DNA from: Leptolyngbya sp. SIO1E4 | GTDB lineage: Bacteria; Cyanobacteriota; Cyanobacteriia; Phormidesmidales; Phormidesmidaceae | Direction: 5' to 3' | Length of the DNA: 64,000 nucleotides | NCBI GenBank assembly: GCA_010672825.2 | Contig: JAAHFU020000005.1 | Span: forward strand, 434,001 to 498,000 | Shown: positions 1-64,000 of the stretch, in pieces | Numbering within the stretch: position 1 is the first letter of the stretch | How the letters are laid out: each line of letters opens with the position of its first letter | Notes under the pieces: model-generated | What the model saw: the letters and a program-made list of their open reading frames with translations, nothing else | The model's database searches: none | Told to the model about the DNA's origin: nothing | Made by a program: the position numbers and the translations under genes

Positions 1-1995
1 GATACCTTGCGAGTGGTGGTCACTGCTGAGCGTACACCGGAAGACGTACAAGCAGTGCCCCTAAGCATCACAGTGCTGACCGAACAGCAGCTCGAAGATG
101 CCGACGTTACTTCATTAGACGGCATTGCGGATAGAACGCCTAATTTCACCTTCTTTTCGAGTGGGGCCAACCGCACAGCCCCTTTCTATAGCCTGCGGGG
201 AGTCACCAACTTTAATGCCTTCAGTCGCGATGGTGTGGGCTTTTTTGTGGATGACGTACCCTATGACTTTGCTGGCTTTATCGACCAAGACCTGACCGAT
301 TTAGAACGGGTGGAGGTGCTAAGAGGGCCACAAAATACCCTGTATGGGCGAAGTTCATTAGGGGGAGTGGTCAATATCATTACGCGCCGCCCGACCAATG
401 AGTTTGAGGTCAATACAGCCCTGAGTTTCGGTAGCTACGAAGCCTTTGATGCGCAAGCGAGTGTGAGTGGGCCAATTATTGAAGATGAGCTGTTTTATCG
501 ACTATCTGGCAATTATGGCCGACAAGATGGCTTTGTCACAAACACATTGCTGGATACCGATATCGATGATAGTTCTGGCGGTACTGGTCGGGCTCAATTA
601 TTGTGGACGCCTTCAGACGAATGGGAAATTTTGTTCAATGCCTCGTTTGGTGATTATCGAGAAGGGGCCGAGCCATTTGTGCTGTTGGGCTCTAGCGATC
701 CGTTTGAAACCGAATTGGATTTTAACGGGTTCAATGACTTGGTGACGAATGCTCAATCGCTGCGAGTGGCCTACCGTGCACCCAGCATCCGTGTCACGTC
801 TATCACGGCTCACCGCTTTTCGTGTCAGGAAGCGGCCTTTGACCAGGATGCCACTGCCGCTGATCTGGAAATCAATGCGCCTGATTTTGCGTCACGGGTG
901 TTCACGCAAGAGCTACGGGTGCAGTCGCCTGAAGCCAGCGATCGCCTGCAGTGGATTGTGGGGGGCTATTTTGAAACCTCAACCTTCGAGAACGATCGCG
1001 CCTTCATCAATGGCTTGGATACCCCTGCCACCTCTCCATTGCCCGCCGGTGAGAATCGCGGCGATGGGGATACCGACAGTCGAACGCTCGCAGCGTTCGG
1101 CCAGGTGAGCTACGGCGTCACAGAAGCGCTGACGCTGACGACGGGGTTACGGTACGAAAATACGCGCACCACCACTGACTTTGAACGCATTTTTACCTCC
1201 CGTGACGGCACGCTAGTGCTCCCTCTGCTTGACCTGAATGATATTGAAGCAGACGGTTCAGAACTGCTGCCACGCTTTGCCATTGACTATCGGCTGAGTC
1301 CCAATGTTCTGCTCTATGGCAGCATCACACGGGGATATCGTCCCCCTGGCGCTAGTTTTGATCCGATTAGTGAAGACACAGCGGTGTTTGAGGCTGAAAC
1401 TTCCTGGAACTACGAAGTGGGCTTGAAATCTTCCTGGCTAGAGGATCGGCTAAGCGTAAACGTGGCTGCGTTCTACAATGACGTTTCTAATTTCCAATTC
1501 CCCAGCATTCAGGATGGGAATGTTGTGATTGGCAATGCCGATACTCGCATTATTGGCGGTGAGCTAGAACTGATTGCGCGTCCAGTATCGGGGCTAGAGT
1601 TGATTGCCGGATTGGGCATCCTCAATGCTGAATTTCGTAATGGTACCGACGCCTTCACAGGTCTCCCCTTAGAAGGCAACCGGACGCCCTTTACGCCAAA
1701 CCTGACCTATAACGTGGCGGCTCAGTATCGCAGTGAGAACGGCCTCTTTGGGCGATTAGAGGTGATTGGGTTCGGCAATACGTTCTTTGATGAACTCAAC
1801 ACCATTGAGCAGGAGGCGTTTGCTCTGGTGAATCTGCGTCTGGGGTATGAGGCTGATAACTACGGCATCTATCTGTTTGCCAATAACTTGTTTGACACCG
1901 AGTACATCACTCAAGCGTTTGAGTTGACGAGCGGTACAGCGGCTATCTTCGGTGCTCCCAGAACGCTAGGGTTACAGGTTAGAGCTAGATTCTAG
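1..1995 (+). CDS. TonB-dependent outer-membrane receptor, 5' end outside window
   Basis: Outer-membrane gated receptor for an iron complex, energised by TonB. The frame is open from base 1, so the signal peptide and any AMIN domain lie upstream of the window. What is seen starts at the plug: a short VVVTAERTPED segment typical of the plug start, then VEVLRGPQNTLYG and GGVVNIITRRP near residues 100-125. A long beta-barrel follows, ending in a terminal Phe (RARF), as expected for barrel insertion. It is more like CirA/FecA-type iron-complex receptors than the two AMIN receptors further right. Its plug closely resembles the decayed receptor near 25.0-25.4 kb. It ends just before a hairpin repeat and the HU gene. 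The ligand is unknown. Confidence 0.9.
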   Translation, partial: DTLRVVVTAERTPEDVQAVPLSITVLTEQQLEDADVTSLDGIADRTPNFTFFSSGANRTAPFYSLRGVTNFNAFSRDGVGFFVDDVPYDFAGFIDQDLTDLERVEVLRGPQNTLYGRSSLGGVVNIITRRPTNEFEVNTALSFGSYEAFDAQASVSGPIIEDELFYRLSGNYGRQDGFVTNTLLDTDIDDSSGGTGRAQLLWTPSDEWEILFNASFGDYREGAEPFVLLGSSDPFETELDFNGFNDLVTNAQSLRVAYRAPSIRVTSITAHRFSCQEAAFDQDATAADLEINAPDFASRVFTQELRVQSPEASDRLQWIVGGYFETSTFENDRAFINGLDTPATSPLPAGENRGDGDTDSRTLAAFGQVSYGVTEALTLTTGLRYENTRTTTDFERIFTSRDGTLVLPLLDLNDIEADGSELLPRFAIDYRLSPNVLLYGSITRGYRPPGASFDPISEDTAVFEAETSWNYEVGLKSSWLEDRLSVNVAAFYNDVSNFQFPSIQDGNVVIGNADTRIIGGELELIARPVSGLELIAGLGILNAEFRNGTDAFTGLPLEGNRTPFTPNLTYNVAAQYRSENGLFGRLEVIGFGNTFFDELNTIEQEAFALVNLRLGYEADNYGIYLFANNLFDTEYITQAFELTSGTAAIFGAPRTLGLQVRARF

Positions 1996-2047
1996 GACTA
2001 AGGCATCGGTACCGTTTGAGCTAGGAAACCTTGACTGGGTGAAGAAA

Positions 2048-2088
2048 CAGGAGACAAAATCCAGTGCTCTCCTGGCTCCTGTCTCCTG
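2048..2088. repeat. hairpin-forming intergenic repeat, possible terminator
   Basis: The arms CAGGAGACA (2048-2056) and TGTCTCCTG (2080-2088) are perfect 9-bp inverted repeats. The loop contains AATCCAGTGCTCT, which recurs in the hairpin at 40104-40144. It lies between the end of the first receptor gene and the convergent HU gene, so it may also act as a bidirectional terminator. There is no clear T-run. Confidence 0.5.
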
Positions 2089-2156
2089 CATTCTTCCGCC
2101 ACCAAAATTCTCCGCCTTAAGTTGATACCTCATAAGGCATCACAAACTGACCATAA

Positions 2157-2432
2157 TTACGAGGCCACCATGTCTTTAAACTGCTTGCCCGCAGAGAAAG
2201 CAGGTACTACGGTCGCCGGGATGACCATCGTCTCACCCGTCTTAGGATTACGCCCTTCGCGTTCTTTGCGATCGCGGCTTTCAAAGGAGCCAAAGCCGAC
2301 AAGACTCACCTTATCGCCGCTGGAAACGGTTTCCATAATCGCCTCAACGGTGGCCGTCAGGATCGAGTCAGCTTCCTTTTTCGTAACGCCTGACTTCTCA
2401 GCAATTTTGTTTATGAGTTCGCCTTTGTTCAT
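2157..2432 (-). CDS. HU family DNA-binding protein
   Basis: Small histone-like DNA-bending protein of 91 residues, the standard HU length. It starts with the canonical MNKGELINKIAEKSGVTKK and contains the DNA-binding arm with EGRNPKTGE near residue 55-65. An upstream in-frame extension of ten residues (MRNCCCYITF) is rejected because HU proteins begin at MNK. It acts in the nucleoid as a dimer. It stands alone, convergent with the receptor gene and divergent from the AraC gene. It is probably a housekeeping gene next to, rather than part of, the iron module. Confidence 0.95.
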   Translation of the reverse strand: MNKGELINKIAEKSGVTKKEADSILTATVEAIMETVSSGDKVSLVGFGSFESRDRKEREGRNPKTGETMVIPATVVPAFSAGKQFKDMVAS

Positions 2433-2636
2433 GAAAGTAATGTAGCAACAACAATTGCGCATGTTTTAGCAAAAGCAGTCCAGGATTTCAATCCTTGTCA
2501 AGGACGGGGTAAACATACCATCCATAGGGTGATAGTTGGGAACAATTCCTATCTTACTCATTGCTTGTGCACGGGGGTATATCGGCGGATGTGAGCAATT
2601 CTACAGCCATAACTTGGCGTGAGTGGTAAATTAATT

Positions 2637-2662
2637 GAAAAATAATCTCATTAAACTACCTG
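2637..2662 (+). promoter_or_regulatory. AT-rich candidate Fur/iron box upstream of AraC gene
   Basis: The stretch ATTGAAAAATAATCTCATT shares ATTGA and TCTCAnT in the same register with the palindrome at 24922-24944 before the decayed TonB receptor. It lies about 20 bp before the AraC start. Whether Fur or another regulator binds is inference. Confidence 0.3.
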
Positions 2663-2674
2663 AAAAGCGCCACC

Positions 2675-3667
2675 ATGACTCTGACCTTCACTCCCGCAAC
2701 CTGGGATGAATTATGCCAGCAGGCTCCGGCAGTACCACCCCCTGCTCCACAGCTTGATGGCTTTGAGATAGAAGGGATGCCGAATGGAATTTGTCATGGC
2801 TATGCGTGTAGCCTTCATCTATCGCCTGGCCTGTTTCTAGGCTTCTGCCAGCGAGACAATCATCAAGATTGGAATCTGGCGGTCGCGGCTCATGATCACC
2901 CAATTCAGATGGGGGTTTGGCTGTCTGGATGTATTGACTTCGATGCAGTACATCCCAACTTGGGGGGGACTCGTGGCTATTTTTCGGGAAGTGGAGTTTC
3001 GCCAGCCTATGTCGAAAAGCATCGGGGTGGCGAACGTCTAGCCTTTGTAAACGTCGAGCTTGAACCAGAACTGCTGGCGTCGTTTTTGGCGGATGGGTCG
3101 TACTGTGCTGAGATTGAGAAACAACTGTTTAAGGGGGAAGAGTGGAAAGTTTCGTTTTACCCTACCGTGACGCCCGCGATGCGATCGCTGGCTCTGCAAA
3201 TGTGGCATGTACCGTATCAGGGTGCCGTTGGGCGGGTGTATTTGCAAGCGAAGGCGTTTGAGCTATTGGCGCTATATCTGGATGCGATCGCCTCAGGACC
3301 CAAACAGATAGCACCCCGTTTAAAGTCCGATACTATCGACTGTCTGCACCATGCCAAAGACATTTTGACGCGCCAATTCGAAAATCCCCCCTTGTTATCG
3401 GAATTAGCTCAGCAGGTAGGGGTGAGTAAACGAACCCTCCAACGAGGGTTTCGGGGGCTGTTTGGCACGACGGTAGTGGGCTATTTGAAACAGCAACGGT
3501 TACTGCAGGCAGAACGGTTACTGCGCCAGGGCGATCGTACCGTCGCAGAGGTGGCAACGGTGGTGGGGTACGGGCACCTAGGACACTTTGCGGGAGATTT
3601 TAAGCAGCAGTTCGGCCTAACGCCGAGGGAATGCTTGACAGGAAAGCGGGGAATGAAAGTTGATTGA
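2675..3667 (+). CDS. AraC family transcriptional regulator (PchR/YbtA-like)
   Basis: 330-residue regulator. The N-terminal about 220 residues form the ligand-sensing part. The C-terminal about 100 residues carry two helix-turn-helix motifs: LSELAQQVGVSKRTLQRGF with the following FGTTVVGYLKQQRL, then TVAEVATVVGYGHLGHFAGDF and the C-terminal FGLTPREC. PchR/YbtA-type AraC proteins sense intracellular ferri-siderophore and activate receptor and transport genes. Here the AMIN-TonB receptor, binding protein and fused ABC transporter lie downstream, and paired 21-22 bp repeats precede two of them. It starts at an ATG, with a weak AAAAG ribosome site. It is paralogous to the regulator at 33.0 kb. Confidence 0.9.
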   Translation: MTLTFTPATWDELCQQAPAVPPPAPQLDGFEIEGMPNGICHGYACSLHLSPGLFLGFCQRDNHQDWNLAVAAHDHPIQMGVWLSGCIDFDAVHPNLGGTRGYFSGSGVSPAYVEKHRGGERLAFVNVELEPELLASFLADGSYCAEIEKQLFKGEEWKVSFYPTVTPAMRSLALQMWHVPYQGAVGRVYLQAKAFELLALYLDAIASGPKQIAPRLKSDTIDCLHHAKDILTRQFENPPLLSELAQQVGVSKRTLQRGFRGLFGTTVVGYLKQQRLLQAERLLRQGDRTVAEVATVVGYGHLGHFAGDFKQQFGLTPRECLTGKRGMKVD

Positions 3668-3734
3668 CGCTAGCAGGTTTGCTGTAAGGGTGTAAGTGTA
3701 GGTGGCCGAGCGGTGGCTCCCTGTATTTAATGGT

Positions 3735-4361
3735 TTACGGTCCAGTCTTTAGCACGGCGGCTGCCGTCAGGTTCAAGTTAGGGAAGACGGAAGAAACAAC
3801 CCGCTGGTCGCCGCGTAGAATTTGCCTTTCATAGCGACCTTCTTCGCCCAAGATACCAACCGTTAAGGTCGGCTGTTTCGGGCGACCGATGAAGAGTTCA
3901 CCCCCCAATCCTTGATAATCGGCAATCCAATATTCTGGAATTCCTAGCAGGGCATAGTCTTCAAATTTACGCGCATAGTCGTTCTGCCAATTGCGGCTAA
4001 CGACTTCAGCCACAAACTTAATGGTGCTACCCAGGGTCACAACAGGTTGGTTGGCCCACATCGGCTCTTTAGAGAGTGCGGCCTTGTCTAACACAATGAC
4101 ATCAGGGCGAAACCCCGTTCCACTGGCTAGTGGTTTGATCAAGCAACGGTGGGGGATAAAATACTCGAGTCCTTGCTGCACAATTTCAAAATTGAGCCAT
4201 TGGCCGATGCTAGCCGCGACTTCTTCGTGTGGACCCGTTGGTTCCAAATCAAAAAGCTCCCCATCAATTAATTCATAGCGATCGTCATCCCCATATTGAG
4301 CGAGAAAATCCTCAAAACTGAGGGGGATTAGTTGGGTGAATGAGTCGCTTGCAAGTGTCAT
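3735..4361 (-). CDS. Uma2 family (DUF820) nuclease-like protein
   Basis: 208 residues. The PD-(D/E)XK-like core is visible: FRPDVIVLD near residue 90, then FVAEVVS about 30 residues later, and YARKFEDYALLGIPEYWIAD, the usual C-terminal part of the family. Uma2 genes are hugely amplified in cyanobacteria; biological roles are unknown, although the fold is that of a restriction-type endonuclease. It is convergent with the AraC gene and divergent from the receptor gene that follows. It is one of four intact copies in this window and lacks the shared ERLEAYLRSQGID tail seen in two others. Confidence 0.85.
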   Translation of the reverse strand: MTLASDSFTQLIPLSFEDFLAQYGDDDRYELIDGELFDLEPTGPHEEVAASIGQWLNFEIVQQGLEYFIPHRCLIKPLASGTGFRPDVIVLDKAALSKEPMWANQPVVTLGSTIKFVAEVVSRNWQNDYARKFEDYALLGIPEYWIADYQGLGGELFIGRPKQPTLTVGILGEEGRYERQILRGDQRVVSSVFPNLNLTAAAVLKTGP

Positions 4362-4523
4362 TATTCAATCAGTTGCGTTGGCCAATGGTGTCAGATAAAC
4401 GAACTTTTCGCTGTGCTTAGTTCTATCCTACTTGCTGCAAACGGCTTAAACCGCAAACCGCACTGACCTCTACCATCTCTACCATCTCGACCACCTGTGT
4501 TTGAGGAAGGGGGTTCGGCTAAA

Positions 4524-4560
4524 TTGGCGCTTTTGGGATCATTGCTGGCGCTTTTTGGAT
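4524..4560 (+). promoter_or_regulatory. paired 16-bp direct repeats (21-bp period), candidate AraC operator
   Basis: TTGGCGCTTTTGGGAT (4524-4539) and CTGGCGCTTTTTGGAT (4545-4560) differ at three positions and start exactly 21 bp apart, about two helical turns. They lie about 90 bp before the AMIN-TonB receptor start. Read on the minus strand they become TCC-n5-GCG units, resembling the repeats before 8824, 35304 and 40222. AraC proteins of the PchR/YbtA group bind such spaced repeats; the assignment here is inference. Confidence 0.55.
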
Positions 4561-4652
4561 AGACGCGCCTCAGGTAACTCCCATACACTACCCACCATTG
4601 CTATTAGGAATCAATAGCAACAAAGTTGGGTTTAGTGGTGTGTGAGGTAGAG

Positions 4653-7265
4653 ATGCGCGTGTCGTCAGTTTGTGTACCTGTTCAGTTGGCGTGGATGGTC
4701 GCCCTATCAGGAAGTTTGATGGGGGTGCTGGCCATGTCAGCGCGGGCACAGGAGTTAGAGCGTCACGACGTCGAGGCATTAAATCCTGAAGCGTCTCTAA
4801 CGGTGCCTTCCGACTCGTCGGTGCTAACGTCATCTCCCTCCATCGCAGGGGTTGAGCAACCCGCAACAACGGTGACTGAGTGGGTTACCCAGATTGAGGC
4901 ATCACGGGTGCAGATTACTGGGGTCCGCATTGAGGCAACAGAAACAGGCATACAGATTGTGCTGGAAACGGCTGACGGTGAACTGCCGACGCCCACTACA
5001 GAAATGGTAGGCAATGCCCTGATTGCTGAAATACCCAATGCGATGCTGATGCTGCCAGAAGGGGACTCGTTTGAGCAGTTTGAGCCAGCGGCGGGCATTG
5101 CACTGGTGCAGGTGACGAATGAACCAGGGGACCGGGTGCGGGTGGCTATTACGGGTACCGATGCGCCGCCTGTTGCTGAAGCAACGGCGACTGGATTGAC
5201 GGTGACCTTGGGTGAGGCTGTTGCCGATACGGACCAAGACGCCATTCAGATTGTGGTGACGGGGGAAGAGGACGAAGGATACAACCCGTCGAGTGCCAGT
5301 ACGGCAACCCGGACAGATACGCCGCTGCGAGATATTCCTCAGGCCATTCAAGTGGTACCGAGAGAGGTGATTGAAGATCAACGAGTGACTCGCGCTGGTG
5401 AAGCGCTGCAAAATGTCAGTGGCGTTACTGATGCGGGTCTTTTTAGCAACTACCTTGACTCTATTTTTCTACGAGGATTTAACACTGCCCAAGGCAATTT
5501 CTTTAGAGATGGTGTGCGTCTTAACAGCTACTTTCTAGGTTTTGGCGCAGAAGATCTGGCTAATTTAGAACGTGTAGAGGTTTTGAAAGGCCCTGCATCA
5601 GTCTTATATGGTGCCGTTGAGACGGGTGGGGTGATTAACTTTGTGACCAAAGCGCCATTGAGTGAGCCTGCATATTCGTTTACTGCCTCAGCAGGCAATT
5701 ACAGCAGCTATCGAGGCGAAATTGATTTAACAGGTCCACTCAATGAGCAAAGAACAGTCTTATATCGTTTGAATGGTGTTTATGACAATTCTGGTAGCTT
5801 CAGAGATTTTGTCGATTCAGAGCGAATTGCTATTGCGCCTACGCTCTCTATTGAATTTGGCCCCCGGACGAGCCTTAGGATCGACGGCAACTTTTCCAGG
5901 TTAGAAACTCTACCCGACTCTGGAATCCCAGCAATCGGCGATCGCCCTGCTGACGTTCCCAGAAGTCGATCTATCGACGAACCATTCAGTAGCTTTGAAT
6001 ACGAAGAATTAACGCTTGGATACACATTAAACCATGAGTTTAATGATAACTGGTCTTTTAGAAATATCGTTAGATACCAGAGTTTTAGAGTCCCTGAATT
6101 TATTGGCCCTCTCGATCTTTCTTTAGACGAGGCCACAGGAGAGTTGGAGAGGTTTCCTTACAGTCAAAGAGTAAATGCGGATAGCTATTCTGCACAGACC
6201 GATTTCATCGGTGAATTTACTACGGGGTCTATTCAACACCGCCTTTTATTGGGAGCAGACTTTAATTACACCAGACAAGATAGACGATTTACATTAGATA
6301 CCACTGTTCTCTATCCGTCTATCAACATTTTTAATCCAGTTTACGCAAATCAGCGCTACGATACACCAACAACTTTATTTCGCGATGATAAGTTTTATAG
6401 CTATGGCTTCTACATTCAAGATCAAATAACTCTTTCCCCTCAATGGCAACTCTTGATAGGCGGTCGCTATGACATCTTTGATCAAGAAAGAACATTTGGC
6501 GATGTAGAACCTAGAGAGCGCATTTTTGAGCAAACTGATAGCAAATTTACCCCTCGCTTGGGAGTGGTATACCAACCTAGCGACACAGTTTCGCTGTATG
6601 CTTCCTATGCAAATTCTTTCTTGCCCAGTGGAGCAAATCAACGTAACCCTGATGGCTCTGAGTTTGAGCCGACTACAGGAACGCAGTATGAAATTGGTAT
6701 AAAAGCTGATTTTTTAGAGGGTAGGCTCAGTGCAACGTTAGCCGGGTTCATTTTAGAGCGGCAAAATGTTGCTACAGAAGATCCAAACAATCCCGGTTTC
6801 TCTATTACAACTGGAGAGCAAACTAGTCAGGGTATTGAGTTAGATATAGCCGGTGAAATTCTTCCAGGGTGGAACATCATTGCCTCTGCAACCTATCTGG
6901 ATGCTCGCGTAACAGAGGATAATACGATTCCGGAAGGGAACCGCCTAACCAACGCGGCAGAGACTAGCGCAAGCTTGTGGACCACTTATCGCATCCAAAG
7001 CGGCGACTTAGAAGGATTGGGCTTTGGCTTGGGGCTATATTACGTGGGTGATAGAGAAGGAGACTTGGCCAATAGCTTTACCCTACCAAGCTATGTCAGA
7101 ACGGATGCTGCTCTTTACTACGAGCGAGATAATTGGCAAGCTGCTCTCAACATCAGAAATCTTTTTGATGTCAAATACTTTTTAGGTTCAACTGGAAGCC
7201 GCACTGGTGGGATAAATTTTGGCGAACCCCTCACCGTTGTTGGTTCTTTTTCGATTGAATTCTAG
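4653..7265 (+). CDS. AMIN-domain TonB-dependent siderophore receptor
   Basis: 870-residue outer-membrane receptor. Order: signal peptide (hydrophobic LAWMVALSGSLMGVLAMSA, cleavage after ARA), an AMIN domain at about residues 65-165 (peptidoglycan/envelope-binding module), a plug from about 195 with TATRTDTPLRDIPQAIQVVP and VEVLKGPASVLYG, and a barrel ending VVGSFSIEF. The ATG at 4653 (GAGGTAGAG upstream) is preferred over a TTG at 4626. AMIN-plug-barrel is the usual cyanobacterial siderophore receptor layout. It is followed after 53 bp by an iron-siderophore binding protein, so the two are probably one operon. It is preceded by candidate AraC operators. It closely resembles the receptor at 35.3 kb. 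The siderophore type is unknown. Confidence 0.93.
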   Translation: MRVSSVCVPVQLAWMVALSGSLMGVLAMSARAQELERHDVEALNPEASLTVPSDSSVLTSSPSIAGVEQPATTVTEWVTQIEASRVQITGVRIEATETGIQIVLETADGELPTPTTEMVGNALIAEIPNAMLMLPEGDSFEQFEPAAGIALVQVTNEPGDRVRVAITGTDAPPVAEATATGLTVTLGEAVADTDQDAIQIVVTGEEDEGYNPSSASTATRTDTPLRDIPQAIQVVPREVIEDQRVTRAGEALQNVSGVTDAGLFSNYLDSIFLRGFNTAQGNFFRDGVRLNSYFLGFGAEDLANLERVEVLKGPASVLYGAVETGGVINFVTKAPLSEPAYSFTASAGNYSSYRGEIDLTGPLNEQRTVLYRLNGVYDNSGSFRDFVDSERIAIAPTLSIEFGPRTSLRIDGNFSRLETLPDSGIPAIGDRPADVPRSRSIDEPFSSFEYEELTLGYTLNHEFNDNWSFRNIVRYQSFRVPEFIGPLDLSLDEATGELERFPYSQRVNADSYSAQTDFIGEFTTGSIQHRLLLGADFNYTRQDRRFTLDTTVLYPSINIFNPVYANQRYDTPTTLFRDDKFYSYGFYIQDQITLSPQWQLLIGGRYDIFDQERTFGDVEPRERIFEQTDSKFTPRLGVVYQPSDTVSLYASYANSFLPSGANQRNPDGSEFEPTTGTQYEIGIKADFLEGRLSATLAGFILERQNVATEDPNNPGFSITTGEQTSQGIELDIAGEILPGWNIIASATYLDARVTEDNTIPEGNRLTNAAETSASLWTTYRIQSGDLEGLGFGLGLYYVGDREGDLANSFTLPSYVRTDAALYYERDNWQAALNIRNLFDVKYFLGSTGSRTGGINFGEPLTVVGSFSIEF

Positions 7266-7318
7266 ATTCTTTGCAGTCAACTTAGGTACACAGACTCTTA
7301 GAGGTGCCGTAAAAACCA

Positions 7319-8329
7319 GTGAGTAAATCCATGGGTAAGACTTTAAGATACATAGCTGCTTGCTTCCTAGTAGGCATCCTAGGGTCGTTTCTTTTATCTG
7401 CCTGTGGGTTTACTTCACAAGATGCTTCCTCTGAATCCAGCAGTGCACTTTTATCAGATAGCTGCAATGTAGTGCAACACGCATCCGGTGAGACCTGCGT
7501 TCCTAAGAATCCTCAGAGAATCGCCACGCTGACTCTGCAAGCATTATCCAATGCAATCGTTCTAGGGATACAGCCTGTCGGAAGTATGAATTCTCCTGAA
7601 GGAAGCATTGAATCTGAGACTGGACGTATATTCCCAGAATATACACCAAATAAAACCGAAGAAATTGAGCCTTTAGGACTTTCTGGAGAGCCAAGCTTAG
7701 AGAAAATGTCGCTTTTGACGCCCGACTTGATTCTCGGCTCACAGTGGCATTCCAATGTTTACTCATTGCTATCTGAGATAGCGCCGACTGTACTTTTCGA
7801 TTGGCAAGGCACGCAAATCTGGCGAAAGTACTTCGACTTTATGGCTCAGGTACTAAATCGAGAAAATGAGGCTGAGGAAGCCTGGCGTGATTACTATGAC
7901 CGGGTTGAGGAGCTGAAGACAGCACTGGGCGATCGCTACGTGGGTAAAGCGATTTCTTTTGTCTATGTCTGCTGCAATAATTCCATTGGCAGTCAGGCTC
8001 CAGAGTCTTTTGTGGGTTCAATTCTGGAAGATATTGGGCTACAGCGCCCGCCATCACAGTCTGAAGCTTCTCCTCCTTATGGAGAAATTCAGTTATCCGA
8101 AGAAGAGGTTTCGAAAGCTGATGGAGACGTCATATTTATGGCCTCTTACAGCAAAAGTGATCGAGAGTATCTCAAGAGTATTACTGAGAAACCACTCTGG
8201 AAACAGCTACATGCTGTTCAGCAAAACCGTGTTTACGTCGTTGATGCCGAAACCTGGCGAGGCGGCAACTTACTGGCAGCCCACGCCATCATTGACGACC
8301 TCTACCAATATCTTGTCAACACCCCTTAA
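7319..8329 (+). CDS. iron-siderophore ABC transporter substrate-binding lipoprotein
   Basis: 336-residue periplasmic binding protein of the FecB/FhuD type that hands ferri-siderophore to an inner-membrane importer. It has an N-terminal hydrophobic segment and lipobox LLSAC, so it is a lipoprotein. NPQRIATLTLQALSNAIVLG, LSGEPSLEKMSLLTPDLILG and the C-terminal PLWKQLHAVQQNRVYVVD are the typical first-lobe and last-lobe motifs. The start is GTG 7319 or ATG 7331; AGAGGT lies at 7300-7305, somewhat far from either. No FecCD/FecE permease and ATPase follow. The next gene is an exporter-fold ABC transporter, as in YbtPQ/IrtAB-type uptake systems. Its C-terminus strongly resembles the fragment at 13977-14228. 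Confidence 0.9.
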   Translation: MSKSMGKTLRYIAACFLVGILGSFLLSACGFTSQDASSESSSALLSDSCNVVQHASGETCVPKNPQRIATLTLQALSNAIVLGIQPVGSMNSPEGSIESETGRIFPEYTPNKTEEIEPLGLSGEPSLEKMSLLTPDLILGSQWHSNVYSLLSEIAPTVLFDWQGTQIWRKYFDFMAQVLNRENEAEEAWRDYYDRVEELKTALGDRYVGKAISFVYVCCNNSIGSQAPESFVGSILEDIGLQRPPSQSEASPPYGEIQLSEEEVSKADGDVIFMASYSKSDREYLKSITEKPLWKQLHAVQQNRVYVVDAETWRGGNLLAAHAIIDDLYQYLVNTP

Positions 8330-8396
8330 TCCAAAGCTCCGATCATAGAGGCGTGGGGCAAGCAACGATGTCGCAGGGCACGATGCTTGACTCTGA

Positions 8397-8432
8397 TCCG
8401 TTTGGAATAAGAAAAAGATCCGTTTCGCGAAA
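8397..8432 (+). promoter_or_regulatory. paired repeats TCCGTTTnG (22-bp period), candidate AraC operator
   Basis: TCCGTTTGGAATAA (8397-8410) and TCCGTTTCGCGAAA (8419-8432) start 22 bp apart and share GATCCGTTT exactly. The second matches TCCGTTTAGCAAAG at 39971-39984 before the O-methyltransferase in 11 of 14 positions. The site lies about 390 bp before the fused ABC transporter gene, which would imply a long leader or another promoter closer in. Confidence 0.5.
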
Positions 8433-8823
8433 ACCTGTTCGGTTCAATTCGGCTAGAATAGGGTTCATCTATTGAAAATACTTCTCATCAGACTGGGAGT
8501 ACGATCGCCGAACCCAAGTCATGGCGTTGTCTGCTGTGAGGTTTAGTCTTGGCGATCGCAAACGCTCCGTTGAGGCCTCAAAAACTCCGTCTCGGGCTCT
8601 TTTGCAAACGACAAATCCTTGATTCTTGGAGTCCTTGTAAAAACCGTTGTCTCAAAACAAGGACGCTAACACAGTTAAGGAATTTGTTCTGTTGTCTTCA
8701 CTGTATTGTTGAGCGACTCAGGCGATGCCTTTTTCCTTGGGTCACTTTCAAATTCCAAAGGGGAAACACGCATTAAGTTTGTTGATTTGAAATCCTTATT
8801 CACTGTCGTGGAGCAGGCTCTTC
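8433..8823 (+). other. long gene-free leader before fused ABC transporter
   Basis: About 390 bp with no convincing gene. One short open frame (8549-8776) has no recognisable protein character. A ribosome site GGAG lies near 8809-8813. I saw no known riboswitch consensus; the stretch may be a 5' leader or decayed sequence. Confidence 0.4.
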
Positions 8824-11800
8824 ATGGTAACCATTGATGACAGTCGTTGGCCATTGGTGTCCGTTCGGTTTCGGGGCATGGGCACCCCAGCCGAGATGAC
8901 TCGCTTCTACAGCCGGTTTGAAGAATGGCTAGCAAAACAAGAGCGGTTTGCACTGGTGCTGCAGCGAGATGATGCTGAGGCAGCTGAGGCGCAGGGGAAG
9001 CGATCGCCGGTCGCGAAGCAAATGCGTAAAGAGGGCATCGCCTGGACCAAGGCACACAAGCCGGAAATCTCGCAGTACTGCGCTGGGGTCGCTATGGTGC
9101 CTGACTCCACCAAGTTGCTGGCCGTCTGGGGACCAATAGTGGCGAAGGTCACCCGTAATATGTACGGTTGCCCTGGCAAAGTCTTTGGCTCTCTGGATGA
9201 GGCTAAGGGTTGGGCGGCAGAGCAATTGGGGCTGGCGGCCGCCACCCCGGCATCCCCCACCGCTATGTCCTTCCGGCGGGTGGTGCTGCAACAGCGCTTA
9301 CCCCTGGCCTTGTCAGGGCTTTTGGCCGCGATCGGGGCGGCTTTGGGACTGGTGCCCTATTACCTGATCTACCTCGTGAGTCTGCAGGTATTTGGCTCGT
9401 CTGCATCCATGCTGGATACTCAATATATCTGGCAGTTGGCTTGGTGGGCCGTCGGTGCCGTTGTGGGCAAAGGCATCTGTAATGGACTCTCCACCCGGCT
9501 GTCTCACATTGCGGCATATACCATCCTTTACGACCTGCGCATTGAGCTGGCTCGCAAGCTAGGGCGGTTGCCCTTGGGCTATTTCAGCCAGCGCACCACG
9601 GGTGAAGTCAAAAAGATCATCCATGAGGATGTCGAGCAACTGGAGCAGGGATTAGCTCACATCATCCCGGACGTGGTCGCCGGGGTGACGGTGCCGCTGC
9701 TAGCGGGCATTTTGCTGGTGCTGGTCGATTGGCGCATGACCCTAGCGACCTTAGCCAGTGCCGCGATCGCCCTCGGGTTCTTCGGCTTCATGATGTCGCG
9801 CTTTGATATGAGTGCCTACAACGCCCTGCTCGCCAAAATGAACGGGGTCGTGATCCAGTACATCAACGGCATGAAGGTAGTGAAAGCCTTCACCCGTACA
9901 GACGTTTCCTTTGCCCAGCTACAGAATGTGGTGGAGGAAATGCGGCAGGTATATGTCCGCACCACTCGCATCTCAGCCCTGCCGTCGGCCATCATGCTGA
10001 CCCTGATGCGATCCGCAGCGGTGACGGTGGTTCCGGCAGGCATTGCCCTGTACCTGATGGGCTCCCTCAGCCTGCCGACATTTGTGCTGTTTGTAGTGAT
10101 GGGCATCGGCTTTAACCGCCCGATTATGGCGGTGCTGTTTCACGGCTTTACCGGTTTCTATCAGGTGAATGCAGCCTCCCAGCGCATTGCAGCGGTGTTT
10201 AACCAGCCGGATCTAGCCGATCCTGAGCATCCCCAGCCGCCCCAAGGGACTGCGATCGCCTTTCACAACGTCTCCTTCAGCTATGGCGATACAGCCGTCC
10301 TCAAAACGATCAGCTTTACCGCCCCGGCTGGCAGCGTCACGGCATTAGTGGGGCCATCGGGGGCGGGTAAAAGCACCATCGCCAAACTCATTCCCCGCTT
10401 TTGGGACGTCAGCGAGGGCGCGATCGCGATTGGTGGCGTCAATGTCAAGGACATCGCCGTCGAGCACTTGATGAACCAGGTTTCCTTTGTCTTTCAGGAT
10501 GTGTTTTTGTTTAACGACACCATTCTGGAAAACATTCGCATTGGCAACCCGACGGCCCACCGCGATGCAATTGTTGCGGCAGCCAAAGCGGCCTGCTGTC
10601 ACGAGTTTATCGGGGCATTACCCCAGGGCTACGACACCCCTGTGGGTGAAAATGGTGTCAGTCTCAGCGGTGGGCAGCGGCAGCGACTCTCCATCGCCCG
10701 CGCCATTCTCAAAGATGCCCCCATCGTAGTACTCGACGAAGCCACAGCCTACGTCGATCCGGAAAATGAAGCCCTGGTGCAGGCGGCATTGGCAGGGCTA
10801 TTGGCGGGGGGCGACAAAACCCTGATTGTGGTGGCGCACCGACTTTCCACGATTACAGAAGCCGATCAAATTCTAGTTATTGATCAAGGGCAGATTGTGG
10901 CCAAGGGAACCCATGAATCGCTGCTAGACACCTGCGAATTGTATCGAGCCCAGTGGCAGGCGCATGTGACGGCGCGGGATTGGCAGTTTGGGCAGCAGGA
11001 AGAGAGGGAGAGAGTGGGGCAGTGGGAGAGTGAGGGAGCGGCACCCCTCATGTCGTCTACACCCAGAAGTCCCTCAGAAACTGACACTCCCCTAGAGAAT
11101 CCGTATCGAGCACTGGATGAAACCGATACCGTCTGGACGATGATGCGCAAGCTGATTCCGCCTGGGGCTGAGCATTACTTTTGGCGGGCGGTGCGCTGGC
11201 GCTGGGTGGAGGGCATGGCCATTGGGGCCACGAGTTACCTGGTGTATTTAGTTGTCGTGTCGCTGTTTCAGGCGTTCGATTCCGGTACGGCCGATAGCGG
11301 TCAACTGTGGGGCTATGCGATCGCCATTGTCGTTCTCTGTTTGGCCCAAATTGGGTTTGGCTACCGGGCCAATACCCAGGCGTATGCCTTGACCATCGCC
11401 GTCCAAACTCGACTACGAGTGTTTTTGGCGGACTATCTGCGACGGTTGCCCTTGGGCTTTTTTACCCAGCACGATACGGGCACCATTGATGCCCTCTTCA
11501 CGACCAACCTCATGTATCTAGAACCCCATCACGTTCTAGAGAGCTTGATTAATGCGGTGGTGACGCCGCTGCTGATTTTTGCCGTCATGCTGGTGTATGA
11601 CTGGCGACTGGCGCTGGTGCTGGCCTCCAGCGTGCTCTTAGCGCTGTTAGCCTTGCGCTACGCAGAGCAGGTGTTTGCTCGGGTGTGGCGGGTGCAGGCA
11701 GCCGCGCGGGTGCAGGCCAATGCTCGCATGGTGGAATACATTCAGGGCATTTCTGTTGTTCGCGCTTTTAATCTGGCGGGCGATCGCCTGCAGCAGTTTA

Positions 11801-12867
11801 GAACTGGGTTGAGGCAGTATCGCACCGCTAGTCTCAATACGGCGACTGAGATCGTCCCAGCGCTAATCCTATTTTTATCTGTTTTGGAACTGGGCTTTGC
11901 ACTGCTGCTAGTGGTCGGGGCCGCGTTCTTTGTCAACGGCAGTCTCACGGGCGATCGCTTCCTCTTTTTCATGGTGTTGGGTTTGGCCTTTTACATCCCG
12001 CTGATGGCCATGGCTGACATGCTAGAGCTGTACCGCATCATGCAGAACTGCGTGCGTAACCTGAATGAGTTTTTGCAAGCGCCCTTGCTGCCGTCAGCCT
12101 CCACACCTCAGCTGCTGCGCGATACCGCGATTGAGTTCCAAAACGTCAGCTTTAGCTATGGCGGCGATACCGTGCTTGACCAGGTCAGTTTCAAGATTCC
12201 ACCCGGTTCCATGACGGCGTTAGTCGGCCCCAGTGGTTCAGGCAAAACAACCATTACCAACCTGATTGCCCGTTTTTGGGATGTCAATGCTGGAGCCGTC
12301 ACCCTGGGCGGTGTGGATGTGCGGCAGATCCCAACCAATACCCTGCTCTCTCAGATGACAATGGTCTTTCAAGACGTGTATCTGTTTAACGACACCATTT
12401 TTGAAAACATTCGGTTTGGCAACCCCGATGCCACCGAGGCCCAGGTAATGGCAGCTGCCCAAGCGGCCCAGTGCCACGGCTTCATTACCCGCCTGCCGGA
12501 GGGCTACCAGACGATGGTCGGCGAAGGCGGCGCCACCCTTTCAGGGGGTGAAAAGCAGCGCATCTCAATTGCCCGCGCCATTCTCAAAGATGCGCCGATT
12601 GTGCTATTGGATGAAGCGACCGCATCGATTGATCCTGAAAATGAACGGTTGATTCAGCAGGCCATTCAAGCGCTGAGTGCCCAGAAAACACTAATCGTCA
12701 TTGCCCATCGACTCACGACCATCGCCGCTGCTGACCAGATACTGGTGCTGGATCAGGGGCGTGTTGTGGAGCAAGGGCAGCACCCGGTACTCATTGACCA
12801 GGGTGGACTATATGCCCGATTGTGGGATGTGAAGGCGCGATCGCACGGCTGGAAAATTGCGGTATGA
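8824..12867 (+). CDS. fused double ABC transporter (TMD-NBD-TMD-NBD) with N-terminal STAS/SpoIIAA-like domain
   Basis: 1347 residues. Residues 1-140 resemble a small SpoIIAA/STAS-like domain (starts DDSRWPLVSVRF, ends DEAKGWAAEQLG). Then comes an exporter-type six-helix TMD (about 150-455), NBD1 with Walker A GPSGAGKST near 510, LSGGQ near 615 and VVLDEAT near 636, a linker rich in Glu/Ser/Pro (720-765), TMD2 (about 780-1075), and NBD2 with GPSGSGKTT near 1136, LSGGE near 1230 and IVLLDEAT. The halves are YbtP/YbtQ- or IrtA/IrtB-like; those exporter-fold pairs import ferri-siderophores. Position after receptor and binding-protein genes supports a siderophore role, import or export undecided. 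Fusion of both halves plus the extra domain is unusual; IrtA carries an FAD domain at the same place, unrelated in sequence as far as I can see. It overlaps the next gene by ATGA. Confidence 0.9.
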   Translation: MVTIDDSRWPLVSVRFRGMGTPAEMTRFYSRFEEWLAKQERFALVLQRDDAEAAEAQGKRSPVAKQMRKEGIAWTKAHKPEISQYCAGVAMVPDSTKLLAVWGPIVAKVTRNMYGCPGKVFGSLDEAKGWAAEQLGLAAATPASPTAMSFRRVVLQQRLPLALSGLLAAIGAALGLVPYYLIYLVSLQVFGSSASMLDTQYIWQLAWWAVGAVVGKGICNGLSTRLSHIAAYTILYDLRIELARKLGRLPLGYFSQRTTGEVKKIIHEDVEQLEQGLAHIIPDVVAGVTVPLLAGILLVLVDWRMTLATLASAAIALGFFGFMMSRFDMSAYNALLAKMNGVVIQYINGMKVVKAFTRTDVSFAQLQNVVEEMRQVYVRTTRISALPSAIMLTLMRSAAVTVVPAGIALYLMGSLSLPTFVLFVVMGIGFNRPIMAVLFHGFTGFYQVNAASQRIAAVFNQPDLADPEHPQPPQGTAIAFHNVSFSYGDTAVLKTISFTAPAGSVTALVGPSGAGKSTIAKLIPRFWDVSEGAIAIGGVNVKDIAVEHLMNQVSFVFQDVFLFNDTILENIRIGNPTAHRDAIVAAAKAACCHEFIGALPQGYDTPVGENGVSLSGGQRQRLSIARAILKDAPIVVLDEATAYVDPENEALVQAALAGLLAGGDKTLIVVAHRLSTITEADQILVIDQGQIVAKGTHESLLDTCELYRAQWQAHVTARDWQFGQQEERERVGQWESEGAAPLMSSTPRSPSETDTPLENPYRALDETDTVWTMMRKLIPPGAEHYFWRAVRWRWVEGMAIGATSYLVYLVVVSLFQAFDSGTADSGQLWGYAIAIVVLCLAQIGFGYRANTQAYALTIAVQTRLRVFLADYLRRLPLGFFTQHDTGTIDALFTTNLMYLEPHHVLESLINAVVTPLLIFAVMLVYDWRLALVLASSVLLALLALRYAEQVFARVWRVQAAARVQANARMVEYIQGISVVRAFNLAGDRLQQFRTGLRQYRTASLNTATEIVPALILFLSVLELGFALLLVVGAAFFVNGSLTGDRFLFFMVLGLAFYIPLMAMADMLELYRIMQNCVRNLNEFLQAPLLPSASTPQLLRDTAIEFQNVSFSYGGDTVLDQVSFKIPPGSMTALVGPSGSGKTTITNLIARFWDVNAGAVTLGGVDVRQIPTNTLLSQMTMVFQDVYLFNDTIFENIRFGNPDATEAQVMAAAQAAQCHGFITRLPEGYQTMVGEGGATLSGGEKQRISIARAILKDAPIVLLDEATASIDPENERLIQQAIQALSAQKTLIVIAHRLTTIAAADQILVLDQGRVVEQGQHPVLIDQGGLYARLWDVKARSHGWKIAV

Positions 12868-13118
12868 CGATTTCCCAGTATGCCAATCTAGGCTCTGCAA
12901 TTCAGGGCGTATGCCAAGCCTGGTGCCAGGAGCACGGTTATAGCGATCCGTTTTGCCGTAATGGTGAATGGTGGGCGTTCCCCCCAAAGAGTGTTATGGC
13001 TGTCCAGATAAAAACGGTAATGGGAGAAGCGTGCCAGCGTCTGGTGCAGATTGGGACATTAACGCTGACCCTCCTCCCGAATGGTTCCCTGGCAACTGAG
13101 ACTAAAGCCGAGCCCTAA
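12864..13118 (+). CDS. small hypothetical protein translationally coupled to ABC transporter
   Basis: 84 residues starting at the ATG that overlaps the TGA stop of the fused transporter (ATGA), a strong sign of translational coupling. No signal peptide or membrane segment is seen. Features are CQAWCQEHGY, a Trp-rich GEWWAFPP segment and a C-terminal hydrophobic strand GTLTLTLLPNGSL. I do not recognise the family. Coupling suggests a regulator, chaperone or accessory subunit of the transporter, but this is inference. Confidence 0.75.
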   Translation: MTISQYANLGSAIQGVCQAWCQEHGYSDPFCRNGEWWAFPPKSVMAVQIKTVMGEACQRLVQIGTLTLTLLPNGSLATETKAEP

Positions 13119-13297
13119 TTTGGGTGTTTAAGTTTTCACCAACAATGCCATTGCCGCGATTCCAACACGCTTACTATTAGTCATGTCCAAGTGCCCTCAA
13201 AAACACCCGAGAGCAAAGCTTTTGGGGTATCTACACCTCACATGTAATTCAGCTATTGGGTATACGATAAGGTAGCGACCATCGGGAGGGATCGTTG

Positions 13298-13891
13298 ATG
13301 GTGATGCTAAAGCTACAGCAACTAGATGTCCCACCGGGGCAGCGACTACTGCTGCGTGATATTAGTTGGGCTGAGTTTGAAGCCATCTTGGAAGAAATGG
13401 GGGAACATCGCGGTACCCGCATTGCATACGATAACGGCCTGCTGGAAATTATGGCCCCTTTACCCGAACATGAGTCTGACAAAGAAATTATTGGGGATTT
13501 ATTGAAGGCATTACTGGAAGAACTAGACATTGAATTTCTCACCCTCGGATCAACGACATTCAAGAATTCAGAAATGCTCAAGGGGATCGAACCCGATCAA
13601 TGCTTCTACATCCAACATGAGGCAGCCGTACGGGGTAAAAAAAGGTTAGATTTGACCGTAGACCCACCCCCTGATTTAGCGCTAGAAATCGATGTCACCT
13701 CGCGCACTCATCCCGAAACCTATGCCGCTTTGGGCGTCCCTGAACTATGGCGACGCAGCGGTGATCAGATTCAGATTTATTCCCTACAGGATGGTCGCTA
13801 CAGAGAGGTGAATGAGAGCCTGTCGTTTGTAGGATGGTCGCTCCCATCCAAGATTACGATGTCCGTAAAGCAGAGCCGAATGGAAGGATGA
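13298..13891 (+). CDS. Uma2 family (DUF820) nuclease-like protein
   Basis: 197 residues. ATG 13298 follows GGGAGGG with good spacing; a TTG one codon earlier is less likely. Family features: YDNGLLEIMAPLPEHE near residue 50, LDLTVDPPPDLALEIDV with the acidic PD-(D/E)XK-type core near 110-125, and YAALGVPELWR near 145. This is the compact Uma2 subtype, without the charged C-terminal tail of the copies at 34-40 kb. It lies alone between the fused transporter module and the decayed genes at 14 kb. Confidence 0.85.
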   Translation: MVMLKLQQLDVPPGQRLLLRDISWAEFEAILEEMGEHRGTRIAYDNGLLEIMAPLPEHESDKEIIGDLLKALLEELDIEFLTLGSTTFKNSEMLKGIEPDQCFYIQHEAAVRGKKRLDLTVDPPPDLALEIDVTSRTHPETYAALGVPELWRRSGDQIQIYSLQDGRYREVNESLSFVGWSLPSKITMSVKQSRMEG

Positions 13892-13976
13892 AACAAAGCC
13901 ATGCGAGCGTTTCGTCAATGGGTGAGGCAGGAAATAGAGCGCAGAACTGACTCAACAGCGCTGTAGTCCACAGGGA

Positions 13977-14228
13977 CACATCATCATCTCTGAAGAGGCT
14001 TTAGAGATGGCAGATGGAGATGTGATGTTTGTCGTTGCCTATGGAGGTAACGAAACAGGAGAGCGAGATTTAAGTCGCATTCAGCAAACACCACTTTGGC
14101 AAACGCTCAAAGCAGTTCAACAAAATCGTGTCTATTATGTAGACCTTACTGTCTGGAGAGCACGAACGCCCCTAGCAGCCGATGCCATTATTGATGACTT
14201 ATTTAAGCACCTCATCAATACACCTTAA
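13977..14228 (+). pseudogene. C-terminal remnant of iron-siderophore binding protein
   Basis: About 83 codons. SEEALEMADGDVMFVVAYGG followed by PLWQTLKAVQQNRVYYVD and AADAIIDDLFKHLINTP matches the last 90 residues of the binding protein at 7319-8329 almost motif for motif. Nothing upstream encodes the remaining 250 residues, and there is no signal peptide. A decayed paralogue, not a functional protein; the ATG at 14007 falls inside the conserved lobe. Confidence 0.85.
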
Positions 14229-14289
14229 TGAGGCATCTTTAGTCGGTTGACGAAGGTATATAGCTCTGTTCGAATTTGCTTGCTGCCGA

Positions 14290-14497
14290 CCCTATAATTA
14301 TCGATAATATCCTCTGGTCTAGAACGGTGGCTGATCCAATCATCACTGGCCTCGACGTGCTGGCCTTGCGATCGCTCAATCAACCCCTCCACCCAGATGA
14401 GCAAGTTGAGTTGAGGCTGCTATCCATTGCTGATGTGTTAACGCTGGCGCTAACGCGATCGATAGATGCTTCCACTGCTGGAACTGCAGATTCATAA
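14290..14497 (+). pseudogene. C-terminal remnant of class I O-methyltransferase
   Basis: IIIDNILWSRTVADP, LALRSLNQPLHPDEQVELRL and the following SIADVLTLAL match the last 60 residues of the intact O-methyltransferase at 40222-40887 (AIDNVIWGGAVADP, LALRSLNQALHQDQRIEL). The SAM-binding part is missing. It follows the binding-protein remnant in the same order as intact genes at 38-41 kb (binding protein then O-methyltransferase), which points to decay of a duplicated module. Confidence 0.8.
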
Positions 14498-15406
14498 TGT
14501 ACGTATCGTAGAAGTGCATAGCTGTACACTCTGTAGAAGTTATACCTCATTATTAGAATGCAATATTAATGGTGAATTTCCAGGGCAATCAATGGAAAAG
14601 ATAGAGCAATATCCAGTTGAAATCAATCCCTTGGCGATGGCTTTTTTCTATAAGCTCAATCCTTTTCTAGTTGTGGTGCTACACACCTAAATGGAAACAT
14701 CATTTGTGTCAAAGTCTCGTACAATAAGATTCTTGAAAGAAATTGCTTGATGTCATAATAAAAGCGGATAAGTTTAGCTCTTTAAAGCATCACCTCATTT
14801 TCGTATGACATTAAGGGCAGGCTTTTTGCATAATGCTGAAGCAAAAGTAAAAATAAATGCAACCATATTTTTTTCAGGATAAGCTAACAAATATAGTGTT
14901 CTTAAGCTGATTTACTCACGCCAAACTGATGGGGATATTTCTATTAGCTTGCTATTAGATTAGTTTTTAACGAATAGCAGTCAATAGTAGTCATTTGTAA
15001 GAACAATTTGCCCTTTTTTCAAAAAGACGAGCACTGTTTCACGACATATAGACAGGGATAAGGGCTTACTGCCCTCTCTAAAGCTTACGTACAGGACTTA
15101 TACATCAGGGGTATCCTGCAGCACCCAACGGTTCATTGGGCATGTTCTCCCTTAACTCTGGTTTCTGTATCATCTCTTCTCAATCTCAATAACCTGAAGT
15201 ATTTGACAGTCATAGTGAACGTTACTCAAAAAAAATAGAAATCATCGGAATACCCTTTCAACGATTCTTGATTTACTCCTTATGTCTTTCCAGTCTGATC
15301 GCCACATCTGAAGGCAAATTTATCGTAAAAAACTTGATTGGAATGCATACCTAGAGAGGGCCGACAGGCTATTTCTAAGATTATGCCTTCAGGTGATTGA
15401 GTGTGA
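14498..15406. other. 900-bp AT-rich stretch without a recognisable gene
   Basis: No frame with coding character on either strand beyond a weak 74-codon frame at 14466-14690 that overlaps the O-methyltransferase remnant. The sequence is richer in A and T than its neighbours. Probably decayed sequence plus the promoter region of the RTX hydrolase. Confidence 0.5.
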
Positions 15407-17551
15407 ATGTTAATCGGATATCGCTCTATAAATCAACTGCAAACTATGAACCAAACACAGCAAATGTCAGAAACCTTAGAACAAACGCTACAGCAAGCCT
15501 TAGAACAAGCCGCGCAGGATACAAACACTCCCGATATGGGTGTAAGTGTGGGGGTGGTTACACCAGAGGGGACATGGACGGGTGCGACGGGTATTTCTAA
15601 CCTCGAAACTCAAGCAGCTACTCAACCAGAAGACCTGTTCAATATTGCGAGTGTCAGCAAGCCCTATACTTCTGCGACTATCCTCAAACTCCAAGAGCAA
15701 GGCAAGCTCAGTCTAGATGACACGATAGATCAATGGTTGCCAGATATCGCAGCTGAAATTACGAATGGTGAAAATTTAACGATCCGCCAGCTCTTAAACG
15801 GTTCGGGCGGGTTGTATATCTATAATGATGATCCACAGTTTATATCCGACTTATTCATTGATTACTTATCAGGGTCAACGAGAGAGTGGCAACCAGAGGA
15901 GCTGTTGGCGTATGCCTTTGGCCAACCTCTTTTTACAGGATTAGAAGGACGCACGTCTGATATATGGACATATACCAACACCGGCAATGTCATTGCCACT
16001 TTGATTGCTGAAGAAGCCACAGGAAAGCCATTTAAGCAAATCCTCAGGGAAGAAATTCTTGACCCTTTAGAACTCAACAATACTTTTTTTAGTAGTCGAG
16101 ACGTCAGTTTAGAGCAGCGTGCCATTGGGTATGGAGATCTCCTGACAGCAGAGGGGACTATTGGAGCGGATGGCATCCTTGAGGACTCTAGCCCTATTAG
16201 TACCGAAATCTCTCCTGGCAATGGGTCTATCGTTTCTAGTGCTGAAGAGGTCGCAATCTTTTTCGACACGCTAGCATCAGGAGATTTATTATCCCCAGAC
16301 TCTACGGCTGAGATATTTAACTATGTCGACACAGGCTTCAATACGGGTAGACCTTCAGACGATAAATTTGGCTTAGGCGTAACTCCGTCTGAATTTCCTT
16401 GGGGTGAAACTAGAGGGATGAGTGGCCGTCTTTTTGGATATAGATCCCGGGTAGATTACTTTCTCAATGGCGATACAACCATTGCAATTTTGGTGAATCG
16501 CGACCTGCCTGCAGGGTTCCTTCGCCAAACCTATAGAGCCTCGATCGCGAATGCCTTGGGACTTAATGATGGTTCTGTAATAAATGGCACTGAAGATGAT
16601 GATTCGTTAGCGGGAACTTCTCATAATGATGTAATGAATGGCCTCGAAGGGGACGATACGCTGATCGGTCAAATGGGCTTTGATGCCCTAGATGGTGGGG
16701 AGGGGGATGATTTCCTAAGCGGCGGCGAAGGGGAGGATTCCTTATTTGGCAAAGCGGGTAAAGACACCCTCTATGGGGAACAAGGCCGAGATTTTCTCAA
16801 TGGGGGTGAGGGAGATGATGTATTAGATGGCGGCATGGGCAGTGACTCCATTGTTGGTGGCAATGGACGAGACCGGCTTCAGGGGGGTGAAGGAAACGAT
16901 ACCCTCAGTGGAGGGGCCGGGAACGACCGGTTAAGAGACACCCAAGGGGATAATTTTTTCTATGGTGGCGATGGAGATGATCGGCTACACGCCGGAGAAG
17001 GGGATGATGTATTGTACGGCGATGCTGGCGATGACCAGATTTGGGCAAGGGCTGGAAATGACGAGCTTTTTGGGGGCATCGGTAGCGACACGCTGAATGG
17101 GGGTGCGGGGGACGATAACTTATTTGGAGGGGACGGTCACGATCGGTTAATTGGGTTATCGGGGGTCGACACTCTCAATGGTGGTGCGGGGGACGATACG
17201 CTGATAGGAGGCGCGGGGGACGATAACTTGAATGGGGGAGCGGGGGACGATACTCTGCGAGGCGATGGTGGCGTTGATCAATTCAGGCTGAGTGCAGGGC
17301 AAGATGTCATCCAAGACTTTCGAGATGGGTACGACCTGTTGAGGCTGCCGACCTTTGGGGGTGTCTCACTTAGCTTCAACGATCTGGAAATTGTGCAAGG
17401 GGCACGGCATGCTGAAATCCGCTGGGAATCCCCAGGTGTTGCACTTGATGGACAAACTACCAGTAGTTTGGAGAATCCGCTGAATATCACGATTCTCCGA
17501 GGCCTCCAAGCCAGCCAAATCGCGGTGGATGACTTTATACTATCGACCTAG
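15407..17551 (+). CDS. RTX-repeat serine hydrolase (beta-lactamase/class C PBP fold)
   Basis: 714 residues. The N-terminal about 370 residues form a beta-lactamase-family (class C/esterase/D-peptidase) domain: nucleophile SVSK at S82-K85, Y189-T-N191 as the second motif, and NGSGG-type loop near 131. From about residue 395 to 630 there are many GGxGxDxLxG calcium-binding nonapeptide repeats (RTX), then a 70-residue tail with a strand-rich DxFILST end. There is no N-terminal signal peptide, as expected for type I secretion by a C-terminal signal. It is likely a secreted, calcium-folded hydrolase. It starts at ATG 15407 after AGGTGA; an internal ATG at 15446 is possible. No type I secretion genes are adjacent. 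Confidence 0.88.
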   Translation: MLIGYRSINQLQTMNQTQQMSETLEQTLQQALEQAAQDTNTPDMGVSVGVVTPEGTWTGATGISNLETQAATQPEDLFNIASVSKPYTSATILKLQEQGKLSLDDTIDQWLPDIAAEITNGENLTIRQLLNGSGGLYIYNDDPQFISDLFIDYLSGSTREWQPEELLAYAFGQPLFTGLEGRTSDIWTYTNTGNVIATLIAEEATGKPFKQILREEILDPLELNNTFFSSRDVSLEQRAIGYGDLLTAEGTIGADGILEDSSPISTEISPGNGSIVSSAEEVAIFFDTLASGDLLSPDSTAEIFNYVDTGFNTGRPSDDKFGLGVTPSEFPWGETRGMSGRLFGYRSRVDYFLNGDTTIAILVNRDLPAGFLRQTYRASIANALGLNDGSVINGTEDDDSLAGTSHNDVMNGLEGDDTLIGQMGFDALDGGEGDDFLSGGEGEDSLFGKAGKDTLYGEQGRDFLNGGEGDDVLDGGMGSDSIVGGNGRDRLQGGEGNDTLSGGAGNDRLRDTQGDNFFYGGDGDDRLHAGEGDDVLYGDAGDDQIWARAGNDELFGGIGSDTLNGGAGDDNLFGGDGHDRLIGLSGVDTLNGGAGDDTLIGGAGDDNLNGGAGDDTLRGDGGVDQFRLSAGQDVIQDFRDGYDLLRLPTFGGVSLSFNDLEIVQGARHAEIRWESPGVALDGQTTSSLENPLNITILRGLQASQIAVDDFILST
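16580..17275 (+). repeat. RTX nonapeptide-coding repeat region
   Basis: Degenerate 27-bp repeats encoding Gly/Asp-rich nonapeptides in the hydrolase gene. The strings GGGGGACGATA and close variants recur many times between 17100 and 17250, showing recent expansion of the last units. Confidence 0.8.
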
Positions 17552-17894
17552 ACGCCCCTTACGAAATCGGGTGAGTCGTTGGGTAAAGCAGTGACCTAAT
17601 TTCCCCTCGGCGTCTTTACATTTACTTACAACCGACACGGCGAAAATATGTGCGGGTAATGCCCGCGTTCTAGGAAGTCTCTTGAATGCTAGAACGCTTG
17701 GGGAGCAAGGGCGGTGGCGCTTGATGAGATAAATCAGGCTATAGATTCAGATCTATGCTTTGACATGGAGACTAAACATAGTTGACGGTGACGTCCTTTG
17801 TGTGTGAACCGTTACCGAACCCCCAATCTTGCAGCCGCTAAATTCTACGGCGGAACCTTGTTTTGAGTGACTCACTAACGCTGAACTATTGGTA
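17552..17894. other. intergenic region, no gene seen
   Basis: 343 bp between the RTX hydrolase and the desaturase-like gene. No coding frame, hairpin or repeat that I can support. Confidence 0.4.
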
Positions 17895-18785
17895 ATGACA
17901 CTTACAAAACCTGCTGTCGATTATTTGAAGAAGCTGGCCTGCTACGGCGCGATCGCAACCAGTGCTGCAATTGCGATTGTGCTCGCCCCTTGGCCGCTGA
18001 AACTTTTACCCCAGCTGATTTTAGGTGCCATGTTTGTTCATGGGCTTGAACTCCAGCATGAAATGGTGCATCAGCGACATTTTGGGAAGCGCTGGGGCGA
18101 TGCGGTTGGTTTCCTGCTAGGCCTGCCGATGTTTATCGAGTTCACAGAGTATCGCCTTACCCACAGCCATCATCACCGCGCTGTGGGGACACCAGAGGAT
18201 GATGAGGAAGCACCTTCCTATGCATCTGGACAACTGCAAGGGGTATGGAGCTTTGTTTCAGACCTGTTACTGCTCAGCCATTATTGGAGTATTCTGCGGA
18301 ACGCCATCGGGGGAGTCATAGGAAACACCGACGCCATTCGCCATGAGTTGGGCAACTCGGGTAAAACGGTTCCCCCCATGACGATTCAACTGATTATGCG
18401 GGGGTATCGGGTCATGGCGCTGGTGCTGCTGGGGGCGATCGCCCTTTCTGTGATTGAACACACCGACGTTTTTATCCAACTCTGGCTGGTTCCCTTGCTA
18501 TTCGCTGGGCCTATCCATGCCCTTGTGGAGCTCCCTGAGCACTGGGGATGCAGCACCACCTCAACCGACATCATGGTTAATACGCGCACCATTGCACCCA
18601 GCCGGTTGGCTGACTGGTTTACCAACGGCAACTGCTGGCATGTAGAACACCACTACAAGCCAGCCCTGCCGATGGCTGACCTGCCTGCCCTCCACACGAC
18701 GCTCCACCCTCAGATGAAGTACTTCAATGTTGGCTACAGAGCGTTCTACCAGGAGTTCTTCATGGCTCTGTTTCGGCGTTGGTAA
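17895..18785 (+). CDS. fatty acid desaturase-fold membrane di-iron protein
   Basis: 296 residues from ATG 17895 (a TTG two codons earlier is less likely). Three histidine clusters typical of the membrane di-iron desaturase/hydroxylase superfamily are visible: HEMVHQRH near 60, HSHHH near 95 and HVEHH near 250. Four or more hydrophobic segments surround them. Such enzymes use O2 and ferredoxin to desaturate or hydroxylate lipids or carotenoids in the membrane. At under 300 residues it is shorter than acyl-lipid DesA/DesB enzymes and closer to CrtR/CrtW-like or rhizopine-type branches. The substrate is not resolvable. No operon partner. Confidence 0.85.
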   Translation: MTLTKPAVDYLKKLACYGAIATSAAIAIVLAPWPLKLLPQLILGAMFVHGLELQHEMVHQRHFGKRWGDAVGFLLGLPMFIEFTEYRLTHSHHHRAVGTPEDDEEAPSYASGQLQGVWSFVSDLLLLSHYWSILRNAIGGVIGNTDAIRHELGNSGKTVPPMTIQLIMRGYRVMALVLLGAIALSVIEHTDVFIQLWLVPLLFAGPIHALVELPEHWGCSTTSTDIMVNTRTIAPSRLADWFTNGNCWHVEHHYKPALPMADLPALHTTLHPQMKYFNVGYRAFYQEFFMALFRRW

Positions 18786-19002
18786 CGATAGCTTTAGCCA
18801 TACAGATCAATCATGCCGGAACCGATCCGTCTGTCGTTCAAATGCAGGCCGTGTTCTGGCGCTGTCCCACCCAGGTTTCTAGCTCGTCGAGTTCACCCAC
18901 TGGGGAGATCGCTTCCGGGGCATCGACAAAAGCGTGTCAGCGTTCTGTGCCAATGGCGCCTTCGACGCTGACACGCTTCCCCGACTTTCTAGAGCGGGTT
19001 CT

Positions 19003-20217
19003 CTAAGTTGACCGACGATGCCATCGCCGATAGCCTAATGCACTAACCATACCTAACCCCAACACCAACCCAGGTTCTGGCACCGAGACCGGATCGGATG
19101 CCGGTGTTCTGTAGGCGACTGCCCGGGGGCGCTCTGGGAAAAGTCCATTCAACGCACGGGAAGCATAGACGACGGTTTCTCCATCATCGAAATAATCGCC
19201 ATCGCCATTGAGATCGAGCAGGCGAAAGACAGTGTCTTCATTCGGGTCGCCGCCATTGGAGGTAATCGCCAGTTCTCCGCCCGGGCCAGCCGCAATGGAA
19301 AAAGCCGCAAACAGGCTAAATTCATCCGGTAACACCGTGCTGTTCCACACTTCTGTTGCCAGGGTTGTTGCCCCGTCTTCAATCCTAAAGACCGACTGTG
19401 GCCCCGCAAAATCCAGAAGTTCTACCGTGAAGAGGCTATTGTCATCACTCGCCAGAGCAAAATCTACAGGGGCGCGCGTTTCATCAATTAGAATCGTGAC
19501 CTCATCGGCTGCGATCGCACCGCTGCCATCAAGGTCTTCGGCCCGGTAGATAACGTTGGTATCGAACCCAACGCTATCAATGATGTAAGCCACATCCCCG
19601 ATGAAGGTGATTTCAAAGGGTGAAGAATTGGGATTCAGCGCTTTCAGATCTAGCCAAACACTCGATTCTCCAGCGTCGTTGGCATCCCCATCCCCATTGA
19701 GATCTTCCGTACGGTAAACAAAGTCACCGTTGGGGGTACCGACGGTATCAGCTTCGACAATGTAGATCGCGCCGTCGCTACCCTGGGCTAAGCCATTCGG
19801 AGTCAATAGGGGAAAACCATTAGCGTTGTCTGCAGAAAACCAAACATTGGCTTCCCCTGCATCCAGCGCATCCCCATCCTGATTGCGATCCCATAGGCGA
19901 TAAACGCTATCGGTGCCGCCATCTCCGTAGTAGAGGAAATCCTGACTGCCCTGAAGCAGGGTAAAGACACTACTCGTTGGGCTGGCGAGACCAGAGGCAT
20001 TGGTGCCATCAAAAAAGAGGTTGATTTCACCGGGGTCGTTAGCATCCCCATTTTGGTTGGTATCTTGCGTGAGATAAATCGCATCCAGGGTCTGGTCACC
20101 CACATAGAGGCCGTTAAAGGAGGCGGCTTGGGCGGGCTGAGTTGCCAACCACCCCCCTGCCGCGAGGGTGAGGCCTGGCCAGAAAAGATTGAGGTATCGC
20201 AATTTTTGAACAAACAT
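19003..20217 (-). CDS. PEP-CTERM protein with Asp-rich (dockerin/EF-hand-like) loops
   Basis: 404 residues. Signal peptide with LFWPGLTLAAGGWLA then AQA cleavage. The body has five or more Asp-rich loops of the form DxNxDGDxxDxGE (for example DTNQNGDANDPGE and DLNGDGDYFDDGE), which resemble calcium-binding EF-hand or dockerin loops, spaced across what looks like a beta-propeller. The C-terminus is a classic PEP-CTERM sorting signal: VPEPG, a hydrophobic span, then RRWHRRS. PEP-CTERM proteins are exported and processed by exosortase, often for extracellular matrix. Next to another PEP-CTERM gene in the same direction. Function otherwise unknown. Confidence 0.85.
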   Translation of the reverse strand: MFVQKLRYLNLFWPGLTLAAGGWLATQPAQAASFNGLYVGDQTLDAIYLTQDTNQNGDANDPGEINLFFDGTNASGLASPTSSVFTLLQGSQDFLYYGDGGTDSVYRLWDRNQDGDALDAGEANVWFSADNANGFPLLTPNGLAQGSDGAIYIVEADTVGTPNGDFVYRTEDLNGDGDANDAGESSVWLDLKALNPNSSPFEITFIGDVAYIIDSVGFDTNVIYRAEDLDGSGAIAADEVTILIDETRAPVDFALASDDNSLFTVELLDFAGPQSVFRIEDGATTLATEVWNSTVLPDEFSLFAAFSIAAGPGGELAITSNGGDPNEDTVFRLLDLNGDGDYFDDGETVVYASRALNGLFPERPRAVAYRTPASDPVSVPEPGLVLGLGMVSALGYRRWHRRST

Positions 20218-20257
20218 GGTTGATTCTGCTTTGGAGATTAATCAAACAGGACTGACA

Positions 20258-20328
20258 CCCTGGTCCCCTAAATCCCCGAAATTTGGGAGACTTCGAATCA
20301 GGCCCTCCCAGATTTCGGGAGCCAGGGG
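20258..20328. repeat. imperfect inverted repeat between PEP-CTERM genes
   Basis: CCCTGGTCCCC...GAAATTTGGGAG (20258-20288) is matched by CTCCCAGATTTCGGGAGCCAGGG (20305-20327) in inverted orientation, and each arm contains a smaller palindrome. It could fold into a long hairpin and act as a terminator for the upstream PEP-CTERM gene. Similar CCCC-GAAATTTGGGG repeats are widespread in cyanobacterial intergenic DNA. Confidence 0.5.
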
Positions 20329-20387
20329 GGCGAAACTTATGCAACTGCGGAAGTCCTATCAGGAAACGCAGGAGCGTTGCTGAGGGG

Positions 20388-21401
20388 CTAGGCTGATTTT
20401 TGGCGGCGCTGGTTGAGCCCTAGCAGCCCCAGGGAAAGCAACCCTATCGCTATGCCGGGTTCGGGAACATCGGCAACATCGGGAATCGAGAGCGTGTCAA
20501 TGTAACGGGCGCTGGGTCGGTAGCCCGCTTCTGGCAGTAGGTCTGGGGTGTTAACGGTGAAAATATCGGTGGCAACTCCTGTGGTTAAATCGGTTGAGAC
20601 GACACCATCGCCTCCAGTCCAGAGGATATTGCCGTTGCCCAGTTCATAAACGCCGCGAATCCCCCGAAAGGCAATGCCATCATCCCCATCGAAAACCCCT
20701 ACCTGGTTGCCATTGGCATCGTATTCATAGATGCCCGCAGGTGCAGAAAAGCCAGCAACTAGTAGGTTGCCGTTGGCCCGCTGAGTCATTTGCTGCGGGA
20801 AATCGATGCCGGTTTCACCGTCAGATTCGTGAAACGTCCCCAGCAGATTACCGTCGAGGTCGTAGCGATCAATATCTTCGCCGCCTGTTGCCTCGCTGTT
20901 AATGTCATTGATCAGCAGCTCACCGTTGTATTCCAAAATGTCGTAAGGGTCGCCCGTATCAAAAAAGCCCAGGGTATTGCCTTGGGTATCAAAGGTGACG
21001 ACAACCTCACCATCACCGGGTGCTCCATTTTCAGTACCCGCATTGGAGACGTAAACCGTGTCCCCTACCAAAGCCATGCCACGAATGTTATCCAGACCGC
21101 TATCGATAGCGCTAATCAGCGTGCCGCCCAGGTCAAAGCGGAAGATGCTGTCGGCGACTTGATCAGAGACCCAAATCTCTTCGTTAACCTGAATAGCATT
21201 GAGAGGGGTGGAGAATAGCCCGACTCCGTCGATGAAGTTGTCATCCACAAGCGACCCATCGAAAGGATCGAACAGCAAAATGCGATCGCTGTTGGAATCC
21301 GGAATCATCAAAAAGTCAGCGGCTTTGGCGGCCGGAACAGCAGCTAACCAAACGACACCTGCTGCAGCCGAGAGCTGAAGTAAAGCATGAAGTCTTTGCA
21401 T
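20388..21401 (-). CDS. PEP-CTERM protein with NHL/beta-propeller-like repeats
   Basis: 337 residues. Signal peptide ending in AKA. The body has repeated units of the form SDxILLFDPFDGSLVD, DSIFRFDLGGTLIS, GEVVVTFDTQGNTLGFF, DIDRYDLDGNLLGTF and GIYEYDANGNQVGVF, about 40-45 residues apart, typical of a six- or seven-bladed propeller. C-terminal PEP-CTERM signal: VPEPG, hydrophobic span, QRRQK. Exported, probably exosortase-sorted. It may be a surface or matrix protein; no enzyme motifs. Same direction as the other PEP-CTERM gene, 170 bp apart. Confidence 0.85.
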   Translation of the reverse strand: MQRLHALLQLSAAAGVVWLAAVPAAKAADFLMIPDSNSDRILLFDPFDGSLVDDNFIDGVGLFSTPLNAIQVNEEIWVSDQVADSIFRFDLGGTLISAIDSGLDNIRGMALVGDTVYVSNAGTENGAPGDGEVVVTFDTQGNTLGFFDTGDPYDILEYNGELLINDINSEATGGEDIDRYDLDGNLLGTFHESDGETGIDFPQQMTQRANGNLLVAGFSAPAGIYEYDANGNQVGVFDGDDGIAFRGIRGVYELGNGNILWTGGDGVVSTDLTTGVATDIFTVNTPDLLPEAGYRPSARYIDTLSIPDVADVPEPGIAIGLLSLGLLGLNQRRQKSA

Positions 21402-21898
21402 TGTGATTTGATTTTGATAGGACGGCTAATGACATCCGCTTGCCCAGCGATATCTCTCGATCCGTCGATAGTGCTGAATGGACTGTAGCGTGGGTCAAAC
21501 GTGATAGATGCCAGCCTGCTAACTGGTTGGGTAGCTAACCAGTTGATACCAAGCGATTGCTATATCGCATCGGCCTTCTTAATGACATCAACTTACAATA
21601 AGCTTCAAAGCTCAATAAAGGCAAAATCAGGTATATTCACAGTACCTTCTTGCAAATGGGCTTAAATGCTCTCAACAGCTTGATAATTCATGTCACTCAA
21701 TCAAGAAACGATCTCAATAAGTGTATAATGGAATATTCACTGCACCTGCTGAGATGCCAATAGCCTGGGGGTGTTTCACGGGAGCCTTAAACACGCATCG
21801 CGACAGCAGATGCCTTTAATAGGAACATTTCTCATTAAAATGCTTGAGGGATGGGACACATGCAATCAGCCAGTCAACAATTCACAAAAAGCAGCCGC
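21402..21898. other. intergenic region, no gene seen
   Basis: About 500 bp between pyroglutamyl peptidase and the PEP-CTERM gene, both on the minus strand. It contains an AT-rich stretch near 21585-21680 that may hold the PEP-CTERM promoter. No RNA gene or riboswitch consensus recognised. Confidence 0.4.
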
Positions 21899-22522
21899 CT
21901 AGCTCAGCTGTCGGCCGATAATGAGGGCTAAAGCATGACGGGTCATTTCCATTGGCATAAAAGGTGACTCGGGCCAAGCCTGAATAACCTGCTCTGGGAG
22001 GGCTGGAATGTGAATAAACCCGACACTCATATCTGGCTGTTGCGTTGCCTGCCAATGGAGGCAGTGATAAAAGGCTTGATTGCACAAATGGGTGCCGCAG
22101 TCATTGGAGAGCCGCGCTGGAATCCTGTGATTTTTCAGTTGGGTAACTAGCGCCTCTTGCTCCGGAAGAGAACTCCAATAGGCGGCGGGAGACTCTGCAA
22201 CAATCGGCTCACCTTTAGGCGCGTTGCCTGCACTGTCCAGCGTGACAAAGTATCTCAAATTTTTGGCCATGCGTTCCAAAGCAATGCGGTTATAGCCCCG
22301 AGCCTGCCCTAGGCCAATACAAACATCAGGGGTGATCGCAGTGAGTATCTCAGCGATCGCCTGCCCCAGCCGCTGGGTATTTCCGGGCAGAATCCTGAAG
22401 TGGAGACAAGCCATATGCTGTCTCAACATGGGAGGGGGATTATCTCGCAGTGAGCGCACCACCTGCTCTGAAGCATTTAAACCGTCATCATTAGGCTCAA
22501 ATCCTGTGATTAGAACTTTCAT
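21899..22522 (-). CDS. pcp: pyroglutamyl-peptidase I (cysteine peptidase C15)
   Basis: 207 residues, close to the usual 200-215. Removes N-terminal pyroglutamate from peptides in the cytoplasm. Start MKVLITGFEPN is canonical (FGPF/FEPF-type loop). The triad fits family C15: E83 in NRIALERMAKN, C147 in SNDCGTHLCNQ and H171 in GFIHIP. The usual SNTAGTYVCN block is slightly divergent (NDCGTHLCN). No operon partner; upstream is a candidate palindromic site shared with a decayed AraC fragment. Confidence 0.88.
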   Translation of the reverse strand: MKVLITGFEPNDDGLNASEQVVRSLRDNPPPMLRQHMACLHFRILPGNTQRLGQAIAEILTAITPDVCIGLGQARGYNRIALERMAKNLRYFVTLDSAGNAPKGEPIVAESPAAYWSSLPEQEALVTQLKNHRIPARLSNDCGTHLCNQAFYHCLHWQATQQPDMSVGFIHIPALPEQVIQAWPESPFMPMEMTRHALALIIGRQLS

Positions 22523-22592
22523 ATCGTTTGTTCCTCAAACATTTCAGGTCAAGTCTCTGGCATTCAACATATTTAAATATGAGATCCTAAAT

Positions 22593-22634
22593 ATTGAGAG
22601 CTGTTTTGACAGTCAATCTCAATAAAGTGAGATT
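22593..22634. promoter_or_regulatory. overlapping inverted repeats, candidate iron/AraC-type operator
   Basis: ATTGAGA (22593-22599) and TCTCAAT (22617-22623) form one inverted repeat; AATCTCA (22615-22621) and TGAGATT (22628-22634) form a second, perfect 7-bp pair. It lies between the divergent pcp gene and an AraC-like fragment. The ATTGA/TCTCA elements recur before the AraC gene at 2675 and the decayed receptor at 25.0 kb. Confidence 0.4.
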
Positions 22635-22697
22635 ATTGTTAGGGTGCGATCGCGGCGTTGTAGTGAAGCGCGGTCACAATCTAAAGGGTCTATTGCC

Positions 22698-22937
22698 ATG
22701 CGAGTGAGCTTCTCTGCTAAGGATATTGATGAGCTGTATGCCGAGTGGGGGCAGCAGCCAGGAACCGCCTTACAGAAAAATGCCTTTGAGACGAGTTTGA
22801 ACTTGCCCCCGCTGATGGGTGACGGTTGGGCACGGAAAATCAAACAGGGAAGATGCCCGGTATTCAAGATGAGTTTCAGATCGCCCCAAGGCAAAGTAGT
22901 ATTAGTTTTTTTAATCTTTTGGGGGAGGGTGGTATGA
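22698..22937 (+). pseudogene. N-terminal fragment of AraC-type (PchR-like) regulator
   Basis: 79 codons from ATG 22698. MRVSFSAKDIDELYAEWGQQ followed by LNLPPLMGDGWARKIKQG resembles the N-terminus of PchR-type AraC regulators, including the one at 33035 (ITLTDMDFQALTAQAEQQ, then YNLPKQLGEGGDRIIELRHG). The HTH part is absent and the frame runs into unrelated sequence. Probably a deletion remnant. The similarity is moderate, so another origin is possible. Confidence 0.55.
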
Positions 22938-23242
22938 ATGTCACCCCCATCAACCTGCGATCCAGGTTGATGTCAACGTCAACATGATATATCGACTCTA
23001 TAGAATTTAGTTATTGATCAAATCAATAAGATACTGTTAGATTTGCGGAACACTCTAGAGGGCAAAGTCACCAATGCCTTCTCTCGATTTCAAGAAATTT
23101 CCAAACTTTTATGAGCTCTCATTATCGTTATATCAAGTCCAGTTGCTTACCTTAATAAAAATTCCTGAAAGCTTTGCTACTAAAGGATCGTATTATGGGT
23201 ATGCAAAAAGATTTCATATTATATTAAATTCCAGACTCTACT
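22938..23242. other. intergenic region before DUF2330 gene
   Basis: About 300 bp, AT-rich, no coding frame of note. Probably carries the promoter of the DUF2330 gene. Confidence 0.35.
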
Positions 23243-24784
23243 ATGAGACATCTTCGGATTTTGCTGCTAGGGCTCTTTGCCGTTATTTGTGTCTTCAGTG
23301 TAATTCCTCAGGCTTGGGCATTCTGTGGTTTTTATGTGGCGGGGGCCGATGCCGAGCTGTACAACCAAGCCTCTCAGGTGGCGATCGCCCGTAACAGTAA
23401 CCAAACCGTCCTGACGATGGCCAATGACTATAAAGGTAACGTCGCCGATTTTGCCCTGGTGGTGCCCGTGCCCACAATTCTCCAGCGAGAACAGGTCCGG
23501 GTGGTTGAACCTGAACTCCTGACGCGACTGGATGCTTACAGCGCTCCTCGCGTAGTCGAGTATCCAGACGACATTGGGACTTGTGATAGTTTACTCAACT
23601 TCTTCTTACATGAAGTCTTCTCTGGTTCGACTGAGCCGTTGTTGCCAAACATAATCCCACAGGGTGTGACTGTCGAATCCACCTTTGCGGTGGGGGAATA
23701 TGACATTGCCATTCTCAGCGCTCAAGAGTCTGATGGGTTAGAAACCTGGCTACAGCGGAATAACTATCAGATTCCCGCAGGCGCGAGCGAGGTGTTGCAG
23801 TCCTACATTCGTCAAGGCATGAAGTTTTTTGTGGCGAAGGTGAATCTATCGGAATTTGACAATCGTGGATTCCAGCCCCTACGACCGTTGCAAATCACCT
23901 ACGACTCCCCCCGTTTTATGCTGCCTATTCGCTTAGGCATGGTGAATGCTGAAGGAGCCCAGGATTTAATTGTGTATTTACTGTCTCCCCGAGGAAGAAC
24001 GGAGGTCATCAATTATCGTACGGTCGGAATCCCCACGAATATTAATGTTCCTGGCTTTGTCGCCAACAACTTTGATGAAGTGTATGAGGCGATATTCCAA
24101 AAGGCACATGCAGCGGCCAACAATGCCATCCTTCTAGAATACGCTGCGAACCTTAATTTCGATTGTTATGAGCTATGCTCAGCCGGTGCCCTGACTGTGG
24201 ATGAACTACAAAATTTGGGCGCATCGTGGATACAGCCCTCGACTAATGATGGGCAACTCTATGAGGGAGAGGCGTTTCTGACACGCTTGCATGTGCGCTA
24301 CACCCGTGGCACCTTTCCTGAAGATCTATCGTTCTATGCAACGCACAATCAGGGGGGATTCTTGGGAGTTTATGTAATTAGATATAACATCATTCCAAAA
24401 ATAACTTTTGAGCAATGTATTGAGGACGTACTAGAAACTTTGCGATGGTTTTGGGAGGATGAGAGATCCCTAGGCAATACAGCAGAGGATTTTCCCACAT
24501 TTCTCAAAACCCGAGTTGAAGCCTTGATACCTTCGAGTCCATTCTTTCGTAGAGTAAATTATCCGATCCCAACCGAGACAGACGATCCCATTGAATACAT
24601 CAATCGATTAGGTCGAGCAATGTATGCCTCCAATGAGGAGCAAATTATCTTGCGATTAGAGGAAGAGTCGCGATCGCTAGCTCAAGTCACGGGGTGGCCT
24701 CTTGAGGATATCCGGCAACGGATTACAGAGGAAACCCCAAATGTTCCAGAACTGTGGAGGCGGCGCTATCCCCCTCGCCAGTAG
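23243..24784 (+). CDS. DUF2330 domain-containing exported protein
   Basis: 513 residues. Signal peptide LRILLLGLFAVICVFSVIPQ with cleavage after AWA, directly followed by FCGFYVAGADAELYN, the Cys-containing start typical of DUF2330 proteins. Other family features: QTVLTMANDYKGN, FALVVPVPT near residue 75, and FFVAKVNL near 195 and QPLRPLQITYDSPRFMLPIR near 215. Function unknown; family members are predicted periplasmic or membrane-associated and often have a C-terminal anchor, which is not evident here. Codon use shifts to more AT-rich after about 24.36 kb. Monocistronic. Confidence 0.85.
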   Translation: MRHLRILLLGLFAVICVFSVIPQAWAFCGFYVAGADAELYNQASQVAIARNSNQTVLTMANDYKGNVADFALVVPVPTILQREQVRVVEPELLTRLDAYSAPRVVEYPDDIGTCDSLLNFFLHEVFSGSTEPLLPNIIPQGVTVESTFAVGEYDIAILSAQESDGLETWLQRNNYQIPAGASEVLQSYIRQGMKFFVAKVNLSEFDNRGFQPLRPLQITYDSPRFMLPIRLGMVNAEGAQDLIVYLLSPRGRTEVINYRTVGIPTNINVPGFVANNFDEVYEAIFQKAHAAANNAILLEYAANLNFDCYELCSAGALTVDELQNLGASWIQPSTNDGQLYEGEAFLTRLHVRYTRGTFPEDLSFYATHNQGGFLGVYVIRYNIIPKITFEQCIEDVLETLRWFWEDERSLGNTAEDFPTFLKTRVEALIPSSPFFRRVNYPIPTETDDPIEYINRLGRAMYASNEEQIILRLEEESRSLAQVTGWPLEDIRQRITEETPNVPELWRRRYPPRQ

Positions 24785-24921
24785 TATTACCTTTACATGG
24801 CTCAGCTAGCCCAAATAGGATATTCCAAATCTTGGATTGTCGCCCTGCAGGGATTGACGATTCTTGTGCTGATCTGTGCGTGAACCATAGTTGCATCATC
24901 ATAAAGCTGAAGAAATCCTCC

Positions 24922-24944
24922 TTATTGATTTCAATTCTCAATAA
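24922..24944. promoter_or_regulatory. palindrome before decayed TonB receptor, candidate Fur box
   Basis: TTATTGA (24922-24928) and TCAATAA (24938-24944) are perfect inverted arms around a 9-bp spacer; the whole is AT-rich and made of TTGA/TCAA hexamers as in Fur sites. It lies about 25 bp before the receptor remnant. Confidence 0.4.
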
Positions 24945-24969
24945 TTTAGGATATTATAAAGACGAGTTC

Positions 24970-25415
24970 GCAAGCTCTCAGAAGAATTTCAGGCGATCGA
25001 CCCCATTGCAGGCATTGCCCGGATCACAGTTTCTAATTTGCCTGACACTGTTGTTCGGGTGCCTATTACCAGCTTAGAGGCCCCGCCAACCACAACTGTC
25101 AGAACTGATACACAGGCGTTGGTATTCGCAATCGCTCCGGAAATTGCACCTACAGCCGAAACCACCGAAGCAACCACCACCGACGAAGACACGTTTCGGG
25201 TTATCGTTACCGCTGAGAAAACCCCTGAAGACCTTCAAGATGTTCCGATTAGCGTCACAGCCATCACAGCGCAAGAAATCGCAGATGCCGACATCACGTC
25301 TTTAGATGCGATCGCTCGCAATGTGCCCAATTTTTCCCTCTTTCCTAGCGGTAATGGTTTCTTTACGCTCTACAGCATTCGAGACATTTCTAACGCTTCA
25401 AGCCTTGTCAATTGA
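24970..25415 (+). pseudogene. AMIN/TonB-receptor N-terminal remnant
   Basis: Open frame without a convincing start. EEFQAIDPIAGIARITVSNL looks like the end of an AMIN domain. It is followed after a Thr/Glu-rich linker by FRVIVTAEKTPEDLQDVPIS and ADADITSLDAIARNVPNFSL, the plug start, nearly identical in pattern to the receptor at 1-1995. It stops after YSIRDISN, so the rest of the plug and the whole barrel are gone. A decayed receptor gene. No signal peptide upstream. Confidence 0.85.
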
Positions 25416-25760
25416 TAACACCTTACCTGCTTCCACCGTTTCAGATGTCGTTTCAACTTTTTCGGTACAGCAAGCGCAGCAAGCGCTCCTGAATCAACAG
25501 CTTGACGGTATTGACTCGGTCACCGAAATTGATGCAATTACCTACTTCCCAAATCTGAATATTTACCAGTTCAAAAATCAAACGTAATATTTTGAGGAAT
25601 ACATCAATGCTCAAACGAGAGAACTGTTGAAATATAGTTTAAATGCTGAAGATTTTCTAGCACAACAAGGGTTTCTTAAATGGCTGTATCCTGAGATTGA
25701 GAGTCTGATTCAAGCTATTTCATTCCTATTAATCAAGCTATTTCATTCCTATTAATGTTG
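25405..25760 (+). pseudogene. interrupted reading frame of unknown family
   Basis: Starts inside the end of the receptor remnant and codes ALSIDNTLPASTVSDVVSTF through FKNQT, then an in-frame TAA (25585-25587), then continues in the same frame with FEEYINAQTRELLKYSLNAE and ends at a TAA near 25757. Hydrophilic and helical. I do not recognise it. The sequence on both sides of the stop looks coding, so this is probably a broken gene fused by deletion to the receptor remnant. Confidence 0.45.
25711..25756 (+). repeat. 23-bp perfect tandem direct repeat (2 copies)
   Basis: The unit beginning CAAGCTATTTCATTCC occupies 25711-25733 and is repeated exactly at 25734-25756 with no spacer. It lies in the broken frame before the ABC transporter gene. 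Confidence 0.9.
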
Positions 25761-25940
25761 ATATTAATGATCAGTGGTTTTTATCTTTTTGTTAATCCGT
25801 TCTTGACTAAGAAGTCTTGGCAAAACTAATTGTAAATCGCTATTTCTTTTCGCTAGAATAGCAACAAGCTCTTGAAAGCGATTCTCATTAACCAAGTCGC
25901 TAGATATCCCTTCACCGCTGTTGTCTTCCCTTCGGAAATC

Positions 25941-27740
25941 ATGACTCAACCCGCCTTTGCAACGCCTCCCGCTGGGATCTGGGGCATTATGGCCCCGGTC
26001 AAAGGTCGTATTGCCAGCGCGATCGCCCTCGCCGCGCTTAGTGCCCTGACCAGTCTCGGTTCATTGCTGACGGTTCCGTTTATTGCGGCCGAACTGCTGT
26101 CAGAGTCACCCGAACCGACTCGCATTTGGCGCTGGCTGGCGGTGGCCGTGGGGCTGGTCGCGATCGCCTTCACCTCCAGGGCTCTGGCCTTTAACGTTTC
26201 GCATCTAGCGGCCTTTAAGCTGGAAGTGATTTTGCGAGCGGCCATGGCCGAACATCTCGCCCGAGTTCCGCTCGGCTACGTGGTGACCACTGGTTCGGGG
26301 GCCATCAAGAAATGGGTGCAAGATGATGTGCAATCACTCCATGCCTTTGTGGCAGACAGTACCCCTCTAATCGGGCAAGCCTATACGGTTCCAGTGCTGT
26401 CCTTAGTCGCCATGTTTGTGGCTGACTGGCGACTGGGACTCGTCACGCTGGCGGTGCTGCCCGTAGGGATGATTTTTATTCGACTGGCGCTGCGAGACTA
26501 TGCCAAACAGCGCGACGAGTACGATCTTGCCAACGAGCAAATTAACGGCGTCATCATTGAGTTTGTGCAAGGCATGCAGGTGGTCCGCACCTTTGATGAT
26601 GGCAGCAGCTCCTTTGCCCGATTTCAGAAATCGCTTGATACCTTCACGCAAAAGCTGCGGGACTGGAATGCTAAAACCCAACTCTCGGGGCGTTTAGGCA
26701 CCCTGCTGTTTGAACCGCTGCCCACGCTGCTGGTGGTCTCAGCGGTGGGGGCCTGGCTGATGATGCAAGGGACGTTACCCTTCCCACGATTGCTGGTGTT
26801 TCTCTTGCTAGCGCCGCGACTATGTGGGGCGTTCAAGCCCATCTTCACGCTGTCCTATTTCATCAACCAGGCCAATGCGGGTGCCCTGCGGATTAGCTCC
26901 GTCCTGGCCGAACCCGCACTCCCCCAGCCTGAGCAACCCCAGCAGCCCCAGAATGCTTCGATCTCCTTCAATAACGTCACCTTTTTCTACGGGGAAGGAC
27001 GTCCGGCCCTGCAGGATGTGTCGCTGACGATGCCGGCTGGAACGGTTACCGCTTTGGTGGGGCCGTCCGGTGCGGGGAAGACTACCCTGGCTCGACTGAT
27101 TCCTCGGTTTTGGGACGTCACGGACGGGTCAATTAAAATTGGCGACGTGGATGTCCGGCAGATGACCTCTGAAACGCTGATGTCGTGGGTGTCGTTTGTG
27201 TTTCAAGACACGTTTTTACTGCACGATACCATCCGCGACAACATCAAGCTGGGTCGGCCCAATGCGACAGATGAAGCAGTGGAGGCAGCGGCCCGAGCCG
27301 CTCAAGCCCACGAATTTATCCTCACGCTACCGAACGGCTATGACACCATCGCGGGGGAGCGGGGTACTCGACTCTCTGGTGGGCAGCGCCAGCGGATCAC
27401 CATTGCCCGCGCCATTCTGCAAGACAACCCCATTGTGGTGTTGGACGAAGCGACGGCTTTTGCGGACCCTGAAAATGCCGCCCTGATTCAATCGGCGATC
27501 GCGGCGCTCACCCAGGGCAAAACTTTAATTGTGATTGCCCATCGTCTCCCTTCAATCATGAATGCTGATCAAATTGCCGTGCTTGACCAGGGACGATTGG
27601 TGGAGCTGGGCAAGCACGATAACTTAGTCGCTGCCAACGGCGTGTATGCCCGGCTCTGGTCACGCTATCAAGACGCTCAAAATTGGGAATTAAGCGTTCG
27701 TTCCCATCGCGTCTCAGCAGCGGTTGCAAGCTCAAATTGA
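25941..27740 (+). CDS. ABC transporter half-molecule, siderophore (YbtP/IrtA-like) group
   Basis: 599 residues from ATG 25941; an upstream TTG would add 23 poorly coding residues. N-terminal exporter-type TMD (about 1-310) with hydrophobic helices; NBD from about 335 with Walker A GPSGAGKTT near 374, LSGGQ near 477, Walker B VVLDEAT near 500 and the H-loop IVIAHRL near 530. The sequence is close to the first half of the fused transporter (LARVPLGYVVTTGSGAIKK; QDTFLLHDTIRDNI). It needs a partner; the 580-residue ABC protein at 30563 is the obvious one. Followed at 21 bp by an isoprenylcysteine-methyltransferase-like gene. Direction of transport unknown. Confidence 0.88.
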   Translation: MTQPAFATPPAGIWGIMAPVKGRIASAIALAALSALTSLGSLLTVPFIAAELLSESPEPTRIWRWLAVAVGLVAIAFTSRALAFNVSHLAAFKLEVILRAAMAEHLARVPLGYVVTTGSGAIKKWVQDDVQSLHAFVADSTPLIGQAYTVPVLSLVAMFVADWRLGLVTLAVLPVGMIFIRLALRDYAKQRDEYDLANEQINGVIIEFVQGMQVVRTFDDGSSSFARFQKSLDTFTQKLRDWNAKTQLSGRLGTLLFEPLPTLLVVSAVGAWLMMQGTLPFPRLLVFLLLAPRLCGAFKPIFTLSYFINQANAGALRISSVLAEPALPQPEQPQQPQNASISFNNVTFFYGEGRPALQDVSLTMPAGTVTALVGPSGAGKTTLARLIPRFWDVTDGSIKIGDVDVRQMTSETLMSWVSFVFQDTFLLHDTIRDNIKLGRPNATDEAVEAAARAAQAHEFILTLPNGYDTIAGERGTRLSGGQRQRITIARAILQDNPIVVLDEATAFADPENAALIQSAIAALTQGKTLIVIAHRLPSIMNADQIAVLDQGRLVELGKHDNLVAANGVYARLWSRYQDAQNWELSVRSHRVSAAVASSN

Positions 27741-27761
27741 AGTTTGATTACGAGGTTAATA

Positions 27762-28346
27762 ATGGATACGCTGACACTCAAAATCATTTTTCTGGTTGGC
27801 TTGGTCTCTTGCTCTATTATCCGCACGCCTCACCAGCGAGTGAACAAACAAAATATCATTGTCGATGATCGCAAAACGGCTCAGGAAAATACTTTGCTGT
27901 TTTTGGTATTCCTGGGAATGTTCATTCTACCCATGATCTATGTCTTGACGCCCTGGCTCAGTTTTGCCAACTACTCATTGCCGGTTTGGGCTAATATCCT
28001 TGGGATGCTGACATTTGCGATCGCGCTGTGGTTATTTTGGCGATCGCACCATGATTTAGGTAAAAACTGGTCGCCCACGTTGCAAGTGCGAGAAGACCAT
28101 ACCTTGATCACCCAGGGCATCTATCAAGTGATTCGCCACCCGATGTACACAGCAATTTGGCTGTGGGCGATTGCCCAAGGATTGCTGTTAGCGAATTGGA
28201 TTGCCGGCCCGTCTGGTGTGATTGCTTTCGGTGTTTTGTACTTTCTTCGAGTTGGCAATGAGGAAAAAATGATGCTGGAGCAGTTTGGCGATCAGTATCA
28301 AGCGTATATGCAGAAGACAAAGCGACTATTACCGTCTCTGTTTTAG
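27762..28346 (+). CDS. isoprenylcysteine carboxyl methyltransferase (ICMT) family membrane protein
   Basis: 194 residues from ATG 27762, with GAGG eight bases upstream. Four or five hydrophobic segments and the ICMT/PEMT C-terminal signature: GIYQVIRHPMYTAIWLWAIAQG, then LRVGNEEKMMLEQFGDQYQAYM, which forms the SAM and membrane-substrate site. Bacterial members methylate small lipophilic acids or have unknown substrates. It sits 21 bp after an ABC half-transporter gene and before an LCM-type methyltransferase. A truncated paralogue lies at 29452. A role in siderophore or exported-metabolite methylation is inference. Confidence 0.88.
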   Translation: MDTLTLKIIFLVGLVSCSIIRTPHQRVNKQNIIVDDRKTAQENTLLFLVFLGMFILPMIYVLTPWLSFANYSLPVWANILGMLTFAIALWLFWRSHHDLGKNWSPTLQVREDHTLITQGIYQVIRHPMYTAIWLWAIAQGLLLANWIAGPSGVIAFGVLYFLRVGNEEKMMLEQFGDQYQAYMQKTKRLLPSLF

Positions 28347-28400
28347 AGAGGGTGTCTCAACTAGTTTAGTAATCAGTCATTAACCCCCAATCTAATTGCC

Positions 28401-29246
28401 ATGATCAGTCCTCAGCTCGAACCCACCCATCAACTAACTGGGGTGGCTGAAACCCTGATGATTACCCTTTATGCCCGCTATCTTGAAACTCAACGAGCGG
28501 ATAGCTTCTTTCAAGATCCGAAGGCGGTCGAGATTGCTCAAAGCACCGACTACGATTTTGCCAAATATGCTAAGGGCTGGTCTTCCCAATTAGCTGTCGT
28601 CATACGAGTTCAAGAGTATGACCGCATCGTCAAAAATTTTCTGGCAACGCACGATGATGCCAGTGTGATTAATCTAGGCTGTGGACTATGTACTCGATTT
28701 ACACGGGTCGATAATGGTCGCGTTTGCTGGTATGAAGTCGATTTTCCCGAAGTGATTGAACTGCGGCGCAAGTTTTTTGAGGCAACGGATCGCTATCAGA
28801 TGATTGCCAAGTCGATCTTTGACTTTACTTGGATTGATGCCGTTCAGAAAACGCCTGATCAACCTCTGATGATCGTCATGGAAGGCGTTTCCCCCTATTT
28901 GAGTGAGGCCGAAAACCGAGCACTCATATCACAGATTTGCGATCGCCTGGCCCCAACAGAATTTGTGTTTGATGTCCTGAATCGTAAATCAGCAAAGAAT
29001 TCTCAACGACATGACACAGTTTCCCAAACCGACGCCGAATTCAAATCAGGGATTGATAGCGGTAAAGAACTAGAAACCTGGGGATCTGGCATCACCCTTA
29101 AGGACGAAATTTACTATCTTACGCAGTTTGCCAATCATCCCAAACGACTTCCCCTCTGGGCCAGGTATCTATCTTTTATGCTGGTTCCATTGTTCAAAAA
29201 TTCGGGGCGCATTTTACATTTAGAGATAACGTGCGATCGTCCATAA
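28401..29246 (+). CDS. class I SAM methyltransferase, leucine carboxyl methyltransferase (LCM) family
   Basis: 281 residues. Family features: LMITLYARYLETQRADSFFQ at the start, the SAM motif VINLGCGLCTRFTRVD near residue 92-107 with the acidic WYEVDFPEVIELRR after it, and MVMEGVSPYLSE near 158-170. LCM-type enzymes in bacteria act on polyketide or siderophore intermediates as well as on unknown substrates. It follows the ICMT gene by 54 bp and precedes a decayed ICMT copy. Context suggests a tailoring or protective methylation linked to the ABC pair, not proven. Confidence 0.85.
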   Translation: MISPQLEPTHQLTGVAETLMITLYARYLETQRADSFFQDPKAVEIAQSTDYDFAKYAKGWSSQLAVVIRVQEYDRIVKNFLATHDDASVINLGCGLCTRFTRVDNGRVCWYEVDFPEVIELRRKFFEATDRYQMIAKSIFDFTWIDAVQKTPDQPLMIVMEGVSPYLSEAENRALISQICDRLAPTEFVFDVLNRKSAKNSQRHDTVSQTDAEFKSGIDSGKELETWGSGITLKDEIYYLTQFANHPKRLPLWARYLSFMLVPLFKNSGRILHLEITCDRP

Positions 29247-29314
29247 GCTAAGGCTTTCCAGTGAACACACGACTGAGAAATTAATGTTCTGTAATGATAG
29301 ACTTTTCCTGACAG

Positions 29315-29466
29315 CTTTTAGCACTGCAATGAGGCGCTGTAATGGCTAATCAACTAGCAACCAGGGGAGGACAGCATGGAAATGCGAACACTTTTAGCAC
29401 TGCAATGAGGCGCTGTAATGGCTAATCAACTAGCAACCAGGAGAGGACAGCATGGAAATGCGAACA
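29315..29466 (+). repeat. 76-bp tandem duplication covering an ICMT gene start
   Basis: Copy 1 is 29315-29390 and copy 2 is 29391-29466. They differ at one position (GGGAGG versus GAGAGG). Each copy contains AGGACAGC and the start ATGGAAATGCGAACA of the ICMT-like gene, so the ribosome site and first codons are duplicated. Confidence 0.92.
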
Positions 29467-29811
29467 CTCAAGATCATTTTCTTAATCTGCTATGCTTTCG
29501 TTTTTGTCATTCGCATTTATTACAAGCGAAGAACTGAGCAGAAAGTAATCGTAGATGCTCGTAAAATCACCCAGGAAAAAGGATTACGACTTTTGATGCT
29601 GGTGGGAGTCATCATTTTACCCTTCACCTATATTTTTACGCCCTGGTTAGCAATTGCCAACTACACTTTACCAGTTTGGGTAAACGTGCTAGGAATCTTG
29701 ATGTTTGTGAGTTCACTCTGGTTGTTGTGGCGATCGCACCATGACCTAGGTAAAAATTGGTCACCAACATTACAAATTCGAGAGGAGCATGGGCTAGTGA
29801 AGAACGGCTGA
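29452..29811 (+). pseudogene. truncated ICMT-family methyltransferase copy
   Basis: 119 codons, homologous to the N-terminal 60 per cent of the ICMT protein at 27762 (shared patterns: VIVDARKITQEK, WRSHHDLGKNWSPTLQIREE). It stops at GLVKNG exactly where the full protein continues into the GIYQVIRHPMY SAM-site motif. No continuation is found in other frames. It lacks the catalytic region, so it is probably non-functional despite intact start and ribosome site. Confidence 0.85.
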
Positions 29812-29899
29812 ACAAGGCTATTAGAAACCCGGCATGTTCAAAATCTTTACTGCGTGATAATGGCCACAGAGGTCTACAAAAAGCTGAGAGTTAATATTC

Positions 29900-30391
29900 T
29901 TAGCCTCTTAGATCGCGTTTGATATACACGGAGGTGATAACTTCATCGTGAAATTGAGACTCTTCTATTCGGTCAAATTCAAATCCACGAGATTTATAAA
30001 ATGCGGCGGCCCTTTCGTTCTGGCTATCGTATTCGGTGTAATACGATTCTACCGTTGACGATAAACGTCTAATGCTTTCCTCTATCAGTGCTGTTCCAAT
30101 TCCTTTCCCTCTATGCGCTTTAAGTACATAGAGCTTCCACAAAATAGCACTTGTCTCATTGAGATATTGACTTTCTGCCACGCCAATAATTTCGGGTGCT
30201 GCCTCAGCAACGAGTAAGACATGATTTTCAGATTGAATTGAATTTTCAAGATACTGAGAAGACCACCATTGTTCTAAACCATAAGCAACGTATTCATCAG
30301 ATCGAAACACTCCATAGGTATCGTTCCAAGACAATCGCCCAACCATTTGGATATCCTTGATATCATCTATCAAAGCCGTTCTTATTTCCAT
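29900..30391 (-). CDS. GNAT family N-acetyltransferase
   Basis: 163 residues. Acetyl-CoA-dependent N-acetyltransferase fold: acceptor-side N-terminal part, then motif A ILWKLYVLKAHRGKGIGTAL (R/QxxGxG/A as RGKGIG) near residue 90-105, and motif B NERAAAFYKSRGFEF near 125-140. The substrate is not predictable. Minus strand, between the methyltransferase genes and the second ABC half-transporter. A related but different GNAT gene lies at 32419. Confidence 0.88.
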   Translation of the reverse strand: MEIRTALIDDIKDIQMVGRLSWNDTYGVFRSDEYVAYGLEQWWSSQYLENSIQSENHVLLVAEAAPEIIGVAESQYLNETSAILWKLYVLKAHRGKGIGTALIEESIRRLSSTVESYYTEYDSQNERAAAFYKSRGFEFDRIEESQFHDEVITSVYIKRDLRG

Positions 30392-30562
30392 AATCCTTGT
30401 CTCATTTTTTATCTAAGGCTAGCACTTTATAGCGCCAGTGAGGCACAGTAGCAGCAGGGGAAAATGAGACTCTTGTTATCTCTATAAAATGGCTAAGATC
30501 GGATATTTTAGATGCAATTTCCCGACTTGGCGTTAATATTTCACTCACTCAGGAGCTAGCTC

Positions 30563-32305
30563 ATGTTCAAGACGTATCGCCGCATGATGGATGTGGCCGG
30601 ATCTTACAAATCGCAGCTGCAAAAAGCTCTCCTCATATCGGTTATCGCGTCCATCCTTCAAGGCATTATCTTTGCCCTGTTCTTTCCATTGTTATCAGCC
30701 CTAATGGCCCGCCCCATTGAGACTCAGCGGGTTTGGTTGCTGCTGGCCCTGTTTGGAGTTCTGGTCATTTGTGAAGGATGGCTCCGCTGGCAAGAGCTGG
30801 ATTTTAGCTGGCTGACCAGTAGTAGTGTGGCCCATGAAACACGATTACGCCTGGGCGAACAACTGCGACGGATGCCCCTACAAGCGCTCAATCAGCGGCG
30901 ATCGGGCGATCTCAACGTGGTCATGAGTGGGAATGTCAGCGAGCTGGTGTTGTGGATTGGCAGCCTGGCCACGCTAGTGATTCAAACGGTGGTGGTGCCC
31001 GTGATTACGGTGCTCGTCACGCTATTAATTGATTGGCGGTTAGCCATCGCGCTGCTGGTAACCTTTCCGCTGGCAGTCCCGGTTTACCGACAGATGCGAT
31101 CGCGAGTCAAAAGCAGTCTGCGAGAAGTCACCGAAGCAAATGCCGATACCGCCTCCCGAGTCGTGGAATATGCCCAGGGGCTACCGGTTTTGCGAGCAAC
31201 CCAACAAGTCGGCACGCGATCGCAACGGCTGCAGGCCGCCCTTGAGCAACAGCGCGCAGCGCAAGCCAAAGGACAGCGTCTCATCAGCCTTCCCATAATT
31301 ACGATGGCGACGCTGGTTGAAGTGGGCATTCTCACGGTCATTGGCCTGGGTGTTCTGTTCATTTTGCAAGGCAGCCTTTCCGCCCCCGCTTTGTTGGCGC
31401 TGATTGTGATTGCTATGCGGTTCACCGAGCCGCTCGCTCAACTCATCGGACTCACCAGCGTCTTCGATTTGATGGAAATCGGCCTGGAGCGCATCGAAGC
31501 CGTGATGGACATTCCAGCCCTGCCAGTGGCAGCACCTCCAGCTCAGCTGACCGATTTTGAGATTACTTTTGACCAGGTTTCCTTCCGGTATGCCGAGCAA
31601 ACGGAATGGGCGCTGCAGGACGTGTCGTTTCACGCCCCAGCGCGATCGCTGACCGCGTTAGTCGGCCCCTCCGGCAGCGGTAAAACCACAATTACGCGCT
31701 TAATCAGCCGCTTTGCCGATGTTCAAGCCGGGGCCATTCGCATTGGCCATGTCAATATCCAACAGGTCGAACCCTCAGATTTGATGCGGTCTATCTCAGT
31801 GGTCTTTCAGGATGTGTATTTGTTTGATGACACCATTCTCAATAACATCCGCATGGCGAAGCCCGATGCCACCAATCCCGAGGTCGAAGTGGCTGCCCGA
31901 GCCGCCAACTGCCATGACTTTATTACCCGACTGCCCCAAGGATACGAAACCCGCATTGGTGACATTGGCGGTGCCCTGTCTGGCGGGGAGCGTCAGCGCA
32001 TTTCAATTGCCCGCGCCATGCTCAAAAATGCCCCCATCGTATTGCTCGACGAACCCACCTCAGCGTTAGATACGGAAAGTGAAGTAGCAGTACAAGAGGC
32101 CATCAATCGCCTCGTTGTAGATAAAACCGTGATTGTAATTGCCCATCGGCTCTCAACGACGGTCGGGGCCGATTTGATTCTCGTTCTAGCCGATGGCCAG
32201 GTCATCGAACGAGGGTCTCACCCAGAATTACTCGCTCAGCAAGGACGCTACGCGGCCATGTGGGCCATACAGCAGCAATCGCAAGCCTGGCGAATGGCCG
32301 CTTGA
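30563..32305 (+). CDS. ABC transporter half-molecule, siderophore (YbtQ/IrtB-like) group
   Basis: 580 residues. ATG with AGGAG seven bases upstream. TMD about 1-320 with exporter-type helices (MPLQALNQRRSGDLNVVMSG corresponds to the first coupling region), NBD with GPSGSGKTT near 374, VFQDVYLFDDTI (Q-loop region), LSGGE near 476, IVLLDEPTSALD near 496 and VIVIAHRLST. It resembles the second half of the fused 1347-residue transporter. It probably forms a heterodimer with the product at 25941, although three methyltransferase genes and one GNAT gene lie between. Import or export of a siderophore-like compound is inferred. Confidence 0.88.
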   Translation: MFKTYRRMMDVAGSYKSQLQKALLISVIASILQGIIFALFFPLLSALMARPIETQRVWLLLALFGVLVICEGWLRWQELDFSWLTSSSVAHETRLRLGEQLRRMPLQALNQRRSGDLNVVMSGNVSELVLWIGSLATLVIQTVVVPVITVLVTLLIDWRLAIALLVTFPLAVPVYRQMRSRVKSSLREVTEANADTASRVVEYAQGLPVLRATQQVGTRSQRLQAALEQQRAAQAKGQRLISLPIITMATLVEVGILTVIGLGVLFILQGSLSAPALLALIVIAMRFTEPLAQLIGLTSVFDLMEIGLERIEAVMDIPALPVAAPPAQLTDFEITFDQVSFRYAEQTEWALQDVSFHAPARSLTALVGPSGSGKTTITRLISRFADVQAGAIRIGHVNIQQVEPSDLMRSISVVFQDVYLFDDTILNNIRMAKPDATNPEVEVAARAANCHDFITRLPQGYETRIGDIGGALSGGERQRISIARAMLKNAPIVLLDEPTSALDTESEVAVQEAINRLVVDKTVIVIAHRLSTTVGADLILVLADGQVIERGSHPELLAQQGRYAAMWAIQQQSQAWRMAA

Positions 32306-32418
32306 CCCTGTATGGCAAAAGACAGAAGGCAGAATTAAACCCTTTCTGCATAAGGATTCCAGGAAGTCCGACTGTCCTAACCAGCACTTCAGGTGCAATA
32401 CATTCTCCAGTCCAAACT

Positions 32419-32910
32419 CTAAAATCGCGAATTAACCTCAGGCATTCGCCGCATCTGAATATGGCGATCGCTTTCGTTAACTACTGAGAAGCCTAACCGA
32501 CGATACAGACGAATAGCAGGATTGATCTTGAATACCTGCAACTCTACGGGTAACGATCTCCGTTGGGCTTTTTGAATGATGTCTTGAATGGCAGCAGACC
32601 CGTATCCCTTGCCTTGGTAAGCAGGATAAATCTCAAGGCTTTCAAGATAGAAGCCAGTATCTCGCTCTTGATAAGCAATGACTCCAACCCGCAATCCATT
32701 GCCAACGATCCACTGCAGCTTGTTAGCATCAAACCTATCGTTAAAGAATTGCTTTTGAACGGCCTCATTCCATCCAAAAATCTGATCAATATAAGGCCCT
32801 AAGGCCAGTTTATGCAGCTCAAATAGTGCCTCTCGATCTTGCTCAGTTGCTTGCCGGTAGTGAATCATCCAACCAAACTCACCGTTCAATTCGAGCATGA
32901 GTGAGCCCAT
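32419..32910 (-). CDS. GNAT family N-acetyltransferase
   Basis: 163 residues as drawn, or 149 from the internal ATG at 32868 (MIHYRQATEQDR is a typical GNAT start). Motif A LESLEIYPAYQGKGYGSAAI with QGKGYG near residue 97, then NPAIRLYRRLGFSV, the C-terminal alpha4-beta7 element. Substrate unknown. Minus strand, convergent with the ABC half-transporter and divergent from the AraC gene at 33035. Confidence 0.87.
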   Translation of the reverse strand: MGSLMLELNGEFGWMIHYRQATEQDREALFELHKLALGPYIDQIFGWNEAVQKQFFNDRFDANKLQWIVGNGLRVGVIAYQERDTGFYLESLEIYPAYQGKGYGSAAIQDIIQKAQRRSLPVELQVFKINPAIRLYRRLGFSVVNESDRHIQMRRMPEVNSRF

Positions 32911-32994
32911 CCCCTCAGAGATTTGTCAGCATTTCTAGGCAGGGGCATCCCATTCTAATGAATGCTCATGCAACAAAGGTACACTGCTAAGCTA

Positions 32995-33011
32995 ATAGGA
33001 ATTAATCCTAT
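32995..33011 (+). promoter_or_regulatory. 17-bp near-palindrome before AraC gene
   Basis: ATAGGAATTAATCCTAT has perfect 6-bp arms (ATAGGA/TCCTAT). It lies 23 bp upstream of the AraC start, where a Fur or autoregulatory site would be expected. The assignment is inference. Confidence 0.4.
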
Positions 33012-33034
33012 CTTTAGTCAATTTTTGGGCAGGC

Positions 33035-34060
33035 ATGGCGATCACGCTGACGGATATGGACTTTCAAGCGCTAACAGCACAAGCTGAACAGCAAGGTGAG
33101 CCGATGTACCTGTTAACGGAAGGGGGGACTCAGTACAATTTGCCAAAGCAGTTGGGGGAAGGCGGCGATCGCATCATTGAACTGCGTCATGGCCTGACTA
33201 TTCGCATCCGTGACGCTAAGCTCAGGCAGCCTATTCGCTATGTTCGTGAACATGCGTCGAGCTTTCCACTAACCGCGAAATTTTATCTGTCAGGGATGTC
33301 TAGGGTACAGACACTCGATGCGGCAGACATTGATGACGACTATCAAGAAATCACGGGTCATCACTACCTGTATCATCTACCGGAGCAAACTGAAATTGAA
33401 GAATGGCCTGCAGGCACACCCATCCACGTCTTGATGGTGTTTGCCGATCCCAGCTACTTTAGTCCGTTCAACGTTACCCAAAGTGATCTGTCAAAGCCCT
33501 TAAAAAAGCTATTAGACGGGAATGGAACCCAGCGCTTTCATCAACCCCTGGGCCAGCTTTCCCCCCCAATGAGGCAGCTAATCCAGCAAATATTGCACTG
33601 CCCTTACACGGGCCTGATGCAGCAGCTTTATTTGGAAAGCAAAGTCCTAGAACTCCTCACTTCACAGTTTGCCGTTTGGACGGATGAACCGCCACCCGAA
33701 AAATCAATTTGGCTATGTGCTCAGGATATTGAGCAATTGCATCAAGCAAAAGATATTTTGATCCAGCGAGCCAACCAGCAATCGCCGTCCCTCATGGAAC
33801 TGGCCCGACTAGTCGGTCTGAACGATCGGAAGCTCAATCAGGGATTTCGCCAACTGTTTGGAACGACGGTTTTTGGATACTTAAAGGACTATCGCTTGCG
33901 TCAGGCTCAGGACTTGCTGTGCGACTCTAGCCTGACGATAGCGGGGGTGGCCGCTGCCGTTGGCTATAAAAATCCAGAAGCGTTCAGTACAGCTTTCCGA
34001 CGTAAGTTTGCCATAAGCCCGAAAGCCTATCAGCTCAGTCGGCGGGGCCTTGGCTCATAG
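33035..34060 (+). CDS. AraC family transcriptional regulator (PchR/YbtA-like)
   Basis: 341 residues. N-terminal sensor part with LPKQLGEGGDRIIELRHGLT near 40-60, a block typical of cyanobacterial PchR-like regulators. C-terminal double HTH: LMELARLVGLNDRKLNQGFR, FGTTVFGYLKDYRLRQAQDL, then TIAGVAAAVGYKNPEAFSTA and ISPKAYQ. It should respond to a ferri-siderophore and activate the receptor and binding-protein genes 1.2 kb downstream, whose promoter has paired 21-bp repeats. Paralogue of the regulator at 2675. Confidence 0.9.
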   Translation: MAITLTDMDFQALTAQAEQQGEPMYLLTEGGTQYNLPKQLGEGGDRIIELRHGLTIRIRDAKLRQPIRYVREHASSFPLTAKFYLSGMSRVQTLDAADIDDDYQEITGHHYLYHLPEQTEIEEWPAGTPIHVLMVFADPSYFSPFNVTQSDLSKPLKKLLDGNGTQRFHQPLGQLSPPMRQLIQQILHCPYTGLMQQLYLESKVLELLTSQFAVWTDEPPPEKSIWLCAQDIEQLHQAKDILIQRANQQSPSLMELARLVGLNDRKLNQGFRQLFGTTVFGYLKDYRLRQAQDLLCDSSLTIAGVAAAVGYKNPEAFSTAFRRKFAISPKAYQLSRRGLGS

Positions 34061-34075
34061 TCGCTCCTTATTTCA

Positions 34076-34891
34076 TCATGGAAGCTGCTCTGGATCGATG
34101 CCCTGCGATCGCAGGTATGCCTCTAGCCGCTCAATACGCTGCTGTTCCCGTTCTTTTTCCTGTTGTGCTTGAGCGGCTTGCTGTTCAGCTTGCTCACGGG
34201 CTTGTTGTGCTTGAGCGGCTTGCTGCTCGGCTTGCTCACGGGCTTGTCGCTCCGTCTCTTCTGGCAGGGGCACTAAAGCTCCGTCTGCTGTAAACCAGCG
34301 CAGCTGCCGTTCATAAATTCCTAATGCTAGACCTAATTCTTCGCTGCTGAATCTACCGTTCTTATCGGGTGAGATGGCCTCATACTGTCCCCTGATTAAT
34401 CGAAACCCGGCAAACTCTAGCGTTTCTGGATGAAACCAATAGTATTCAGGCAGCCGCCACACGTTTTGATACAGTTCTTTTTTTCTGCCTCGATCTACGG
34501 CGGCTGTGGAATCAGATAACAGCTCAATCACTATATTGGGATACTTGCCCCCTTCTTCCCAAATCACCCAGCTACGGCGATCGCGTTTCTCGGTGTCTAG
34601 CACCACAAACACATCAGGTCCGCGAAAATCACGTTTTTTCGTTTCTTCAGCACTGTAATAGACCGTCAGGTTACCAGAGATATAGAAGTCGTTGCGATCG
34701 CGCCACCAATACTTGAGCAATCGAATCAGCAGGTCAATTTGATCCCGGTGTAAGTCAGTTTCCAATGGCGGTTCATCACTGTAAAGACCAGGCGGTGGGC
34801 AACTCACTACATCCAGCGGATTTGCCTCAGCTGCGTGTTGAGGGGCCTCAAGATCGGGCGTTTGTGGTGGCGTAGCATCCAGGCGAACCAT
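34076..34891 (-). CDS. Uma2 family (DUF820) protein with duplicated coiled-coil tail
   Basis: 271 residues from ATG 34891 (GGAG nine bases upstream); a longer 323-residue reading from 35047 has poor coding character. Uma2 core: FRGPDVFVVLD, WEEGGKYPNIVIELLS and YQNVWRLPEYYWF. The C-terminus carries an Ala/Gln/Glu coiled coil made of a 14-residue unit (AREQAEQQAAQAQQ) repeated twice, then ERLEAYLRSQGIDPEQLP, a tail shared with the Uma2 gene at 39123 and the remnant at 40924. Function unknown. Convergent with the AraC gene, 15 bp apart. Confidence 0.85.
   Translation of the reverse strand: MVRLDATPPQTPDLEAPQHAAEANPLDVVSCPPPGLYSDEPPLETDLHRDQIDLLIRLLKYWWRDRNDFYISGNLTVYYSAEETKKRDFRGPDVFVVLDTEKRDRRSWVIWEEGGKYPNIVIELLSDSTAAVDRGRKKELYQNVWRLPEYYWFHPETLEFAGFRLIRGQYEAISPDKNGRFSSEELGLALGIYERQLRWFTADGALVPLPEETERQAREQAEQQAAQAQQAREQAEQQAAQAQQEKEREQQRIERLEAYLRSQGIDPEQLP
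34160..34243 (-). repeat. 42-bp tandem repeat encoding coiled-coil unit
   Basis: Two copies of a 42-bp unit encode the 14-residue Ala/Gln/Glu heptad pair twice in the Uma2 tail. The copies are almost identical at DNA level, so expansion is recent. Confidence 0.8.
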
Positions 34892-35060
34892 AGCGTGATG
34901 CTCCAGTAACACTCCATCCAAACAACCTAGCACAGGCTGGATGAAGCTATTTCCAGTTCTCTGATCGGGGGTGTTGCGACGAGTGTAAAGGACTTGATTC
35001 GCCTCATCCGATGGGGATAGAGCTGAGGTTTTGCATTGGGATATCAATAATCCTGCATTC

Positions 35061-35099
35061 GCGCCCTAAATTTCCTCAGAATTTGGGAATTTAGGGCGC
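35061..35099. repeat. strong stem-loop upstream of receptor gene
   Basis: GCGCCCTAAATT (35061-35072) pairs perfectly with AATTTAGGGCGC (35088-35099), 15-nt loop. It lies in the divergent region between a Uma2 gene and the receptor, so it is not a simple terminator of either. Confidence 0.75.
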
Positions 35100-35158
35100 A
35101 GGGGAGCAATCCAGGCAATGCAACTTCAACTGCAAGATCTGAGTTAGACAAAAACAGC

Positions 35159-35196
35159 AAGTCGGTCTCACAAAGAAAAAAGTCGCGTTCACAAAG
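35159..35196 (+). promoter_or_regulatory. paired 17-bp direct repeats (21-bp period), candidate AraC operator
   Basis: AAGTCGGTCTCACAAAG (35159-35175) and AAGTCGCGTTCACAAAG (35180-35196) match in 14 of 17 positions and start 21 bp apart, about 108 bp before the receptor start. They resemble the unit TCCGTTTnGCnAAR seen before 8824 and 40222 (TC, T, C and AAG in register). Likely target of the adjacent AraC regulator; inference. Confidence 0.6.
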
Positions 35197-35303
35197 GTGG
35201 CGATCGCGTCTCCCCCTTATTATGCTCTCACTCAGTTAATAAGAAGTATTTGCATTAGCAAGGTCTTTAGGCTGGGGTCGGTGTGTGATGAGGGTGGAAA
35301 AGC

Positions 35304-37952
35304 ATGATGCAATGGTTATGGGGAGCGTCCTTAAAGACGATGGTGAGGGGGGTTCCCTTCGGAATAACAGCGCTGCTGGCTCTTTTGTCAATGCCATCTG
35401 CGATCGCGGAGGAAGCGGTCAATCGTGCAACAGAAAATCAAACACCTGCTGCGACTGAACCCACTAATGGGTCTGGCTTAACGGAGCCGATCCCAGTAGA
35501 GGCGGTCCCGCAGCCAGCAATGGAGGGTGTGGCCACGACGGTAGATGAATGGCTGACACCCATCGCCCAGGCCGAATTGGTTGAGATTACCAACATCCAG
35601 GTTGAGGAAACTGCAGAGGGGTTTACACTGCAGCTTGAAACGACGGGCGAGTTGGCAGTGCCTGAAACCGCGATTATGGGTAATGCGGCGATCGCCGACA
35701 TCCCCAATGCCGTTTTGCAATTGCCAGACGGCGAAGAATTCTTGGTTAGCGAACCGGCCGAGAGCATCTCACTGATCAACATCACTAACCTGCCGGATAA
35801 TCAGGTGCGGATTGCGATTACCGGCACCGATGCCCCACCGGCTATTGACATCAGCACTGAGGCAACCGGACTCACCATCAGCGGTATTCCTGGAGATCCA
35901 ACTGTTCAGGCTCCGGATGAGGAAGCGATTCAGGTGGTGGTCACAGGGGAAGCTGAGGACGATGATTACTTTGTGCCCAATGCCAGCACCGCTACCCGCA
36001 CCGATACGCCCATTCTGGATACGCCTGCGTCAATTCAGGTGATTCCTCGTCAAGTGCTGGAAGATCAGCAGGTGGTTAGGCTCGAAGAGGCACTCACCAA
36101 TGTCAGCGGTGTAACGCCTGGCAATACACTCTCTGGTAATACTGAAACTTTTAATATCCGAGGATTCGAGAATACTCGCGTTCTCCAAGATGGCTTCAGG
36201 CAATTCGGTGGCTTTGGAGCGAATATAACTGAAACTGCCAACCTAGAGCAGGTGGAAGTTCTCAAAGGCCCAGCTTCGATTTTGTATGGCGAGATTCAAC
36301 CAGGGGGCGTCATCAATGTAGTGACAAAGCAACCGCTGTCAGAGCCGTATTACGATCTTCAGGCCCAAGTCGGCAGTCGAGAATTTATTAGCCCCAGTCT
36401 TGACTTTTCTGGCCCTCTGACGGCAGACGGACGCTTACGCTATCGTCTCAATGCTCTCGTCCGCCGTGAAGAAAGTTTTCGAGATTTTAACAACAACCTT
36501 AGTCGTTCTTTCATCGCCCCAACCCTTGCTTGGCAGATTAGCGATCGCACCGATCTGACGGTGCAATTCGAATACATTGATGATGAGTTACTGTTTGACA
36601 ACAGTTTAGTTGCCTCTGGTGAAGACGTTGTAGATGTTCCCCTCGATCGAAATCTTTTCGACCCTGCCAATCATGGTAAAAGCGAATTTATCAACGTTGG
36701 CTATAACTTAGAGCATCGTTTCAGCGATAACTGGCGATTACGCAACGCTTTTCGTTACACCTATCGAGATAATTTTGTTTTTGGAGCGCTGCAGGCTGGT
36801 TTTGATGAGAATACTGGTATCCTCACTCGTGTTCCGGGGAGTCAAAATCTAATCGCTGAAAATTATTCGCTCCAAACCAATATCGTTGGTGAATTTGCCA
36901 CGGGCTCCATCCAACATACTCTTCTGTTTGGAATTGATCTCAACCGAACAGATATCTCAACCTTTGCAAGGATTGATTTTTCTAACCGTCAACCTCTGAA
37001 TATTTTTGACCCGGTTTATGGAGTATTTGCTGACATCAACTTCGATGACTTGCCGATTTTTAGAGACATTGATGGCCAATCAGATCGGCTAGGCATCTAT
37101 CTGCAAGATCAGATTAACTTCTCCGACAATTTAATTCTCTTAGCCGGGTTGCGCTATGACACTGTAGAGCAAAGCACAGTCAACGGTCCGACTGCTATCA
37201 ACCCTACGCCTTCTGGAACCACTCAAAATGATGATGCAGTGACCCCCAGAGTCGGCATTGTCTATCAACCAACTTCTAACATTTCCCTCTACGGCAGCTA
37301 CTCTCAATCATTTACGCCTAGCTCCGTGACAACAGCAGCCGGTGATCCCTTAGAACCTGAGCGAGGCGAAGGGTTTGAAGTCGGAGTCAAAACTGAATTA
37401 CTCGACGGCGATCTGCTAGCAACACTGGCTTATTTCAATATCACTAAGCAAAATGTCGCAACTCAAGACCCCAACAATTCGTTCTTTTCAGTCGCAACGG
37501 GTGAACAGCACAGTCAAGGCATTGAACTCGACATTGCTGGAGAAATTTTGCCGGGCTGGAATGTGATTGCTTCCTATGCCTACATTGATGCGGAGGTTAC
37601 AGAAGACAACGTGATTCCTGAAGGCAATCGTCTGTTTAATAGCCCCCGGCATAGCGCCAGCCTCTGGACAAATTACGAAATTCAAGCGGGTGATTTGGCA
37701 GGATTAGGCTTTGGTCTAGGCTTTAACTTTGTAGGGGAACGCGCAGGCGATTTAGCCAATAGTTTTGAAATAGACAGCTATGTTCTCGCGAATGCCGCAA
37801 TTTCTTATGAGCGCGACGACTGGCGATTAGCGCTCAATATCAAGAATCTTTTTGACACCGACTATATCCGATCTACGAGCGGCAGTAGACTTTTTGGGAA
37901 TCTCCCGGGAGAGCCGTTTACTGTCATCGGTTCATTTTCGATTCAATTTTGA
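35304..37952 (+). CDS. AMIN-domain TonB-dependent siderophore receptor
   Basis: 882 residues; ATG ATG after AGGGTGGAA. Signal peptide (GITALLALLSMPSAIA), AMIN domain at about 75-170 (LVEITNIQVEETAEGFTLQL), plug from about 205 with NASTATRTDTPILDTPASIQ and LEQVEVLKGPASILYG, barrel ending VIGSFSIQF. Very similar in design to the receptor at 4653, including the stretch GIELDIAGEILPGWNVIAS near residue 740. Imports a ferri-siderophore across the outer membrane. Followed by the binding protein at 38034. Regulated probably by the AraC protein at 33035 through the paired repeats upstream. Confidence 0.93.
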   Translation: MMQWLWGASLKTMVRGVPFGITALLALLSMPSAIAEEAVNRATENQTPAATEPTNGSGLTEPIPVEAVPQPAMEGVATTVDEWLTPIAQAELVEITNIQVEETAEGFTLQLETTGELAVPETAIMGNAAIADIPNAVLQLPDGEEFLVSEPAESISLINITNLPDNQVRIAITGTDAPPAIDISTEATGLTISGIPGDPTVQAPDEEAIQVVVTGEAEDDDYFVPNASTATRTDTPILDTPASIQVIPRQVLEDQQVVRLEEALTNVSGVTPGNTLSGNTETFNIRGFENTRVLQDGFRQFGGFGANITETANLEQVEVLKGPASILYGEIQPGGVINVVTKQPLSEPYYDLQAQVGSREFISPSLDFSGPLTADGRLRYRLNALVRREESFRDFNNNLSRSFIAPTLAWQISDRTDLTVQFEYIDDELLFDNSLVASGEDVVDVPLDRNLFDPANHGKSEFINVGYNLEHRFSDNWRLRNAFRYTYRDNFVFGALQAGFDENTGILTRVPGSQNLIAENYSLQTNIVGEFATGSIQHTLLFGIDLNRTDISTFARIDFSNRQPLNIFDPVYGVFADINFDDLPIFRDIDGQSDRLGIYLQDQINFSDNLILLAGLRYDTVEQSTVNGPTAINPTPSGTTQNDDAVTPRVGIVYQPTSNISLYGSYSQSFTPSSVTTAAGDPLEPERGEGFEVGVKTELLDGDLLATLAYFNITKQNVATQDPNNSFFSVATGEQHSQGIELDIAGEILPGWNVIASYAYIDAEVTEDNVIPEGNRLFNSPRHSASLWTNYEIQAGDLAGLGFGLGFNFVGERAGDLANSFEIDSYVLANAAISYERDDWRLALNIKNLFDTDYIRSTSGSRLFGNLPGEPFTVIGSFSIQF

Positions 37953-38033
37953 CGGATACACCATCTGTCCTCCCTTGCCTGGGATCGAAAATCGTACAAG
38001 GAAACCCCTAAATGAAGTGGATAAGGGAGGTTC

Positions 38034-39110
38034 ATGAAGATCATTTTGAATGCTAGGTTGTTAGTACTAACTGCGGTCGTGGCTTTTGCCATTGCCGCCT
38101 GCAACACTAAGACACTCTCTACTGATTCAGACCAAAATCCTGCTTCTCAACTATCGGCAACACCAACCGACTGTCGCACCATTGAGCATGAAGCAGGTGA
38201 AACCGAAGTTTGCGGTCAACCCCAGCGGATTGTGGTGCTCGGTTCCTACGTGCTAGAACCTTTACTCGCTCTCGATGTCCAGCCAATTGGGTACGCCGAA
38301 TATGTGGCATTCCATCAGGGAGATTACACCGATCCCAGCCAACAAATTCCTTACCTGGGTGATTTGATGGCGCCGCCACTAGCCAATGTTGGCACAGCAA
38401 GTCAGCCTTCCATCGAAGCGATTATCGAGGCTCAGCCCGATTTGATTTTGGCTGCTGAGTTTATTAATGCTGGCGAATATGACACCTTATCGAGGATTGC
38501 ACCAACGCTGCTACTTGATTACGATGAGCCTGAGCAAAGCCTGAGCGCTATCGCGCTAGCTACCAATCGCATCGAACAAGCCGATCAATTGTTGACACAA
38601 ACAGCACAGCAGCTTGAGGAGGCGCAGGCCATATTCGCTTCTTTAGCTGCAACTCATCCTAAAGTGGCATTGCTTTCCCCATCAGATTTGCAGAATATAC
38701 AAGTTATTACAAATTCTGCTTCTCACTGTGGTTCATTAATCGAAGAATTAGGGTTTCAGTTAGTGTTTCCACCTGGGTTGAACAATGACGATTCCAGCCC
38801 ATCTGCGCCCATTTCTCTCGAATCTTTACCCCAGTTGAATGATGCCGATATCGTCATTTTGCTGGGCTACAACTTTAGCGATTTCAAGTCACTTGGGAGT
38901 GTGGATCGCTTTGAAGAACATCAACTGTCAAAGTTAAAGCAGGCATGGGAGGAGAATGCGATCGCCCAATCCCTCGACGCCAGCCAAGCCGGACGGGCCT
39001 ACTTCATTCCAGGTTACTTATGCGCAGGCTTACCCGGCCCTATCGGCACGGAGCTGTATCTGGAAGAACTCAAGGAGCAATTACTGTCGTCTCATGAGGG
39101 AACTGATTGA
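38034..39110 (+). CDS. iron-siderophore ABC transporter substrate-binding lipoprotein
   Basis: 358 residues. ATG after GGGAGG. Lipobox AIAAC near residue 24. FecB/FhuD-type motifs: CGQPQRIVVLGSYVLEPLLA, VGTASQPSIEAIIEAQPDLI and a C-terminal lobe with NDADIVILLGYNF. It has several Cys residues (DCRTIEH, EVCGQP, SHCGSL, YLCAGL) that could form disulfides. It lies 82 bp after the receptor gene, likely the same operon. More diverged from the protein at 7319 than the remnant at 14 kb is. Confidence 0.88.
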   Translation: MKIILNARLLVLTAVVAFAIAACNTKTLSTDSDQNPASQLSATPTDCRTIEHEAGETEVCGQPQRIVVLGSYVLEPLLALDVQPIGYAEYVAFHQGDYTDPSQQIPYLGDLMAPPLANVGTASQPSIEAIIEAQPDLILAAEFINAGEYDTLSRIAPTLLLDYDEPEQSLSAIALATNRIEQADQLLTQTAQQLEEAQAIFASLAATHPKVALLSPSDLQNIQVITNSASHCGSLIEELGFQLVFPPGLNNDDSSPSAPISLESLPQLNDADIVILLGYNFSDFKSLGSVDRFEEHQLSKLKQAWEENAIAQSLDASQAGRAYFIPGYLCAGLPGPIGTELYLEELKEQLLSSHEGTD

Positions 39111-39122
39111 GGGCGATTGTCT

Positions 39123-39815
39123 CTACCCTGGTAAGCGATCAGGGTCGATGCCTTGCGATCGCAAATAGGCTTCCAGTCGTTCCACTCGTTGTCGTTCCTG
39201 CTCTTCAGCGCTCAGATGCCGGTTCCCCTGCGCGTCGTACCAGGTCAAAATTTCCTGCGATATTCCACCTACCTGTCCCTGATAGCGCCCAATACCCAGT
39301 CCCACTTCTGGCATCCAATAGGGTTCGCCAATCTGCAAGCGGTAGGTTCCTGCTTCGTCAAGCTTATAGACCTCAAAGGGCTGGTGTCGGTCTCGCTGCC
39401 AAAACTCGGGATTGTAAATGACGTAGTACATCACCCCCAGTCGACTATAGGTTTCTAGTTTGCGAGTGTATTCATCCCCCGGCTGATGAGACACCATCTC
39501 CAGCACAAAGATGGGGGAAATGCCTTGCTCTTCCCACATCACGTAGCTGCGCCGCGACTTGCCCCCTTTTTTGCGCTCTACTCCCAAACTCAGAAAGGCA
39601 TCGGGTACTACCGGCACCAGTGGACTGGGTCCAGTGGTATGGTAAACCGCCATATCGACTCCAAAGTACCAGTCCATGCGCTCTGACCACAGATGCGTCA
39701 ACAGCAGCAGTAGCAGATTGGGCAGAAGATTCTGATCCTCGTTATCCACTGGAGTATCGTCCGAGCAGGGGAGTTCTTCAGCACTGGGTAGCGATTGATT
39801 GACGGATGACAACAT
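39123..39815 (-). CDS. Uma2 family (DUF820) nuclease-like protein
   Basis: 230 residues from ATG 39815 (an upstream start adds 13 residues with poor support). Uma2 core: PVVPDAFLSLGVERKKGG, WEEQGISPIFVLEMVS, YTRKLETYSRLGVMYYVIYN. C-terminus ERLEAYLRSQGIDPDRLPG, the same tail as the gene at 34076. Convergent with the binding-protein gene (12 bp between stops) and divergent from the O-methyltransferase. Confidence 0.85.
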   Translation of the reverse strand: MLSSVNQSLPSAEELPCSDDTPVDNEDQNLLPNLLLLLLTHLWSERMDWYFGVDMAVYHTTGPSPLVPVVPDAFLSLGVERKKGGKSRRSYVMWEEQGISPIFVLEMVSHQPGDEYTRKLETYSRLGVMYYVIYNPEFWQRDRHQPFEVYKLDEAGTYRLQIGEPYWMPEVGLGIGRYQGQVGGISQEILTWYDAQGNRHLSAEEQERQRVERLEAYLRSQGIDPDRLPG

Positions 39816-39949
39816 GATGAGTCGTTTCGCTCCGCAAAGGTGCAATTGCACCAATTATAGTGATTCTTCTTTGGGCACCGAGCGATTCTCCAGTGGAGAG
39901 GCTGCGCCAACGCCCATCTCTGGATGCCAGCCAAGCCAGACGCAAAAAG

Positions 39950-39984
39950 TCCATCTTGCGAAGAAAAGACTCCGTTTAGCAAAG
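39950..39984 (+). promoter_or_regulatory. paired 14-bp repeats (21-bp period), candidate AraC operator
   Basis: TCCATCTTGCGAAG (39950-39963) and TCCGTTTAGCAAAG (39971-39984) start 21 bp apart and match in 10 of 14 positions. The second resembles TCCGTTTCGCGAAA at 8419-8432. Upstream of the O-methyltransferase by about 240 bp, which would place that gene in the iron regulon; inference. Confidence 0.5.
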
Positions 39985-40103
39985 GAATTACAGCCTCTAA
40001 ATCGGTATGATGCTTCTGCTCTGATTCTGACTCCCTTCTGAGTGTATTTTCCAAAGGTAACTGTCTAAACCGAAGAATCCAGTTTGGATAGGGAATCAGG
40101 AGC

Positions 40104-40144
40104 CAGGAGTTAGAATCCAGTGCTCTTCTGAATTCTGACTCCTG
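40104..40144. repeat. hairpin-forming intergenic repeat
   Basis: CAGGAGTTAGAAT (40104-40116) pairs with ATTCTGACTCCTG (40132-40144), one G-T pair. The loop contains CCAGTGCTCT as in the hairpin at 2048-2088, so the two belong to one dispersed family. Confidence 0.55.
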
Positions 40145-40221
40145 AATTCTGACAATACCGAAGTTTCACACCTTAAGCCGATCCCCTTTTTCCAATGCCT
40201 CTACGACAGGAGAACACGACG

Positions 40222-40887
40222 ATGTCTACCAAAACGGGTAAGCTACACTCCCATCTCTATGAATATCTGCTCTCCGTTTCCCTACGAGAACCTGAAATTC
40301 TGACTCAGCTGCGTCAAGAAACCGCCCAACATCCCCATGGCAACATGCAAATCGCTCCGGATCAGGGACAGTTTATGGCCTTGCTAGTAAAGCTCATGGG
40401 TGCCAAAAAAATTCTCGAAATCGGCACCTTTACCGGCTATAGCGCTCTATGGATGGCACTGGCTCTCCCTGACGATGGCACCCTCATCGCTTGTGACGTG
40501 AATGAAGACTACACTGCGATCGCCCAGCGTTACTGGCAAGCCGCTGGTGTGAACGCCAAAATTGATCTGCACATCGCCCCAGCTTTAGATACGTTAGATA
40601 GGCTGCTGACAACCGGACAGGCTGGCACCTTTGACTTTGCCTTCATTGACGCTGACAAAACAAACTACCCCCCCTACTACGAAAAGTCTCTAGACCTGCT
40701 ACGACCCGGAGGGCTCATGGCGATCGACAATGTGATCTGGGGTGGGGCGGTGGCTGATCCAAACAAAACCGACCCCGACACGCTGGCGCTGAGATCGCTC
40801 AATCAAGCTCTCCACCAAGATCAGCGCATTGAATTGAGCCTGTTGCCCATTGCCGATGGCCTGACGCTGGCCCTTAAGCGGCCCTAG
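40222..40887 (+). CDS. class I SAM-dependent O-methyltransferase
   Basis: 221 residues from ATG 40222 with AGGAG upstream. Catechol/caffeoyl-CoA-type O-methyltransferase: KKILEIGTFTGYSALWMALA (SAM motif I) near 60, DFAFIDADKTNYPPYYE (metal site, motif III) near 135-150, and GGLMAIDNVIWGGAVADP near 165. Such Mg-dependent enzymes methylate catechols and other vicinal diols. In an iron-siderophore setting it could modify a catecholate, but that is inference. Its last 60 residues have a decayed twin at 14.3 kb next to a decayed binding protein. Confidence 0.9.
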   Translation: MSTKTGKLHSHLYEYLLSVSLREPEILTQLRQETAQHPHGNMQIAPDQGQFMALLVKLMGAKKILEIGTFTGYSALWMALALPDDGTLIACDVNEDYTAIAQRYWQAAGVNAKIDLHIAPALDTLDRLLTTGQAGTFDFAFIDADKTNYPPYYEKSLDLLRPGGLMAIDNVIWGGAVADPNKTDPDTLALRSLNQALHQDQRIELSLLPIADGLTLALKRP

Positions 40888-40923
40888 GCAACTTAGGCCT
40901 AACTCAGGCGTTCAACCCCTCTT

Positions 40924-41090
40924 CTACTCGGGCGGTTGATTAAGGTCAATCCCCTGAGATCGCAAGTAGGCTTCCAGTCTTTCCTTTGCCTGTCGTTCCT
41001 GTTCTGTAAGCTGGCGTTCTTGTTCTTCAGCATTCAGATAACGACGACTTTGAGCATCCTACCAAGTCAAAATTTCCTGAAAGTATGATT
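40924..41090 (-). pseudogene. C-terminal remnant of Uma2 gene
   Basis: Minus-strand frame reading FQEILTW, an in-frame TAG, DAQSRRYLNAEEQERQ, then ERLEAYLRSQGIDLNQPPE and stop at 40924-40926. It matches the tail of the Uma2 gene at 39123 (SQEILTWYDAQGNRHLSAEEQERQ), with Tyr replaced by a stop codon. Only about 55 codons survive. Confidence 0.85.
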
Positions 41091-41134
41091 CTTTCGGTCC
41101 ACTCGGCGGCGTTACCACCAGTCTAACTGTCCTG

Positions 41135-41226
41135 TTATAGCGGTGTGCATTTGGATCAAGCACACCCTAGACCCCAAACCCTAGACCCTGCCTTCACCAA
41201 AACGTACTGGATTGACCTGAATAGGG
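41135..41226 (+). repeat. dispersed intergenic repeat, copy 1
   Basis: About 90 bp similar, in inverted orientation, to 63709-63797. Shared core: ATCAAGCACACCCTAGACCC then CAAACCC and AGACCCTG, flanked by TATAGCnGTnTGCA and GTACTGGA. No coding potential. May be a small mobile or transcribed repeat. It follows the Uma2 remnant and precedes the Ni/peptide importer. Confidence 0.75.
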
Positions 41227-41412
41227 CTATAGGTTCGCTCCGCCATTTCTACCCACCATGCAGAAGACCTTAAAAGTCGCAGGGAGAAAACTTTAGCTTT
41301 TCTACCGTTGCTTATCCCTCCCCCTTGGATTGTTTTTGGCAAGAAGCCAGTGGTAGCCTCCAGCTTTAGGACTCAAATCCTTTTAGCTGCTGGTTCGTTG
41401 GTTTAACAGGCA

Positions 41413-43053
41413 ATGCATCACCTTGTGAAAGTTTCTATCTGGCCCTTAGGGATGCTCCTAATGGGGCAGGCTTTAGTCGGATGTGGTTCTGGTTCTCAAG
41501 AATCTGCAGAGGTCTCAGAACCCGCCTCAATGCCGTTGCAGACTGGCTCCGCCGAGCAAATTGTGTTAGCGATTGGCGGTGAAAGTGAAGAGGGTTACGA
41601 CCCAACCCTGGGCTGGGGCCGCTACGGCTCACCCCTGTTCCAGAGCACACTCCTGAAGCGAGATGCCGACCTCAACATCGTCAATGACCTAGCAACGGAC
41701 TACACCATCAGTGAAGATGGGCTGACCTGGACTGTGACCCTCCGCGACGATGTTGTCTTTTCAGATGGGGAACCTCTGACGGCAGCCGATGTCGCCTACA
41801 CCTTCAATCAAGCTGGGGAAAGTGGTGGCCTGACCGATGTGACGGTGCTGGAAGAGGCCGTTGCTGTGGATGACACCACTGTGGAACTGCGTCTGGCAGA
41901 ACCACAAAGCACGTTTGTGAATCGCCTGATCACGCTGGGCATTGTGCCCGAACATGCCCATGGCCCCGATTATGCCCGCAATCCGATCGGCTCTGGGCCT
42001 TACCAAATGGTGCAGTGGGATGAGGGGCAGCAGCTCATTGTCGAGGCCAATCCCAACTATTACGGCGAGGCGCCTGGCCTCGAACGACTGGTGTTTCTCT
42101 TCCTCGAAGAGGATGCGGCTTTTGCGGCAGCGAAAGCGGGACAGGCTCAGGTTGCCAGCGTCCCCCAATCCCTAGCCGTACAAAGCATTGACGGCATGAC
42201 CCTCTACGACGTCACCAGTGTCGATAATCGGGGACTGATGTTTCCTTTTGCTTCAGCGACAGGGGAAACCACGCCAAATGGCGATCCTATTGGCAATGAC
42301 GTGACCGCCGATCGTGCCATTCGGCAAGCGGTTAACTACGCCATCGATCGCCAAGCCCTGGTAGATGGGGTGCTGGAAGGCTATGGCTCCGTAGCTTATG
42401 GACCCGTCAGCGGACTCGCTTGGGAAGAACCGAACGCCGCCATTGAGGATGCCCAACCCGAGCAAGCGCAGGAGATTCTAGCGGCGGGTGGCTGGGCCGA
42501 TACCGATGGCGATGGCGTGCTGGAAAAAGACGGGCTGAAGGCCGAATTCACCATCCTCTATCCGGCGAACGACAGTACCCGGCAGGCGCTGGCGCTGGCA
42601 GCGGCAGAAATGTTGAAGCCAGTCGGCATTCAGGCCAACGTCGAGGGCAGAAGCTGGGATGAAATTGAACCAGCGATGCACAGCAACGTGGTGTTGTTTG
42701 GTTGGGGCAGCCATGACCAGACAGAAATGTATAACCTTTACCACAGCCAAGCCGCCCAAGGAGATTTCTACAACGCTGGCTACTACGCCAACCAGGCCAT
42801 TGATGAAACCCTTGATCTGGCGATGGGAGCCCCCTCAGAAGCCGAAGCGATCGCCTTCTGGAAAGCAGCTCAGTGGGACGGCAACCAGGGCTTTACAGCC
42901 CAAGGCGATGCCGCCTGGGCCTGGCTGGTCAATCTCGACCACACTTACTTTGTCAGCGACTGCCTGGATATCGGCCAACCTCAAGTTGAACCTCACGGCC
43001 ACGGTTGGCCCATTACCGCCAATATTGCCGAGTGGGAGTGGACATGCAACTAA
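41413..43053 (+). CDS. Ni/peptide-type ABC importer substrate-binding lipoprotein (SBP_bac_5)
   Basis: 546 residues. Lipobox LVGCGSG near residue 24. Family 5 features: GWGRYGSPLFQSTLLKRDAD, LTWTVTLRDDVVFSDGEPLT with AADVAYTFN near residue 120, NPIGSGPYQMVQWDEGQQL near 190 and AIRQAVNYAIDRQALVDGVL near 310. Proteins with this layout bind nickel, nickel-chelates, opine metallophores or peptides (NikA/CntA/DppA). First gene of an operon with two permeases (9-bp overlap with the next gene) and, after an inserted gene pair, two ATPases. A role in Ni or Co uptake is attractive because cobalt enzymes lie next door, but the sequence alone does not decide. Confidence 0.9.
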   Translation: MHHLVKVSIWPLGMLLMGQALVGCGSGSQESAEVSEPASMPLQTGSAEQIVLAIGGESEEGYDPTLGWGRYGSPLFQSTLLKRDADLNIVNDLATDYTISEDGLTWTVTLRDDVVFSDGEPLTAADVAYTFNQAGESGGLTDVTVLEEAVAVDDTTVELRLAEPQSTFVNRLITLGIVPEHAHGPDYARNPIGSGPYQMVQWDEGQQLIVEANPNYYGEAPGLERLVFLFLEEDAAFAAAKAGQAQVASVPQSLAVQSIDGMTLYDVTSVDNRGLMFPFASATGETTPNGDPIGNDVTADRAIRQAVNYAIDRQALVDGVLEGYGSVAYGPVSGLAWEEPNAAIEDAQPEQAQEILAAGGWADTDGDGVLEKDGLKAEFTILYPANDSTRQALALAAAEMLKPVGIQANVEGRSWDEIEPAMHSNVVLFGWGSHDQTEMYNLYHSQAAQGDFYNAGYYANQAIDETLDLAMGAPSEAEAIAFWKAAQWDGNQGFTAQGDAAWAWLVNLDHTYFVSDCLDIGQPQVEPHGHGWPITANIAEWEWTCN

Positions 43054-44039
43054 AGCCCGTTCTCACCTTTGCCGCTGGCAAGCTCCTGCGGCTGGGCCTC
43101 TTGCTGTTAGCAGTAGCGGTCTTCACCTTTGTGCTGCTCAGCTTATCCCCCATTGACCCGGTCCAAGCCTACATTGGGGCCGATATGCTGCAGATTAGCC
43201 CCGAGCAGCGGCAGCTGATTGCCGAGCGCTGGGGACTCGATCAACCCATGCTCCTACGCTTTGGGGACTGGTTGGGGCAATTGTTGCAGGGCAACTGGGG
43301 CACCTCCATGGTGTTTAACCAGCCAGTCAGTGAGGTCATTGCCAGTCGTTTTCGGGTGTCGTTGCAAATGCTGGCGATCGCCTGGCTACTCTCCGGCATT
43401 CTCGGCTTGGGGTTAGGCATCCTGGCAGGGGCGCTAGCTGGCACCTGGATTGATCGAGCGATTCGTCTCTATGCTTACACCCTGGCTTCGTCGCCCACCT
43501 TCTGGGTCGCATTGCTGCTGTTGATTACCTTCTCCGTCTCGCTACGGATCACCCCCATCTGCTGTGCGGCACCTCCCGGCGTTTTGGCCGCCGATATCAC
43601 TATCTGGCAACATCTTCATCACCTGCTGCTGCCCGCTATCACCCTCAGCATTATTGGCATTGCCAACATCGCCCTACACACTCGACAGAAGCTAATTGAT
43701 GTGTTGCATAGCGATTACATTCTGTTTGCCCACGCTCAGGGGGAAACCCTGTGGGGCGTGATCCGTCACCATGGCTTCCGCAATTTGATCCTCCCCGCAC
43801 TGACCCTGCAATTTGCCTCTTTGAGTGAGCTGTTTGGCGGTTCTGTCCTGGTGGAGCAGGTGTTTGCCTACCCGGGTTTAGGCGAAGCCACCGTGCAAGC
43901 GGCTCTTCGCAGCGATGTGCCACTACTGGTGGGCATCGTGTTCTTTAGTGCGCTATTTGTCTACACCGGCAACACCGTGGCAGATCTGGCGTATCCCATC
44001 GTTGACCCTCGCATTCGATTGGGGGGCTGGCAAGCATGA
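43044..44039 (+). CDS. ABC importer permease (DppB/NikB type)
   Basis: 331 residues from ATG 43044 inside the end of the binding-protein gene (GGGAG upstream). About six membrane helices, periplasmic LTIAERWGLDQP-like segment (LIAERWGLDQPMLLRFGDWL), and the EAA-type cytoplasmic loop FAHAQGETLWGVIRHHGFRN that docks with the ATPases. C-terminal VEQVFAYPGLGEATVQAALR is typical of DppB/NikB. Overlaps the next permease by ATGA. Confidence 0.92.
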   Translation: MQLKPVLTFAAGKLLRLGLLLLAVAVFTFVLLSLSPIDPVQAYIGADMLQISPEQRQLIAERWGLDQPMLLRFGDWLGQLLQGNWGTSMVFNQPVSEVIASRFRVSLQMLAIAWLLSGILGLGLGILAGALAGTWIDRAIRLYAYTLASSPTFWVALLLLITFSVSLRITPICCAAPPGVLAADITIWQHLHHLLLPAITLSIIGIANIALHTRQKLIDVLHSDYILFAHAQGETLWGVIRHHGFRNLILPALTLQFASLSELFGGSVLVEQVFAYPGLGEATVQAALRSDVPLLVGIVFFSALFVYTGNTVADLAYPIVDPRIRLGGWQA

Positions 44040-44896
44040 CCATCACTGCACCTGCAACCACTCCCATTCAAAAGCTCCCAAGCAATCGGCGACAGCAGAC
44101 CATTTGGGGCATCAGCGTGTGTACCTTGTTTTTGCTGGCAATTATTCTAAGTACTTGGGTCATTGGCGGTGAAGGTCTTAGCCCTGTCTTGACACAGCGG
44201 AATCAGGCCCCATCCCTAGCACACCTCTTTGGTACCGATTGGCTGGGGCGCGATATGCTCAGCCGTTCCCTGCATGGGATGTCCCTCAGTTTGCGAGTCG
44301 GACTGCTAGCGGCTGGCATCAGTGCCCTGATCGGGACCGGATTGGGGCTGGCGGCGGGCACCCTAGGCGGCTGGGTAGATGCCGTCGTCACCTGGGTTAT
44401 TGATGTGTTCTTCAGCCTGCCCCACTTAGTGCTATTGATTTTGATTGCCTTTGCGGCAGGCGGTGGGACGACGGGCGTGATCGTTGCTGTGGCGCTCACT
44501 CACTGGACGAGCTTGGCACGGGTTATTCGAGCAGAAGTGCTGCAGGTAAACAGCTCTGATTATGTAAAACTTTCCTACCGTTTGGGGCGATCGCCTCTCT
44601 GGATTGCCCGCCATCACATGGTGCCCCACATCATTCCGCAGCTATTGGTGGGGCTGATTCTGCTATTTCCTCACGCTATTTTGCATGAGGCCGCCTTGTC
44701 ATTCATTGGAATTGGGCTGTCGCCCCACATACCCGCGATCGGCATTATCCTAGCCGAATCGATGCGTCACCTCTCGACGGGCTACTGGTGGTTGGGGGTA
44801 ATGCCAGGGCTGCTGCTATTGCTCTCAGTCAAAGCGTTTGACTGGCTGGGGGAAAACGTCAGGGCTTTGCTGGATCCGAAGACGAGTCAAGGATAA
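44036..44896 (+). CDS. ABC importer permease (DppC/NikC type)
   Basis: 286 residues. N-terminal helix, then HLFGTDWLGRDMLSRSLHGM, the hallmark of DppC/NikC permeases, about five more helices, and an EAA loop KLSYRLGRSPLWIARHHMVP. Translationally coupled to the first permease (ATGA). The two permeases form the heterodimeric channel. The ATPases follow about 800 bp later, after a DUF433/DUF5615 pair. Confidence 0.92.
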   Translation: MTITAPATTPIQKLPSNRRQQTIWGISVCTLFLLAIILSTWVIGGEGLSPVLTQRNQAPSLAHLFGTDWLGRDMLSRSLHGMSLSLRVGLLAAGISALIGTGLGLAAGTLGGWVDAVVTWVIDVFFSLPHLVLLILIAFAAGGGTTGVIVAVALTHWTSLARVIRAEVLQVNSSDYVKLSYRLGRSPLWIARHHMVPHIIPQLLVGLILLFPHAILHEAALSFIGIGLSPHIPAIGIILAESMRHLSTGYWWLGVMPGLLLLLSVKAFDWLGENVRALLDPKTSQG

Positions 44897-44992
44897 GGAG
44901 TCGCTGTGCCGTGTTAACCCTTGAAGCCAACACCCACCCAACCCGTTCCCTTTCCCGTGCTAGCTTGAAGTTGATTGAGGCTACCCCTAAAA

Positions 44993-45307
44993 ATGACCTC
45001 CCAAATCGTTTATCCTCATATCGCCAAAAGCCAGGAGCAACCGGCCCACCTACAACGGCTACCTCGTATCAGAGTGGCCCAAATCGTGATGGATTATCTT
45101 GCCTATGGCTGGTCCGTTGAAGAGATGTGCCGCCAGCATCCTTATTTACACCCCGCCGAAGCCTACGCGGCAATGGGTTACTACTTTGACAACCAGGACG
45201 AAATTGATGACGAGATTCGTTCCGAGTGGCAACAAGCCCAAGCATCAAAGCGTCAGGCTCCGCTGTCACCCTTTGGCCTACGGATGCAAGCCAGAGGACT
45301 GTTTTGA
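44993..45307 (+). CDS. DUF433 family antitoxin-like protein
   Basis: 104 residues from ATG 44993. Central DUF433 helix-turn-helix-like part: RIRVAQIVMDYLAYGWSVEE then YLHPAEAYAAMGYYFDNQDE near 30-75, followed by a charged tail. DUF433 proteins are antitoxin-like DNA-binding proteins paired with DUF5615 PIN-like proteins. The next gene is such a partner, overlapping by TTGA. The pair sits inside a transporter operon between permeases and ATPases. Confidence 0.82.
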   Translation: MTSQIVYPHIAKSQEQPAHLQRLPRIRVAQIVMDYLAYGWSVEEMCRQHPYLHPAEAYAAMGYYFDNQDEIDDEIRSEWQQAQASKRQAPLSPFGLRMQARGLF

Positions 45308-45654
45308 GTGACATTCAGTTTTACATGGATGTCCACATTCCACAAGCCATTACGGAGCAACTTCGTCGTCGAGGTATTGATGTTCTGACAGCAATCGAGG
45401 ACGGTTCAGGCGAATTGCCGGATGATCAGCTTTTGGAACGAGCAACCCTCCTGAAAAGAGTCCTGTTTACTCAAGACATCCGCTTCAAAGCCCTCGCTGA
45501 GAGTTGGCAACGTCAGGGTAAACCCTTTGGAGGGCTCATTTTTGGTCATCAACTAGGCGGCACCATTGGGCAGTTTGTCAAAGACCTAGAACTCATTGCT
45601 CAAGGCTCCACTCAAGACGAGTGGCTAAATGCCATTGAGCATCTGCCCTTCTGA
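45304..45654 (+). CDS. DUF5615 PIN-like toxin-type protein
   Basis: 116 residues using TTG 45304, which overlaps the DUF433 stop (TTGA) and has AGAGGAC just upstream; this start keeps the first beta-strand IQFYMDVHIP, with the PIN-type first acidic residue. Later ones: LPDDQLLERA and VLFTQDIRFKALAESW (TxDxxF pattern). PIN-like nucleases of this group are the toxin-like partners of DUF433 proteins. An ATG at 45325 would remove the first strand. Confidence 0.8.
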   Translation: MSDIQFYMDVHIPQAITEQLRRRGIDVLTAIEDGSGELPDDQLLERATLLKRVLFTQDIRFKALAESWQRQGKPFGGLIFGHQLGGTIGQFVKDLELIAQGSTQDEWLNAIEHLPF

Positions 45655-45698
45655 AACGTTACGCTTCTTACCCCCCACTCTCGCACGCTCCCTCTCTC

Positions 45699-46628
45699 AT
45701 GCTCACCATCGCTAACCTCAGCATTACGTTCACTCAATACGACCAAGGGCTGCGCCGCAAGCGACTCACCGTGATCACGGATCTGGATTTGACCGTTCAG
45801 GCCGGGGAAGTCGTGGCCGTGGTGGGAGCCAGTGGTTCGGGGAAAAGCCTGTTGGCCCATGCGCTCCTGGGGATTTTGCCGGAAAATGCCCAGCTCACAG
45901 GCAAGATGGAGTTTCAGACTAAGCCTTTAACGTCAGAACGATGCGAGGCGTTGCGGGGCAAGGCTATTGTACTGATTCCCCAGTCAGTGGGGTATTTAGA
46001 CCCGCTGATGACCGTGGGGCGACAGGTACAGCGGGTCGGGCAACTCAATGGATTATCTCCAGCCGCCGCAAGGACGCGGCGAGACCGCACCTTTACCCGC
46101 TACGATTTGCCCGCCTACACACCTCAGCGCTACCCCTTTCAGCTTTCGGGTGGCATGGCGCGGCGGGTGCTAGTGTCCACAGCCGTAGTGACACCCGCCC
46201 AACTGGTGATTGCCGATGAGCCCACACCCGGACTGCACCCCGATGTAGTCACCGAAACCTTGAACCATTTACGGGAGCTGGCCCACGAGGGGCGAGGGGT
46301 GATTTTGATTACCCACGATATTGAAGCGGCTTTACAAGTCGCCGATCGCGTGGCGGTGTTCTATGCCGGAACTACGGTTGAAATTGCGGCGGCTCAGGAC
46401 TTTGCTAAGGGCAATCTGCGCCATCCTTACACTCAGGCGCTCTGGCGATCGCTCCCCCAAAACGACTTTGTGCCCGTGCCGGGAAATCAGCCGAGTCCAG
46501 AGAATTTACCGCCAGGCTGTTTGTTTAGCGATCGCTGTCCCTGGGTCACGTCAGAGTGTGAGCAGGCTCGTCCAGAGTCCAGGTTTGTCCGTCAAGGTTG
46601 GGTGAGGTGCATTCATGCTGAAGGGTGA
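45699..46628 (+). CDS. ABC importer ATPase (DppD/NikD type)
   Basis: 309 residues. Walker A VGASGSGKSLLAHALLG near residue 47-55, signature LSGGMARRV near 148, Walker B QLVIADEPTPGLHPDV, H-loop LITHDIEAAL. The C-terminus has the peptide/nickel-transporter extension ENLPPGCLFSDRCPW with conserved Cys residues. Energises the two permeases upstream together with the next ATPase, whose start overlaps by 14 bp. Confidence 0.92.
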   Translation: MLTIANLSITFTQYDQGLRRKRLTVITDLDLTVQAGEVVAVVGASGSGKSLLAHALLGILPENAQLTGKMEFQTKPLTSERCEALRGKAIVLIPQSVGYLDPLMTVGRQVQRVGQLNGLSPAAARTRRDRTFTRYDLPAYTPQRYPFQLSGGMARRVLVSTAVVTPAQLVIADEPTPGLHPDVVTETLNHLRELAHEGRGVILITHDIEAALQVADRVAVFYAGTTVEIAAAQDFAKGNLRHPYTQALWRSLPQNDFVPVPGNQPSPENLPPGCLFSDRCPWVTSECEQARPESRFVRQGWVRCIHAEG

Positions 46629-47292
46629 AGGACTTTGGTTTCGCTATGGTTCTCAGCTGCCGTGGGTGGTGCGCGATCGCACCGTATTGATTGCACCGGG
46701 TGATGTGATTGGGCTCATGGCTCCTTCGGGCTATGGCAAAACCACACTGGGTAAACTGCTAGCGGGCTATCTGGCACCGACGCGGGGGCGCGTCACGTTG
46801 GACGAAAATCCGCTCCCTAGTCAAGGTTATTGTCCGGTACAATTGGTCTTTCAAAACCCAGAACTGGCTGTGAATCCCCGTTGGCGCATTGACCAGATTC
46901 TGCGGGAAGGCCACCCGCCGCAACTCCACTATCTCGATGCCCTGGGTATTCACCCTGGTTGGATGACACGCTACCCTCACGAGCTGAGTGGGGGTGAACT
47001 GCAACGGGTTGCGATCGCTCGAGTTCTCAACCGCAACACTCGCTACCTGATTGCAGACGAAATGACCGCCATGCTGGATGCCAATACCCAAGCCCTCATC
47101 TGGCAGGTGATCTTAGACTTTGCCCAGGAGTATCACGTCGGCGTCATCGCCATCAGCCATGACAAGCCCTTGCTCCAGCGAATTTGTCGAGGGTTTCAAG
47201 AAACACCCATTGGCAATCACATCCTAGAGCTAACGGAGCATCCTCAAAAACAAGAGAGTTTGCTGGGTCATGCTGAGGCAGTAGATGCCTAA
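46615..47292 (+). CDS. ABC importer ATPase (DppF/NikE type, short)
   Basis: 225 residues. Walker A MAPSGYGKTTLGKLLAG near 40, signature LSGGELQRVAIARVL near 125, Walker B YLIADEMTAMLDANTQ with Asp-Glu-Met instead of Asp-Glu-Pro, H-loop AISHD. It lacks the usual C-terminal oligopeptide extension, so it is about 80 residues shorter than DppF, in line with NikE-like members. Coupled by overlap to both neighbours. Confidence 0.9.
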   Translation: MLKGEGLWFRYGSQLPWVVRDRTVLIAPGDVIGLMAPSGYGKTTLGKLLAGYLAPTRGRVTLDENPLPSQGYCPVQLVFQNPELAVNPRWRIDQILREGHPPQLHYLDALGIHPGWMTRYPHELSGGELQRVAIARVLNRNTRYLIADEMTAMLDANTQALIWQVILDFAQEYHVGVIAISHDKPLLQRICRGFQETPIGNHILELTEHPQKQESLLGHAEAVDA

Positions 47293-47563
47293 ATCATTGG
47301 CTTTCCAAGAACGGGTGGCTGCCAAGATTCAAGCCGACCAGCCAGGAACTGCGATCGCCCTTTACCGAGAAATGATCGAAGCTGCGATCGACCGACGCGG
47401 GCGAGACAACTATCGCAGGGCCACTCAGTATCTCCAAACCGTACAATACCTCTATGAGCAACTGCAGCAGCAAGATACGTGCCAACAGTACGTGCAGCAT
47501 CTGCGAACACAGCACAATAACTTACCTGCACTCAAGCAAAAACTCAGTAAGGCAGGGTTTTAG
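47285..47563 (+). CDS. small helical protein coupled to ABC importer operon
   Basis: 92 residues; ATG overlaps the ATPase stop by 8 bp. All-helical: ALYREMIEAAIDRRGRDNYR, RATQYLQTVQYLYEQLQQQ and YVQHLRTQHNNLPALKQKL. This resembles the C-terminal helical segment of SWIM zinc-finger proteins, without the zinc-binding part. It may be a stand-alone domain or a remnant. Coupling to the operon is clear; function is not. Confidence 0.65.
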   Translation: MPKSLAFQERVAAKIQADQPGTAIALYREMIEAAIDRRGRDNYRRATQYLQTVQYLYEQLQQQDTCQQYVQHLRTQHNNLPALKQKLSKAGF

Positions 47564-47723
47564 GATTTTTACCGCGATTTACATTCGGATAAAGGACATC
47601 CCAAACCTCCCAGGGCAGCTCATCAATCTTCTGAGACATAGGCATTCCAAATGTCGAGATACTGTTTTTGAAAGGTCAGCCAGGTATCCCGTTCGATTGC
47701 GAGATCATTCGAGCGGATAACAT
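47564..47723. other. short gap with weak minus-strand frames
   Basis: Two small minus-strand frames overlap here: MNVIRSNDLAIERDTWLTFQ (ends YVSED) and MSQKIDELPWEVWDVLYPNV. Neither is recognisable. They are downstream of the nitrile-hydratase accessory gene and may be noise or a tiny gene. Confidence 0.3.
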
Positions 47724-48056
47724 TCATTGATGATGGTCAGTTTCTCGCTCGCGAATCAGATCGGCGATTTTTTGATGAATCGCCTGGGCATCAAGCAGTC
47801 CTTTATCAATCAACAGCTTTTCGCAGGCATCGACCCAACGCTCGTAATAGGTGCGAGTATCGTTAGCATCTGATTCTGCTAGGGCAATTTCTTGAGTGAA
47901 CTGGTCAACCCATTCGGCCCAGCTATAGTGGCGATCGCTCGCCAGTTGATTCACGATGGCAAAGGCTGTCGCCTCCCAAGGCGCTTGAAAAACGGGCTCT
48001 GGTGAAGCGTCGTTGAGGCCATCCGTCAGAGGCTCTTGAGAAAATTGCAGAGACAT
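47724..48056 (-). CDS. nitrile hydratase accessory protein (P14K/P15K-like)
   Basis: 110 residues. FQAPWEATAFAIVNQLASDR, YSWAEWVDQFTQEI, YYERWVDACEKLLIDKGLL is the standard pattern of NHase/SCNase maturation proteins, which are related to the beta-subunit N-terminus and deliver cobalt-loaded, oxidised alpha subunit by subunit swapping. Last gene of the minus-strand set alpha, beta-N, beta-C, accessory; 13 bp after the beta-C stop. Likely co-transcribed. Confidence 0.88.
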   Translation of the reverse strand: MSLQFSQEPLTDGLNDASPEPVFQAPWEATAFAIVNQLASDRHYSWAEWVDQFTQEIALAESDANDTRTYYERWVDACEKLLIDKGLLDAQAIHQKIADLIRERETDHHQ

Positions 48057-48069
48057 GAATCAGCACCGC

Positions 48070-48438
48070 TTAAGGAACTTCAAGATGATCGTCAAACAGG
48101 TCAAGATAGAGGGCGTCTTGGTTCGGGGCATCAGGCCCCCAGAGTTCTTGAGCAGCAAAGCGGATGCTGTAGACGTGCTGAGGCGATGTACTCAATCGCT
48201 GACCCAACGTGTCCGGAAAAACATAAACGCCATGCGCTCTCACTACTGTGCCGACTTTACCGCGCACGTAGCGGGGCAGGCGCGTGTAGGTTTTGGGATG
48301 CATCACCTTAGCGCGCACTAAATCCCCCACCTGAAATTGCGGGGGCAAGTCGCTCGCTACCTGACAGTTTGCCCCCTGCTGCAAAAGAGCTTGGGCGGCA
48401 GCGGCAGACATACATTCATTAGGCGGTTCAATGGTCAT
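48070..48438 (-). CDS. nitrile hydratase/thiocyanate hydrolase beta subunit, C-terminal half as separate protein
   Basis: 122 residues. SH3-like beta barrel of NHase beta: FQVGDLVRAKVMHPKTYTRL, PRYVRGKVGTVVRAHGVYVF, then AQELWG and a C-terminal acidic strand LYLDLFDDHLEV. The two Arg residues of TRLPRYVRGK correspond to residues that hydrogen-bond the oxidised cysteines in the active site. It begins 4 bp inside the beta-N gene (ATGA). In ordinary NHase both halves are one chain; separate halves are the layout of thiocyanate hydrolase. Confidence 0.9.
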   Translation of the reverse strand: MTIEPPNECMSAAAAQALLQQGANCQVASDLPPQFQVGDLVRAKVMHPKTYTRLPRYVRGKVGTVVRAHGVYVFPDTLGQRLSTSPQHVYSIRFAAQELWGPDAPNQDALYLDLFDDHLEVP

Positions 48439-48791
48439 CGCAGGCTTTCAGGAGAATCATCCACAGCGGCTTGGGGTCGCTCAGTCTCAGTGCTCTGGCG
48501 CAAGTGCGCAATCCGGGCTTCAATTTCGTCAGGCGAGAGTAAATCATGCTCTGCCAGTAAAAGTTCTAAGGCGTAGAGCCACCGTTCGTAATAGCTAGAG
48601 CTGAGGTATTGTCCTGGCGGGATGCGTTCTGAGGCATGGCGGGTTTCGTCCACTGGGAAGTAATTGATAAAGGTCGCAAAGCTCATCGCAAACACTTTTG
48701 CTTCCCAGTCGCTATGAAAAACCGGCTCATTTTCCTCAATGGGAATCGGGCCTAAACCCTGCATGCCGCCCATGTCGTGGGGACCATTCAT
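48435..48791 (-). CDS. nitrile hydratase/thiocyanate hydrolase beta subunit, N-terminal half as separate protein
   Basis: 118 residues starting MNGPHDMGGMQG, the canonical NHase beta start (MNGxHDxGG). Then PVFHSDWEAKVFAMSFATF and RHASERIPPGQYLSSSYYER, the helical segment that wraps the alpha subunit. It ends with a variable charged tail; the SH3 half is encoded by the next gene. 12 bp after the alpha stop. Split beta is typical of thiocyanate hydrolase (scn) and a minority of NHases. Confidence 0.9.
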   Translation of the reverse strand: MNGPHDMGGMQGLGPIPIEENEPVFHSDWEAKVFAMSFATFINYFPVDETRHASERIPPGQYLSSSYYERWLYALELLLAEHDLLSPDEIEARIAHLRQSTETERPQAAVDDSPESLR

Positions 48792-48803
48792 CGCGATCGC
48801 CTC

Positions 48804-49424
48804 CTAAGCCGCTACTGGCGTGGGGGCACTGGGAGGCAGCACCTTCGCCGTCCCGATCATGGCGTTGCGGGTCACCAAGGCGGCCAACTCTGATTCCGAC
48901 AGGGTCTCGGTGCCACTCGGTCGCTCTGGTAGCACCAGATATCGTAAATCGGCATTGCTGTCCCACACGTGAACTTCCACTGTGTCTGGCAGCTCTAACC
49001 CAAACTCCGCGAGCACGCTGCGGGGTTCAATCACCGCCCGCGAGCGATATGCAAACGACTTATACCAGGTGGGGGGCAACCCCAAAATGGCCCAGGGATA
49101 GCAGGAGCAGAGGGTACACACCACCAGGTTATGCACTTCCGGCGTGTTTTCGACCACCACCATGTGCTCGCTCGAAAACCCCGTCAAACCCAACTCAGCG
49201 ATCGCGGCGGTGCCGTCGGCTAATAGTCGCTGCTTAAAGTCCGCATCAACCCAAGCTTTGGCCACAATTTGAGCCCCAATGTGCGGCCCCACCGTGTGTT
49301 CATAGTGCTCAATGATGACATCCAGAGCAGCGGGGTCAACAATGCCTTTCTCAATCAGCAGAGACTCGATCGCCTTTACCCGCAAGGCAATCTCGGCTTC
49401 AGAACCGTGGTGAGAAGCTGTCAT
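48804..49424 (-). CDS. cobalt-type nitrile hydratase/thiocyanate hydrolase alpha subunit (set 1)
   Basis: 206 residues from ATG 49424; a longer frame from 49538 has poor coding character. Claw motif [10 protein letters not shown] with C103, C106 and C108, of which the last two are normally oxidised and bind the metal; Thr after the first Cys marks the cobalt type. Other family blocks: [56 protein letters not shown] and [19 protein letters not shown]. Cytosolic enzyme that hydrates nitriles to amides or hydrolyses thiocyanate. First gene of a minus-strand operon. The promoter region is shared with the cysteine hydrolase on the other strand. Confidence 0.93.
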
Positions 49425-49607
49425 AGGGGTATCCACACAAGCTTTTTTGACTTCACAAATACGCTGCCGAACTCTCGATACCCAGTGGAATCGTTGGTGA
49501 ATTAAAAGGATTGTACCAAGATTAGCCTCAAACCCCAACTCTGCGATCGTAATGTTGCCGTACTTAAACCAATAAAGATACAGTTCAATTAATTAATCGA
49601 GGCGTTT

Positions 49608-50288
49608 ATGGTTTCCGCTAAAACGTACAGTCATCCCTTCCATTTGCCCTTGAAAAAAACGGCTTTACTGGTCATCGATATGCAAAATGATTTTTGCCAC
49701 CCCGATGGCTTCAACGGCAGCGAATTAGCCCTTGACTTGACTGGAGTCCGAGCCATCATTCCCTCGATTCAAACCCTACTTACCTGGGCTCGGCAAACTA
49801 AAATTCAAGTCATTTTTACCCGCGAAAGTCACGCACCAGACTTATCAGATCTCACTTCTAGTAAGCAAACCCGGTATGCCAATGCGGGCTCACCCATTGG
49901 TCAACGCGGCAAAATGGGGCGGTTTTTAGTCCGAGGTGAACCCGGGGCGGCCCTGATTGATGAGCTACAGCCTCAACCCCAAGAATGGCAGTTGGACAAG
50001 CCTGCTCACTCCTGCTTTGTGGCGACTGACCTTGATCAAAGATTACGCATCGCCCACATTACCCATTTGCTGATCGCTGGGGTCACAACGGAATGCTGTG
50101 TGCTAGCGACCTATCGTCATGCCAGCGATCTTGGCTATTACTGCCTTCTTCTAGAAGATTGCTGCGCAGCCTTCAATCCCCAAGATCATGCCGCCACCGT
50201 CCACATTTTGCAGTCAGAGGGCGGCGTTTTGGGATGGGTAAGTGATTCTCCGCAGCTCTTTGAGTCGTTATCGGTTCTTCAGCCCTGA
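49608..50288 (+). CDS. cysteine hydrolase, isochorismatase family (possible amidase)
   Basis: 226 residues. Triad: D24 in ALLVIDMQNDF, K131 in QLDKPAHSCF, and C164 in GVTTECCVLAT. This family includes nicotinamidase, N-carbamoylsarcosine amidase, biuret/ureidoacrylate hydrolases and isochorismatase; an amidase role is the most common. Divergent from nitrile hydratase set 1 with a 180-bp gap, and followed by an ABC importer. It could hydrolyse the amide made by the hydratase and release ammonium, since no classical amidase-signature gene is nearby. Substrate unproven. Confidence 0.88.
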   Translation: MVSAKTYSHPFHLPLKKTALLVIDMQNDFCHPDGFNGSELALDLTGVRAIIPSIQTLLTWARQTKIQVIFTRESHAPDLSDLTSSKQTRYANAGSPIGQRGKMGRFLVRGEPGAALIDELQPQPQEWQLDKPAHSCFVATDLDQRLRIAHITHLLIAGVTTECCVLATYRHASDLGYYCLLLEDCCAAFNPQDHAATVHILQSEGGVLGWVSDSPQLFESLSVLQP

Positions 50289-50583
50289 AACCGTGAAGCT
50301 GCAAGGGGGCACAAGGCAACTCTGTGAAGTCATTGCGAATCGGCGTTGCCGCGATCGCGGCGCTTTCACCCGGCCCACTGCAATCCGGTCATCCGAAAAC
50401 ATGAATTCACTATTTCGCAAGATGCAAAGAGATTTATTGCTAGATCAGCAATAATCTATCCCTTCTTCTACTGAAACTGTGCTCTCAACTACAGCAGTTT
50501 CCCCTTTAGTCATCTACTGTCTAACCACGTCCCGCTTATTGTAGATGGCTCGCATTCGGTTGATTTCCTTGAGGTGAAGCGTC

Positions 50584-51648
50584 ATGCTCCAGACGTCCAA
50601 ATGGCTAAAACGGTTGTTGCCCCTGACTGCCAGTGTTTTTCTCGGAGTCGCCTGTGCCACACCCGAAGCCACTGAAGCACCGGCAGAGGCACCCGCAGCC
50701 GATGCCTCTGAGAGTAGTGACGCTTCCGAGGAGTTGATTCCGGTCAAGGCCGGGCATTTAGTCGCGTTGGATATGGCTCCATTATTCGTAGGGGTAGAAT
50801 CCGGCTGTTTTGTGGAGAATGGACTAGCCGTAGAAACCGTATTTTTTACGAATCCAGGGGATAACAATGCTGCCTTAGCAGGGGGGCAAATCGACTTTAG
50901 TACAAATCCCTTTACGCTTCCTTTCTTTGCTGCTAATAGCGGCGTGCCGATCAAGACGGTTGCTGCCGCAGGTGGGTGGGGAGTGATGCAGGTGATTATT
51001 AATAATGAATACGGGGTAGAATCGGTCGATGATTTAGTGACCTTTGTGTCAGATAATCCCGATACCAAACTCAAAATTGCGACCCTACGCGGCGATACTT
51101 TAGAGCTAATTTTGGTGGATGCTTTTGAGGCAGCAGGCGTTTCTCTCGACGCTTTTGAGATGGTCTATTTTGATGACCTGTTGGCCATGGTCGATGCCTT
51201 TCGAGTTGGGGAAGTCGATGTGTTGAGCCACATTAAGCCCTACACCACGCAATTTGTGGCGAGCGGTGAGGCGACGGTGCTGACCGACAATGCCGAAGTA
51301 TGGTCACCCACTACCCCTAATACCGTCGTCAGCGTCTTGGAGAATACCCTGGACGAGCGTCCTGAAGTGGTCGAGGCGTATATTGCTGGGTTGCAATGTG
51401 CCGCTGAAATTATTAATACTGACCCGGAGGCTGCGATCGCCCTGTTGACTGACGGTAACTATTACCGCGTTGAGGATGACGTGTTACTCACTGCATTTGA
51501 GACCCAGCCTTCCCCCATCACCTTTACCCCAGATTTAGAAGCGGTGCAAACCGTGGTCGATAAGATGGTAGAGCTGAAATACATCGAATCGGATGTCCCT
51601 GCCGCTGAGATTTTTAGCACCACCATCGTCCAAGACCTAGAGAAGTAA
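50584..51648 (+). CDS. nitrate/taurine/thiamine-precursor-type ABC substrate-binding lipoprotein
   Basis: 354 residues. Lipobox GVAC near residue 24-28, then an Ala/Glu-rich linker. NMT1/SsuA-like fold: VKAGHLVALDMAPLFVGVES, GCFVENGLAVETVFF, AALAGGQIDFSTNPF and DAFRVGEVDVLSHIKPYT. Proteins of this group bind small ions or pyrimidine precursors (sulfonate, nitrate, cyanate, HMP). ATG after GAGGTGAAG. Operon with a permease 1 bp after its stop and an ATPase. Located between the cysteine hydrolase and an Lrp gene, so probably serves the hydratase island. Confidence 0.9.
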   Translation: MLQTSKWLKRLLPLTASVFLGVACATPEATEAPAEAPAADASESSDASEELIPVKAGHLVALDMAPLFVGVESGCFVENGLAVETVFFTNPGDNNAALAGGQIDFSTNPFTLPFFAANSGVPIKTVAAAGGWGVMQVIINNEYGVESVDDLVTFVSDNPDTKLKIATLRGDTLELILVDAFEAAGVSLDAFEMVYFDDLLAMVDAFRVGEVDVLSHIKPYTTQFVASGEATVLTDNAEVWSPTTPNTVVSVLENTLDERPEVVEAYIAGLQCAAEIINTDPEAAIALLTDGNYYRVEDDVLLTAFETQPSPITFTPDLEAVQTVVDKMVELKYIESDVPAAEIFSTTIVQDLEK

Positions 51649-51649
51649 C

Positions 51650-52459
51650 ATGCCTCATTCTTCGCCGGGTGCCCCAGCTTGGCAGCCCTCCCTGCTAGCG
51701 ATCGCCTGTGGACTGTTGTCTTGCGGGGTTCTCGTCGCCATTTGGGAGGTGGCCGGCAGCAATCCGGCTAATCCCGTGACTCAGGTGTTGCCGCCGCCGT
51801 CACAGTTTTTGCCCGTTTTGTTTGAAAGTGACTTTCGAGTGGGTTTAGGGTCGCAATCGGCGTCCATTTATCAGTCGGTCACTGTGACGCTCATTCGCGT
51901 TTCCTTGGGCATGGCGATCGCCTTTGTGGGTTCCATTGCCTGTGGTCTGCTGATCAGCCTCTCCAAGTGGTCAGAGTTATTTATTCTGCCGATTCTGGGC
52001 TTGATGGCCCCGATCGCCCCCATCGCCTGGGTGCCCCTGGCGCTGGTTGTGTTTGGCGTTAGCAACCTGACAGCGGTTTTCATCGTGTTTATGGGGGTGT
52101 TTTTCACCCTGACCATTGCCACCGTAGCGGAAATCAAGCGGCTTCCCGACAATCTGTTAATGACTGCGCAAAATCTGGGCGGTGGCAGCTTTAATCGCTG
52201 GCGCTGGGTGATTATTCCAGCGGTTTTGCCGGGGGTGTTTACCCTGCTAAGACTCAATTTCATTGCAGCTTGGATGGCCGTTTTGGCGGCAGAAATGACT
52301 GGATTGCGTGATGGCCTGGGCACCGTGGTGATGACCGGGCGCAACCTGTTCAACAGCAATCTCATTTTGCTGGGGATTTGCATCATTGGCATCACCGGAT
52401 TTGCCGTCGACCGCCTGCTGCTGTTCATTCAGCGGAAGTTTTTCTGGTGGCAAGTGTAG
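51650..52459 (+). CDS. ABC importer permease (SsuC/TauC/NrtB type)
   Basis: 269 residues with about six membrane helices. The EAA loop is LLMTAQNLGGGSFNRWRWVI IPAVLPGV-like (NLGGGSFNRWRWVIIPAVLP) near residue 165-185. Starts 1 bp after the binding-protein stop. Forms the homodimeric channel with the ATPase that starts 2 bp after its own stop. An extended N-terminal hydrophobic segment is present. Confidence 0.9.
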   Translation: MPHSSPGAPAWQPSLLAIACGLLSCGVLVAIWEVAGSNPANPVTQVLPPPSQFLPVLFESDFRVGLGSQSASIYQSVTVTLIRVSLGMAIAFVGSIACGLLISLSKWSELFILPILGLMAPIAPIAWVPLALVVFGVSNLTAVFIVFMGVFFTLTIATVAEIKRLPDNLLMTAQNLGGGSFNRWRWVIIPAVLPGVFTLLRLNFIAAWMAVLAAEMTGLRDGLGTVVMTGRNLFNSNLILLGICIIGITGFAVDRLLLFIQRKFFWWQV

Positions 52460-52461
52460 GT

Positions 52462-53310
52462 ATGGAGCGTGATCATATTTCTCGGTCGCCCCTCTCAACT
52501 GGGCCTATACTTTCCTGCCAGCAGCTGACGAAAGGGTTTGCCAGCGGACGTCAAGCCACAACCGTTTTAGAGAACATCCATCTTGATGTAGCACCGGGGG
52601 ATTTTGTCACCATTTTGGGGCAATCGGGCGGTGGCAAATCGACCCTGCTGCAGCTTCTGGGCGGCTTCATTGCGCCTACTCAAGGGCAGGTGTTGTTTCA
52701 CGGCGTGCCGCTCAAGGGCATCACCCCTAAGATCGGCATGGTCTTTCAAGAAAACACGCTATATCCCTGGCTGACGGTGGAGCAAAACATTGGCTTTGGC
52801 TTCAAGGTCAGGGGCAAAAAGCGTCGCCAATATCAGCATCAGGTCAGCGATGTCCTGGAGCATGTAGGGCTGGCCCAATCTCGCACTCTGTACCCTCACC
52901 AGCTCTCTGGCGGGATGAAACAGCGGGTGTCGATCGCCCGTTCCATTGCTGTTCAACCCGATGTGTTGCTGTTAGATGAACCCTTTTCGGCGTTAGACAT
53001 TCAACTCCGGAGGCGGTTACAAGGCTTTTTATCCACGATTTGGCAAGACACCGCAACCACGATGGTGCTGGTCACCCACAACGTCGAAGAAGCGATCTTA
53101 CTCGGCCAAAAACTGCTGGTGATTGGCGACAAACCCGGTCGCATTATTGAAACAGTCGATATTGCAGCAGCTCAGTTTCGCGATCGCTACGACCCGCAAT
53201 TTTTAGCGCTGCAGCGCCATTTAGAAACCGTCATTGAAACCGATGCTCAGACCCAGACCTCACTCCACAGGCCCTTTGTGGAGCCCCCTCAAGTCCTTGA
53301 TCCAACCTGA
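52462..53310 (+). CDS. ABC importer ATPase (SsuB/TauB/NrtD type)
   Basis: 282 residues from ATG 52462, directly after the permease. Walker A GQSGGGKSTLLQLLGGF near 50, Q-loop MVFQENTLYPWLTVEQN, signature LSGGMKQRVSIARSI near 150, Walker B LLLDEPFSALD, H-loop VTHNVEEA. The C-terminal 40 residues (IIETVDIAAAQFRDRYDPQF) are typical for sulfonate/nitrate transporters. Completes the first taurine-type importer. Confidence 0.92.
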   Translation: MERDHISRSPLSTGPILSCQQLTKGFASGRQATTVLENIHLDVAPGDFVTILGQSGGGKSTLLQLLGGFIAPTQGQVLFHGVPLKGITPKIGMVFQENTLYPWLTVEQNIGFGFKVRGKKRRQYQHQVSDVLEHVGLAQSRTLYPHQLSGGMKQRVSIARSIAVQPDVLLLDEPFSALDIQLRRRLQGFLSTIWQDTATTMVLVTHNVEEAILLGQKLLVIGDKPGRIIETVDIAAAQFRDRYDPQFLALQRHLETVIETDAQTQTSLHRPFVEPPQVLDPT

Positions 53311-53364
53311 ACAACCTTAATGTGAGAGTCATCCGACAGTCATCCTATCCCCAGTTTGTTGGCG

Positions 53365-53859
53365 TCAAGGCTGTACTCGGGCTGGGTATTGCGCCTTATG
53401 AATTTTGAGAATGGTTCGGGAATTCAGCCGCTTCACGTCTGGATGACTTTTGAGGAAATTAATAAACGTCAGTAGATCTTGATTGTCTTTGTAAATGTAT
53501 TCCAGCATGAGATTTAACTCCCCCGTGACCGAGGCAATGTAGCTAATATTTTCCATCGCCATCAGCTGATTGAGGCTGGCTTCTAAAAAGGATGGCTGCA
53601 CTTCTAGTTCTAGATAGGCCACATTTTCATGTTTGACTTTACCCGTATTGATAAAGGCACTAATAGAAATAATCGCTTCATCAAGTAACCGTTTAACTCG
53701 ATAGCGAATCGTTGCCTCAGGCGAGTCGATAGAGCGGGCAATGTCGCTGTAGGCAATCCGACCATTTTTTTGTAAAAGCTCAATAATTTTTAGATCTAAT
53801 TGATCTATTTGATATCCTTCAATGGCCTGGATCTCTGGGTCAGGAGGAGAGATTTGCAT
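53365..53859 (-). CDS. Lrp/AsnC family transcriptional regulator
   Basis: 164 residues. N-terminal HTH IDQLDLKIIELLQKNGRIAY with SDIARSIDSPEATIRYRVKR near residue 18-60, then the RAM/AsnC ligand-binding fold (VAYLELEVQPSFLEASLNQL; MENISYIASVTGELNLMLEY). Lrp/AsnC proteins sense amino acids or nitrogen compounds as octamers. Located between the two importers and divergent from the second, so it is the best candidate regulator of the hydratase island. Convergent with the first importer. Confidence 0.92.
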   Translation of the reverse strand: MQISPPDPEIQAIEGYQIDQLDLKIIELLQKNGRIAYSDIARSIDSPEATIRYRVKRLLDEAIISISAFINTGKVKHENVAYLELEVQPSFLEASLNQLMAMENISYIASVTGELNLMLEYIYKDNQDLLTFINFLKSHPDVKRLNSRTILKIHKAQYPARVQP

Positions 53860-54289
53860 AGTTCTATCGTTAGGCGATCGCAGTCATAAATATCCATACT
53901 ACAAGCCCTGGTAGCATGACTCATTCATTGCCGGCATTTATGGATTCCGTATAATCTAGACCAGATTCAACGATATCAGCAAAAAAATGTAGCCATCTCT
54001 ACGGTTATGAGTAAAGACAAGCAGTATTCTTGTCCTGATAGAGAGGTTGGCTTGGTGTAGCAACCGCGATCGACCATGAGCTGAATGATGTCTATTTGTT
54101 TGGGGTAAGTGGACTTTCTGATGATGGACTGAGGTTGGTTATCGAAATCTTGCCGATCTCATTTGATCAGAGTGTGCAGCGGTGCAGCGGTTCGTCTGCG
54201 TTGAATAAACTCAGCAGGCTGATTTGTCAGCACTTTGCGTGGTTGCCTTAGCATCCGACTTTTTATTCTGGATAGCGTTTTCAACTAAT
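53860..54289. other. divergent control region between Lrp gene and second importer
   Basis: 430 bp without a gene. It should contain the promoters of the Lrp gene and of the importer-hydratase operon. I see no clear palindrome that can be named an Lrp site. Confidence 0.45.
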
Positions 54290-55090
54290 ATGAAGGTCAA
54301 TTATTTGGAGCATCAAAAAGGTGTAGATTCTCACCGAGTTGGCTTGGATATCTCTGTTTCAGGCTTGACTAAGTACCTGAACGGTAAGCCACTCTATGAG
54401 GATTTTTATCTTCATATTCCCAGCCAAAAGATTACCTGCATTTTTGGTCCCAACGGTTGTGGTAAGTCAACTTTACTGAACATGATTTCGGGCCTAATAC
54501 CAGTCGACTCAGGACAACTTTTCTTTGGTGGCAAGCCCCGCTCTGAAGTCAACCTCGGCTATGTTTTTCAGAATTACCGAGACGCTCTTTTTCCTTGGCT
54601 AAGAGCAATTCAAAACATTGAATATCCCCTTTTGAGTGCAGGCTTTTCTCGCCTCAAGCGACGCGCTCGTGTCGAAGAGTTGATTCATCAATTTAATGTG
54701 GGCTTTGATCTGTCCCGTTACCCCTATGAGCTATCTGGTGGTCAACAGCAGTTAGTCTCCATCATGCGTGCCCTGGCCACCCAACCCAATGTGTTATTCC
54801 TCGATGAACCATTCTCGGCATTAGATTACGAGGCGACGTTAGCTATTCGAGACAAATTGCAGGATGTGTTTGTCGAAACGGGGGTCACAATCGTCATGAT
54901 TTCTCACGACTTAGAAGAGGCTGTCTATCTAGCCGACCATATTTTATTGCTGACCAAGCGACCTACCCGGATTGCTGAAAGCGTTGTTTTTAATGCTAGC
55001 CGTCCTCGCACATTAGCAACCTTGTCAGACCCAGAGTTTGTGCGGATCAAAGCCCATAGTCTGGATGTCTTTCGGCGTGAGGCGAGTTAA
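54290..55090 (+). CDS. ABC importer ATPase (taurine/nitrate type), second system
   Basis: 266 residues from ATG 54290; the longer reading from 54224 adds 22 hydrophobic residues that do not fit an ATPase. Walker A GPNGCGKSTLLNMISGL near 62, Q-loop VFQNYRDALFPWLRAIQN, signature LSGGQQQLVSIMRAL, Walker B VLFLDEPFSALDYE, H-loop VMISHDLEEAVYLA. First gene of the operon ATPase, permease, binding protein, beta, alpha. Different in sequence from the ATPase at 52462. Confidence 0.92.
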   Translation: MKVNYLEHQKGVDSHRVGLDISVSGLTKYLNGKPLYEDFYLHIPSQKITCIFGPNGCGKSTLLNMISGLIPVDSGQLFFGGKPRSEVNLGYVFQNYRDALFPWLRAIQNIEYPLLSAGFSRLKRRARVEELIHQFNVGFDLSRYPYELSGGQQQLVSIMRALATQPNVLFLDEPFSALDYEATLAIRDKLQDVFVETGVTIVMISHDLEEAVYLADHILLLTKRPTRIAESVVFNASRPRTLATLSDPEFVRIKAHSLDVFRREAS

Positions 55091-55092
55091 AG

Positions 55093-55875
55093 ATGGCAAA
55101 GGCGAAACTGCGTTTTTCAAGTGGTGTGTCCTCTTTTTTGGTGGCCAATACAGGCACCATCCTCATTCTTATGGTTTGGTGGGTGGTTACGGCACTGCAG
55201 TTAATCAATCCAGTGTTATTGCCGAGCCCTGTTGAGACTTTTGTCGCATTGTGGGAAGGCATGGCCGGTGGTGGGCTCTTGCTGGATTTTTGGCTAACCC
55301 TATATCGCAGTCTTTATGCCTTTGTGATTGCCGCTTTTTTGGGAATTCCGATTGGTATTTTGCTAGGAGCTAATGAAAATTTATATCGTTCTTTTGAGTT
55401 CCTGATTGATTTTTTTCGCTCCACGCCAGCAACAGCAATGTTCCCTTTATTTTTAGTCGTTTTTGGGATTGGCGACTTCTCAAAGGTTGCAGTCGCCGCC
55501 TTTGCTGGCGGATTAGTTATTTTCTTTAATGTTGCCTACGGCGTTATGAATACTCGGAAAACCCGAATCATGGCGGCCCGGATCATGGGCGCACCTCGAT
55601 GGCGAATTTTCTTTGACGTCATCTTTTTTGAAACGCTGCCTCAAACATTTATCGGTTTGAGGACAGCGATCTCCTTGACCTTAGTAGTCATCATTGTGGC
55701 CGAAATGTTTATTGGCTCCACAAATGGTATGGGACAACGAATTATTGATGCCCAGCAGGTGTTTGATATGCCTGATATGTACGCTTCGATTATTGCGACT
55801 GGCATTATGGGCTACGGCCTCAATCAGCTTTTCTTACTAACTGAAAATAAATTTATCCATTGGAAAGGACGTTGA
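55093..55875 (+). CDS. ABC importer permease (taurine/nitrate type), second system
   Basis: 260 residues, about six helices: ILILMVWWVVTALQLINPVL with PSPVETFVALWEG, the usual start of this permease family. EAA loop AARIMGAPRWRIFFDVIFFE near 160. Start 2 bp after the ATPase stop. Its 3' end precedes the binding-protein start by 5 bp, so it is tightly coupled. Confidence 0.92.
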   Translation: MAKAKLRFSSGVSSFLVANTGTILILMVWWVVTALQLINPVLLPSPVETFVALWEGMAGGGLLLDFWLTLYRSLYAFVIAAFLGIPIGILLGANENLYRSFEFLIDFFRSTPATAMFPLFLVVFGIGDFSKVAVAAFAGGLVIFFNVAYGVMNTRKTRIMAARIMGAPRWRIFFDVIFFETLPQTFIGLRTAISLTLVVIIVAEMFIGSTNGMGQRIIDAQQVFDMPDMYASIIATGIMGYGLNQLFLLTENKFIHWKGR

Positions 55876-55880
55876 AAATT

Positions 55881-56963
55881 ATGAGTGCTCAAAACTTTAG
55901 TCGTCGCCAGTTTGTTAAGTATGGTGCTCTGACCGTAGGGACAACCGCGATCGCGGCCTGTACTGGTAGTTCAGAAGTTGAAGAAACGACTGCCCCCAGT
56001 GAAGATACATCGACTACAGAGACTGGCGGTGGAAGTCCTGAAGTCATTGTCAAAAAAGAAAAGGTCGTGGCCTCTTGGCTGCCCATCATGCAAACAACAG
56101 CTTATTACGTGGCGCTCGAAGAAGGTCTGTTTGAGCAGGCTGATATTGAAATTGAGTCCGTCAAATTTGAAAACCCTAACCAGATTATTGATTCCCTGGT
56201 TTCGGGTAGGGCTGATTTTGGCCCTCCAGGTGCCGCTGCTGGAATTACCGTATTAGCTGAGGCTAAGACGCCAGGCACATTCAAAGTGTTTGGGCTGCAA
56301 GGCGGTGGCATCGAAAGCGACTTTATTAATGACGGACTGATTGTTAAACCGGATTCGACCATTGCCACATTTGAAGACTTACAGGGGAAAAAAGTAGGCA
56401 CGATTCCCGGTATTCAGTGGAAGACGATTCTGTCTTACATCTTGAAGAAAAATGGATTAGAGCCGGGTAATAACGTCACGATTGAGCAAATGGCAGTGGG
56501 CTTACATTTGCCCTCAGTTGTCTCAGGAGCAGTCGATGCCACCTTGTCGTTGGAACCCACCGGGTCAATCGCCGAAGCGACGCAACAGGCTAAACGGGCT
56601 CTGGTAAATCCCGTTTCCATGTTTATTTCCGATCCCTTCTATTCAGGGGCAGCGGTGCTGACGTCTAAGTTTTTGACCGATCGCCCGGAGACGGCCAGAA
56701 AAATCGTACAGGTAATTGATGAAGCCACCAAAATTGCCAACAGTGACTTCGATAAGGTACGTCCCTACATTTCTCAATACACTGCCCTTGAACCCGACCA
56801 AGCTTCCTATGTGGCTCAGCCACGACTCAGAGGTTTCGATGATTTAGATGACATCGATTTAGACTCTTACCAAAAATTTATTGATGTCTTCTATGAGGAA
56901 GAGGTTTTAGAGCAAGCCATGGCGGTTAAAGCATTAATGTTGGATAAAGCAGAGCTAGGTTAA
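55881..56963 (+). CDS. Tat-exported ABC substrate-binding lipoprotein (NMT1/THI5-like)
   Basis: 360 residues from ATG 55881. N-terminus has a twin-arginine motif SRRQFVK, hydrophobic segment and lipobox AIAAC, so it is probably a Tat-dependent lipoprotein, which suggests folding or cofactor loading before export. Body: WLPIMQTTAYYVALEEGLFE, SVKFENPNQIIDSLVSGRAD, GPPGAAAGITVLAEAKTPGT and a substrate pocket typical of NMT1/SsuA-like proteins. Its stop overlaps the start of the nitrile-hydratase beta gene (TAATG), the strongest link here between importer and enzyme. Confidence 0.92.
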   Translation: MSAQNFSRRQFVKYGALTVGTTAIAACTGSSEVEETTAPSEDTSTTETGGGSPEVIVKKEKVVASWLPIMQTTAYYVALEEGLFEQADIEIESVKFENPNQIIDSLVSGRADFGPPGAAAGITVLAEAKTPGTFKVFGLQGGGIESDFINDGLIVKPDSTIATFEDLQGKKVGTIPGIQWKTILSYILKKNGLEPGNNVTIEQMAVGLHLPSVVSGAVDATLSLEPTGSIAEATQQAKRALVNPVSMFISDPFYSGAAVLTSKFLTDRPETARKIVQVIDEATKIANSDFDKVRPYISQYTALEPDQASYVAQPRLRGFDDLDDIDLDSYQKFIDVFYEEEVLEQAMAVKALMLDKAELG

Positions 56964-57676
56964 TGTTTGAGGTTCCACCGAGCACCTATCATCAACCGAT
57001 ACCGCATGACCCTGATGACCAGTCCCCGATCATCAGGAAAGAGGGGCATATCAGTTTTTATGAAAAGCAGATTGTGGCGCTGCATAATCTGATGAGAGCA
57101 AAAAAGCAATTGCCTAGTTTTGACTCAGTGCGACGTGCTGCTGAAGAAGTAGACGGTCAGTTTGTTGCTCAAGCCTTTTCCGACGAGATCCCTGATTTTC
57201 TCAAGCATCGCCTACCTGACTACGGAGAGAGGAGAGTTCTAGCGGTTGAAAGAGTCTTACAAGATCTCAATTACGTTTCTAGGGAGGAATTAAAACAGCA
57301 GTTTACAGCGCTTGACGATACTGACGCTTGCCAATTTTCTGCCAAAGTTGCCTATCAGCCTGAGACGAATGAAGCGACCTACGCAATCCCGCAGTATCAA
57401 GTTGGTGACTTAGTTCAAGTGATTCCCCATGACAAAGTTGGACACATTAGAACGCCTGTTTACTTGCGGCAGAAAAAAGGGATCATTCAAGGCCTACAGG
57501 GGCAGTATTTGAACCCAGAAGAGTTAGCGCATTTTAAGTCTCCAGTTTTTCGATTGCCACTTTACTTAGTTGAGTTTGAAATGCTGGAAGTCTGGGGCGA
57601 TCGCTGCCCTATCAAGAGTCTGAAAGACAAGCTGCGAGTCGAAATTTATGAGCCCTGGCTGTCACCACTGCCATAG
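56963..57676 (+). CDS. nitrile hydratase beta subunit, set 2 (atypical N-terminus)
   Basis: 237 residues. C-terminal SH3-like half is clear: YQVGDLVQVIPHDKVGHIRT, PVYLRQKKGIIQGLQGQYLN, VFRLPLYLVEFEMLEVWGD and LRVEIYEPWLSPLP. The second active-site Arg block reads YLRQKKG where others have RGK/RGR. The N-terminal half lacks MNGxHDxGG; instead two similar helical blocks appear, FYEKQIVALHNLM near 33 and YGERRVLAVERVLQDLNYVS near 90, each like the FYEKW-ALE helix of beta/accessory proteins. Translationally coupled to the Tat binding protein. Confidence 0.87.
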   Translation: MFEVPPSTYHQPIPHDPDDQSPIIRKEGHISFYEKQIVALHNLMRAKKQLPSFDSVRRAAEEVDGQFVAQAFSDEIPDFLKHRLPDYGERRVLAVERVLQDLNYVSREELKQQFTALDDTDACQFSAKVAYQPETNEATYAIPQYQVGDLVQVIPHDKVGHIRTPVYLRQKKGIIQGLQGQYLNPEELAHFKSPVFRLPLYLVEFEMLEVWGDRCPIKSLKDKLRVEIYEPWLSPLP

Positions 57677-57711
57677 CCTGACTTTTGCCCAGAGATCGAG
57701 GTCTACCGTTG

Positions 57712-58434
57712 ATGTCTAACCATGCCCCTCAAAATGATGAGCCCTTATCCAAGCCCACTGGTTCGACCGAGGCACATCACCATAGTCATGAACCTATTAC
57801 CGATGATGAAGCGTATTGGGCACAACGCACCAGAGTGATCCAAACGCTATTGGAAGCAAAAGGCTTTTTTACTGCGGATGAAGTCCGACGTGAAATTGAA
57901 CGCGAAGATTCTGTGACCCCCATGTTGGGAGCACGTTTAGTCGCCCGCGCTTGGGTTGATGCTGAGTTTAAGCAACGGCTCTTGGCCGATGGCAAAGCGG
58001 CCTGTCGAGAAATGGACATTGACACGGCTGAAATCAAACGGCTGGAGGCGGTTGAAAATACTCCGTCGGTTCATCACGTTGTTGTTTGTACCCTTTGTTC
58101 TTGCTATCCTCGAGCGATTTTGGGTTACCATCCACCTTCTTGGTATAAGAGTACGGCCTACCGCAATCAAGTTGTCGTTGATCCCCGGCGAGTTTTAGAA
58201 GAAGAGTTTGGCACGGTCATCCCCGATGCGGTTGAGGTTCGAGTGATGGATAGTAATGCCGATACTCGTTATCTCGTGATTCCTCTGAGACCTCAAGGAA
58301 CAGAAAACTGGAGCGAGGAGACCCTACGTCAACTTGTCACACGCGACAGTATGATCGGCGTTGCGGTGGCCGAGTCGCCTTTGTTCTTAAATAAGAGATC
58401 TGACAAAGCACAAGCATCGGAGATCATTTACTGA
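57712..58434 (+). CDS. cobalt-type nitrile hydratase alpha subunit (set 2)
   Basis: 240 residues from ATG 57712 (35 bp after the beta stop). Claw [10 protein letters not shown] with C126, C129 and C131; Thr indicates cobalt. VENTPSVHHVVVCTL, YHPPSWYKSTAYRNQVVVDP and VMDSNADTRYLVIPLRP are family blocks. The N-terminal about 30 residues are extra and include His-rich AHHHSHEP (H22-H26), absent from the other two alpha subunits; it may bind metal. C-terminal extension of about 20 polar residues. No accessory gene of the P14K type follows; DUF1097 and COG0523 genes come next. Confidence 0.93.
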   Translation: MSNHAPQNDEPLSKPTGSTEAHHHSHEPITDDEAYWAQRTRVIQTLLEAKGFFTADEVRREIEREDSVTPMLGARLVARAWVDAEFKQRLLADGKAACREMDIDTAEIKRLEAVENTPSVHHVVVCTLCSCYPRAILGYHPPSWYKSTAYRNQVVVDPRRVLEEEFGTVIPDAVEVRVMDSNADTRYLVIPLRPQGTENWSEETLRQLVTRDSMIGVAVAESPLFLNKRSDKAQASEIIY

Positions 58435-58836
58435 AAAGCGAAGTTAATATTCACAACCTTCATTCAATTTTGAGGAAAATGGTTGCCCGTTACTGTGCCT
58501 TTCTTTAGGTAGAATCATTCTCCAAAGAAGATCTTAATTTCTATCCTTAAAGGTGACAGTGATTCCATCTCATATTGTGTCTGCTTACGACAAAAACAAG
58601 AAAGTTTAACTGCATGCAGAAAATGCATAAATTGACGCTTATAATAACAATTAAATTATTTCAGTGGCTCTGGTTTTTTGGCTCTGCATGAGTACAAATC
58701 AAGGTTAGAGCTTGGGTCTTGAAGTATTTTTTACTCCGGTAAATTTGAGCTGCTTTTGGGCTGAGGTCTGTCTAGATTCATGGTCTTAATAATCGAGTAA
58801 TAGAGTGGCCAGTATCCCTGTAAAGAGGTGTGTTTT
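58435..58836. other. AT-rich gap with probable promoter
   Basis: 400 bp, no gene. TTGACG near 58634 is followed about 17 bp later by ATTATT, a plausible sigma-70 promoter for the downstream genes. ACTGCATGCAGAAAATGCATAAA near 58610 is palindrome-like. Confidence 0.4.
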
Positions 58837-59340
58837 ATGAAGCAATCAGAAGCGTTGACGATTAGTATTGGTGTCTTAGGTGGGGTTGATGTTTTTCTGA
58901 CGGCGACGGTGATTCCGGTACCCGTTTGGGTGACGTTTACAGCTTGGGCTTCGTTCTTTATCGTCGGCGGTGGCACCCGCGGGTTCGTGAAATCGGTTGC
59001 CTGTAACATTACCGGCATCATCATCGCGGCCTTGTCGCTCTTGGCCATTGGGCTCATTGGTAATACGCCGCTAGTGGCGGCCATTTGTGTGGGCATTGGC
59101 AGTGCCGCCATGGTGCAGGCCTCCAAACTGCCCTTTACCCACGGCATCACCCCCGCGATTGTTTGGGGCTTCTCCCAGACGGTGGGCACGGTTGCCGTCA
59201 CTGGGCTGCCCGTCACGGCCCCGTTGCCCAACAATCCCGTGTTGATTGCGATCGCGGCCATGATCTTGGGCGCCATTTTCGGCTATCTTTCCGAGGCTTG
59301 GGGTAATGCCATGACGTCGTCGCTACAGCCAGAAAGGTAA
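58837..59340 (+). CDS. DUF1097 family membrane protein
   Basis: 167 residues from ATG 58837 (AGAGG eight bases upstream). Five hydrophobic segments, about residues 5-25, 30-50, 55-80, 85-105 and 135-155. VGGGTRGFVKSVACNITGII in the middle. DUF1097 proteins are predicted inner-membrane proteins of unknown function, some near transport or urea-type genes. Between hydratase sets 2 and 3 and just before the COG0523 gene, so a small-molecule or metal channel is a possible role; not shown. Confidence 0.85.
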   Translation: MKQSEALTISIGVLGGVDVFLTATVIPVPVWVTFTAWASFFIVGGGTRGFVKSVACNITGIIIAALSLLAIGLIGNTPLVAAICVGIGSAAMVQASKLPFTHGITPAIVWGFSQTVGTVAVTGLPVTAPLPNNPVLIAIAAMILGAIFGYLSEAWGNAMTSSLQPER

Positions 59341-59394
59341 AGGTTTCGCAGCCGTTCAGCTTTCAGCCGCTAGTTCAGGGAGTTTCCAATACTT

Positions 59395-60378
59395 ATGGCA
59401 TTGATTCAAAAAGTTCCAGTAACCGTCCTTACAGGCTATTTAGGGGCGGGCAAAACCACGTTACTCAACCGCATCTTGACTGAAAACCACGGTCAACGTG
59501 TTGCTGTCATTGTCAATGAATTTGGTGAGGTCGGGATTGACCATCAGTTAGTCATTGATGCCGACGAAGAAATTTTTGAGATGAACAACGGCTGCATCTG
59601 CTGTACTGTTCGCGGCGATCTCATCCGCATTATTGGCAATCTCATGGCCCAGGGTGAGCCCTTTGACCATCTCGTGATTGAAACGACGGGCTTGGCCGAT
59701 CCGGCACCGGTGATTCAATCCTTTTTCACCGATGAGGTGATGGCGCGGCAAACGCAGCTTGATGCGGTGGTGACGGTGGTGGATGCCAAGCACGTCGAAG
59801 CCCATTGGGATAGCCATGAAGTGCAGGAGCAAGTCGCATTTGCCGATGTGCTCCTGCTTAATAAAACGGATTTGATTGCGCCCGAACAGTTGCAGGCTTT
59901 GGAAGCAAAAGTGCGGGGCATTAATGCGATCGCCACTATCCACACTACTCAAAACTGCGAGATTAGCCTGGACAAGCTGCTGGGCGTGCAGGCCTTTGAC
60001 CTGAAGAATGCCCTGAGCATTGATCCGCAATTTTTAGAAGACGATGCCCATGAGCATGATGACTCGGTGTATTCCGTCGCGATTACCGCCACCGGCACCG
60101 TGGATAGTGACAAACTTAATCGCTGGCTGTATCAGCTAGTGCAGGCCAAAGGGGCCGACATCTTTCGCATGAAAGGTATTTTAGATATCGATCATGCCGA
60201 CCGGCGCTTTGTGTTTCAGGGCGTGCACATGACCTTAGATGGTCGCCCTGGCAAACCCTGGCTGCCCAGTGAGCAGCGCCATAGTGAGCTGGTTTTTATT
60301 GGCCGCAATCTGGATGAAGATGAGCTGCGCCAAGGCTTCCAAGCCTGTCTGATGCCGGTGTATGCCGACGTGACCTGA
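59395..60378 (+). CDS. COG0523 (CobW/P47K) metallochaperone GTPase, nitrile-hydratase activator candidate
   Basis: 327 residues. G3E GTPase: Walker [10 protein letters not shown] (14-22), metal site CICC (67-70), [16 protein letters not shown] near 157, and C-terminal CobW_C domain ending [16 protein letters not shown] His/Asp-rich patch EDDAHEHDD lies near 215. COG0523 members insert metals; the Fe-type nitrile-hydratase activator P47K is one, and CobW handles cobalt. Position directly before set 3 beta suggests cobalt delivery to these hydratases. Zinc-responsive COG0523 roles remain possible. Confidence 0.92.
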
Positions 60379-60427
60379 CCGGTTTTGGTCGGGCCTTGAT
60401 TGACCTTGTTGAAAGTGACCTAATCTG

Positions 60428-61183
60428 ATGAAACTACAGCACTATCTGGGGGGTTTAGAAAACTTAGACCCCGTAAATTTTGAAACCCAGGTTTTTGTCG
60501 AACCGTGGGAACAGCGCATTTTTGGCATTCATACCGCGATGATGGCCCTCAGCAATCACCTGGGGGAGTCGCTACCCGATTACGACATCGAGCAGGTGCC
60601 CACAGAGTTCAAAAGCTTTTGGACCTGGGGCCATTTGCGCATGGGGGCCGAAGGCATGCACCCCTTTGAATATTTTCAGCTGCGTTATTACGAAAAGTGG
60701 TTAGGCGGTATCTCCGGTTTCTTTGTGGAGGAAGGCTACATCACCCAAGAAGAATTGGACCAGCGAACAGCGGAAATTTTGGCCGATGAGGCCAAAGCCC
60801 AAGCGCCGCTGCCCAGCGGCGGTGACGCCGCCATTGATAAGCAAGTGGTGAACTACTTGACCAAAGGGGATTCGCCGATGCGACCCCTGCCCGCCGCCCC
60901 GAGGTTTAGCGTGGGCGATCGCGTGCGGGTCAAAAATGTCGTCTCCGCAGACCACACGCGCCTGCCTGGCCACATCCGCGGCCGCGTGGCAGAAATCGTC
61001 AAAGTCTATGACGAGGCCTACACTTACTTTTTTGAGACCACTGATGGCTTAGGCACACCGATGCCGATTTACAGCATCGCCATCAAGGCCACCGACATCT
61101 GGGAGACTTCCCTGGCGGATGCCAATTCGATCTATTACAACGACGTTTTTGAAGTGTACCTGGAGTATTTGGAAGACGGCTAG
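60428..61183 (+). CDS. nitrile hydratase beta subunit (set 3, full length)
   Basis: 251 residues with both halves in one chain. N-terminal MKLQHYLGGLENLDPVNFET, EPWEQRIFGIHTAMMALSNH, FKSFWTWGHLRMGAEGMHPF and FQLRYYEKWLGGISGF; C-terminal SH3 half with FSVGDRVRVKNVVSADHTRL, PGHIRGRVAEIVKVYDEAYT, YSIAIKATDIWE and DVFEVYLEYLEDG. The Arg pair TRLPGHIRGR matches the active-site Arg residues. 50 bp after the COG0523 gene and 148 bp before alpha. Confidence 0.92.
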   Translation: MKLQHYLGGLENLDPVNFETQVFVEPWEQRIFGIHTAMMALSNHLGESLPDYDIEQVPTEFKSFWTWGHLRMGAEGMHPFEYFQLRYYEKWLGGISGFFVEEGYITQEELDQRTAEILADEAKAQAPLPSGGDAAIDKQVVNYLTKGDSPMRPLPAAPRFSVGDRVRVKNVVSADHTRLPGHIRGRVAEIVKVYDEAYTYFFETTDGLGTPMPIYSIAIKATDIWETSLADANSIYYNDVFEVYLEYLEDG

Positions 61184-61213
61184 GGCCAAGCCTGATCACC
61201 TGTGAACACGTTA

Positions 61214-61267
61214 GTCAGGGCCTGCCACCGCTTCGAGCCCGCGGTTGCCCAGGTGAAATCGCCTGAC
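61214..61267 (+). other. possible hairpin between set 3 beta and alpha
   Basis: GTCAGG (61214-61219) can pair with CCTGAC (61262-61267), with an inner ACCGC/GCGGT stem. The arms are short, so an attenuator or RNA-processing element is only a possibility. Confidence 0.3.
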
Positions 61268-61331
61268 CATTGCCAAAGTCATTCTTTTGCCTAACGAATT
61301 CCTTTGAACCTTACACCGAGAGGAGCGTGTA

Positions 61332-61955
61332 ATGCCCAGTAACTATCCAGGATTTGGCTATCCTGCCGATCGAGAAACCGTCAGTGCTGCCAAGGTCAAA
61401 GCCCTAGAATCGCTGCTGATTGAGAAGGGCGTGATTACCAGCAATACGGTCGATACCGTGCTCAGCCATTTTGAGACCAAGATGGGGCCGTTTAACGGGG
61501 CCAAGCTGGTGGCGCGGGCGTGGGTAGACCCCGAATTCAAAGAGTTGCTAGTAGCCGACTGCAATGCCGCCTGCCAGCAAATGGATTTTCCTGAAGGCAT
61601 GTCCGGGGCTGAAGGGGAGCACATGCGCGTGGCCGAAAACACGCCAGAAGTCCATAACGTTATTGTCTGTACCCTGTGTTCCTGTTATCCCTGGCCCACC
61701 CTGGGGCTGCCCCCCTACTGGTACAAAGACCCGACGTTTCGGGCGCGAGTCACGCGGGAACCGCGCGTCGTTTTGTCAGAGTTTGGGGTAGAGCTGGACG
61801 ATTCGGTCGAGGTGCGCCTGTGGGATACCAGCGGTCAGATTCGCTGGTGGGTGCTGCCCATGCGGCCTGCGGGCACTGAAGGCATGAGTGAGGAAGAGCT
61901 CGCGGCTCTGCTCACGCCGGAGGCCATGATGGGCGTGGCGACGGTCAAGGTTTAA
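61332..61955 (+). CDS. cobalt-type nitrile hydratase alpha subunit (set 3)
   Basis: 207 residues, ATG after GAGAGGAG. Claw [10 protein letters not shown] with C113, C116 and C118; cobalt-type Thr. [56 protein letters not shown] and VRLWDTSGQIRWWVLPMRPA follow. The last block has TSGQIRW where sets 1 and 2 have SNADLRY/SNADTRY, which lines the substrate pocket, so specificity may differ. Followed by the accessory gene. Confidence 0.94.
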   Translation: MPSNYPGFGYPADRETVSAAKVKALESLLIEKGVITSNTVDTVLSHFETKMGPFNGAKLVARAWVDPEFKELLVADCNAACQQMDFPEGMSGAEGEHMRVAENTPEVHNVIVCTLCSCYPWPTLGLPPYWYKDPTFRARVTREPRVVLSEFGVELDDSVEVRLWDTSGQIRWWVLPMRPAGTEGMSEEELAALLTPEAMMGVATVKV

Positions 61956-62017
61956 GCCCCTTGCCTGCTGCCCCCTGACAACGACCCTCCAATTCAGTTC
62001 TCCATTTGTCTCTGGTC

Positions 62018-62371
62018 ATGTTTACTAAATTTGAACACTTTGCCGCCACCAGTTTGATGGGCTCTCCTGAAGAGGCACCCCCCCGTCAGGATGGACATCT
62101 CCAGTTCGATCGCGAGTGGGAAAAGCTGGCCTTTGGGGTAGCGATCGCCCTTTCTAAGCAGGGCTATTTTGAATGGGAAGACTTTCGTCAAACGCTGATC
62201 GCTACCATCGCCGATTGGGAAGCAACCCACGAGCTAGATGACCCCGAGTGGGACTATTACCAGTGCTGGCTGGCCGCCCTTGAAAAATTGGTGGTCGATG
62301 CTGAGGTTGTGGATGCTAAGGAATGGCAAACCCTTGTGGTTCAACTGCTGGATTGCAAAGCCACGACCTGA
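62018..62371 (+). CDS. nitrile hydratase accessory protein (P14K-like, set 3)
   Basis: 117 residues from ATG 62018 (a TTG four codons upstream is less likely). FDREWEKLAFGVAIALSKQG, YFEWEDFRQTLIATIADWEA and YYQCWLAALEKLVVDAEVV give the pattern of NHase activator subunits that swap with beta to deliver metal. Completes the classic order beta, alpha, accessory of cobalt nitrile hydratases. Only weakly similar to the accessory protein of set 1. Confidence 0.88.
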   Translation: MFTKFEHFAATSLMGSPEEAPPRQDGHLQFDREWEKLAFGVAIALSKQGYFEWEDFRQTLIATIADWEATHELDDPEWDYYQCWLAALEKLVVDAEVVDAKEWQTLVVQLLDCKATT

Positions 62372-62507
62372 CCATCGCCCTGCTCTCAGCTAACAGCTCA
62401 CTTTTGTCGACAAATTCTGCATTCCGTTGTGCCAGGCGGGCTTGTGATTTTCTGCATCCTTGTTCAGTTTCTACTCTTCTATTCATCCCTCAATCGGGAG
62501 TCTTCTC

Positions 62508-62975
62508 ATGATTCGTCAGCTTCAATCCCTATATTCATGCCCATTTTCGCCAATGCTAAAAGCAGCAGCAGCACGATCTCTCCGACCGATTAAAACCAGC
62601 TTGATCGCGCTCTTCGGGGCTTTATGCTTGCTCTCGGTTGCCTTGCCAGCGATGGCCCACCACCCCTTTGGGGCATGACACCCGATAACTGGGTGCAGGG
62701 ATTTTTATCTGGTCTGGGGCACCCCGTCATTGGCCCTGACCACCTTGTTTTCACGATTATCATGGGCCTGTTAGCGACTCAACTTAAGCCCCATTGGCTC
62801 GTTCCTGCAGCGTTTCTGGCGGCGGCGTTGGTCGGTACCGACCTCCACTTGATGGCCCTCGATCTACCCGCTCCAGAGTTTGTGATTTCGCTGTCGGTTT
62901 TAGTGTTTGGCGTGCTGGCCGTTTTTGGGCAAAAACTCAACCTAGTTGCAGTGGTGGCCCTCGCGGTAATAAGGT
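62508..62975 (+). pseudogene. HupE/UreJ-type Ni/Co permease gene, frameshifted and cut by IS remnant
   Basis: Starts at ATG 62508 with CGGGAG upstream; signal-like segment LIALFGALCLLSVALPAMA, then HHPFG and a premature TGA. One missing G in the run at 62670-62673 would restore HHPFGGMTPDNWVQGF. The second frame continues with the family motif GLGHPVIGPDH and two helices, then breaks near 62970 where ISL3-type transposase sequence starts on the other strand. HupE proteins carry nickel or cobalt, which fits the cobalt hydratases. The missing base could be an assembly error, but the 3' loss could not. Confidence 0.85.
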
Positions 62976-63560
62976 CGTGGCTTGTAGGGATCGAGCAGGC
63001 TGCGCCCGAACGTGGCACGGCGCGTGGGGATCTCTGGAAAGTCTGGCAAGTGACCGTAGCGTTCAACGGTTTTGAGACTAACGCCTAGCTTCTGTGCAAT
63101 CGCGGCTTGCAGCCATCCCTGTTCCCGCAAGGATTTGATCGTCTGCTGTTGCTCTATCTTTCGGTGTTGGTTTTGTCGGATTCGTTGCTGTGCCATCTCC
63201 GTGGCAGTTGGCTGTGGGATCGCCACGACGATTTCTTCAGGAGTGCTGCAAGGGTGATCTGATGCTGTACTTGTTCAGCCGCTTTCAGCTCCCTGCGGTA
63301 GCTACCAAACACTTGCTCTAAAGTTTCACTCAAGTTCTTGACCAAGTGAAAGCAATCAGCAACTTACATCGCCTCTGGTGCGCCTTCACTCATGGCCCGT
63401 TTGTCGGTTTTGGAGCGGTCGCGTGAGAGCACTTCTACACCCGGGTGGGCCTGTGGCCACTCGATCAAGATTTCTGCCTGACGGTCTGCCAGTAAGGCAA
63501 CCAGTTGATGCGTTCCAATTGAATCGCTCGATGCAATTGCACCTTGCGGCAGCGCGTATT
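62975..63560 (-). mobile_element. degenerate ISL3-family transposase remnant
   Basis: Minus strand, three broken pieces of one transposase: LIEWPQAHPGVEVLSRDRSK then RAMSEGAPEAM ending at TAA (63364-63366); next, in the same frame, FHLVKNLSETLEQVFGSYRR; then after a frameshift near 63220 a helix-turn-helix part (AIAQKLGVSLKTVERYGHLP) and SLLDPYKP. The VEVLSRDRS and FHLVKNL blocks are ISL3 transposase signatures. No intact ends or target duplication found. Its left edge interrupts hupE. Confidence 0.82.
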
Positions 63561-63886
63561 ATAGCCTAGCTCATCATCAGGAGCTTGAAGTTACTTGACT
63601 ATCCTAAATTTCTCCTCATTTTCCTACAGGCTGCTTGCCCTAATTTTCAGGGGTTTTATCATAAGGGATGTAAACGGATGGACTTAGCGATGTAAGGAAT
63701 TATGGCCTTGTTCAGTTGAGTCCAGTACATCTGGGGCAAGACAGGGTCTGGGGTTTGGGGTCTAGGGTGTGCTTGATTAGCCTGCATACTGCTATATGTA
63801 ATAGCCTTCTTCAGCCTCCAATTTCGGAGGATACAGAAGGCGATCTACCTCAATTTCAGCAGCTGTCGGCCTCAGGTGTGTAAGCC
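63561..63886. other. gap holding repeat copy 2, no gene seen
   Basis: No coding frame. Contains the dispersed repeat at 63709-63797. The part 63800-63880 precedes the stop of the outer-membrane gene. Confidence 0.5.
63709..63797 (-). repeat. dispersed intergenic repeat, copy 2
   Basis: Inverted copy of the repeat at 41135-41226. On this strand it reads ACAGGGTCTGGGGTTTGGGG then TCTAGGGTGTGCTTGAT, the reverse complement of the core of copy 1. The two copies flank the region from the Ni/peptide importer to the hydratase island. Confidence 0.75.
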
Positions 63887-64000
63887 CTAAAAGAAGGAGA
63901 TGTCGATTGAGAAGTAAAGGCCGTTTTCCTGAAGGCTGTCTTCGTCAGAGTCGATGGAAATCAGAGGAATGCCCCAATCGAAGCGAGTAGTGAAATTTTC
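63887..64000 (-). CDS. C-terminal end of FhaC/ShlB-like outer-membrane protein (partial)
   Basis: 37 codons at the window edge, stop at 63887-63889. Reads FTTRFDWGIPLISIDSDEDS then LQENGLYFSIDISFF. WGIPL and LQENGLYFSI close the beta-barrel of FhaC/ShlB-type two-partner secretion transporters in cyanobacteria; an Omp85-related protein is the alternative. The 5' part lies beyond base 64000. Confidence 0.6.
   Translation of the reverse strand, partial: ENFTTRFDWGIPLISIDSDEDSLQENGLYFSIDISFF

Follow-up and report, generated by a model that had tools for sequence, protein, structure and literature searches.

A cyanobacterial gene island with three nitrile hydratases and two ABC importers is a probable NtcA-switched pathway for nitrogen scavenging from nitriles

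Between positions 47724 and 62371 of a 64-kb stretch of the Leptolyngbya sp. SIO1E4 genome (the window, to which all coordinates refer) lie three cobalt-type nitrile hydratases (NHases) and two ABC importers of the taurine family. The same island holds an isochorismatase-family hydrolase (IHL1), an AsnC/Lrp regulator, a DUF1097 protein, a COG0523 GTPase and two accessory proteins. Three NHases with their own importers, a putative amide-splitting enzyme and switches for nitrogen shortage are probably a kit for feeding on cyano compounds, and we consider it likely that the island serves to scavenge nitrogen from nitriles, with NtcA turning the pathway on in nitrogen shortage. The island's gene content, conserved linkage, separate ancestry and promoter architecture are established here.

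Profile or family matches recovered every gene that an earlier note on this DNA had listed for this place; the list stood for the intact genes, while the hupE-like gene is present but broken in this genome. Start codons of some genes are probably internal to the first-pass ORFs. ATG was confirmed at the proposed positions, and likely starts are 49424 (minus strand) for alpha1, 52462 and 54290 for the two ATPases, 55881 for SBP2 and 57712 for alpha2. An Rfam scan gave no match in the window at gathering scores, nor in 47000–64000 at E values up to 5.

Three lineages of cobalt-type nitrile hydratase

A Pfam search with PF02979 yielded 297, 257 and 285 bits for the three alpha subunits, each of which carries the claw CTLCSC, as the earlier note had claimed. 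The T in this claw marks Co-type NHases. No further NHase alpha was found in the 8.2 Mb genome. The claim that each set has its own beta type also held: beta is split in set 1, atypical in set 2 and full length in set 3. Set 1 lies on the minus strand and consists of alpha1 (48804–49424, ATG start, longest ORF to 49538; TIGR01323, 299.9 bits, above the cut-off of 249.85), separate genes for the N-terminal (48435–48791; PF21006, 120 bits) and C-terminal halves of beta (48070–48438; PF02211, 108 bits), and the p14K-type accessory protein acc1 (47724–48056; TIGR03889, 68.9 bits, cut-off 46). Sets 2 and 3 are encoded on the plus strand. In set 2, beta2 (56963–57676) has an atypical N-terminal domain, the C domain alone being recognised by Pfam, and alpha2 (57712–58434) remained below the TIGR01323 cut-off with 236.6 bits, as did two set 2 alpha relatives scanned against this model (230.7 and 237.8). 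Set 3 comprises a full-length beta (60428–61183; TIGR03888, 204.5 bits, cut-off 152.2), alpha3 (61332–61955; TIGR01323, 291.2 bits, above the cut-off) and the p14K-type acc3 (62006–62371; TIGR03889, 77.1 bits). The two accessory genes were missing from the list of the earlier note. Two arginines of beta are active-site residues of NHase, and alignment placed Arg in both columns in beta1, beta2 and beta3. The predicted structure of beta2 was too poor to use (mean pLDDT 49.7), and a search of plasmids with beta2 gave no match at E 1e-5.

Recent duplication would have left near-identical copies. The other two alphas share 51 and 54% identity with alpha1; in the alpha tree (rows shorter than 150 aa removed, a partial alpha3 from genome G386 among them) each island alpha groups with orthologues from other genera. 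Judged by these sequences, the three alphas are separate old lineages. The island shares its alpha and beta families, the CTLCSC claw, p14K-type accessory proteins and the beta Arg pair with cobalt NHases of known structure (4ob1, 1v29, 2dpp, 3qxe). It differs from known Co-type NHases in bringing three lineages together, with one split and one atypical beta, and in their coupling to ABC importers, an IHL and a COG0523 GTPase.

Thiocyanate hydrolase belongs to the same superfamily as NHase, so that one of the sets might instead be a thiocyanate hydrolase or a cyanide-hydrating enzyme serving thiocyanate or cyanide use. Conversion of hydrogen cyanide to formamide would fit a formamidase gene found directly 3′ of set 2 in Nodosilinea P-1105, one of eight genomes with set 2 (the ORFs neighbouring set 2 in the other seven were scanned in part). 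However, formamidases exceeded the cut-off in 46 of the 63 genomes of the order, and because the family is near-universal we dropped it as general evidence for a set 2 partner; one such adjacency says little. Moreover, with TIGR03887, the model for the gamma subunit of thiocyanate hydrolase, the alphas reached 188.1, 204.5 and 188.4 bits, at least 86 bits short of the model's cut-off of 291.45. Since all three fail this model, thiocyanate use, which the earlier note had entertained, is unsupported, and we regard this reading as quite unlikely.

Linkage in relatives and on plasmids

The 63 surveyed genomes of the order (Phormidesmidales) contain two recurring units, a set 1 block of NHase, IHL and importer 1 and a set 3 block of CobW (the COG0523 GTPase) and NHase. 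IHL1 and SBP1, the binding protein of importer 1, lie alongside alpha1 at 16 of 17 loci, the window included. CobW stands beside set 3 at 26 of 28 fetched alpha3 loci, and the remaining two stop at contig edges. The blocks thus stay linked across genera, and the neighbours are not unlinked in relatives, although in three of the eight set 2 genomes importer 2 does not accompany the NHase. A plasmid of Gloeocapsopsis dulcis (Chroococcales) carries the set 1 block with another isochorismatase. The recurrence in other genera and on this plasmid argues that the island is more than a chance assembly.

The coupling of importer 1 with NHase and IHL is kept across phyla. Stutzerimonas plasmid p1_PM101005 harbors a related importer 1-NHase-IHL cassette (SBP1 63%, alpha 63%) and also HupE, and Klebsiella plasmid pRHBSTW-00973_5 encodes importer 2, a CN-hydrolase, importer 1, NHase and IHL in a single run. 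Both cassettes resemble the island in combining an SBP1-type importer, NHase, accessory protein and IHL, to which Klebsiella adds importer 2. In contrast to the island, their beta is undivided, their regulator genes are of the LysR or sigma-54 type rather than AsnC, and the plasmid importer 2 is partnered by a tandem CN-hydrolase instead of set 2. Importer 2 accompanies a nitrilase-family enzyme in three cyanobacteria as on the Klebsiella plasmid. These cassettes suggest that the importer 1-NHase-IHL unit moves between distant bacteria. No match was obtained in E. coli genomes with the Klebsiella cassette as query (a search limited to near matches) or in phages with SBP1.

Arthrospira/Limnospira PCC 8005 likewise has a cyanobacterial NHase (nthA/nthB), accompanied by an accessory gene, and this NHase is up under nitrogen limitation (PMC4509649, PMC8400943); the cluster, as described in these reports, is a single nthA/nthB pair without importers or IHL. 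Under nitrogen limitation NHase alpha and beta of this strain rise, as do formamidase and cyanase (PMC4509649).

IHL1, a putative amide-splitting hydrolase

IHL1 (49608–50288, plus strand; PF00857, 148 bits) is an isochorismatase-like cysteine hydrolase. BiuH and TrtA, hydrolases of biuret and triuret, are its nearest families and share with it the isochorismatase-like family and the Asp/Lys/Cys triad (PMC7948467). All three catalytic residues are present in the IHL1 of the window and in 15 of 16 IHL1 rows; in the remaining row, from genome G387, the ORF starts late. This kinship would allow IHL1 to be a biuret or triuret hydrolase of a ureide pathway with the NHases as a side activity, and two relatives do possess, near set 2, an allophanate hydrolase and a gene closer to BiuH (263.8 and 259 bits, both below the 370-bit cut-off). 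IHL1 itself reached 213.9 bits in the BiuH model NF050097, far from the same cut-off, and the window genome gave no allophanate hydrolase match at E 1e-80 or better. Furthermore, unlike BiuH and TrtA, all 16 IHL1 rows carry His and Glu in place of Lys132 and Gln202 (TrtA numbering), residues described as important for substrate (PMC7948467). The residue argument has a limit in that the Q202E exchange raised the slight biuret activity of TrtA tenfold (PMC7948467). On balance we consider a biuret or triuret hydrolase very unlikely, and favor cleavage of an NHase-derived amide by IHL1.

Importers and NtcA-type promoters

Importer 1 is encoded on the plus strand by SBP1 (50584–51648), a substrate-binding protein of the NMT1/SsuA family, perm1 (51650–52459) and ATP1 (52462–53310, start checked). 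The AsnC/Lrp regulator (53365–53859, minus strand; PF13404, PF01037) separates it from importer 2, also on the plus strand, with ATP2 (54290–55090, start checked), perm2 (55093–55875) and the NMT1/SsuA-family SBP2 (55881–56963, start checked). All six importer genes were assigned by family profiles.

NtcA regulon sites are described as GTAN8TAC-type motifs with a TAN3T box at class II spacing (PMC3898017). By pattern match and position relative to orthologues, such candidate promoters precede importer 1 (GTGCTCTCAACTAC-N22-TACTGT; 50479–50520, plus strand) and importer 2 (GTAGCCATCTCTAC-N22-TATTCT; 53989–54030, plus strand). The genome contains an NtcA gene (385 bits, cut-off 245). Counting GTN10AC followed after about 22 bases by TAN3T in upstream gaps of at least 60 bases, we found the layout before SBP1 at 16 of 16 loci, before CobW at 16 of 19 and before ATP2 at 6 of 6; these loci come from related genomes, and three of the six ATP2 rows are near-identical. 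Background regions, some of them upstream of ORFs that may not be genes, showed it in 2 or 4 of 152 cases, depending on the pattern. It also precedes SBP1 on the Gloeocapsopsis plasmid. Plain GTAN8TAC and TGTN10ACA motifs occur in the window at chance level; what is informative is solely the complete architecture at orthologous positions. This architecture at importers and CobW across relatives is new here.

The layout was not found in the region upstream of DUF1097/CobW or in the alpha1/IHL gap in the window, so that sets 1 and 3 would need another promoter or read-through. Nor did it turn up before CobW in genome G005, upstream of NHase in G312, G014 and Planktothrix, or in the Gloeocapsopsis AsnC/ATP2 gap. 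Together, coupling across genera and NtcA-type promoters at the importer and metal-chaperone operons support the dedicated import-and-hydrate nitrogen pathway proposed earlier.

Alternatively, the NHases could inactivate nitrile toxins or tailor metabolites, with the importers serving other nutrients. Such a role is suggested by a Planktothrix plasmid whose NHase, a member of the wider set 2 group, has asnB, TauD and methyltransferase genes around it. However, the annotation of those 20 kb shows no taurine-type importer, and the island importers travel with NHases across phyla and have NtcA-type promoters, which makes this role improbable for the island.

Proposed pathway and candidate substrates

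In the nitrogen-scavenging pathway that we infer, with enzyme activity, transport direction, NtcA binding and substrates all read from sequence, each of the two importers would bring in a small nitrile, unless one of them takes up an amide instead. The three Co-type NHases of different lineages would hydrate the C-N triple bond to amides, set 1 pairing with importer 1 and set 2 with importer 2, while set 3 may act as a general enzyme that carries its own metal chaperone. IHL1 would split the set 1 amide into acid and ammonia, and the remaining amides may pass to amidases elsewhere in the genome, which also has a formamidase and an amidase-like gene. Cobalt would be supplied via the COG0523 GTPase and the two p14K-type proteins, with the AsnC protein as a probable additional regulator specific to the substrate. 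Two importers and alternative downstream enzymes make a divided substrate range of the three sets plausible.

A more specific proposal, which we hold to be rather unlikely, is that SBP1 and SBP2 belong to dedicated nitrile importers and that importer 1-NHase-IHL is a cross-phylum mobile pathway whose substrate is a cyano compound rich in nitrogen, for instance cyanoguanidine. NHase would hydrate cyanoguanidine to guanylurea, from which IHL1 cleavage would yield guanidine, probably degraded by genomes with guanidine riboswitches; the Gln-to-Glu exchange seen in IHL1 would favor a positively charged guanidino group. All 17 genomes that have set 1 contain a guanidine-I riboswitch, compared with 32 of the 46 that lack it (Fisher 0.013, uncorrected for kinship and incomplete genomes). 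A limited search found no nitrile importer in print, and the published work consulted deduces nitrile use by cyanobacteria from NHase genes. The island presents such a system in full and in recurring form, from promoters for nitrogen control and candidate importers to a putative amidase that matches, so that substrate, transporter and control become directly testable.

Metal-related genes

The DUF1097 membrane protein (58828–59340, plus strand; PF06496, 102.7 bits) gave a predicted structure too poor to use (mean pLDDT 39.8). It is followed by the COG0523/CobW-family GTPase (59395–60378, plus strand; PF02492, PF07683) with a CICC motif. Like Nha3, the COG0523 activator of an Fe-type NHase, this is a CXCC GTPase beside an NHase (PMC2770081); the partner of Nha3 is Fe-type, whereas that of the island GTPase has the Co-type claw CTLCSC. 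Co-type NHases seem able to do without a GTPase, according to PMC9164220. The pairing in the island bears on the loading of cobalt enzymes.

The hupE/ureJ-like metal transporter gene (62601–62972, plus strand) is frame-broken and truncated by comparison with whole relatives, the start of the ORF at 62624–63088 lying in another frame. Clear homology stops near 62970, with a weak continuation to 63037 in one of two relatives, and is followed by a reverse-strand ORF that is transposase-like by eye.

Three nitrile hydratase lineages in one island

The genes named for the island in the earlier note all lie within 47724-62371 of the window except the hupE-like gene, which is not whole; two accessory genes that had not been listed also fall in this interval. 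The hupE-like gene is located to the right, in the region 62601-63226. Relatives align to the start of this frame-broken gene in two frames, and clear homology to them ends at its cut near 62970, close to a short ORF on the reverse strand (62942-63226) that is transposase-like by eye. The host genome is cyanobacterial (8.2 Mb, 12 contigs) and contains three matches to the nitrile hydratase (NHase) alpha subunit, all of them in the island. As had been noted, the claw CTLCSC is borne by all three (alpha1, alpha2 and alpha3), and a CICC motif is present in the COG0523 GTPase (CobW). Just left of set 1, positions 41413-47292 encode a Nik/Opp-family ABC importer consisting of a binding protein, two permeases and two ATPases, with all scores below the equivalog cut-offs. 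G396 (L084), too, carries a distant importer of this family (32-41%) to the left of its set 1.

The possibility that the three sets are recent near-identical copies was examined; the alphas instead represent old, separate lineages. Identity to alpha1 is 51% for alpha2 and 54% for alpha3, and the lineages group with other taxa in a 71-row maximum-likelihood tree made by a quick, short search, which gave a long-branch warning. Set 1 alphas (17 rows) group with an alpha from a Gloeocapsopsis plasmid (not starred, support 94); set 3 alphas (28 rows) do so with G005, a member of another family (support 100). Set 2 alphas form one clade of 8 rows (support 99), which eight further alphas join at support 99, including Planktothrix and rhizobial plasmid ones, for which the beta annotation shows two SH3-like pieces. 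Since set 2 alphas fall short of the NHase model cut-off in the window and in both relatives scanned, set 2 is, as judged from sequence, an outlying NHase subfamily. Pfam recognises only the C-terminal half of its beta; the set 2 beta of Cf. Phormidesmis aligns with beta3 at 21% over 238 residues (E 3e-8), with both Arg columns kept.

Distribution and conserved gene blocks

Among 386 cyanobacteria sampled over the phylum, 16 matched PF02979 at E 0.001, many of them with short matches, and a full-length beta2 match was found in the window's own genome only. A search of named genomes with alpha2 revealed six relatives at 74-89%. Of 63 genomes of the order, counting the window's own, 31 had an alpha match, 17 of these with a set 1 alpha at 76% identity or higher. 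All three sets occur together in three of the 63: the window's genome, G442 (taken as Cf. Phormidesmis LEGE 11477) and G411 (taken as Nodosilinea P-1105).

The gene-neighbourhood survey proposed in the earlier note covered 34 stretches from the order's genomes and two from G170, and showed that the set 1 and set 3 blocks recur in the order. In the set 1 block, acc1, beta-C, beta-N and alpha1 face the isochorismatase-like hydrolase gene IHL1, SBP1, perm1 and ATP1 (importer 1), followed by the regulator gene AsnC. IHL1 and SBP1 adjoin alpha1 in 16 of 17 loci, the window counted; the exception is G445. The set 3 block consists of CobW, usually the membrane protein gene DUF1097, beta3, alpha3, acc3 and often HupE. 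Of the 28 alpha3 loci retrieved, 26 include CobW and two are cut off by contig ends. Cobalt-type NHases are said in PMC9164220 to need no GTPase chaperone, whereas here a COG0523 gene is the steady neighbour of set 3. Proteins resembling FGE-sulfatases are encoded beside or near CobW/NHase genes in three genomes (L100:10969-11931, L095:5633-6577 and L078:7611-8579); the first has a Pfam match and the other two cluster with it.

Importer 2 adjoins set 2 in five of eight genomes. In G407, G408 and G416, it lies beside set 1, without set 2 and together with a 553-residue protein composed of two CN-hydrolase (nitrilase superfamily) halves, the second lacking catalytic residues by eye. This coupling to an NHase or a nitrilase-family enzyme suggests that the cargo of importer 2 may be a nitrile or amide. 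The Gloeocapsopsis plasmid carries, after AsnC, a shortened homologue of ATP2 (73% over 192 residues); a matching perm2 or SBP2 was not found in that stretch. In Leptothoe kymatousa (L050/L100) and G439 (L101), the neighbourhood of set 2 contains a third ABC system of the taurine type and genes for three hydrolases: an allophanate hydrolase, an M20 hydrolase and a BiuH-like one that scores under the model cut-off. Urease genes adjoin set 3 in Leptothoe kymatousa.

NtcA-type promoters

Alignment of the AsnC gap displayed one conserved block, which led to a promoter-pattern test. The pattern was chosen after viewing the alignment, yet equals the published one: in PMC3898017, the canonical NtcA promoter is GTAN8TAC near -41.5 plus a TAN3T -10 box. 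Pattern 1 (GT-N9-TAC, 21-24 bases, TAN3T) and pattern 2 (GTN10AC, exactly 22 bases, TAN3T) were counted in gaps of at least 60 bases before a gene, with expected values from Markov shuffles; as the rows come from related genomes, the counts are not independent. Pattern 1 preceded SBP1 in all 16 loci (expected 0.18) and CobW in 16 of 19 (expected 0.23); for DUF1097 and ATP2 the counts were 3/6 and 2/6. The corresponding counts for pattern 2 were 16/16, 14/19, 3/6 and 6/6, the last against 0.14 expected. Neither pattern was found upstream of alpha1, AsnC, beta3 or acc3, and pattern 2 occurred in one of 18 IHL upstream regions. The 152 background regions from these loci precede non-cluster ORFs of at least 100 codons, not all of them necessarily genes; 4 contained pattern 2 and 2 contained pattern 1. 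In the SBP1 rows, spacer letters vary widely while the promoter boxes stay.

With both strands of the 64-kb window counted, the layout in its TAC form with a 22-base spacing occurs four times; two of these sites stand exactly upstream of importers 1 (50479) and 2 (53989). The Gloeocapsopsis plasmid likewise has the layout upstream of SBP1. No match to it was found in the AsnC/ATP2 gap there, ahead of CobW in G005, or ahead of the G312, G014 and Planktothrix NHase genes. That a cyanobacterial NHase responds to nitrogen is already published: in Arthrospira PCC 8005, both subunits increase under nitrogen limitation (PMC4509649). Among the papers listed by open-access searches on nitrile hydratase, none describes the island or a nitrile importer in its title or abstract opening, a weak negative.

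The isochorismatase-like hydrolase

The nearest families of IHL1 are biuret and triuret hydrolases (BiuH, TrtA), and guanylurea hydrolase is another member of this family (PMC9800807). Lys132 is replaced by His and Gln202 by Glu in all 16 IHL1 rows. The corresponding residues are Thr and Glu in the IHLs of Stutzerimonas and Klebsiella, and the Gloeocapsopsis isochorismatase is a different one (29% identical). PMC7948467 reports that Ala at the Lys equivalent abolished BiuH activity and at the Gln equivalent cost more than 90% of it, and that TrtA Q202E lost more than 95% of triuret activity while its slight biuret activity rose tenfold. Allophanate hydrolase scored over the cut-off in 12 of 63 genomes, the window's genome being without a match at E 1e-80. 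Guanidine-I riboswitches occur in 49 of the 63, the window's genome included. An isochorismatase-like gene 42-44% identical to IHL1 directly adjoins a formamidase gene in four genomes (G445:C43, G443:C129, G438:C2 and G399:C5).

Plasmid cassettes in other bacteria

A search of 72,556 plasmids with SBP1 returned 13 records. The best were Gloeocapsopsis at 72%, Stutzerimonas at 63% and a pair of wastewater plasmids of Klebsiella at 57%; the others were below 30%. The Klebsiella pair shows no difference over 9.7 kb and was thus counted once. The Stutzerimonas run reads LysR, SBP, permease, ATPase, nthB, nthA, accessory, IHL, HupE; that of Klebsiella reads importer 2, CN-hydrolase, importer 1, nthB, nthA, accessory, IHL, LysR. 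Klebsiella importer 2 is 53-58% identical, and its CN-hydrolase 58% identical to the cyanobacterial 553-residue protein. Partners at the other plasmid NHase loci examined were aquaporin with CbtAB, HoxN-type transporters, aldoxime dehydratase with amidase, amidase with a cytosine permease and another ABC system, or none evident.

In the gap that separates a sigma-54 activator gene from the importer 2 operon, the Klebsiella plasmid has a sigma-54 promoter-like site with one mismatch (L128:7375-7390); over the whole locus, matches with at most two mismatches are at chance level. On the Planktothrix plasmid (L032), a split-beta NHase is clustered with asnB, a TauD-type dioxygenase and a methyltransferase, perhaps a natural-product locus.

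What the first reader, a model, noticed from the sequence alone, without database searches (positions are those of the whole stretch)
55881..57676. Importer binding protein translationally coupled to hydratase beta (TAATG)
The stop of the Tat-type binding lipoprotein overlaps the start of the set 2 beta gene, after ATPase and permease genes spaced 2 to 5 bp. Such coupling of an importer to its enzyme suggests that the imported compound is the hydratase substrate, giving a handle on its identity.
Basis: partly seen in the sequence, partly recalled or inferred. Interest (0 to 1): 0.7.

Follow-up and report, generated by a model that had tools for sequence, protein, structure and literature searches.

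The report
Nitrile importer coupled to hydratase
A filamentous cyanobacterium carries a conserved operon joining a small-molecule importer to a cobalt-type nitrile hydratase, and in close relatives the same importer sits next to a nitrilase-family enzyme instead, which suggests that the importer brings in a nitrile-like compound as nitrogen food.

Summary
In detail: ATPase 54290-55090, permease 55093-55875 (gap 2), Tat-type lipoprotein 55881-56963 (gap 5) and hydratase beta from 56963, joined by TAATG at 56961-56965. The overlap itself is weak evidence: only the nearest relative keeps it. Better evidence is comparative. Among 390 cyanobacterial genomes, 10 carry a close orthologue of this binding protein. 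Five have this hydratase (beta2-alpha2) directly downstream; the other five, and Klebsiella wastewater plasmids, have a 553-aa nitrilase-superfamily protein there instead (one intact E-K-C domain, one degenerate). Trees indicate a single swap. Nearly all conserved binding-protein segments are identical across the swap. A nitrilase partner fits nitrile import and does not favour taurine or nitrate. The only full NtcA-type promoter in the window lies upstream (also in one relative); Klebsiella has a sigma54-type site. The importer therefore probably feeds nitrogen scavenging. Alpha2 carries an Arg that distinguishes thiocyanate hydrolase from nitrile hydratases, and one relative has this enzyme with no detectable activator. 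I favour import of a polar, probably charged nitrile. Its identity is not settled, and thiocyanate remains a rival.

The parts
53989..54030 (+). NtcA-type activator promoter: GTAGCCATCTCTAC - N22 - TATTCT, upstream of the importer operon
   Evidence: only full GTAN8TAC-N20-24-TAN3T in the 64-kb window on either strand (expected 0.35 per 64 kb; about 0.004 for a + strand site in the 430-bp intergenic stretch); same element with N22 upstream of the orthologous operon in G039. Consensus definition from PMC3898017. Pattern match only.
53365..53859 (-). Lrp/AsnC-family regulator, divergent from the operon
   Evidence: PF13404/PF01037; next to ABC_B in G003; elsewhere beside the ABC_A module
54290..55090 (+). 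ABC importer ATPase (ATP_B)
   Evidence: PF00005; 64-82% identical orthologues
55093..55875 (+). ABC importer permease (Perm_B)
   Evidence: PF00528
55881..56963 (+). Tat-type lipoprotein, NMT1/SsuA/ThiY-fold substrate-binding protein (SBP_B)
   Evidence: PF09084 E 2.4e-19; SsuA_fam 97 bits, below cut-off 163.5; fold neighbours THI5, SsuA, ThiY, TauA (low-confidence model)
56961..56965 (+). TAATG stop/start overlap
   Evidence: sequence; also in G036 only
56963..57676 (+). divergent nitrile hydratase-type beta subunit (beta2)
   Evidence: PF02211 3.6e-19, no PF21006 hit; fold search: Co-type NHase beta E 2e-11 (pLDDT 64)
57712..58434 (+). nitrile hydratase-type alpha subunit (alpha2), His-rich N-terminal tail
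   Evidence: PF02979 6.5e-77; TIGR01323 236.8 bits vs cut-off 249.85; TIGR03887 204.7 vs 291.45
58087..58113 (+). cobalt-type metal claw CTLCSC followed by YPR; the R stands where NHases have W and thiocyanate hydrolase has R136

Best explanation
The operon is a nitrogen-scavenging module. The lipoprotein SBP_B captures a small polar, probably anionic or zwitterionic, nitrile-type compound; Perm_B/ATP_B import it; the cobalt-type hydratase beta2-alpha2 hydrates its C-N triple bond to an amide in the cytoplasm; other amidases then release ammonium. Expression is probably switched on by NtcA under nitrogen shortage. Shown from sequence: gene order, conservation, the exchange of the enzyme for a nitrilase-superfamily protein downstream of the same importer, an intact metal claw, and conserved binding-protein segments across the exchange. 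Inferred: that ligand and enzyme substrate are the same compound, that it is a nitrile, its charge, the NtcA control and the final ammonium release.
For: (1) SBP_B orthologues at E<=1e-60 occur in 10 of 390 cyanobacterial genomes. Five (G000, G036, G039, G031, G035) have beta2-alpha2 directly after SBP_B; five (G003, G055, G057, G101 twice, G168) have a 544-570-aa tandem CN-hydrolase there. That enzyme is found in 5 of 390 genomes, all of them SBP_B genomes. (2) Klebsiella pneumoniae wastewater plasmids NZ_CP056225/6 keep importer (SBP 58%) plus tandem CN-hydrolase 8 bp later. (3) G168 (91% complete) has importer plus CN-hydrolase and no NHase alpha at all; in G031 (95% complete) the importer-linked NHase is the only NHase, so each pair works as a unit. 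(4) CN-hydrolase domain 1 keeps E46-K119-C152; its closest named model and PDB chain are archaeal nitrilase. (5) 169 SBP_B columns are invariant in the 10 cyanobacterial sequences aligned, 130 of them also in Klebsiella; only 10 columns separate the two partner groups, one (227) in a conserved, probably pocket-lining segment. (6) Permease and ATPase trees place the hydratase-linked importers as one clade among nitrilase-linked ones: one swap. (7) NtcA-type promoter in G000 and G039; divergent sigma54-activator gene and exact TGGCN7TTGC in Klebsiella. (8) Arthrospira nthA/nthB rise under N limitation (PMC4509649).
Against: No binding or activity data. Nitrilase-superfamily enzymes include amidases and carbamoylases; domain 1 (ICFDG, not CWE) scores far below every equivalog cut-off, so it could be an amidase and the shared ligand could then differ. 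One swap event is one evolutionary datum. NtcA sites are absent from the 600 bp upstream in G031, G035 and the nitrilase-linked loci except for a bare GTAN8TAC in G168. Four genomes (G037, G004, G052, G156) carry beta2-alpha2 without this importer. The SBP_B model has mean pLDDT 58, so pocket chemistry was not modelled.
Confidence: 0.6

Rival explanations
1. Thiocyanate module: the importer takes up thiocyanate and beta2-alpha2 is a two-subunit thiocyanate hydrolase that releases ammonia and carbonyl sulfide.
For: Alpha2 has Arg after CTLCSCYP, as thiocyanate hydrolase gamma (2dd4 R136) does and unlike alpha1/alpha3 and all wild-type NHases displayed (Trp); PDB holds chains with the reciprocal residues at this site (3vyg, 3vyh). 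It shares DSN-xx-TRY with SCNase. Thiocyanate is an anion and needs an importer.
Against: Alpha2 scores 204.7 vs cut-off 291.45 on the SCNase gamma model and higher (236.8) on NHase alpha; beta2 is one chain, SCNase has it in two. The ancestral partner is a nitrilase-fold enzyme, a fold not known to me to hydrolyse thiocyanate.
Confidence: 0.15
2. Amide or ureide importer: SBP_B binds an amide/ureide handled by the CN-hydrolase as an amidase; the hydratase was inserted next to it and acts on a different, related compound.
For: CN-hydrolase domain 1 resembles amidases as well as nitrilases; a more distant ABC family (ATPase/permease 52-59%, SBP about 30% identical) lies between biuret-hydrolase-like genes in G050 (L050); the ABC_A module carries a biuret/triuret-hydrolase-like enzyme.
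Against: Hydratase adjacency is kept in five genomes of four genera while beta2 falls to 49% identity and flanks change; no second partner gene is shared.
Confidence: 0.17
3. Chance neighbours: importer for an unrelated nutrient that happens to share an operon with the hydratase.
For: Overlaps of 1-4 nt are common; TAATG occurs only in G000 and G036.
Against: Exclusive, exhaustive partition of SBP_B between two C-N-hydrolysing enzyme types in 10 of 390 genomes and one plasmid family.
Confidence: 0.08

Closest known systems
Cobalt-type nitrile hydratase (NthBA; beta-alpha gene order)
   Same: CTLCSC claw, beta then alpha order, two subunits, beta fold
   Different: Both subunits fall below the NHase equivalog cut-offs (alpha 236.8/249.85, beta 69.3/152.2); Trp to Arg next to the claw, one-residue insertion GYHPP; no activator gene in its operon and none detected in G031
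Thiocyanate hydrolase (SCNase alpha-beta-gamma)
   Same: Arg at the R136 position, DSN..TRY motif, cobalt-type claw
   Different: Two subunits, beta in one chain; SCNase gamma model score well below cut-off
NMT1/SsuA/ThiY/TauA-type ABC importers
   Same: SBP fold, permease and ATPase families, three-gene layout
   Different: Below the cut-offs of the SsuA and taurine models it matched; joined in an operon to a nitrile-type enzyme
Pyrococcus abyssi-type nitrilase / CN_hydrolase family (alternative partner)
   Same: Nearest model and PDB relative of the active domain; E-K-C triad
   Different: Two CN_hydrolase domains in one chain, the second without E, K and C
Nitrogen-regulated nth cluster of Arthrospira PCC 8005 (PMC4509649)
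   Same: Cyanobacterial NHase raised under nitrogen limitation
   Different: The paper passages read describe no importer partner and no substrate identification

Membership tests
Nitrile hydratase (Co-type) | alpha subunit with CTLCSC claw, PF02979 | tested here: met
Nitrile hydratase (Co-type) | scores above NHase alpha and beta equivalog cut-offs (TIGR01323, TIGR03888) | tested here: not met
   236.8 vs 249.85 and 69.3 vs 152.2; other alpha2 rows 224-236. Member of the superfamily, outside the curated equivalogs
Nitrile hydratase (Co-type) | activator protein in the operon | tested here: not met
   none beside beta2-alpha2; no PF21006 match anywhere in G031; G000 has two activators in its other NHase sets
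Nitrile hydratase (Co-type) | hydrates nitriles | not testable with these tools
   needs assay
Thiocyanate hydrolase | gamma subunit above TIGR03887 cut-off | tested here: not met
   204.7 vs 291.45
Thiocyanate hydrolase | beta-type chain split into two subunits | tested here: not met
   single 237-aa beta2, 8 orthologues
Thiocyanate hydrolase | Arg at R136 position | tested here: met
   CYPR in all NHase2 alphas, SCNase 2dd4_C shows CYPR
Taurine importer TauABC | SBP above taurine model cut-off | tested here: not met
   18.7 vs 304.25 bits
NtcA-activated (class II) promoter | GTAN8TAC, about 22 nt, TAN3T upstream of the operon | tested here: met
   53989-54030, and in G039; binding and start site not tested
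Nitrilase (alternative partner) | Glu-Lys-Cys triad in a CN_hydrolase domain | tested here: met
   domain 1 E46, K119, C152 invariant in 7 sequences; domain 2 lacks all three
Nitrilase (alternative partner) | above a nitrilase equivalog cut-off | tested here: not met
   213.9 vs 500 bits for nitrile_Arch; amidase activity not excluded

The most novel reading that the evidence does not exclude
A dedicated ABC importer for a charged or zwitterionic nitrile, exchangeable between a nitrilase and an activator-independent subclass of cobalt hydratase with a thiocyanate-hydrolase-like active-site Arg; this would give the physiological substrate of one hydratase lineage, something that is seldom known.
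Probability: 0.35. Interest if true: 0.75.

Novelty: new variant of a known kind. Interest (0 to 1): 0.58.

Why it matters
To my knowledge the natural substrates of nitrile hydratases are mostly unknown, because the enzymes are studied on industrial nitriles. An importer that stays with the enzyme, and that elsewhere partners a nitrilase-family enzyme, offers a direct route: what the binding protein binds is what the enzyme should act on. It would also show how photosynthetic bacteria, and a wastewater Klebsiella plasmid, may draw nitrogen from nitrile-type compounds.

Tried and rejected
TAATG overlap as evidence on its own: not conserved beyond G036. Formamidase AmiF as pathway partner: it follows alpha2 in G052 and G156, but AmiF is present in 47 of 65 genomes of the order, so presence says little; adjacency in two genomes is only suggestive. 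Internal promoter: sites no more frequent than in shuffles. Structure-based ligand prediction: SBP_B model pLDDT 58, beta2 64, too low. Genome-contig scan with beta2 found one contig only; no beta2 on plasmids. The Klebsiella cassette is absent from 5,426 E. coli genomes. Papers: none that I found in the held library describes an ABC importer linked to a nitrile hydratase. The probe was hand-written, partly recalled, only to bring up the SCNase record; the residues cited are those printed from PDB.

Full report
Setting. The window lies in an 8.2-Mb cyanobacterial genome (G000:C5:434001-498000) whose nearest named match is a Halomicronema MAG. All three nitrile hydratase alpha genes of the genome lie in this window: 48804-49538 (-), 57712-58434 (+) and 61332-61955 (+). 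The finding concerns the second set, called NHase2 here.

Observation. The reading is correct. ATP_B 54290-55090, Perm_B 55093-55875 and SBP_B 55881-56963 are followed by beta2 at 56963-57676 with a shared A in TAATG, then alpha2 at 57712-58434. SBP_B has a twin-arginine, lipobox-type leader. The overlap is only moderately informative: in the orthologous loci it is kept in G036 and replaced by gaps of 15, 70 and 29 bp in G039, G031 and G035. The order importer > beta2 > alpha2 is kept in all five, although the genes around it differ and beta2 identity falls to 49%.

Enzyme exchange. SBP_B orthologues of 61-97% identity are found in 10 of 390 cyanobacterial genomes. In five the downstream gene is beta2. 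In the other five it is a 544-570-aa protein with two CN_hydrolase domains. That protein is found only in these five genomes of the 390. It also follows the same importer in two Klebsiella pneumoniae wastewater plasmids (SBP 58%, permease 58%, ATPase 53%, CN-hydrolase 58%). Its first domain keeps the E46-K119-C152 triad in all seven sequences and its second domain has lost all three. The nearest curated model and PDB chain are archaeal nitrilases, but it is far below the equivalog cut-off, and amidase or carbamoylase models follow. G168 has importer and CN-hydrolase without any NHase alpha; G031 has importer and NHase2 as its only NHase. Trees of permease and ATPase, with outgroups, put the hydratase-linked importers in one clade inside the nitrilase-linked set (92/95 and 88/90 support), so a single replacement is the simplest history.

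Shared ligand. Across the exchange SBP_B keeps segments WLPIMQTTAYY, FENPNQIIDSL, GPPG.AAG, GLQGG, PG.QW.TI, SLEP.GSIA and DPFYSG; 130 of 169 invariant columns persist in Klebsiella at about 55% identity. Only ten columns separate the two partner groups, and just one (227) sits in these segments. That these segments line the pocket is inferred from the fold family; the model is too weak to show it. A single ligand handled either by a hydratase or by a nitrilase-fold enzyme is most simply a nitrile. Neutral small nitriles cross membranes unaided (general knowledge), so an ABC importer points to a polar or charged one.

Enzyme character. Alpha2 has the cobalt-type claw CTLCSC, followed by YPR; alpha1, alpha3, the Klebsiella NthA and wild-type NHases in PDB have YPW, and SCNase gamma (2dd4) has YPR. 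PDB chain 3vyg (SCNase) prints W and chain 3vyh (NHase) prints R at this position, so structural workers have swapped it. Alpha2 also shares the DSN..TRY motif with SCNase. It nevertheless scores higher on the NHase model than on the SCNase model and falls below both cut-offs, as do its orthologues. Beta2 is a single chain that folds like Co-type NHase beta. Its N-terminal half is too divergent for PF21006. G031 has no PF21006-type protein at all, so NHase2 may mature without the usual activator; the His-rich alpha2 tail may matter for metal loading, though Bacillus smithii NHase also has N-terminal histidines.

Control. The only full GTAN8TAC-N20-24-TAN3T element in the window starts at 53989, upstream of ATP_B (expected 0.35 per 64 kb; about 0.004 for a 430-bp stretch). 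G039 has one with the same 22-nt spacing; the remaining loci do not. In Klebsiella a sigma54-activator gene is divergent and an exact TGGCN7TTGC lies 133 bp before the ATPase. Both are nitrogen-type control signals and both are pattern matches only. NHase is raised under nitrogen limitation in Arthrospira (PMC4509649).

Verdict. The thing is best read as an importer-hydratase operon for nitrogen scavenging from a nitrile-type compound. The identity of the compound, and whether the Arg signals thiocyanate or another anion, need binding and activity assays.

Noticed in passing
47724-49538 (-): NHase set 1 has its beta subunit split into two genes (48435-48791 and 48070-48438, 4-nt overlap), a three-chain layout like thiocyanate hydrolase; the split is conserved in G035, G052, G055, G057 and G101, so it is not a sequencing error.
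   Followed up: partly
49608-53310 and L066:18022-22987: Second module: NMT1-type importer (ABC_A), NHase set 1 and a biuret/triuret-hydrolase-like enzyme; the same combination lies beside the first module on Klebsiella wastewater plasmids NZ_CP056225/6. A cyanoguanidine or cyanourea type substrate would fit but is untested.
   Followed up: partly
L045:7372-9033, L044, L046, L062-L064, L066: 553-aa tandem CN_hydrolase: first domain with intact triad, second a degenerate pseudo-domain.
   Followed up: yes
57712-57800: Conserved His/Asp-rich N-terminal tail in alpha2 orthologues (e.g. EAHHHSHEP, DHPHDHDH), in an operon without activator gene.
   Followed up: partly
L029:2939-3967, L061:7247-8266: Formamidase AmiF directly after alpha2 in two genomes of different families, where the importer is absent.
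   Followed up: partly
59395-63088: CobW-type GTPase, third NHase set with activator, and a HupE/UreJ metal transporter: likely cobalt supply and maturation genes.
   Followed up: no
41413-47292: Oligopeptide/nickel-type ABC importer operon just before NHase set 1 (SBP_bac_5).
   Followed up: no
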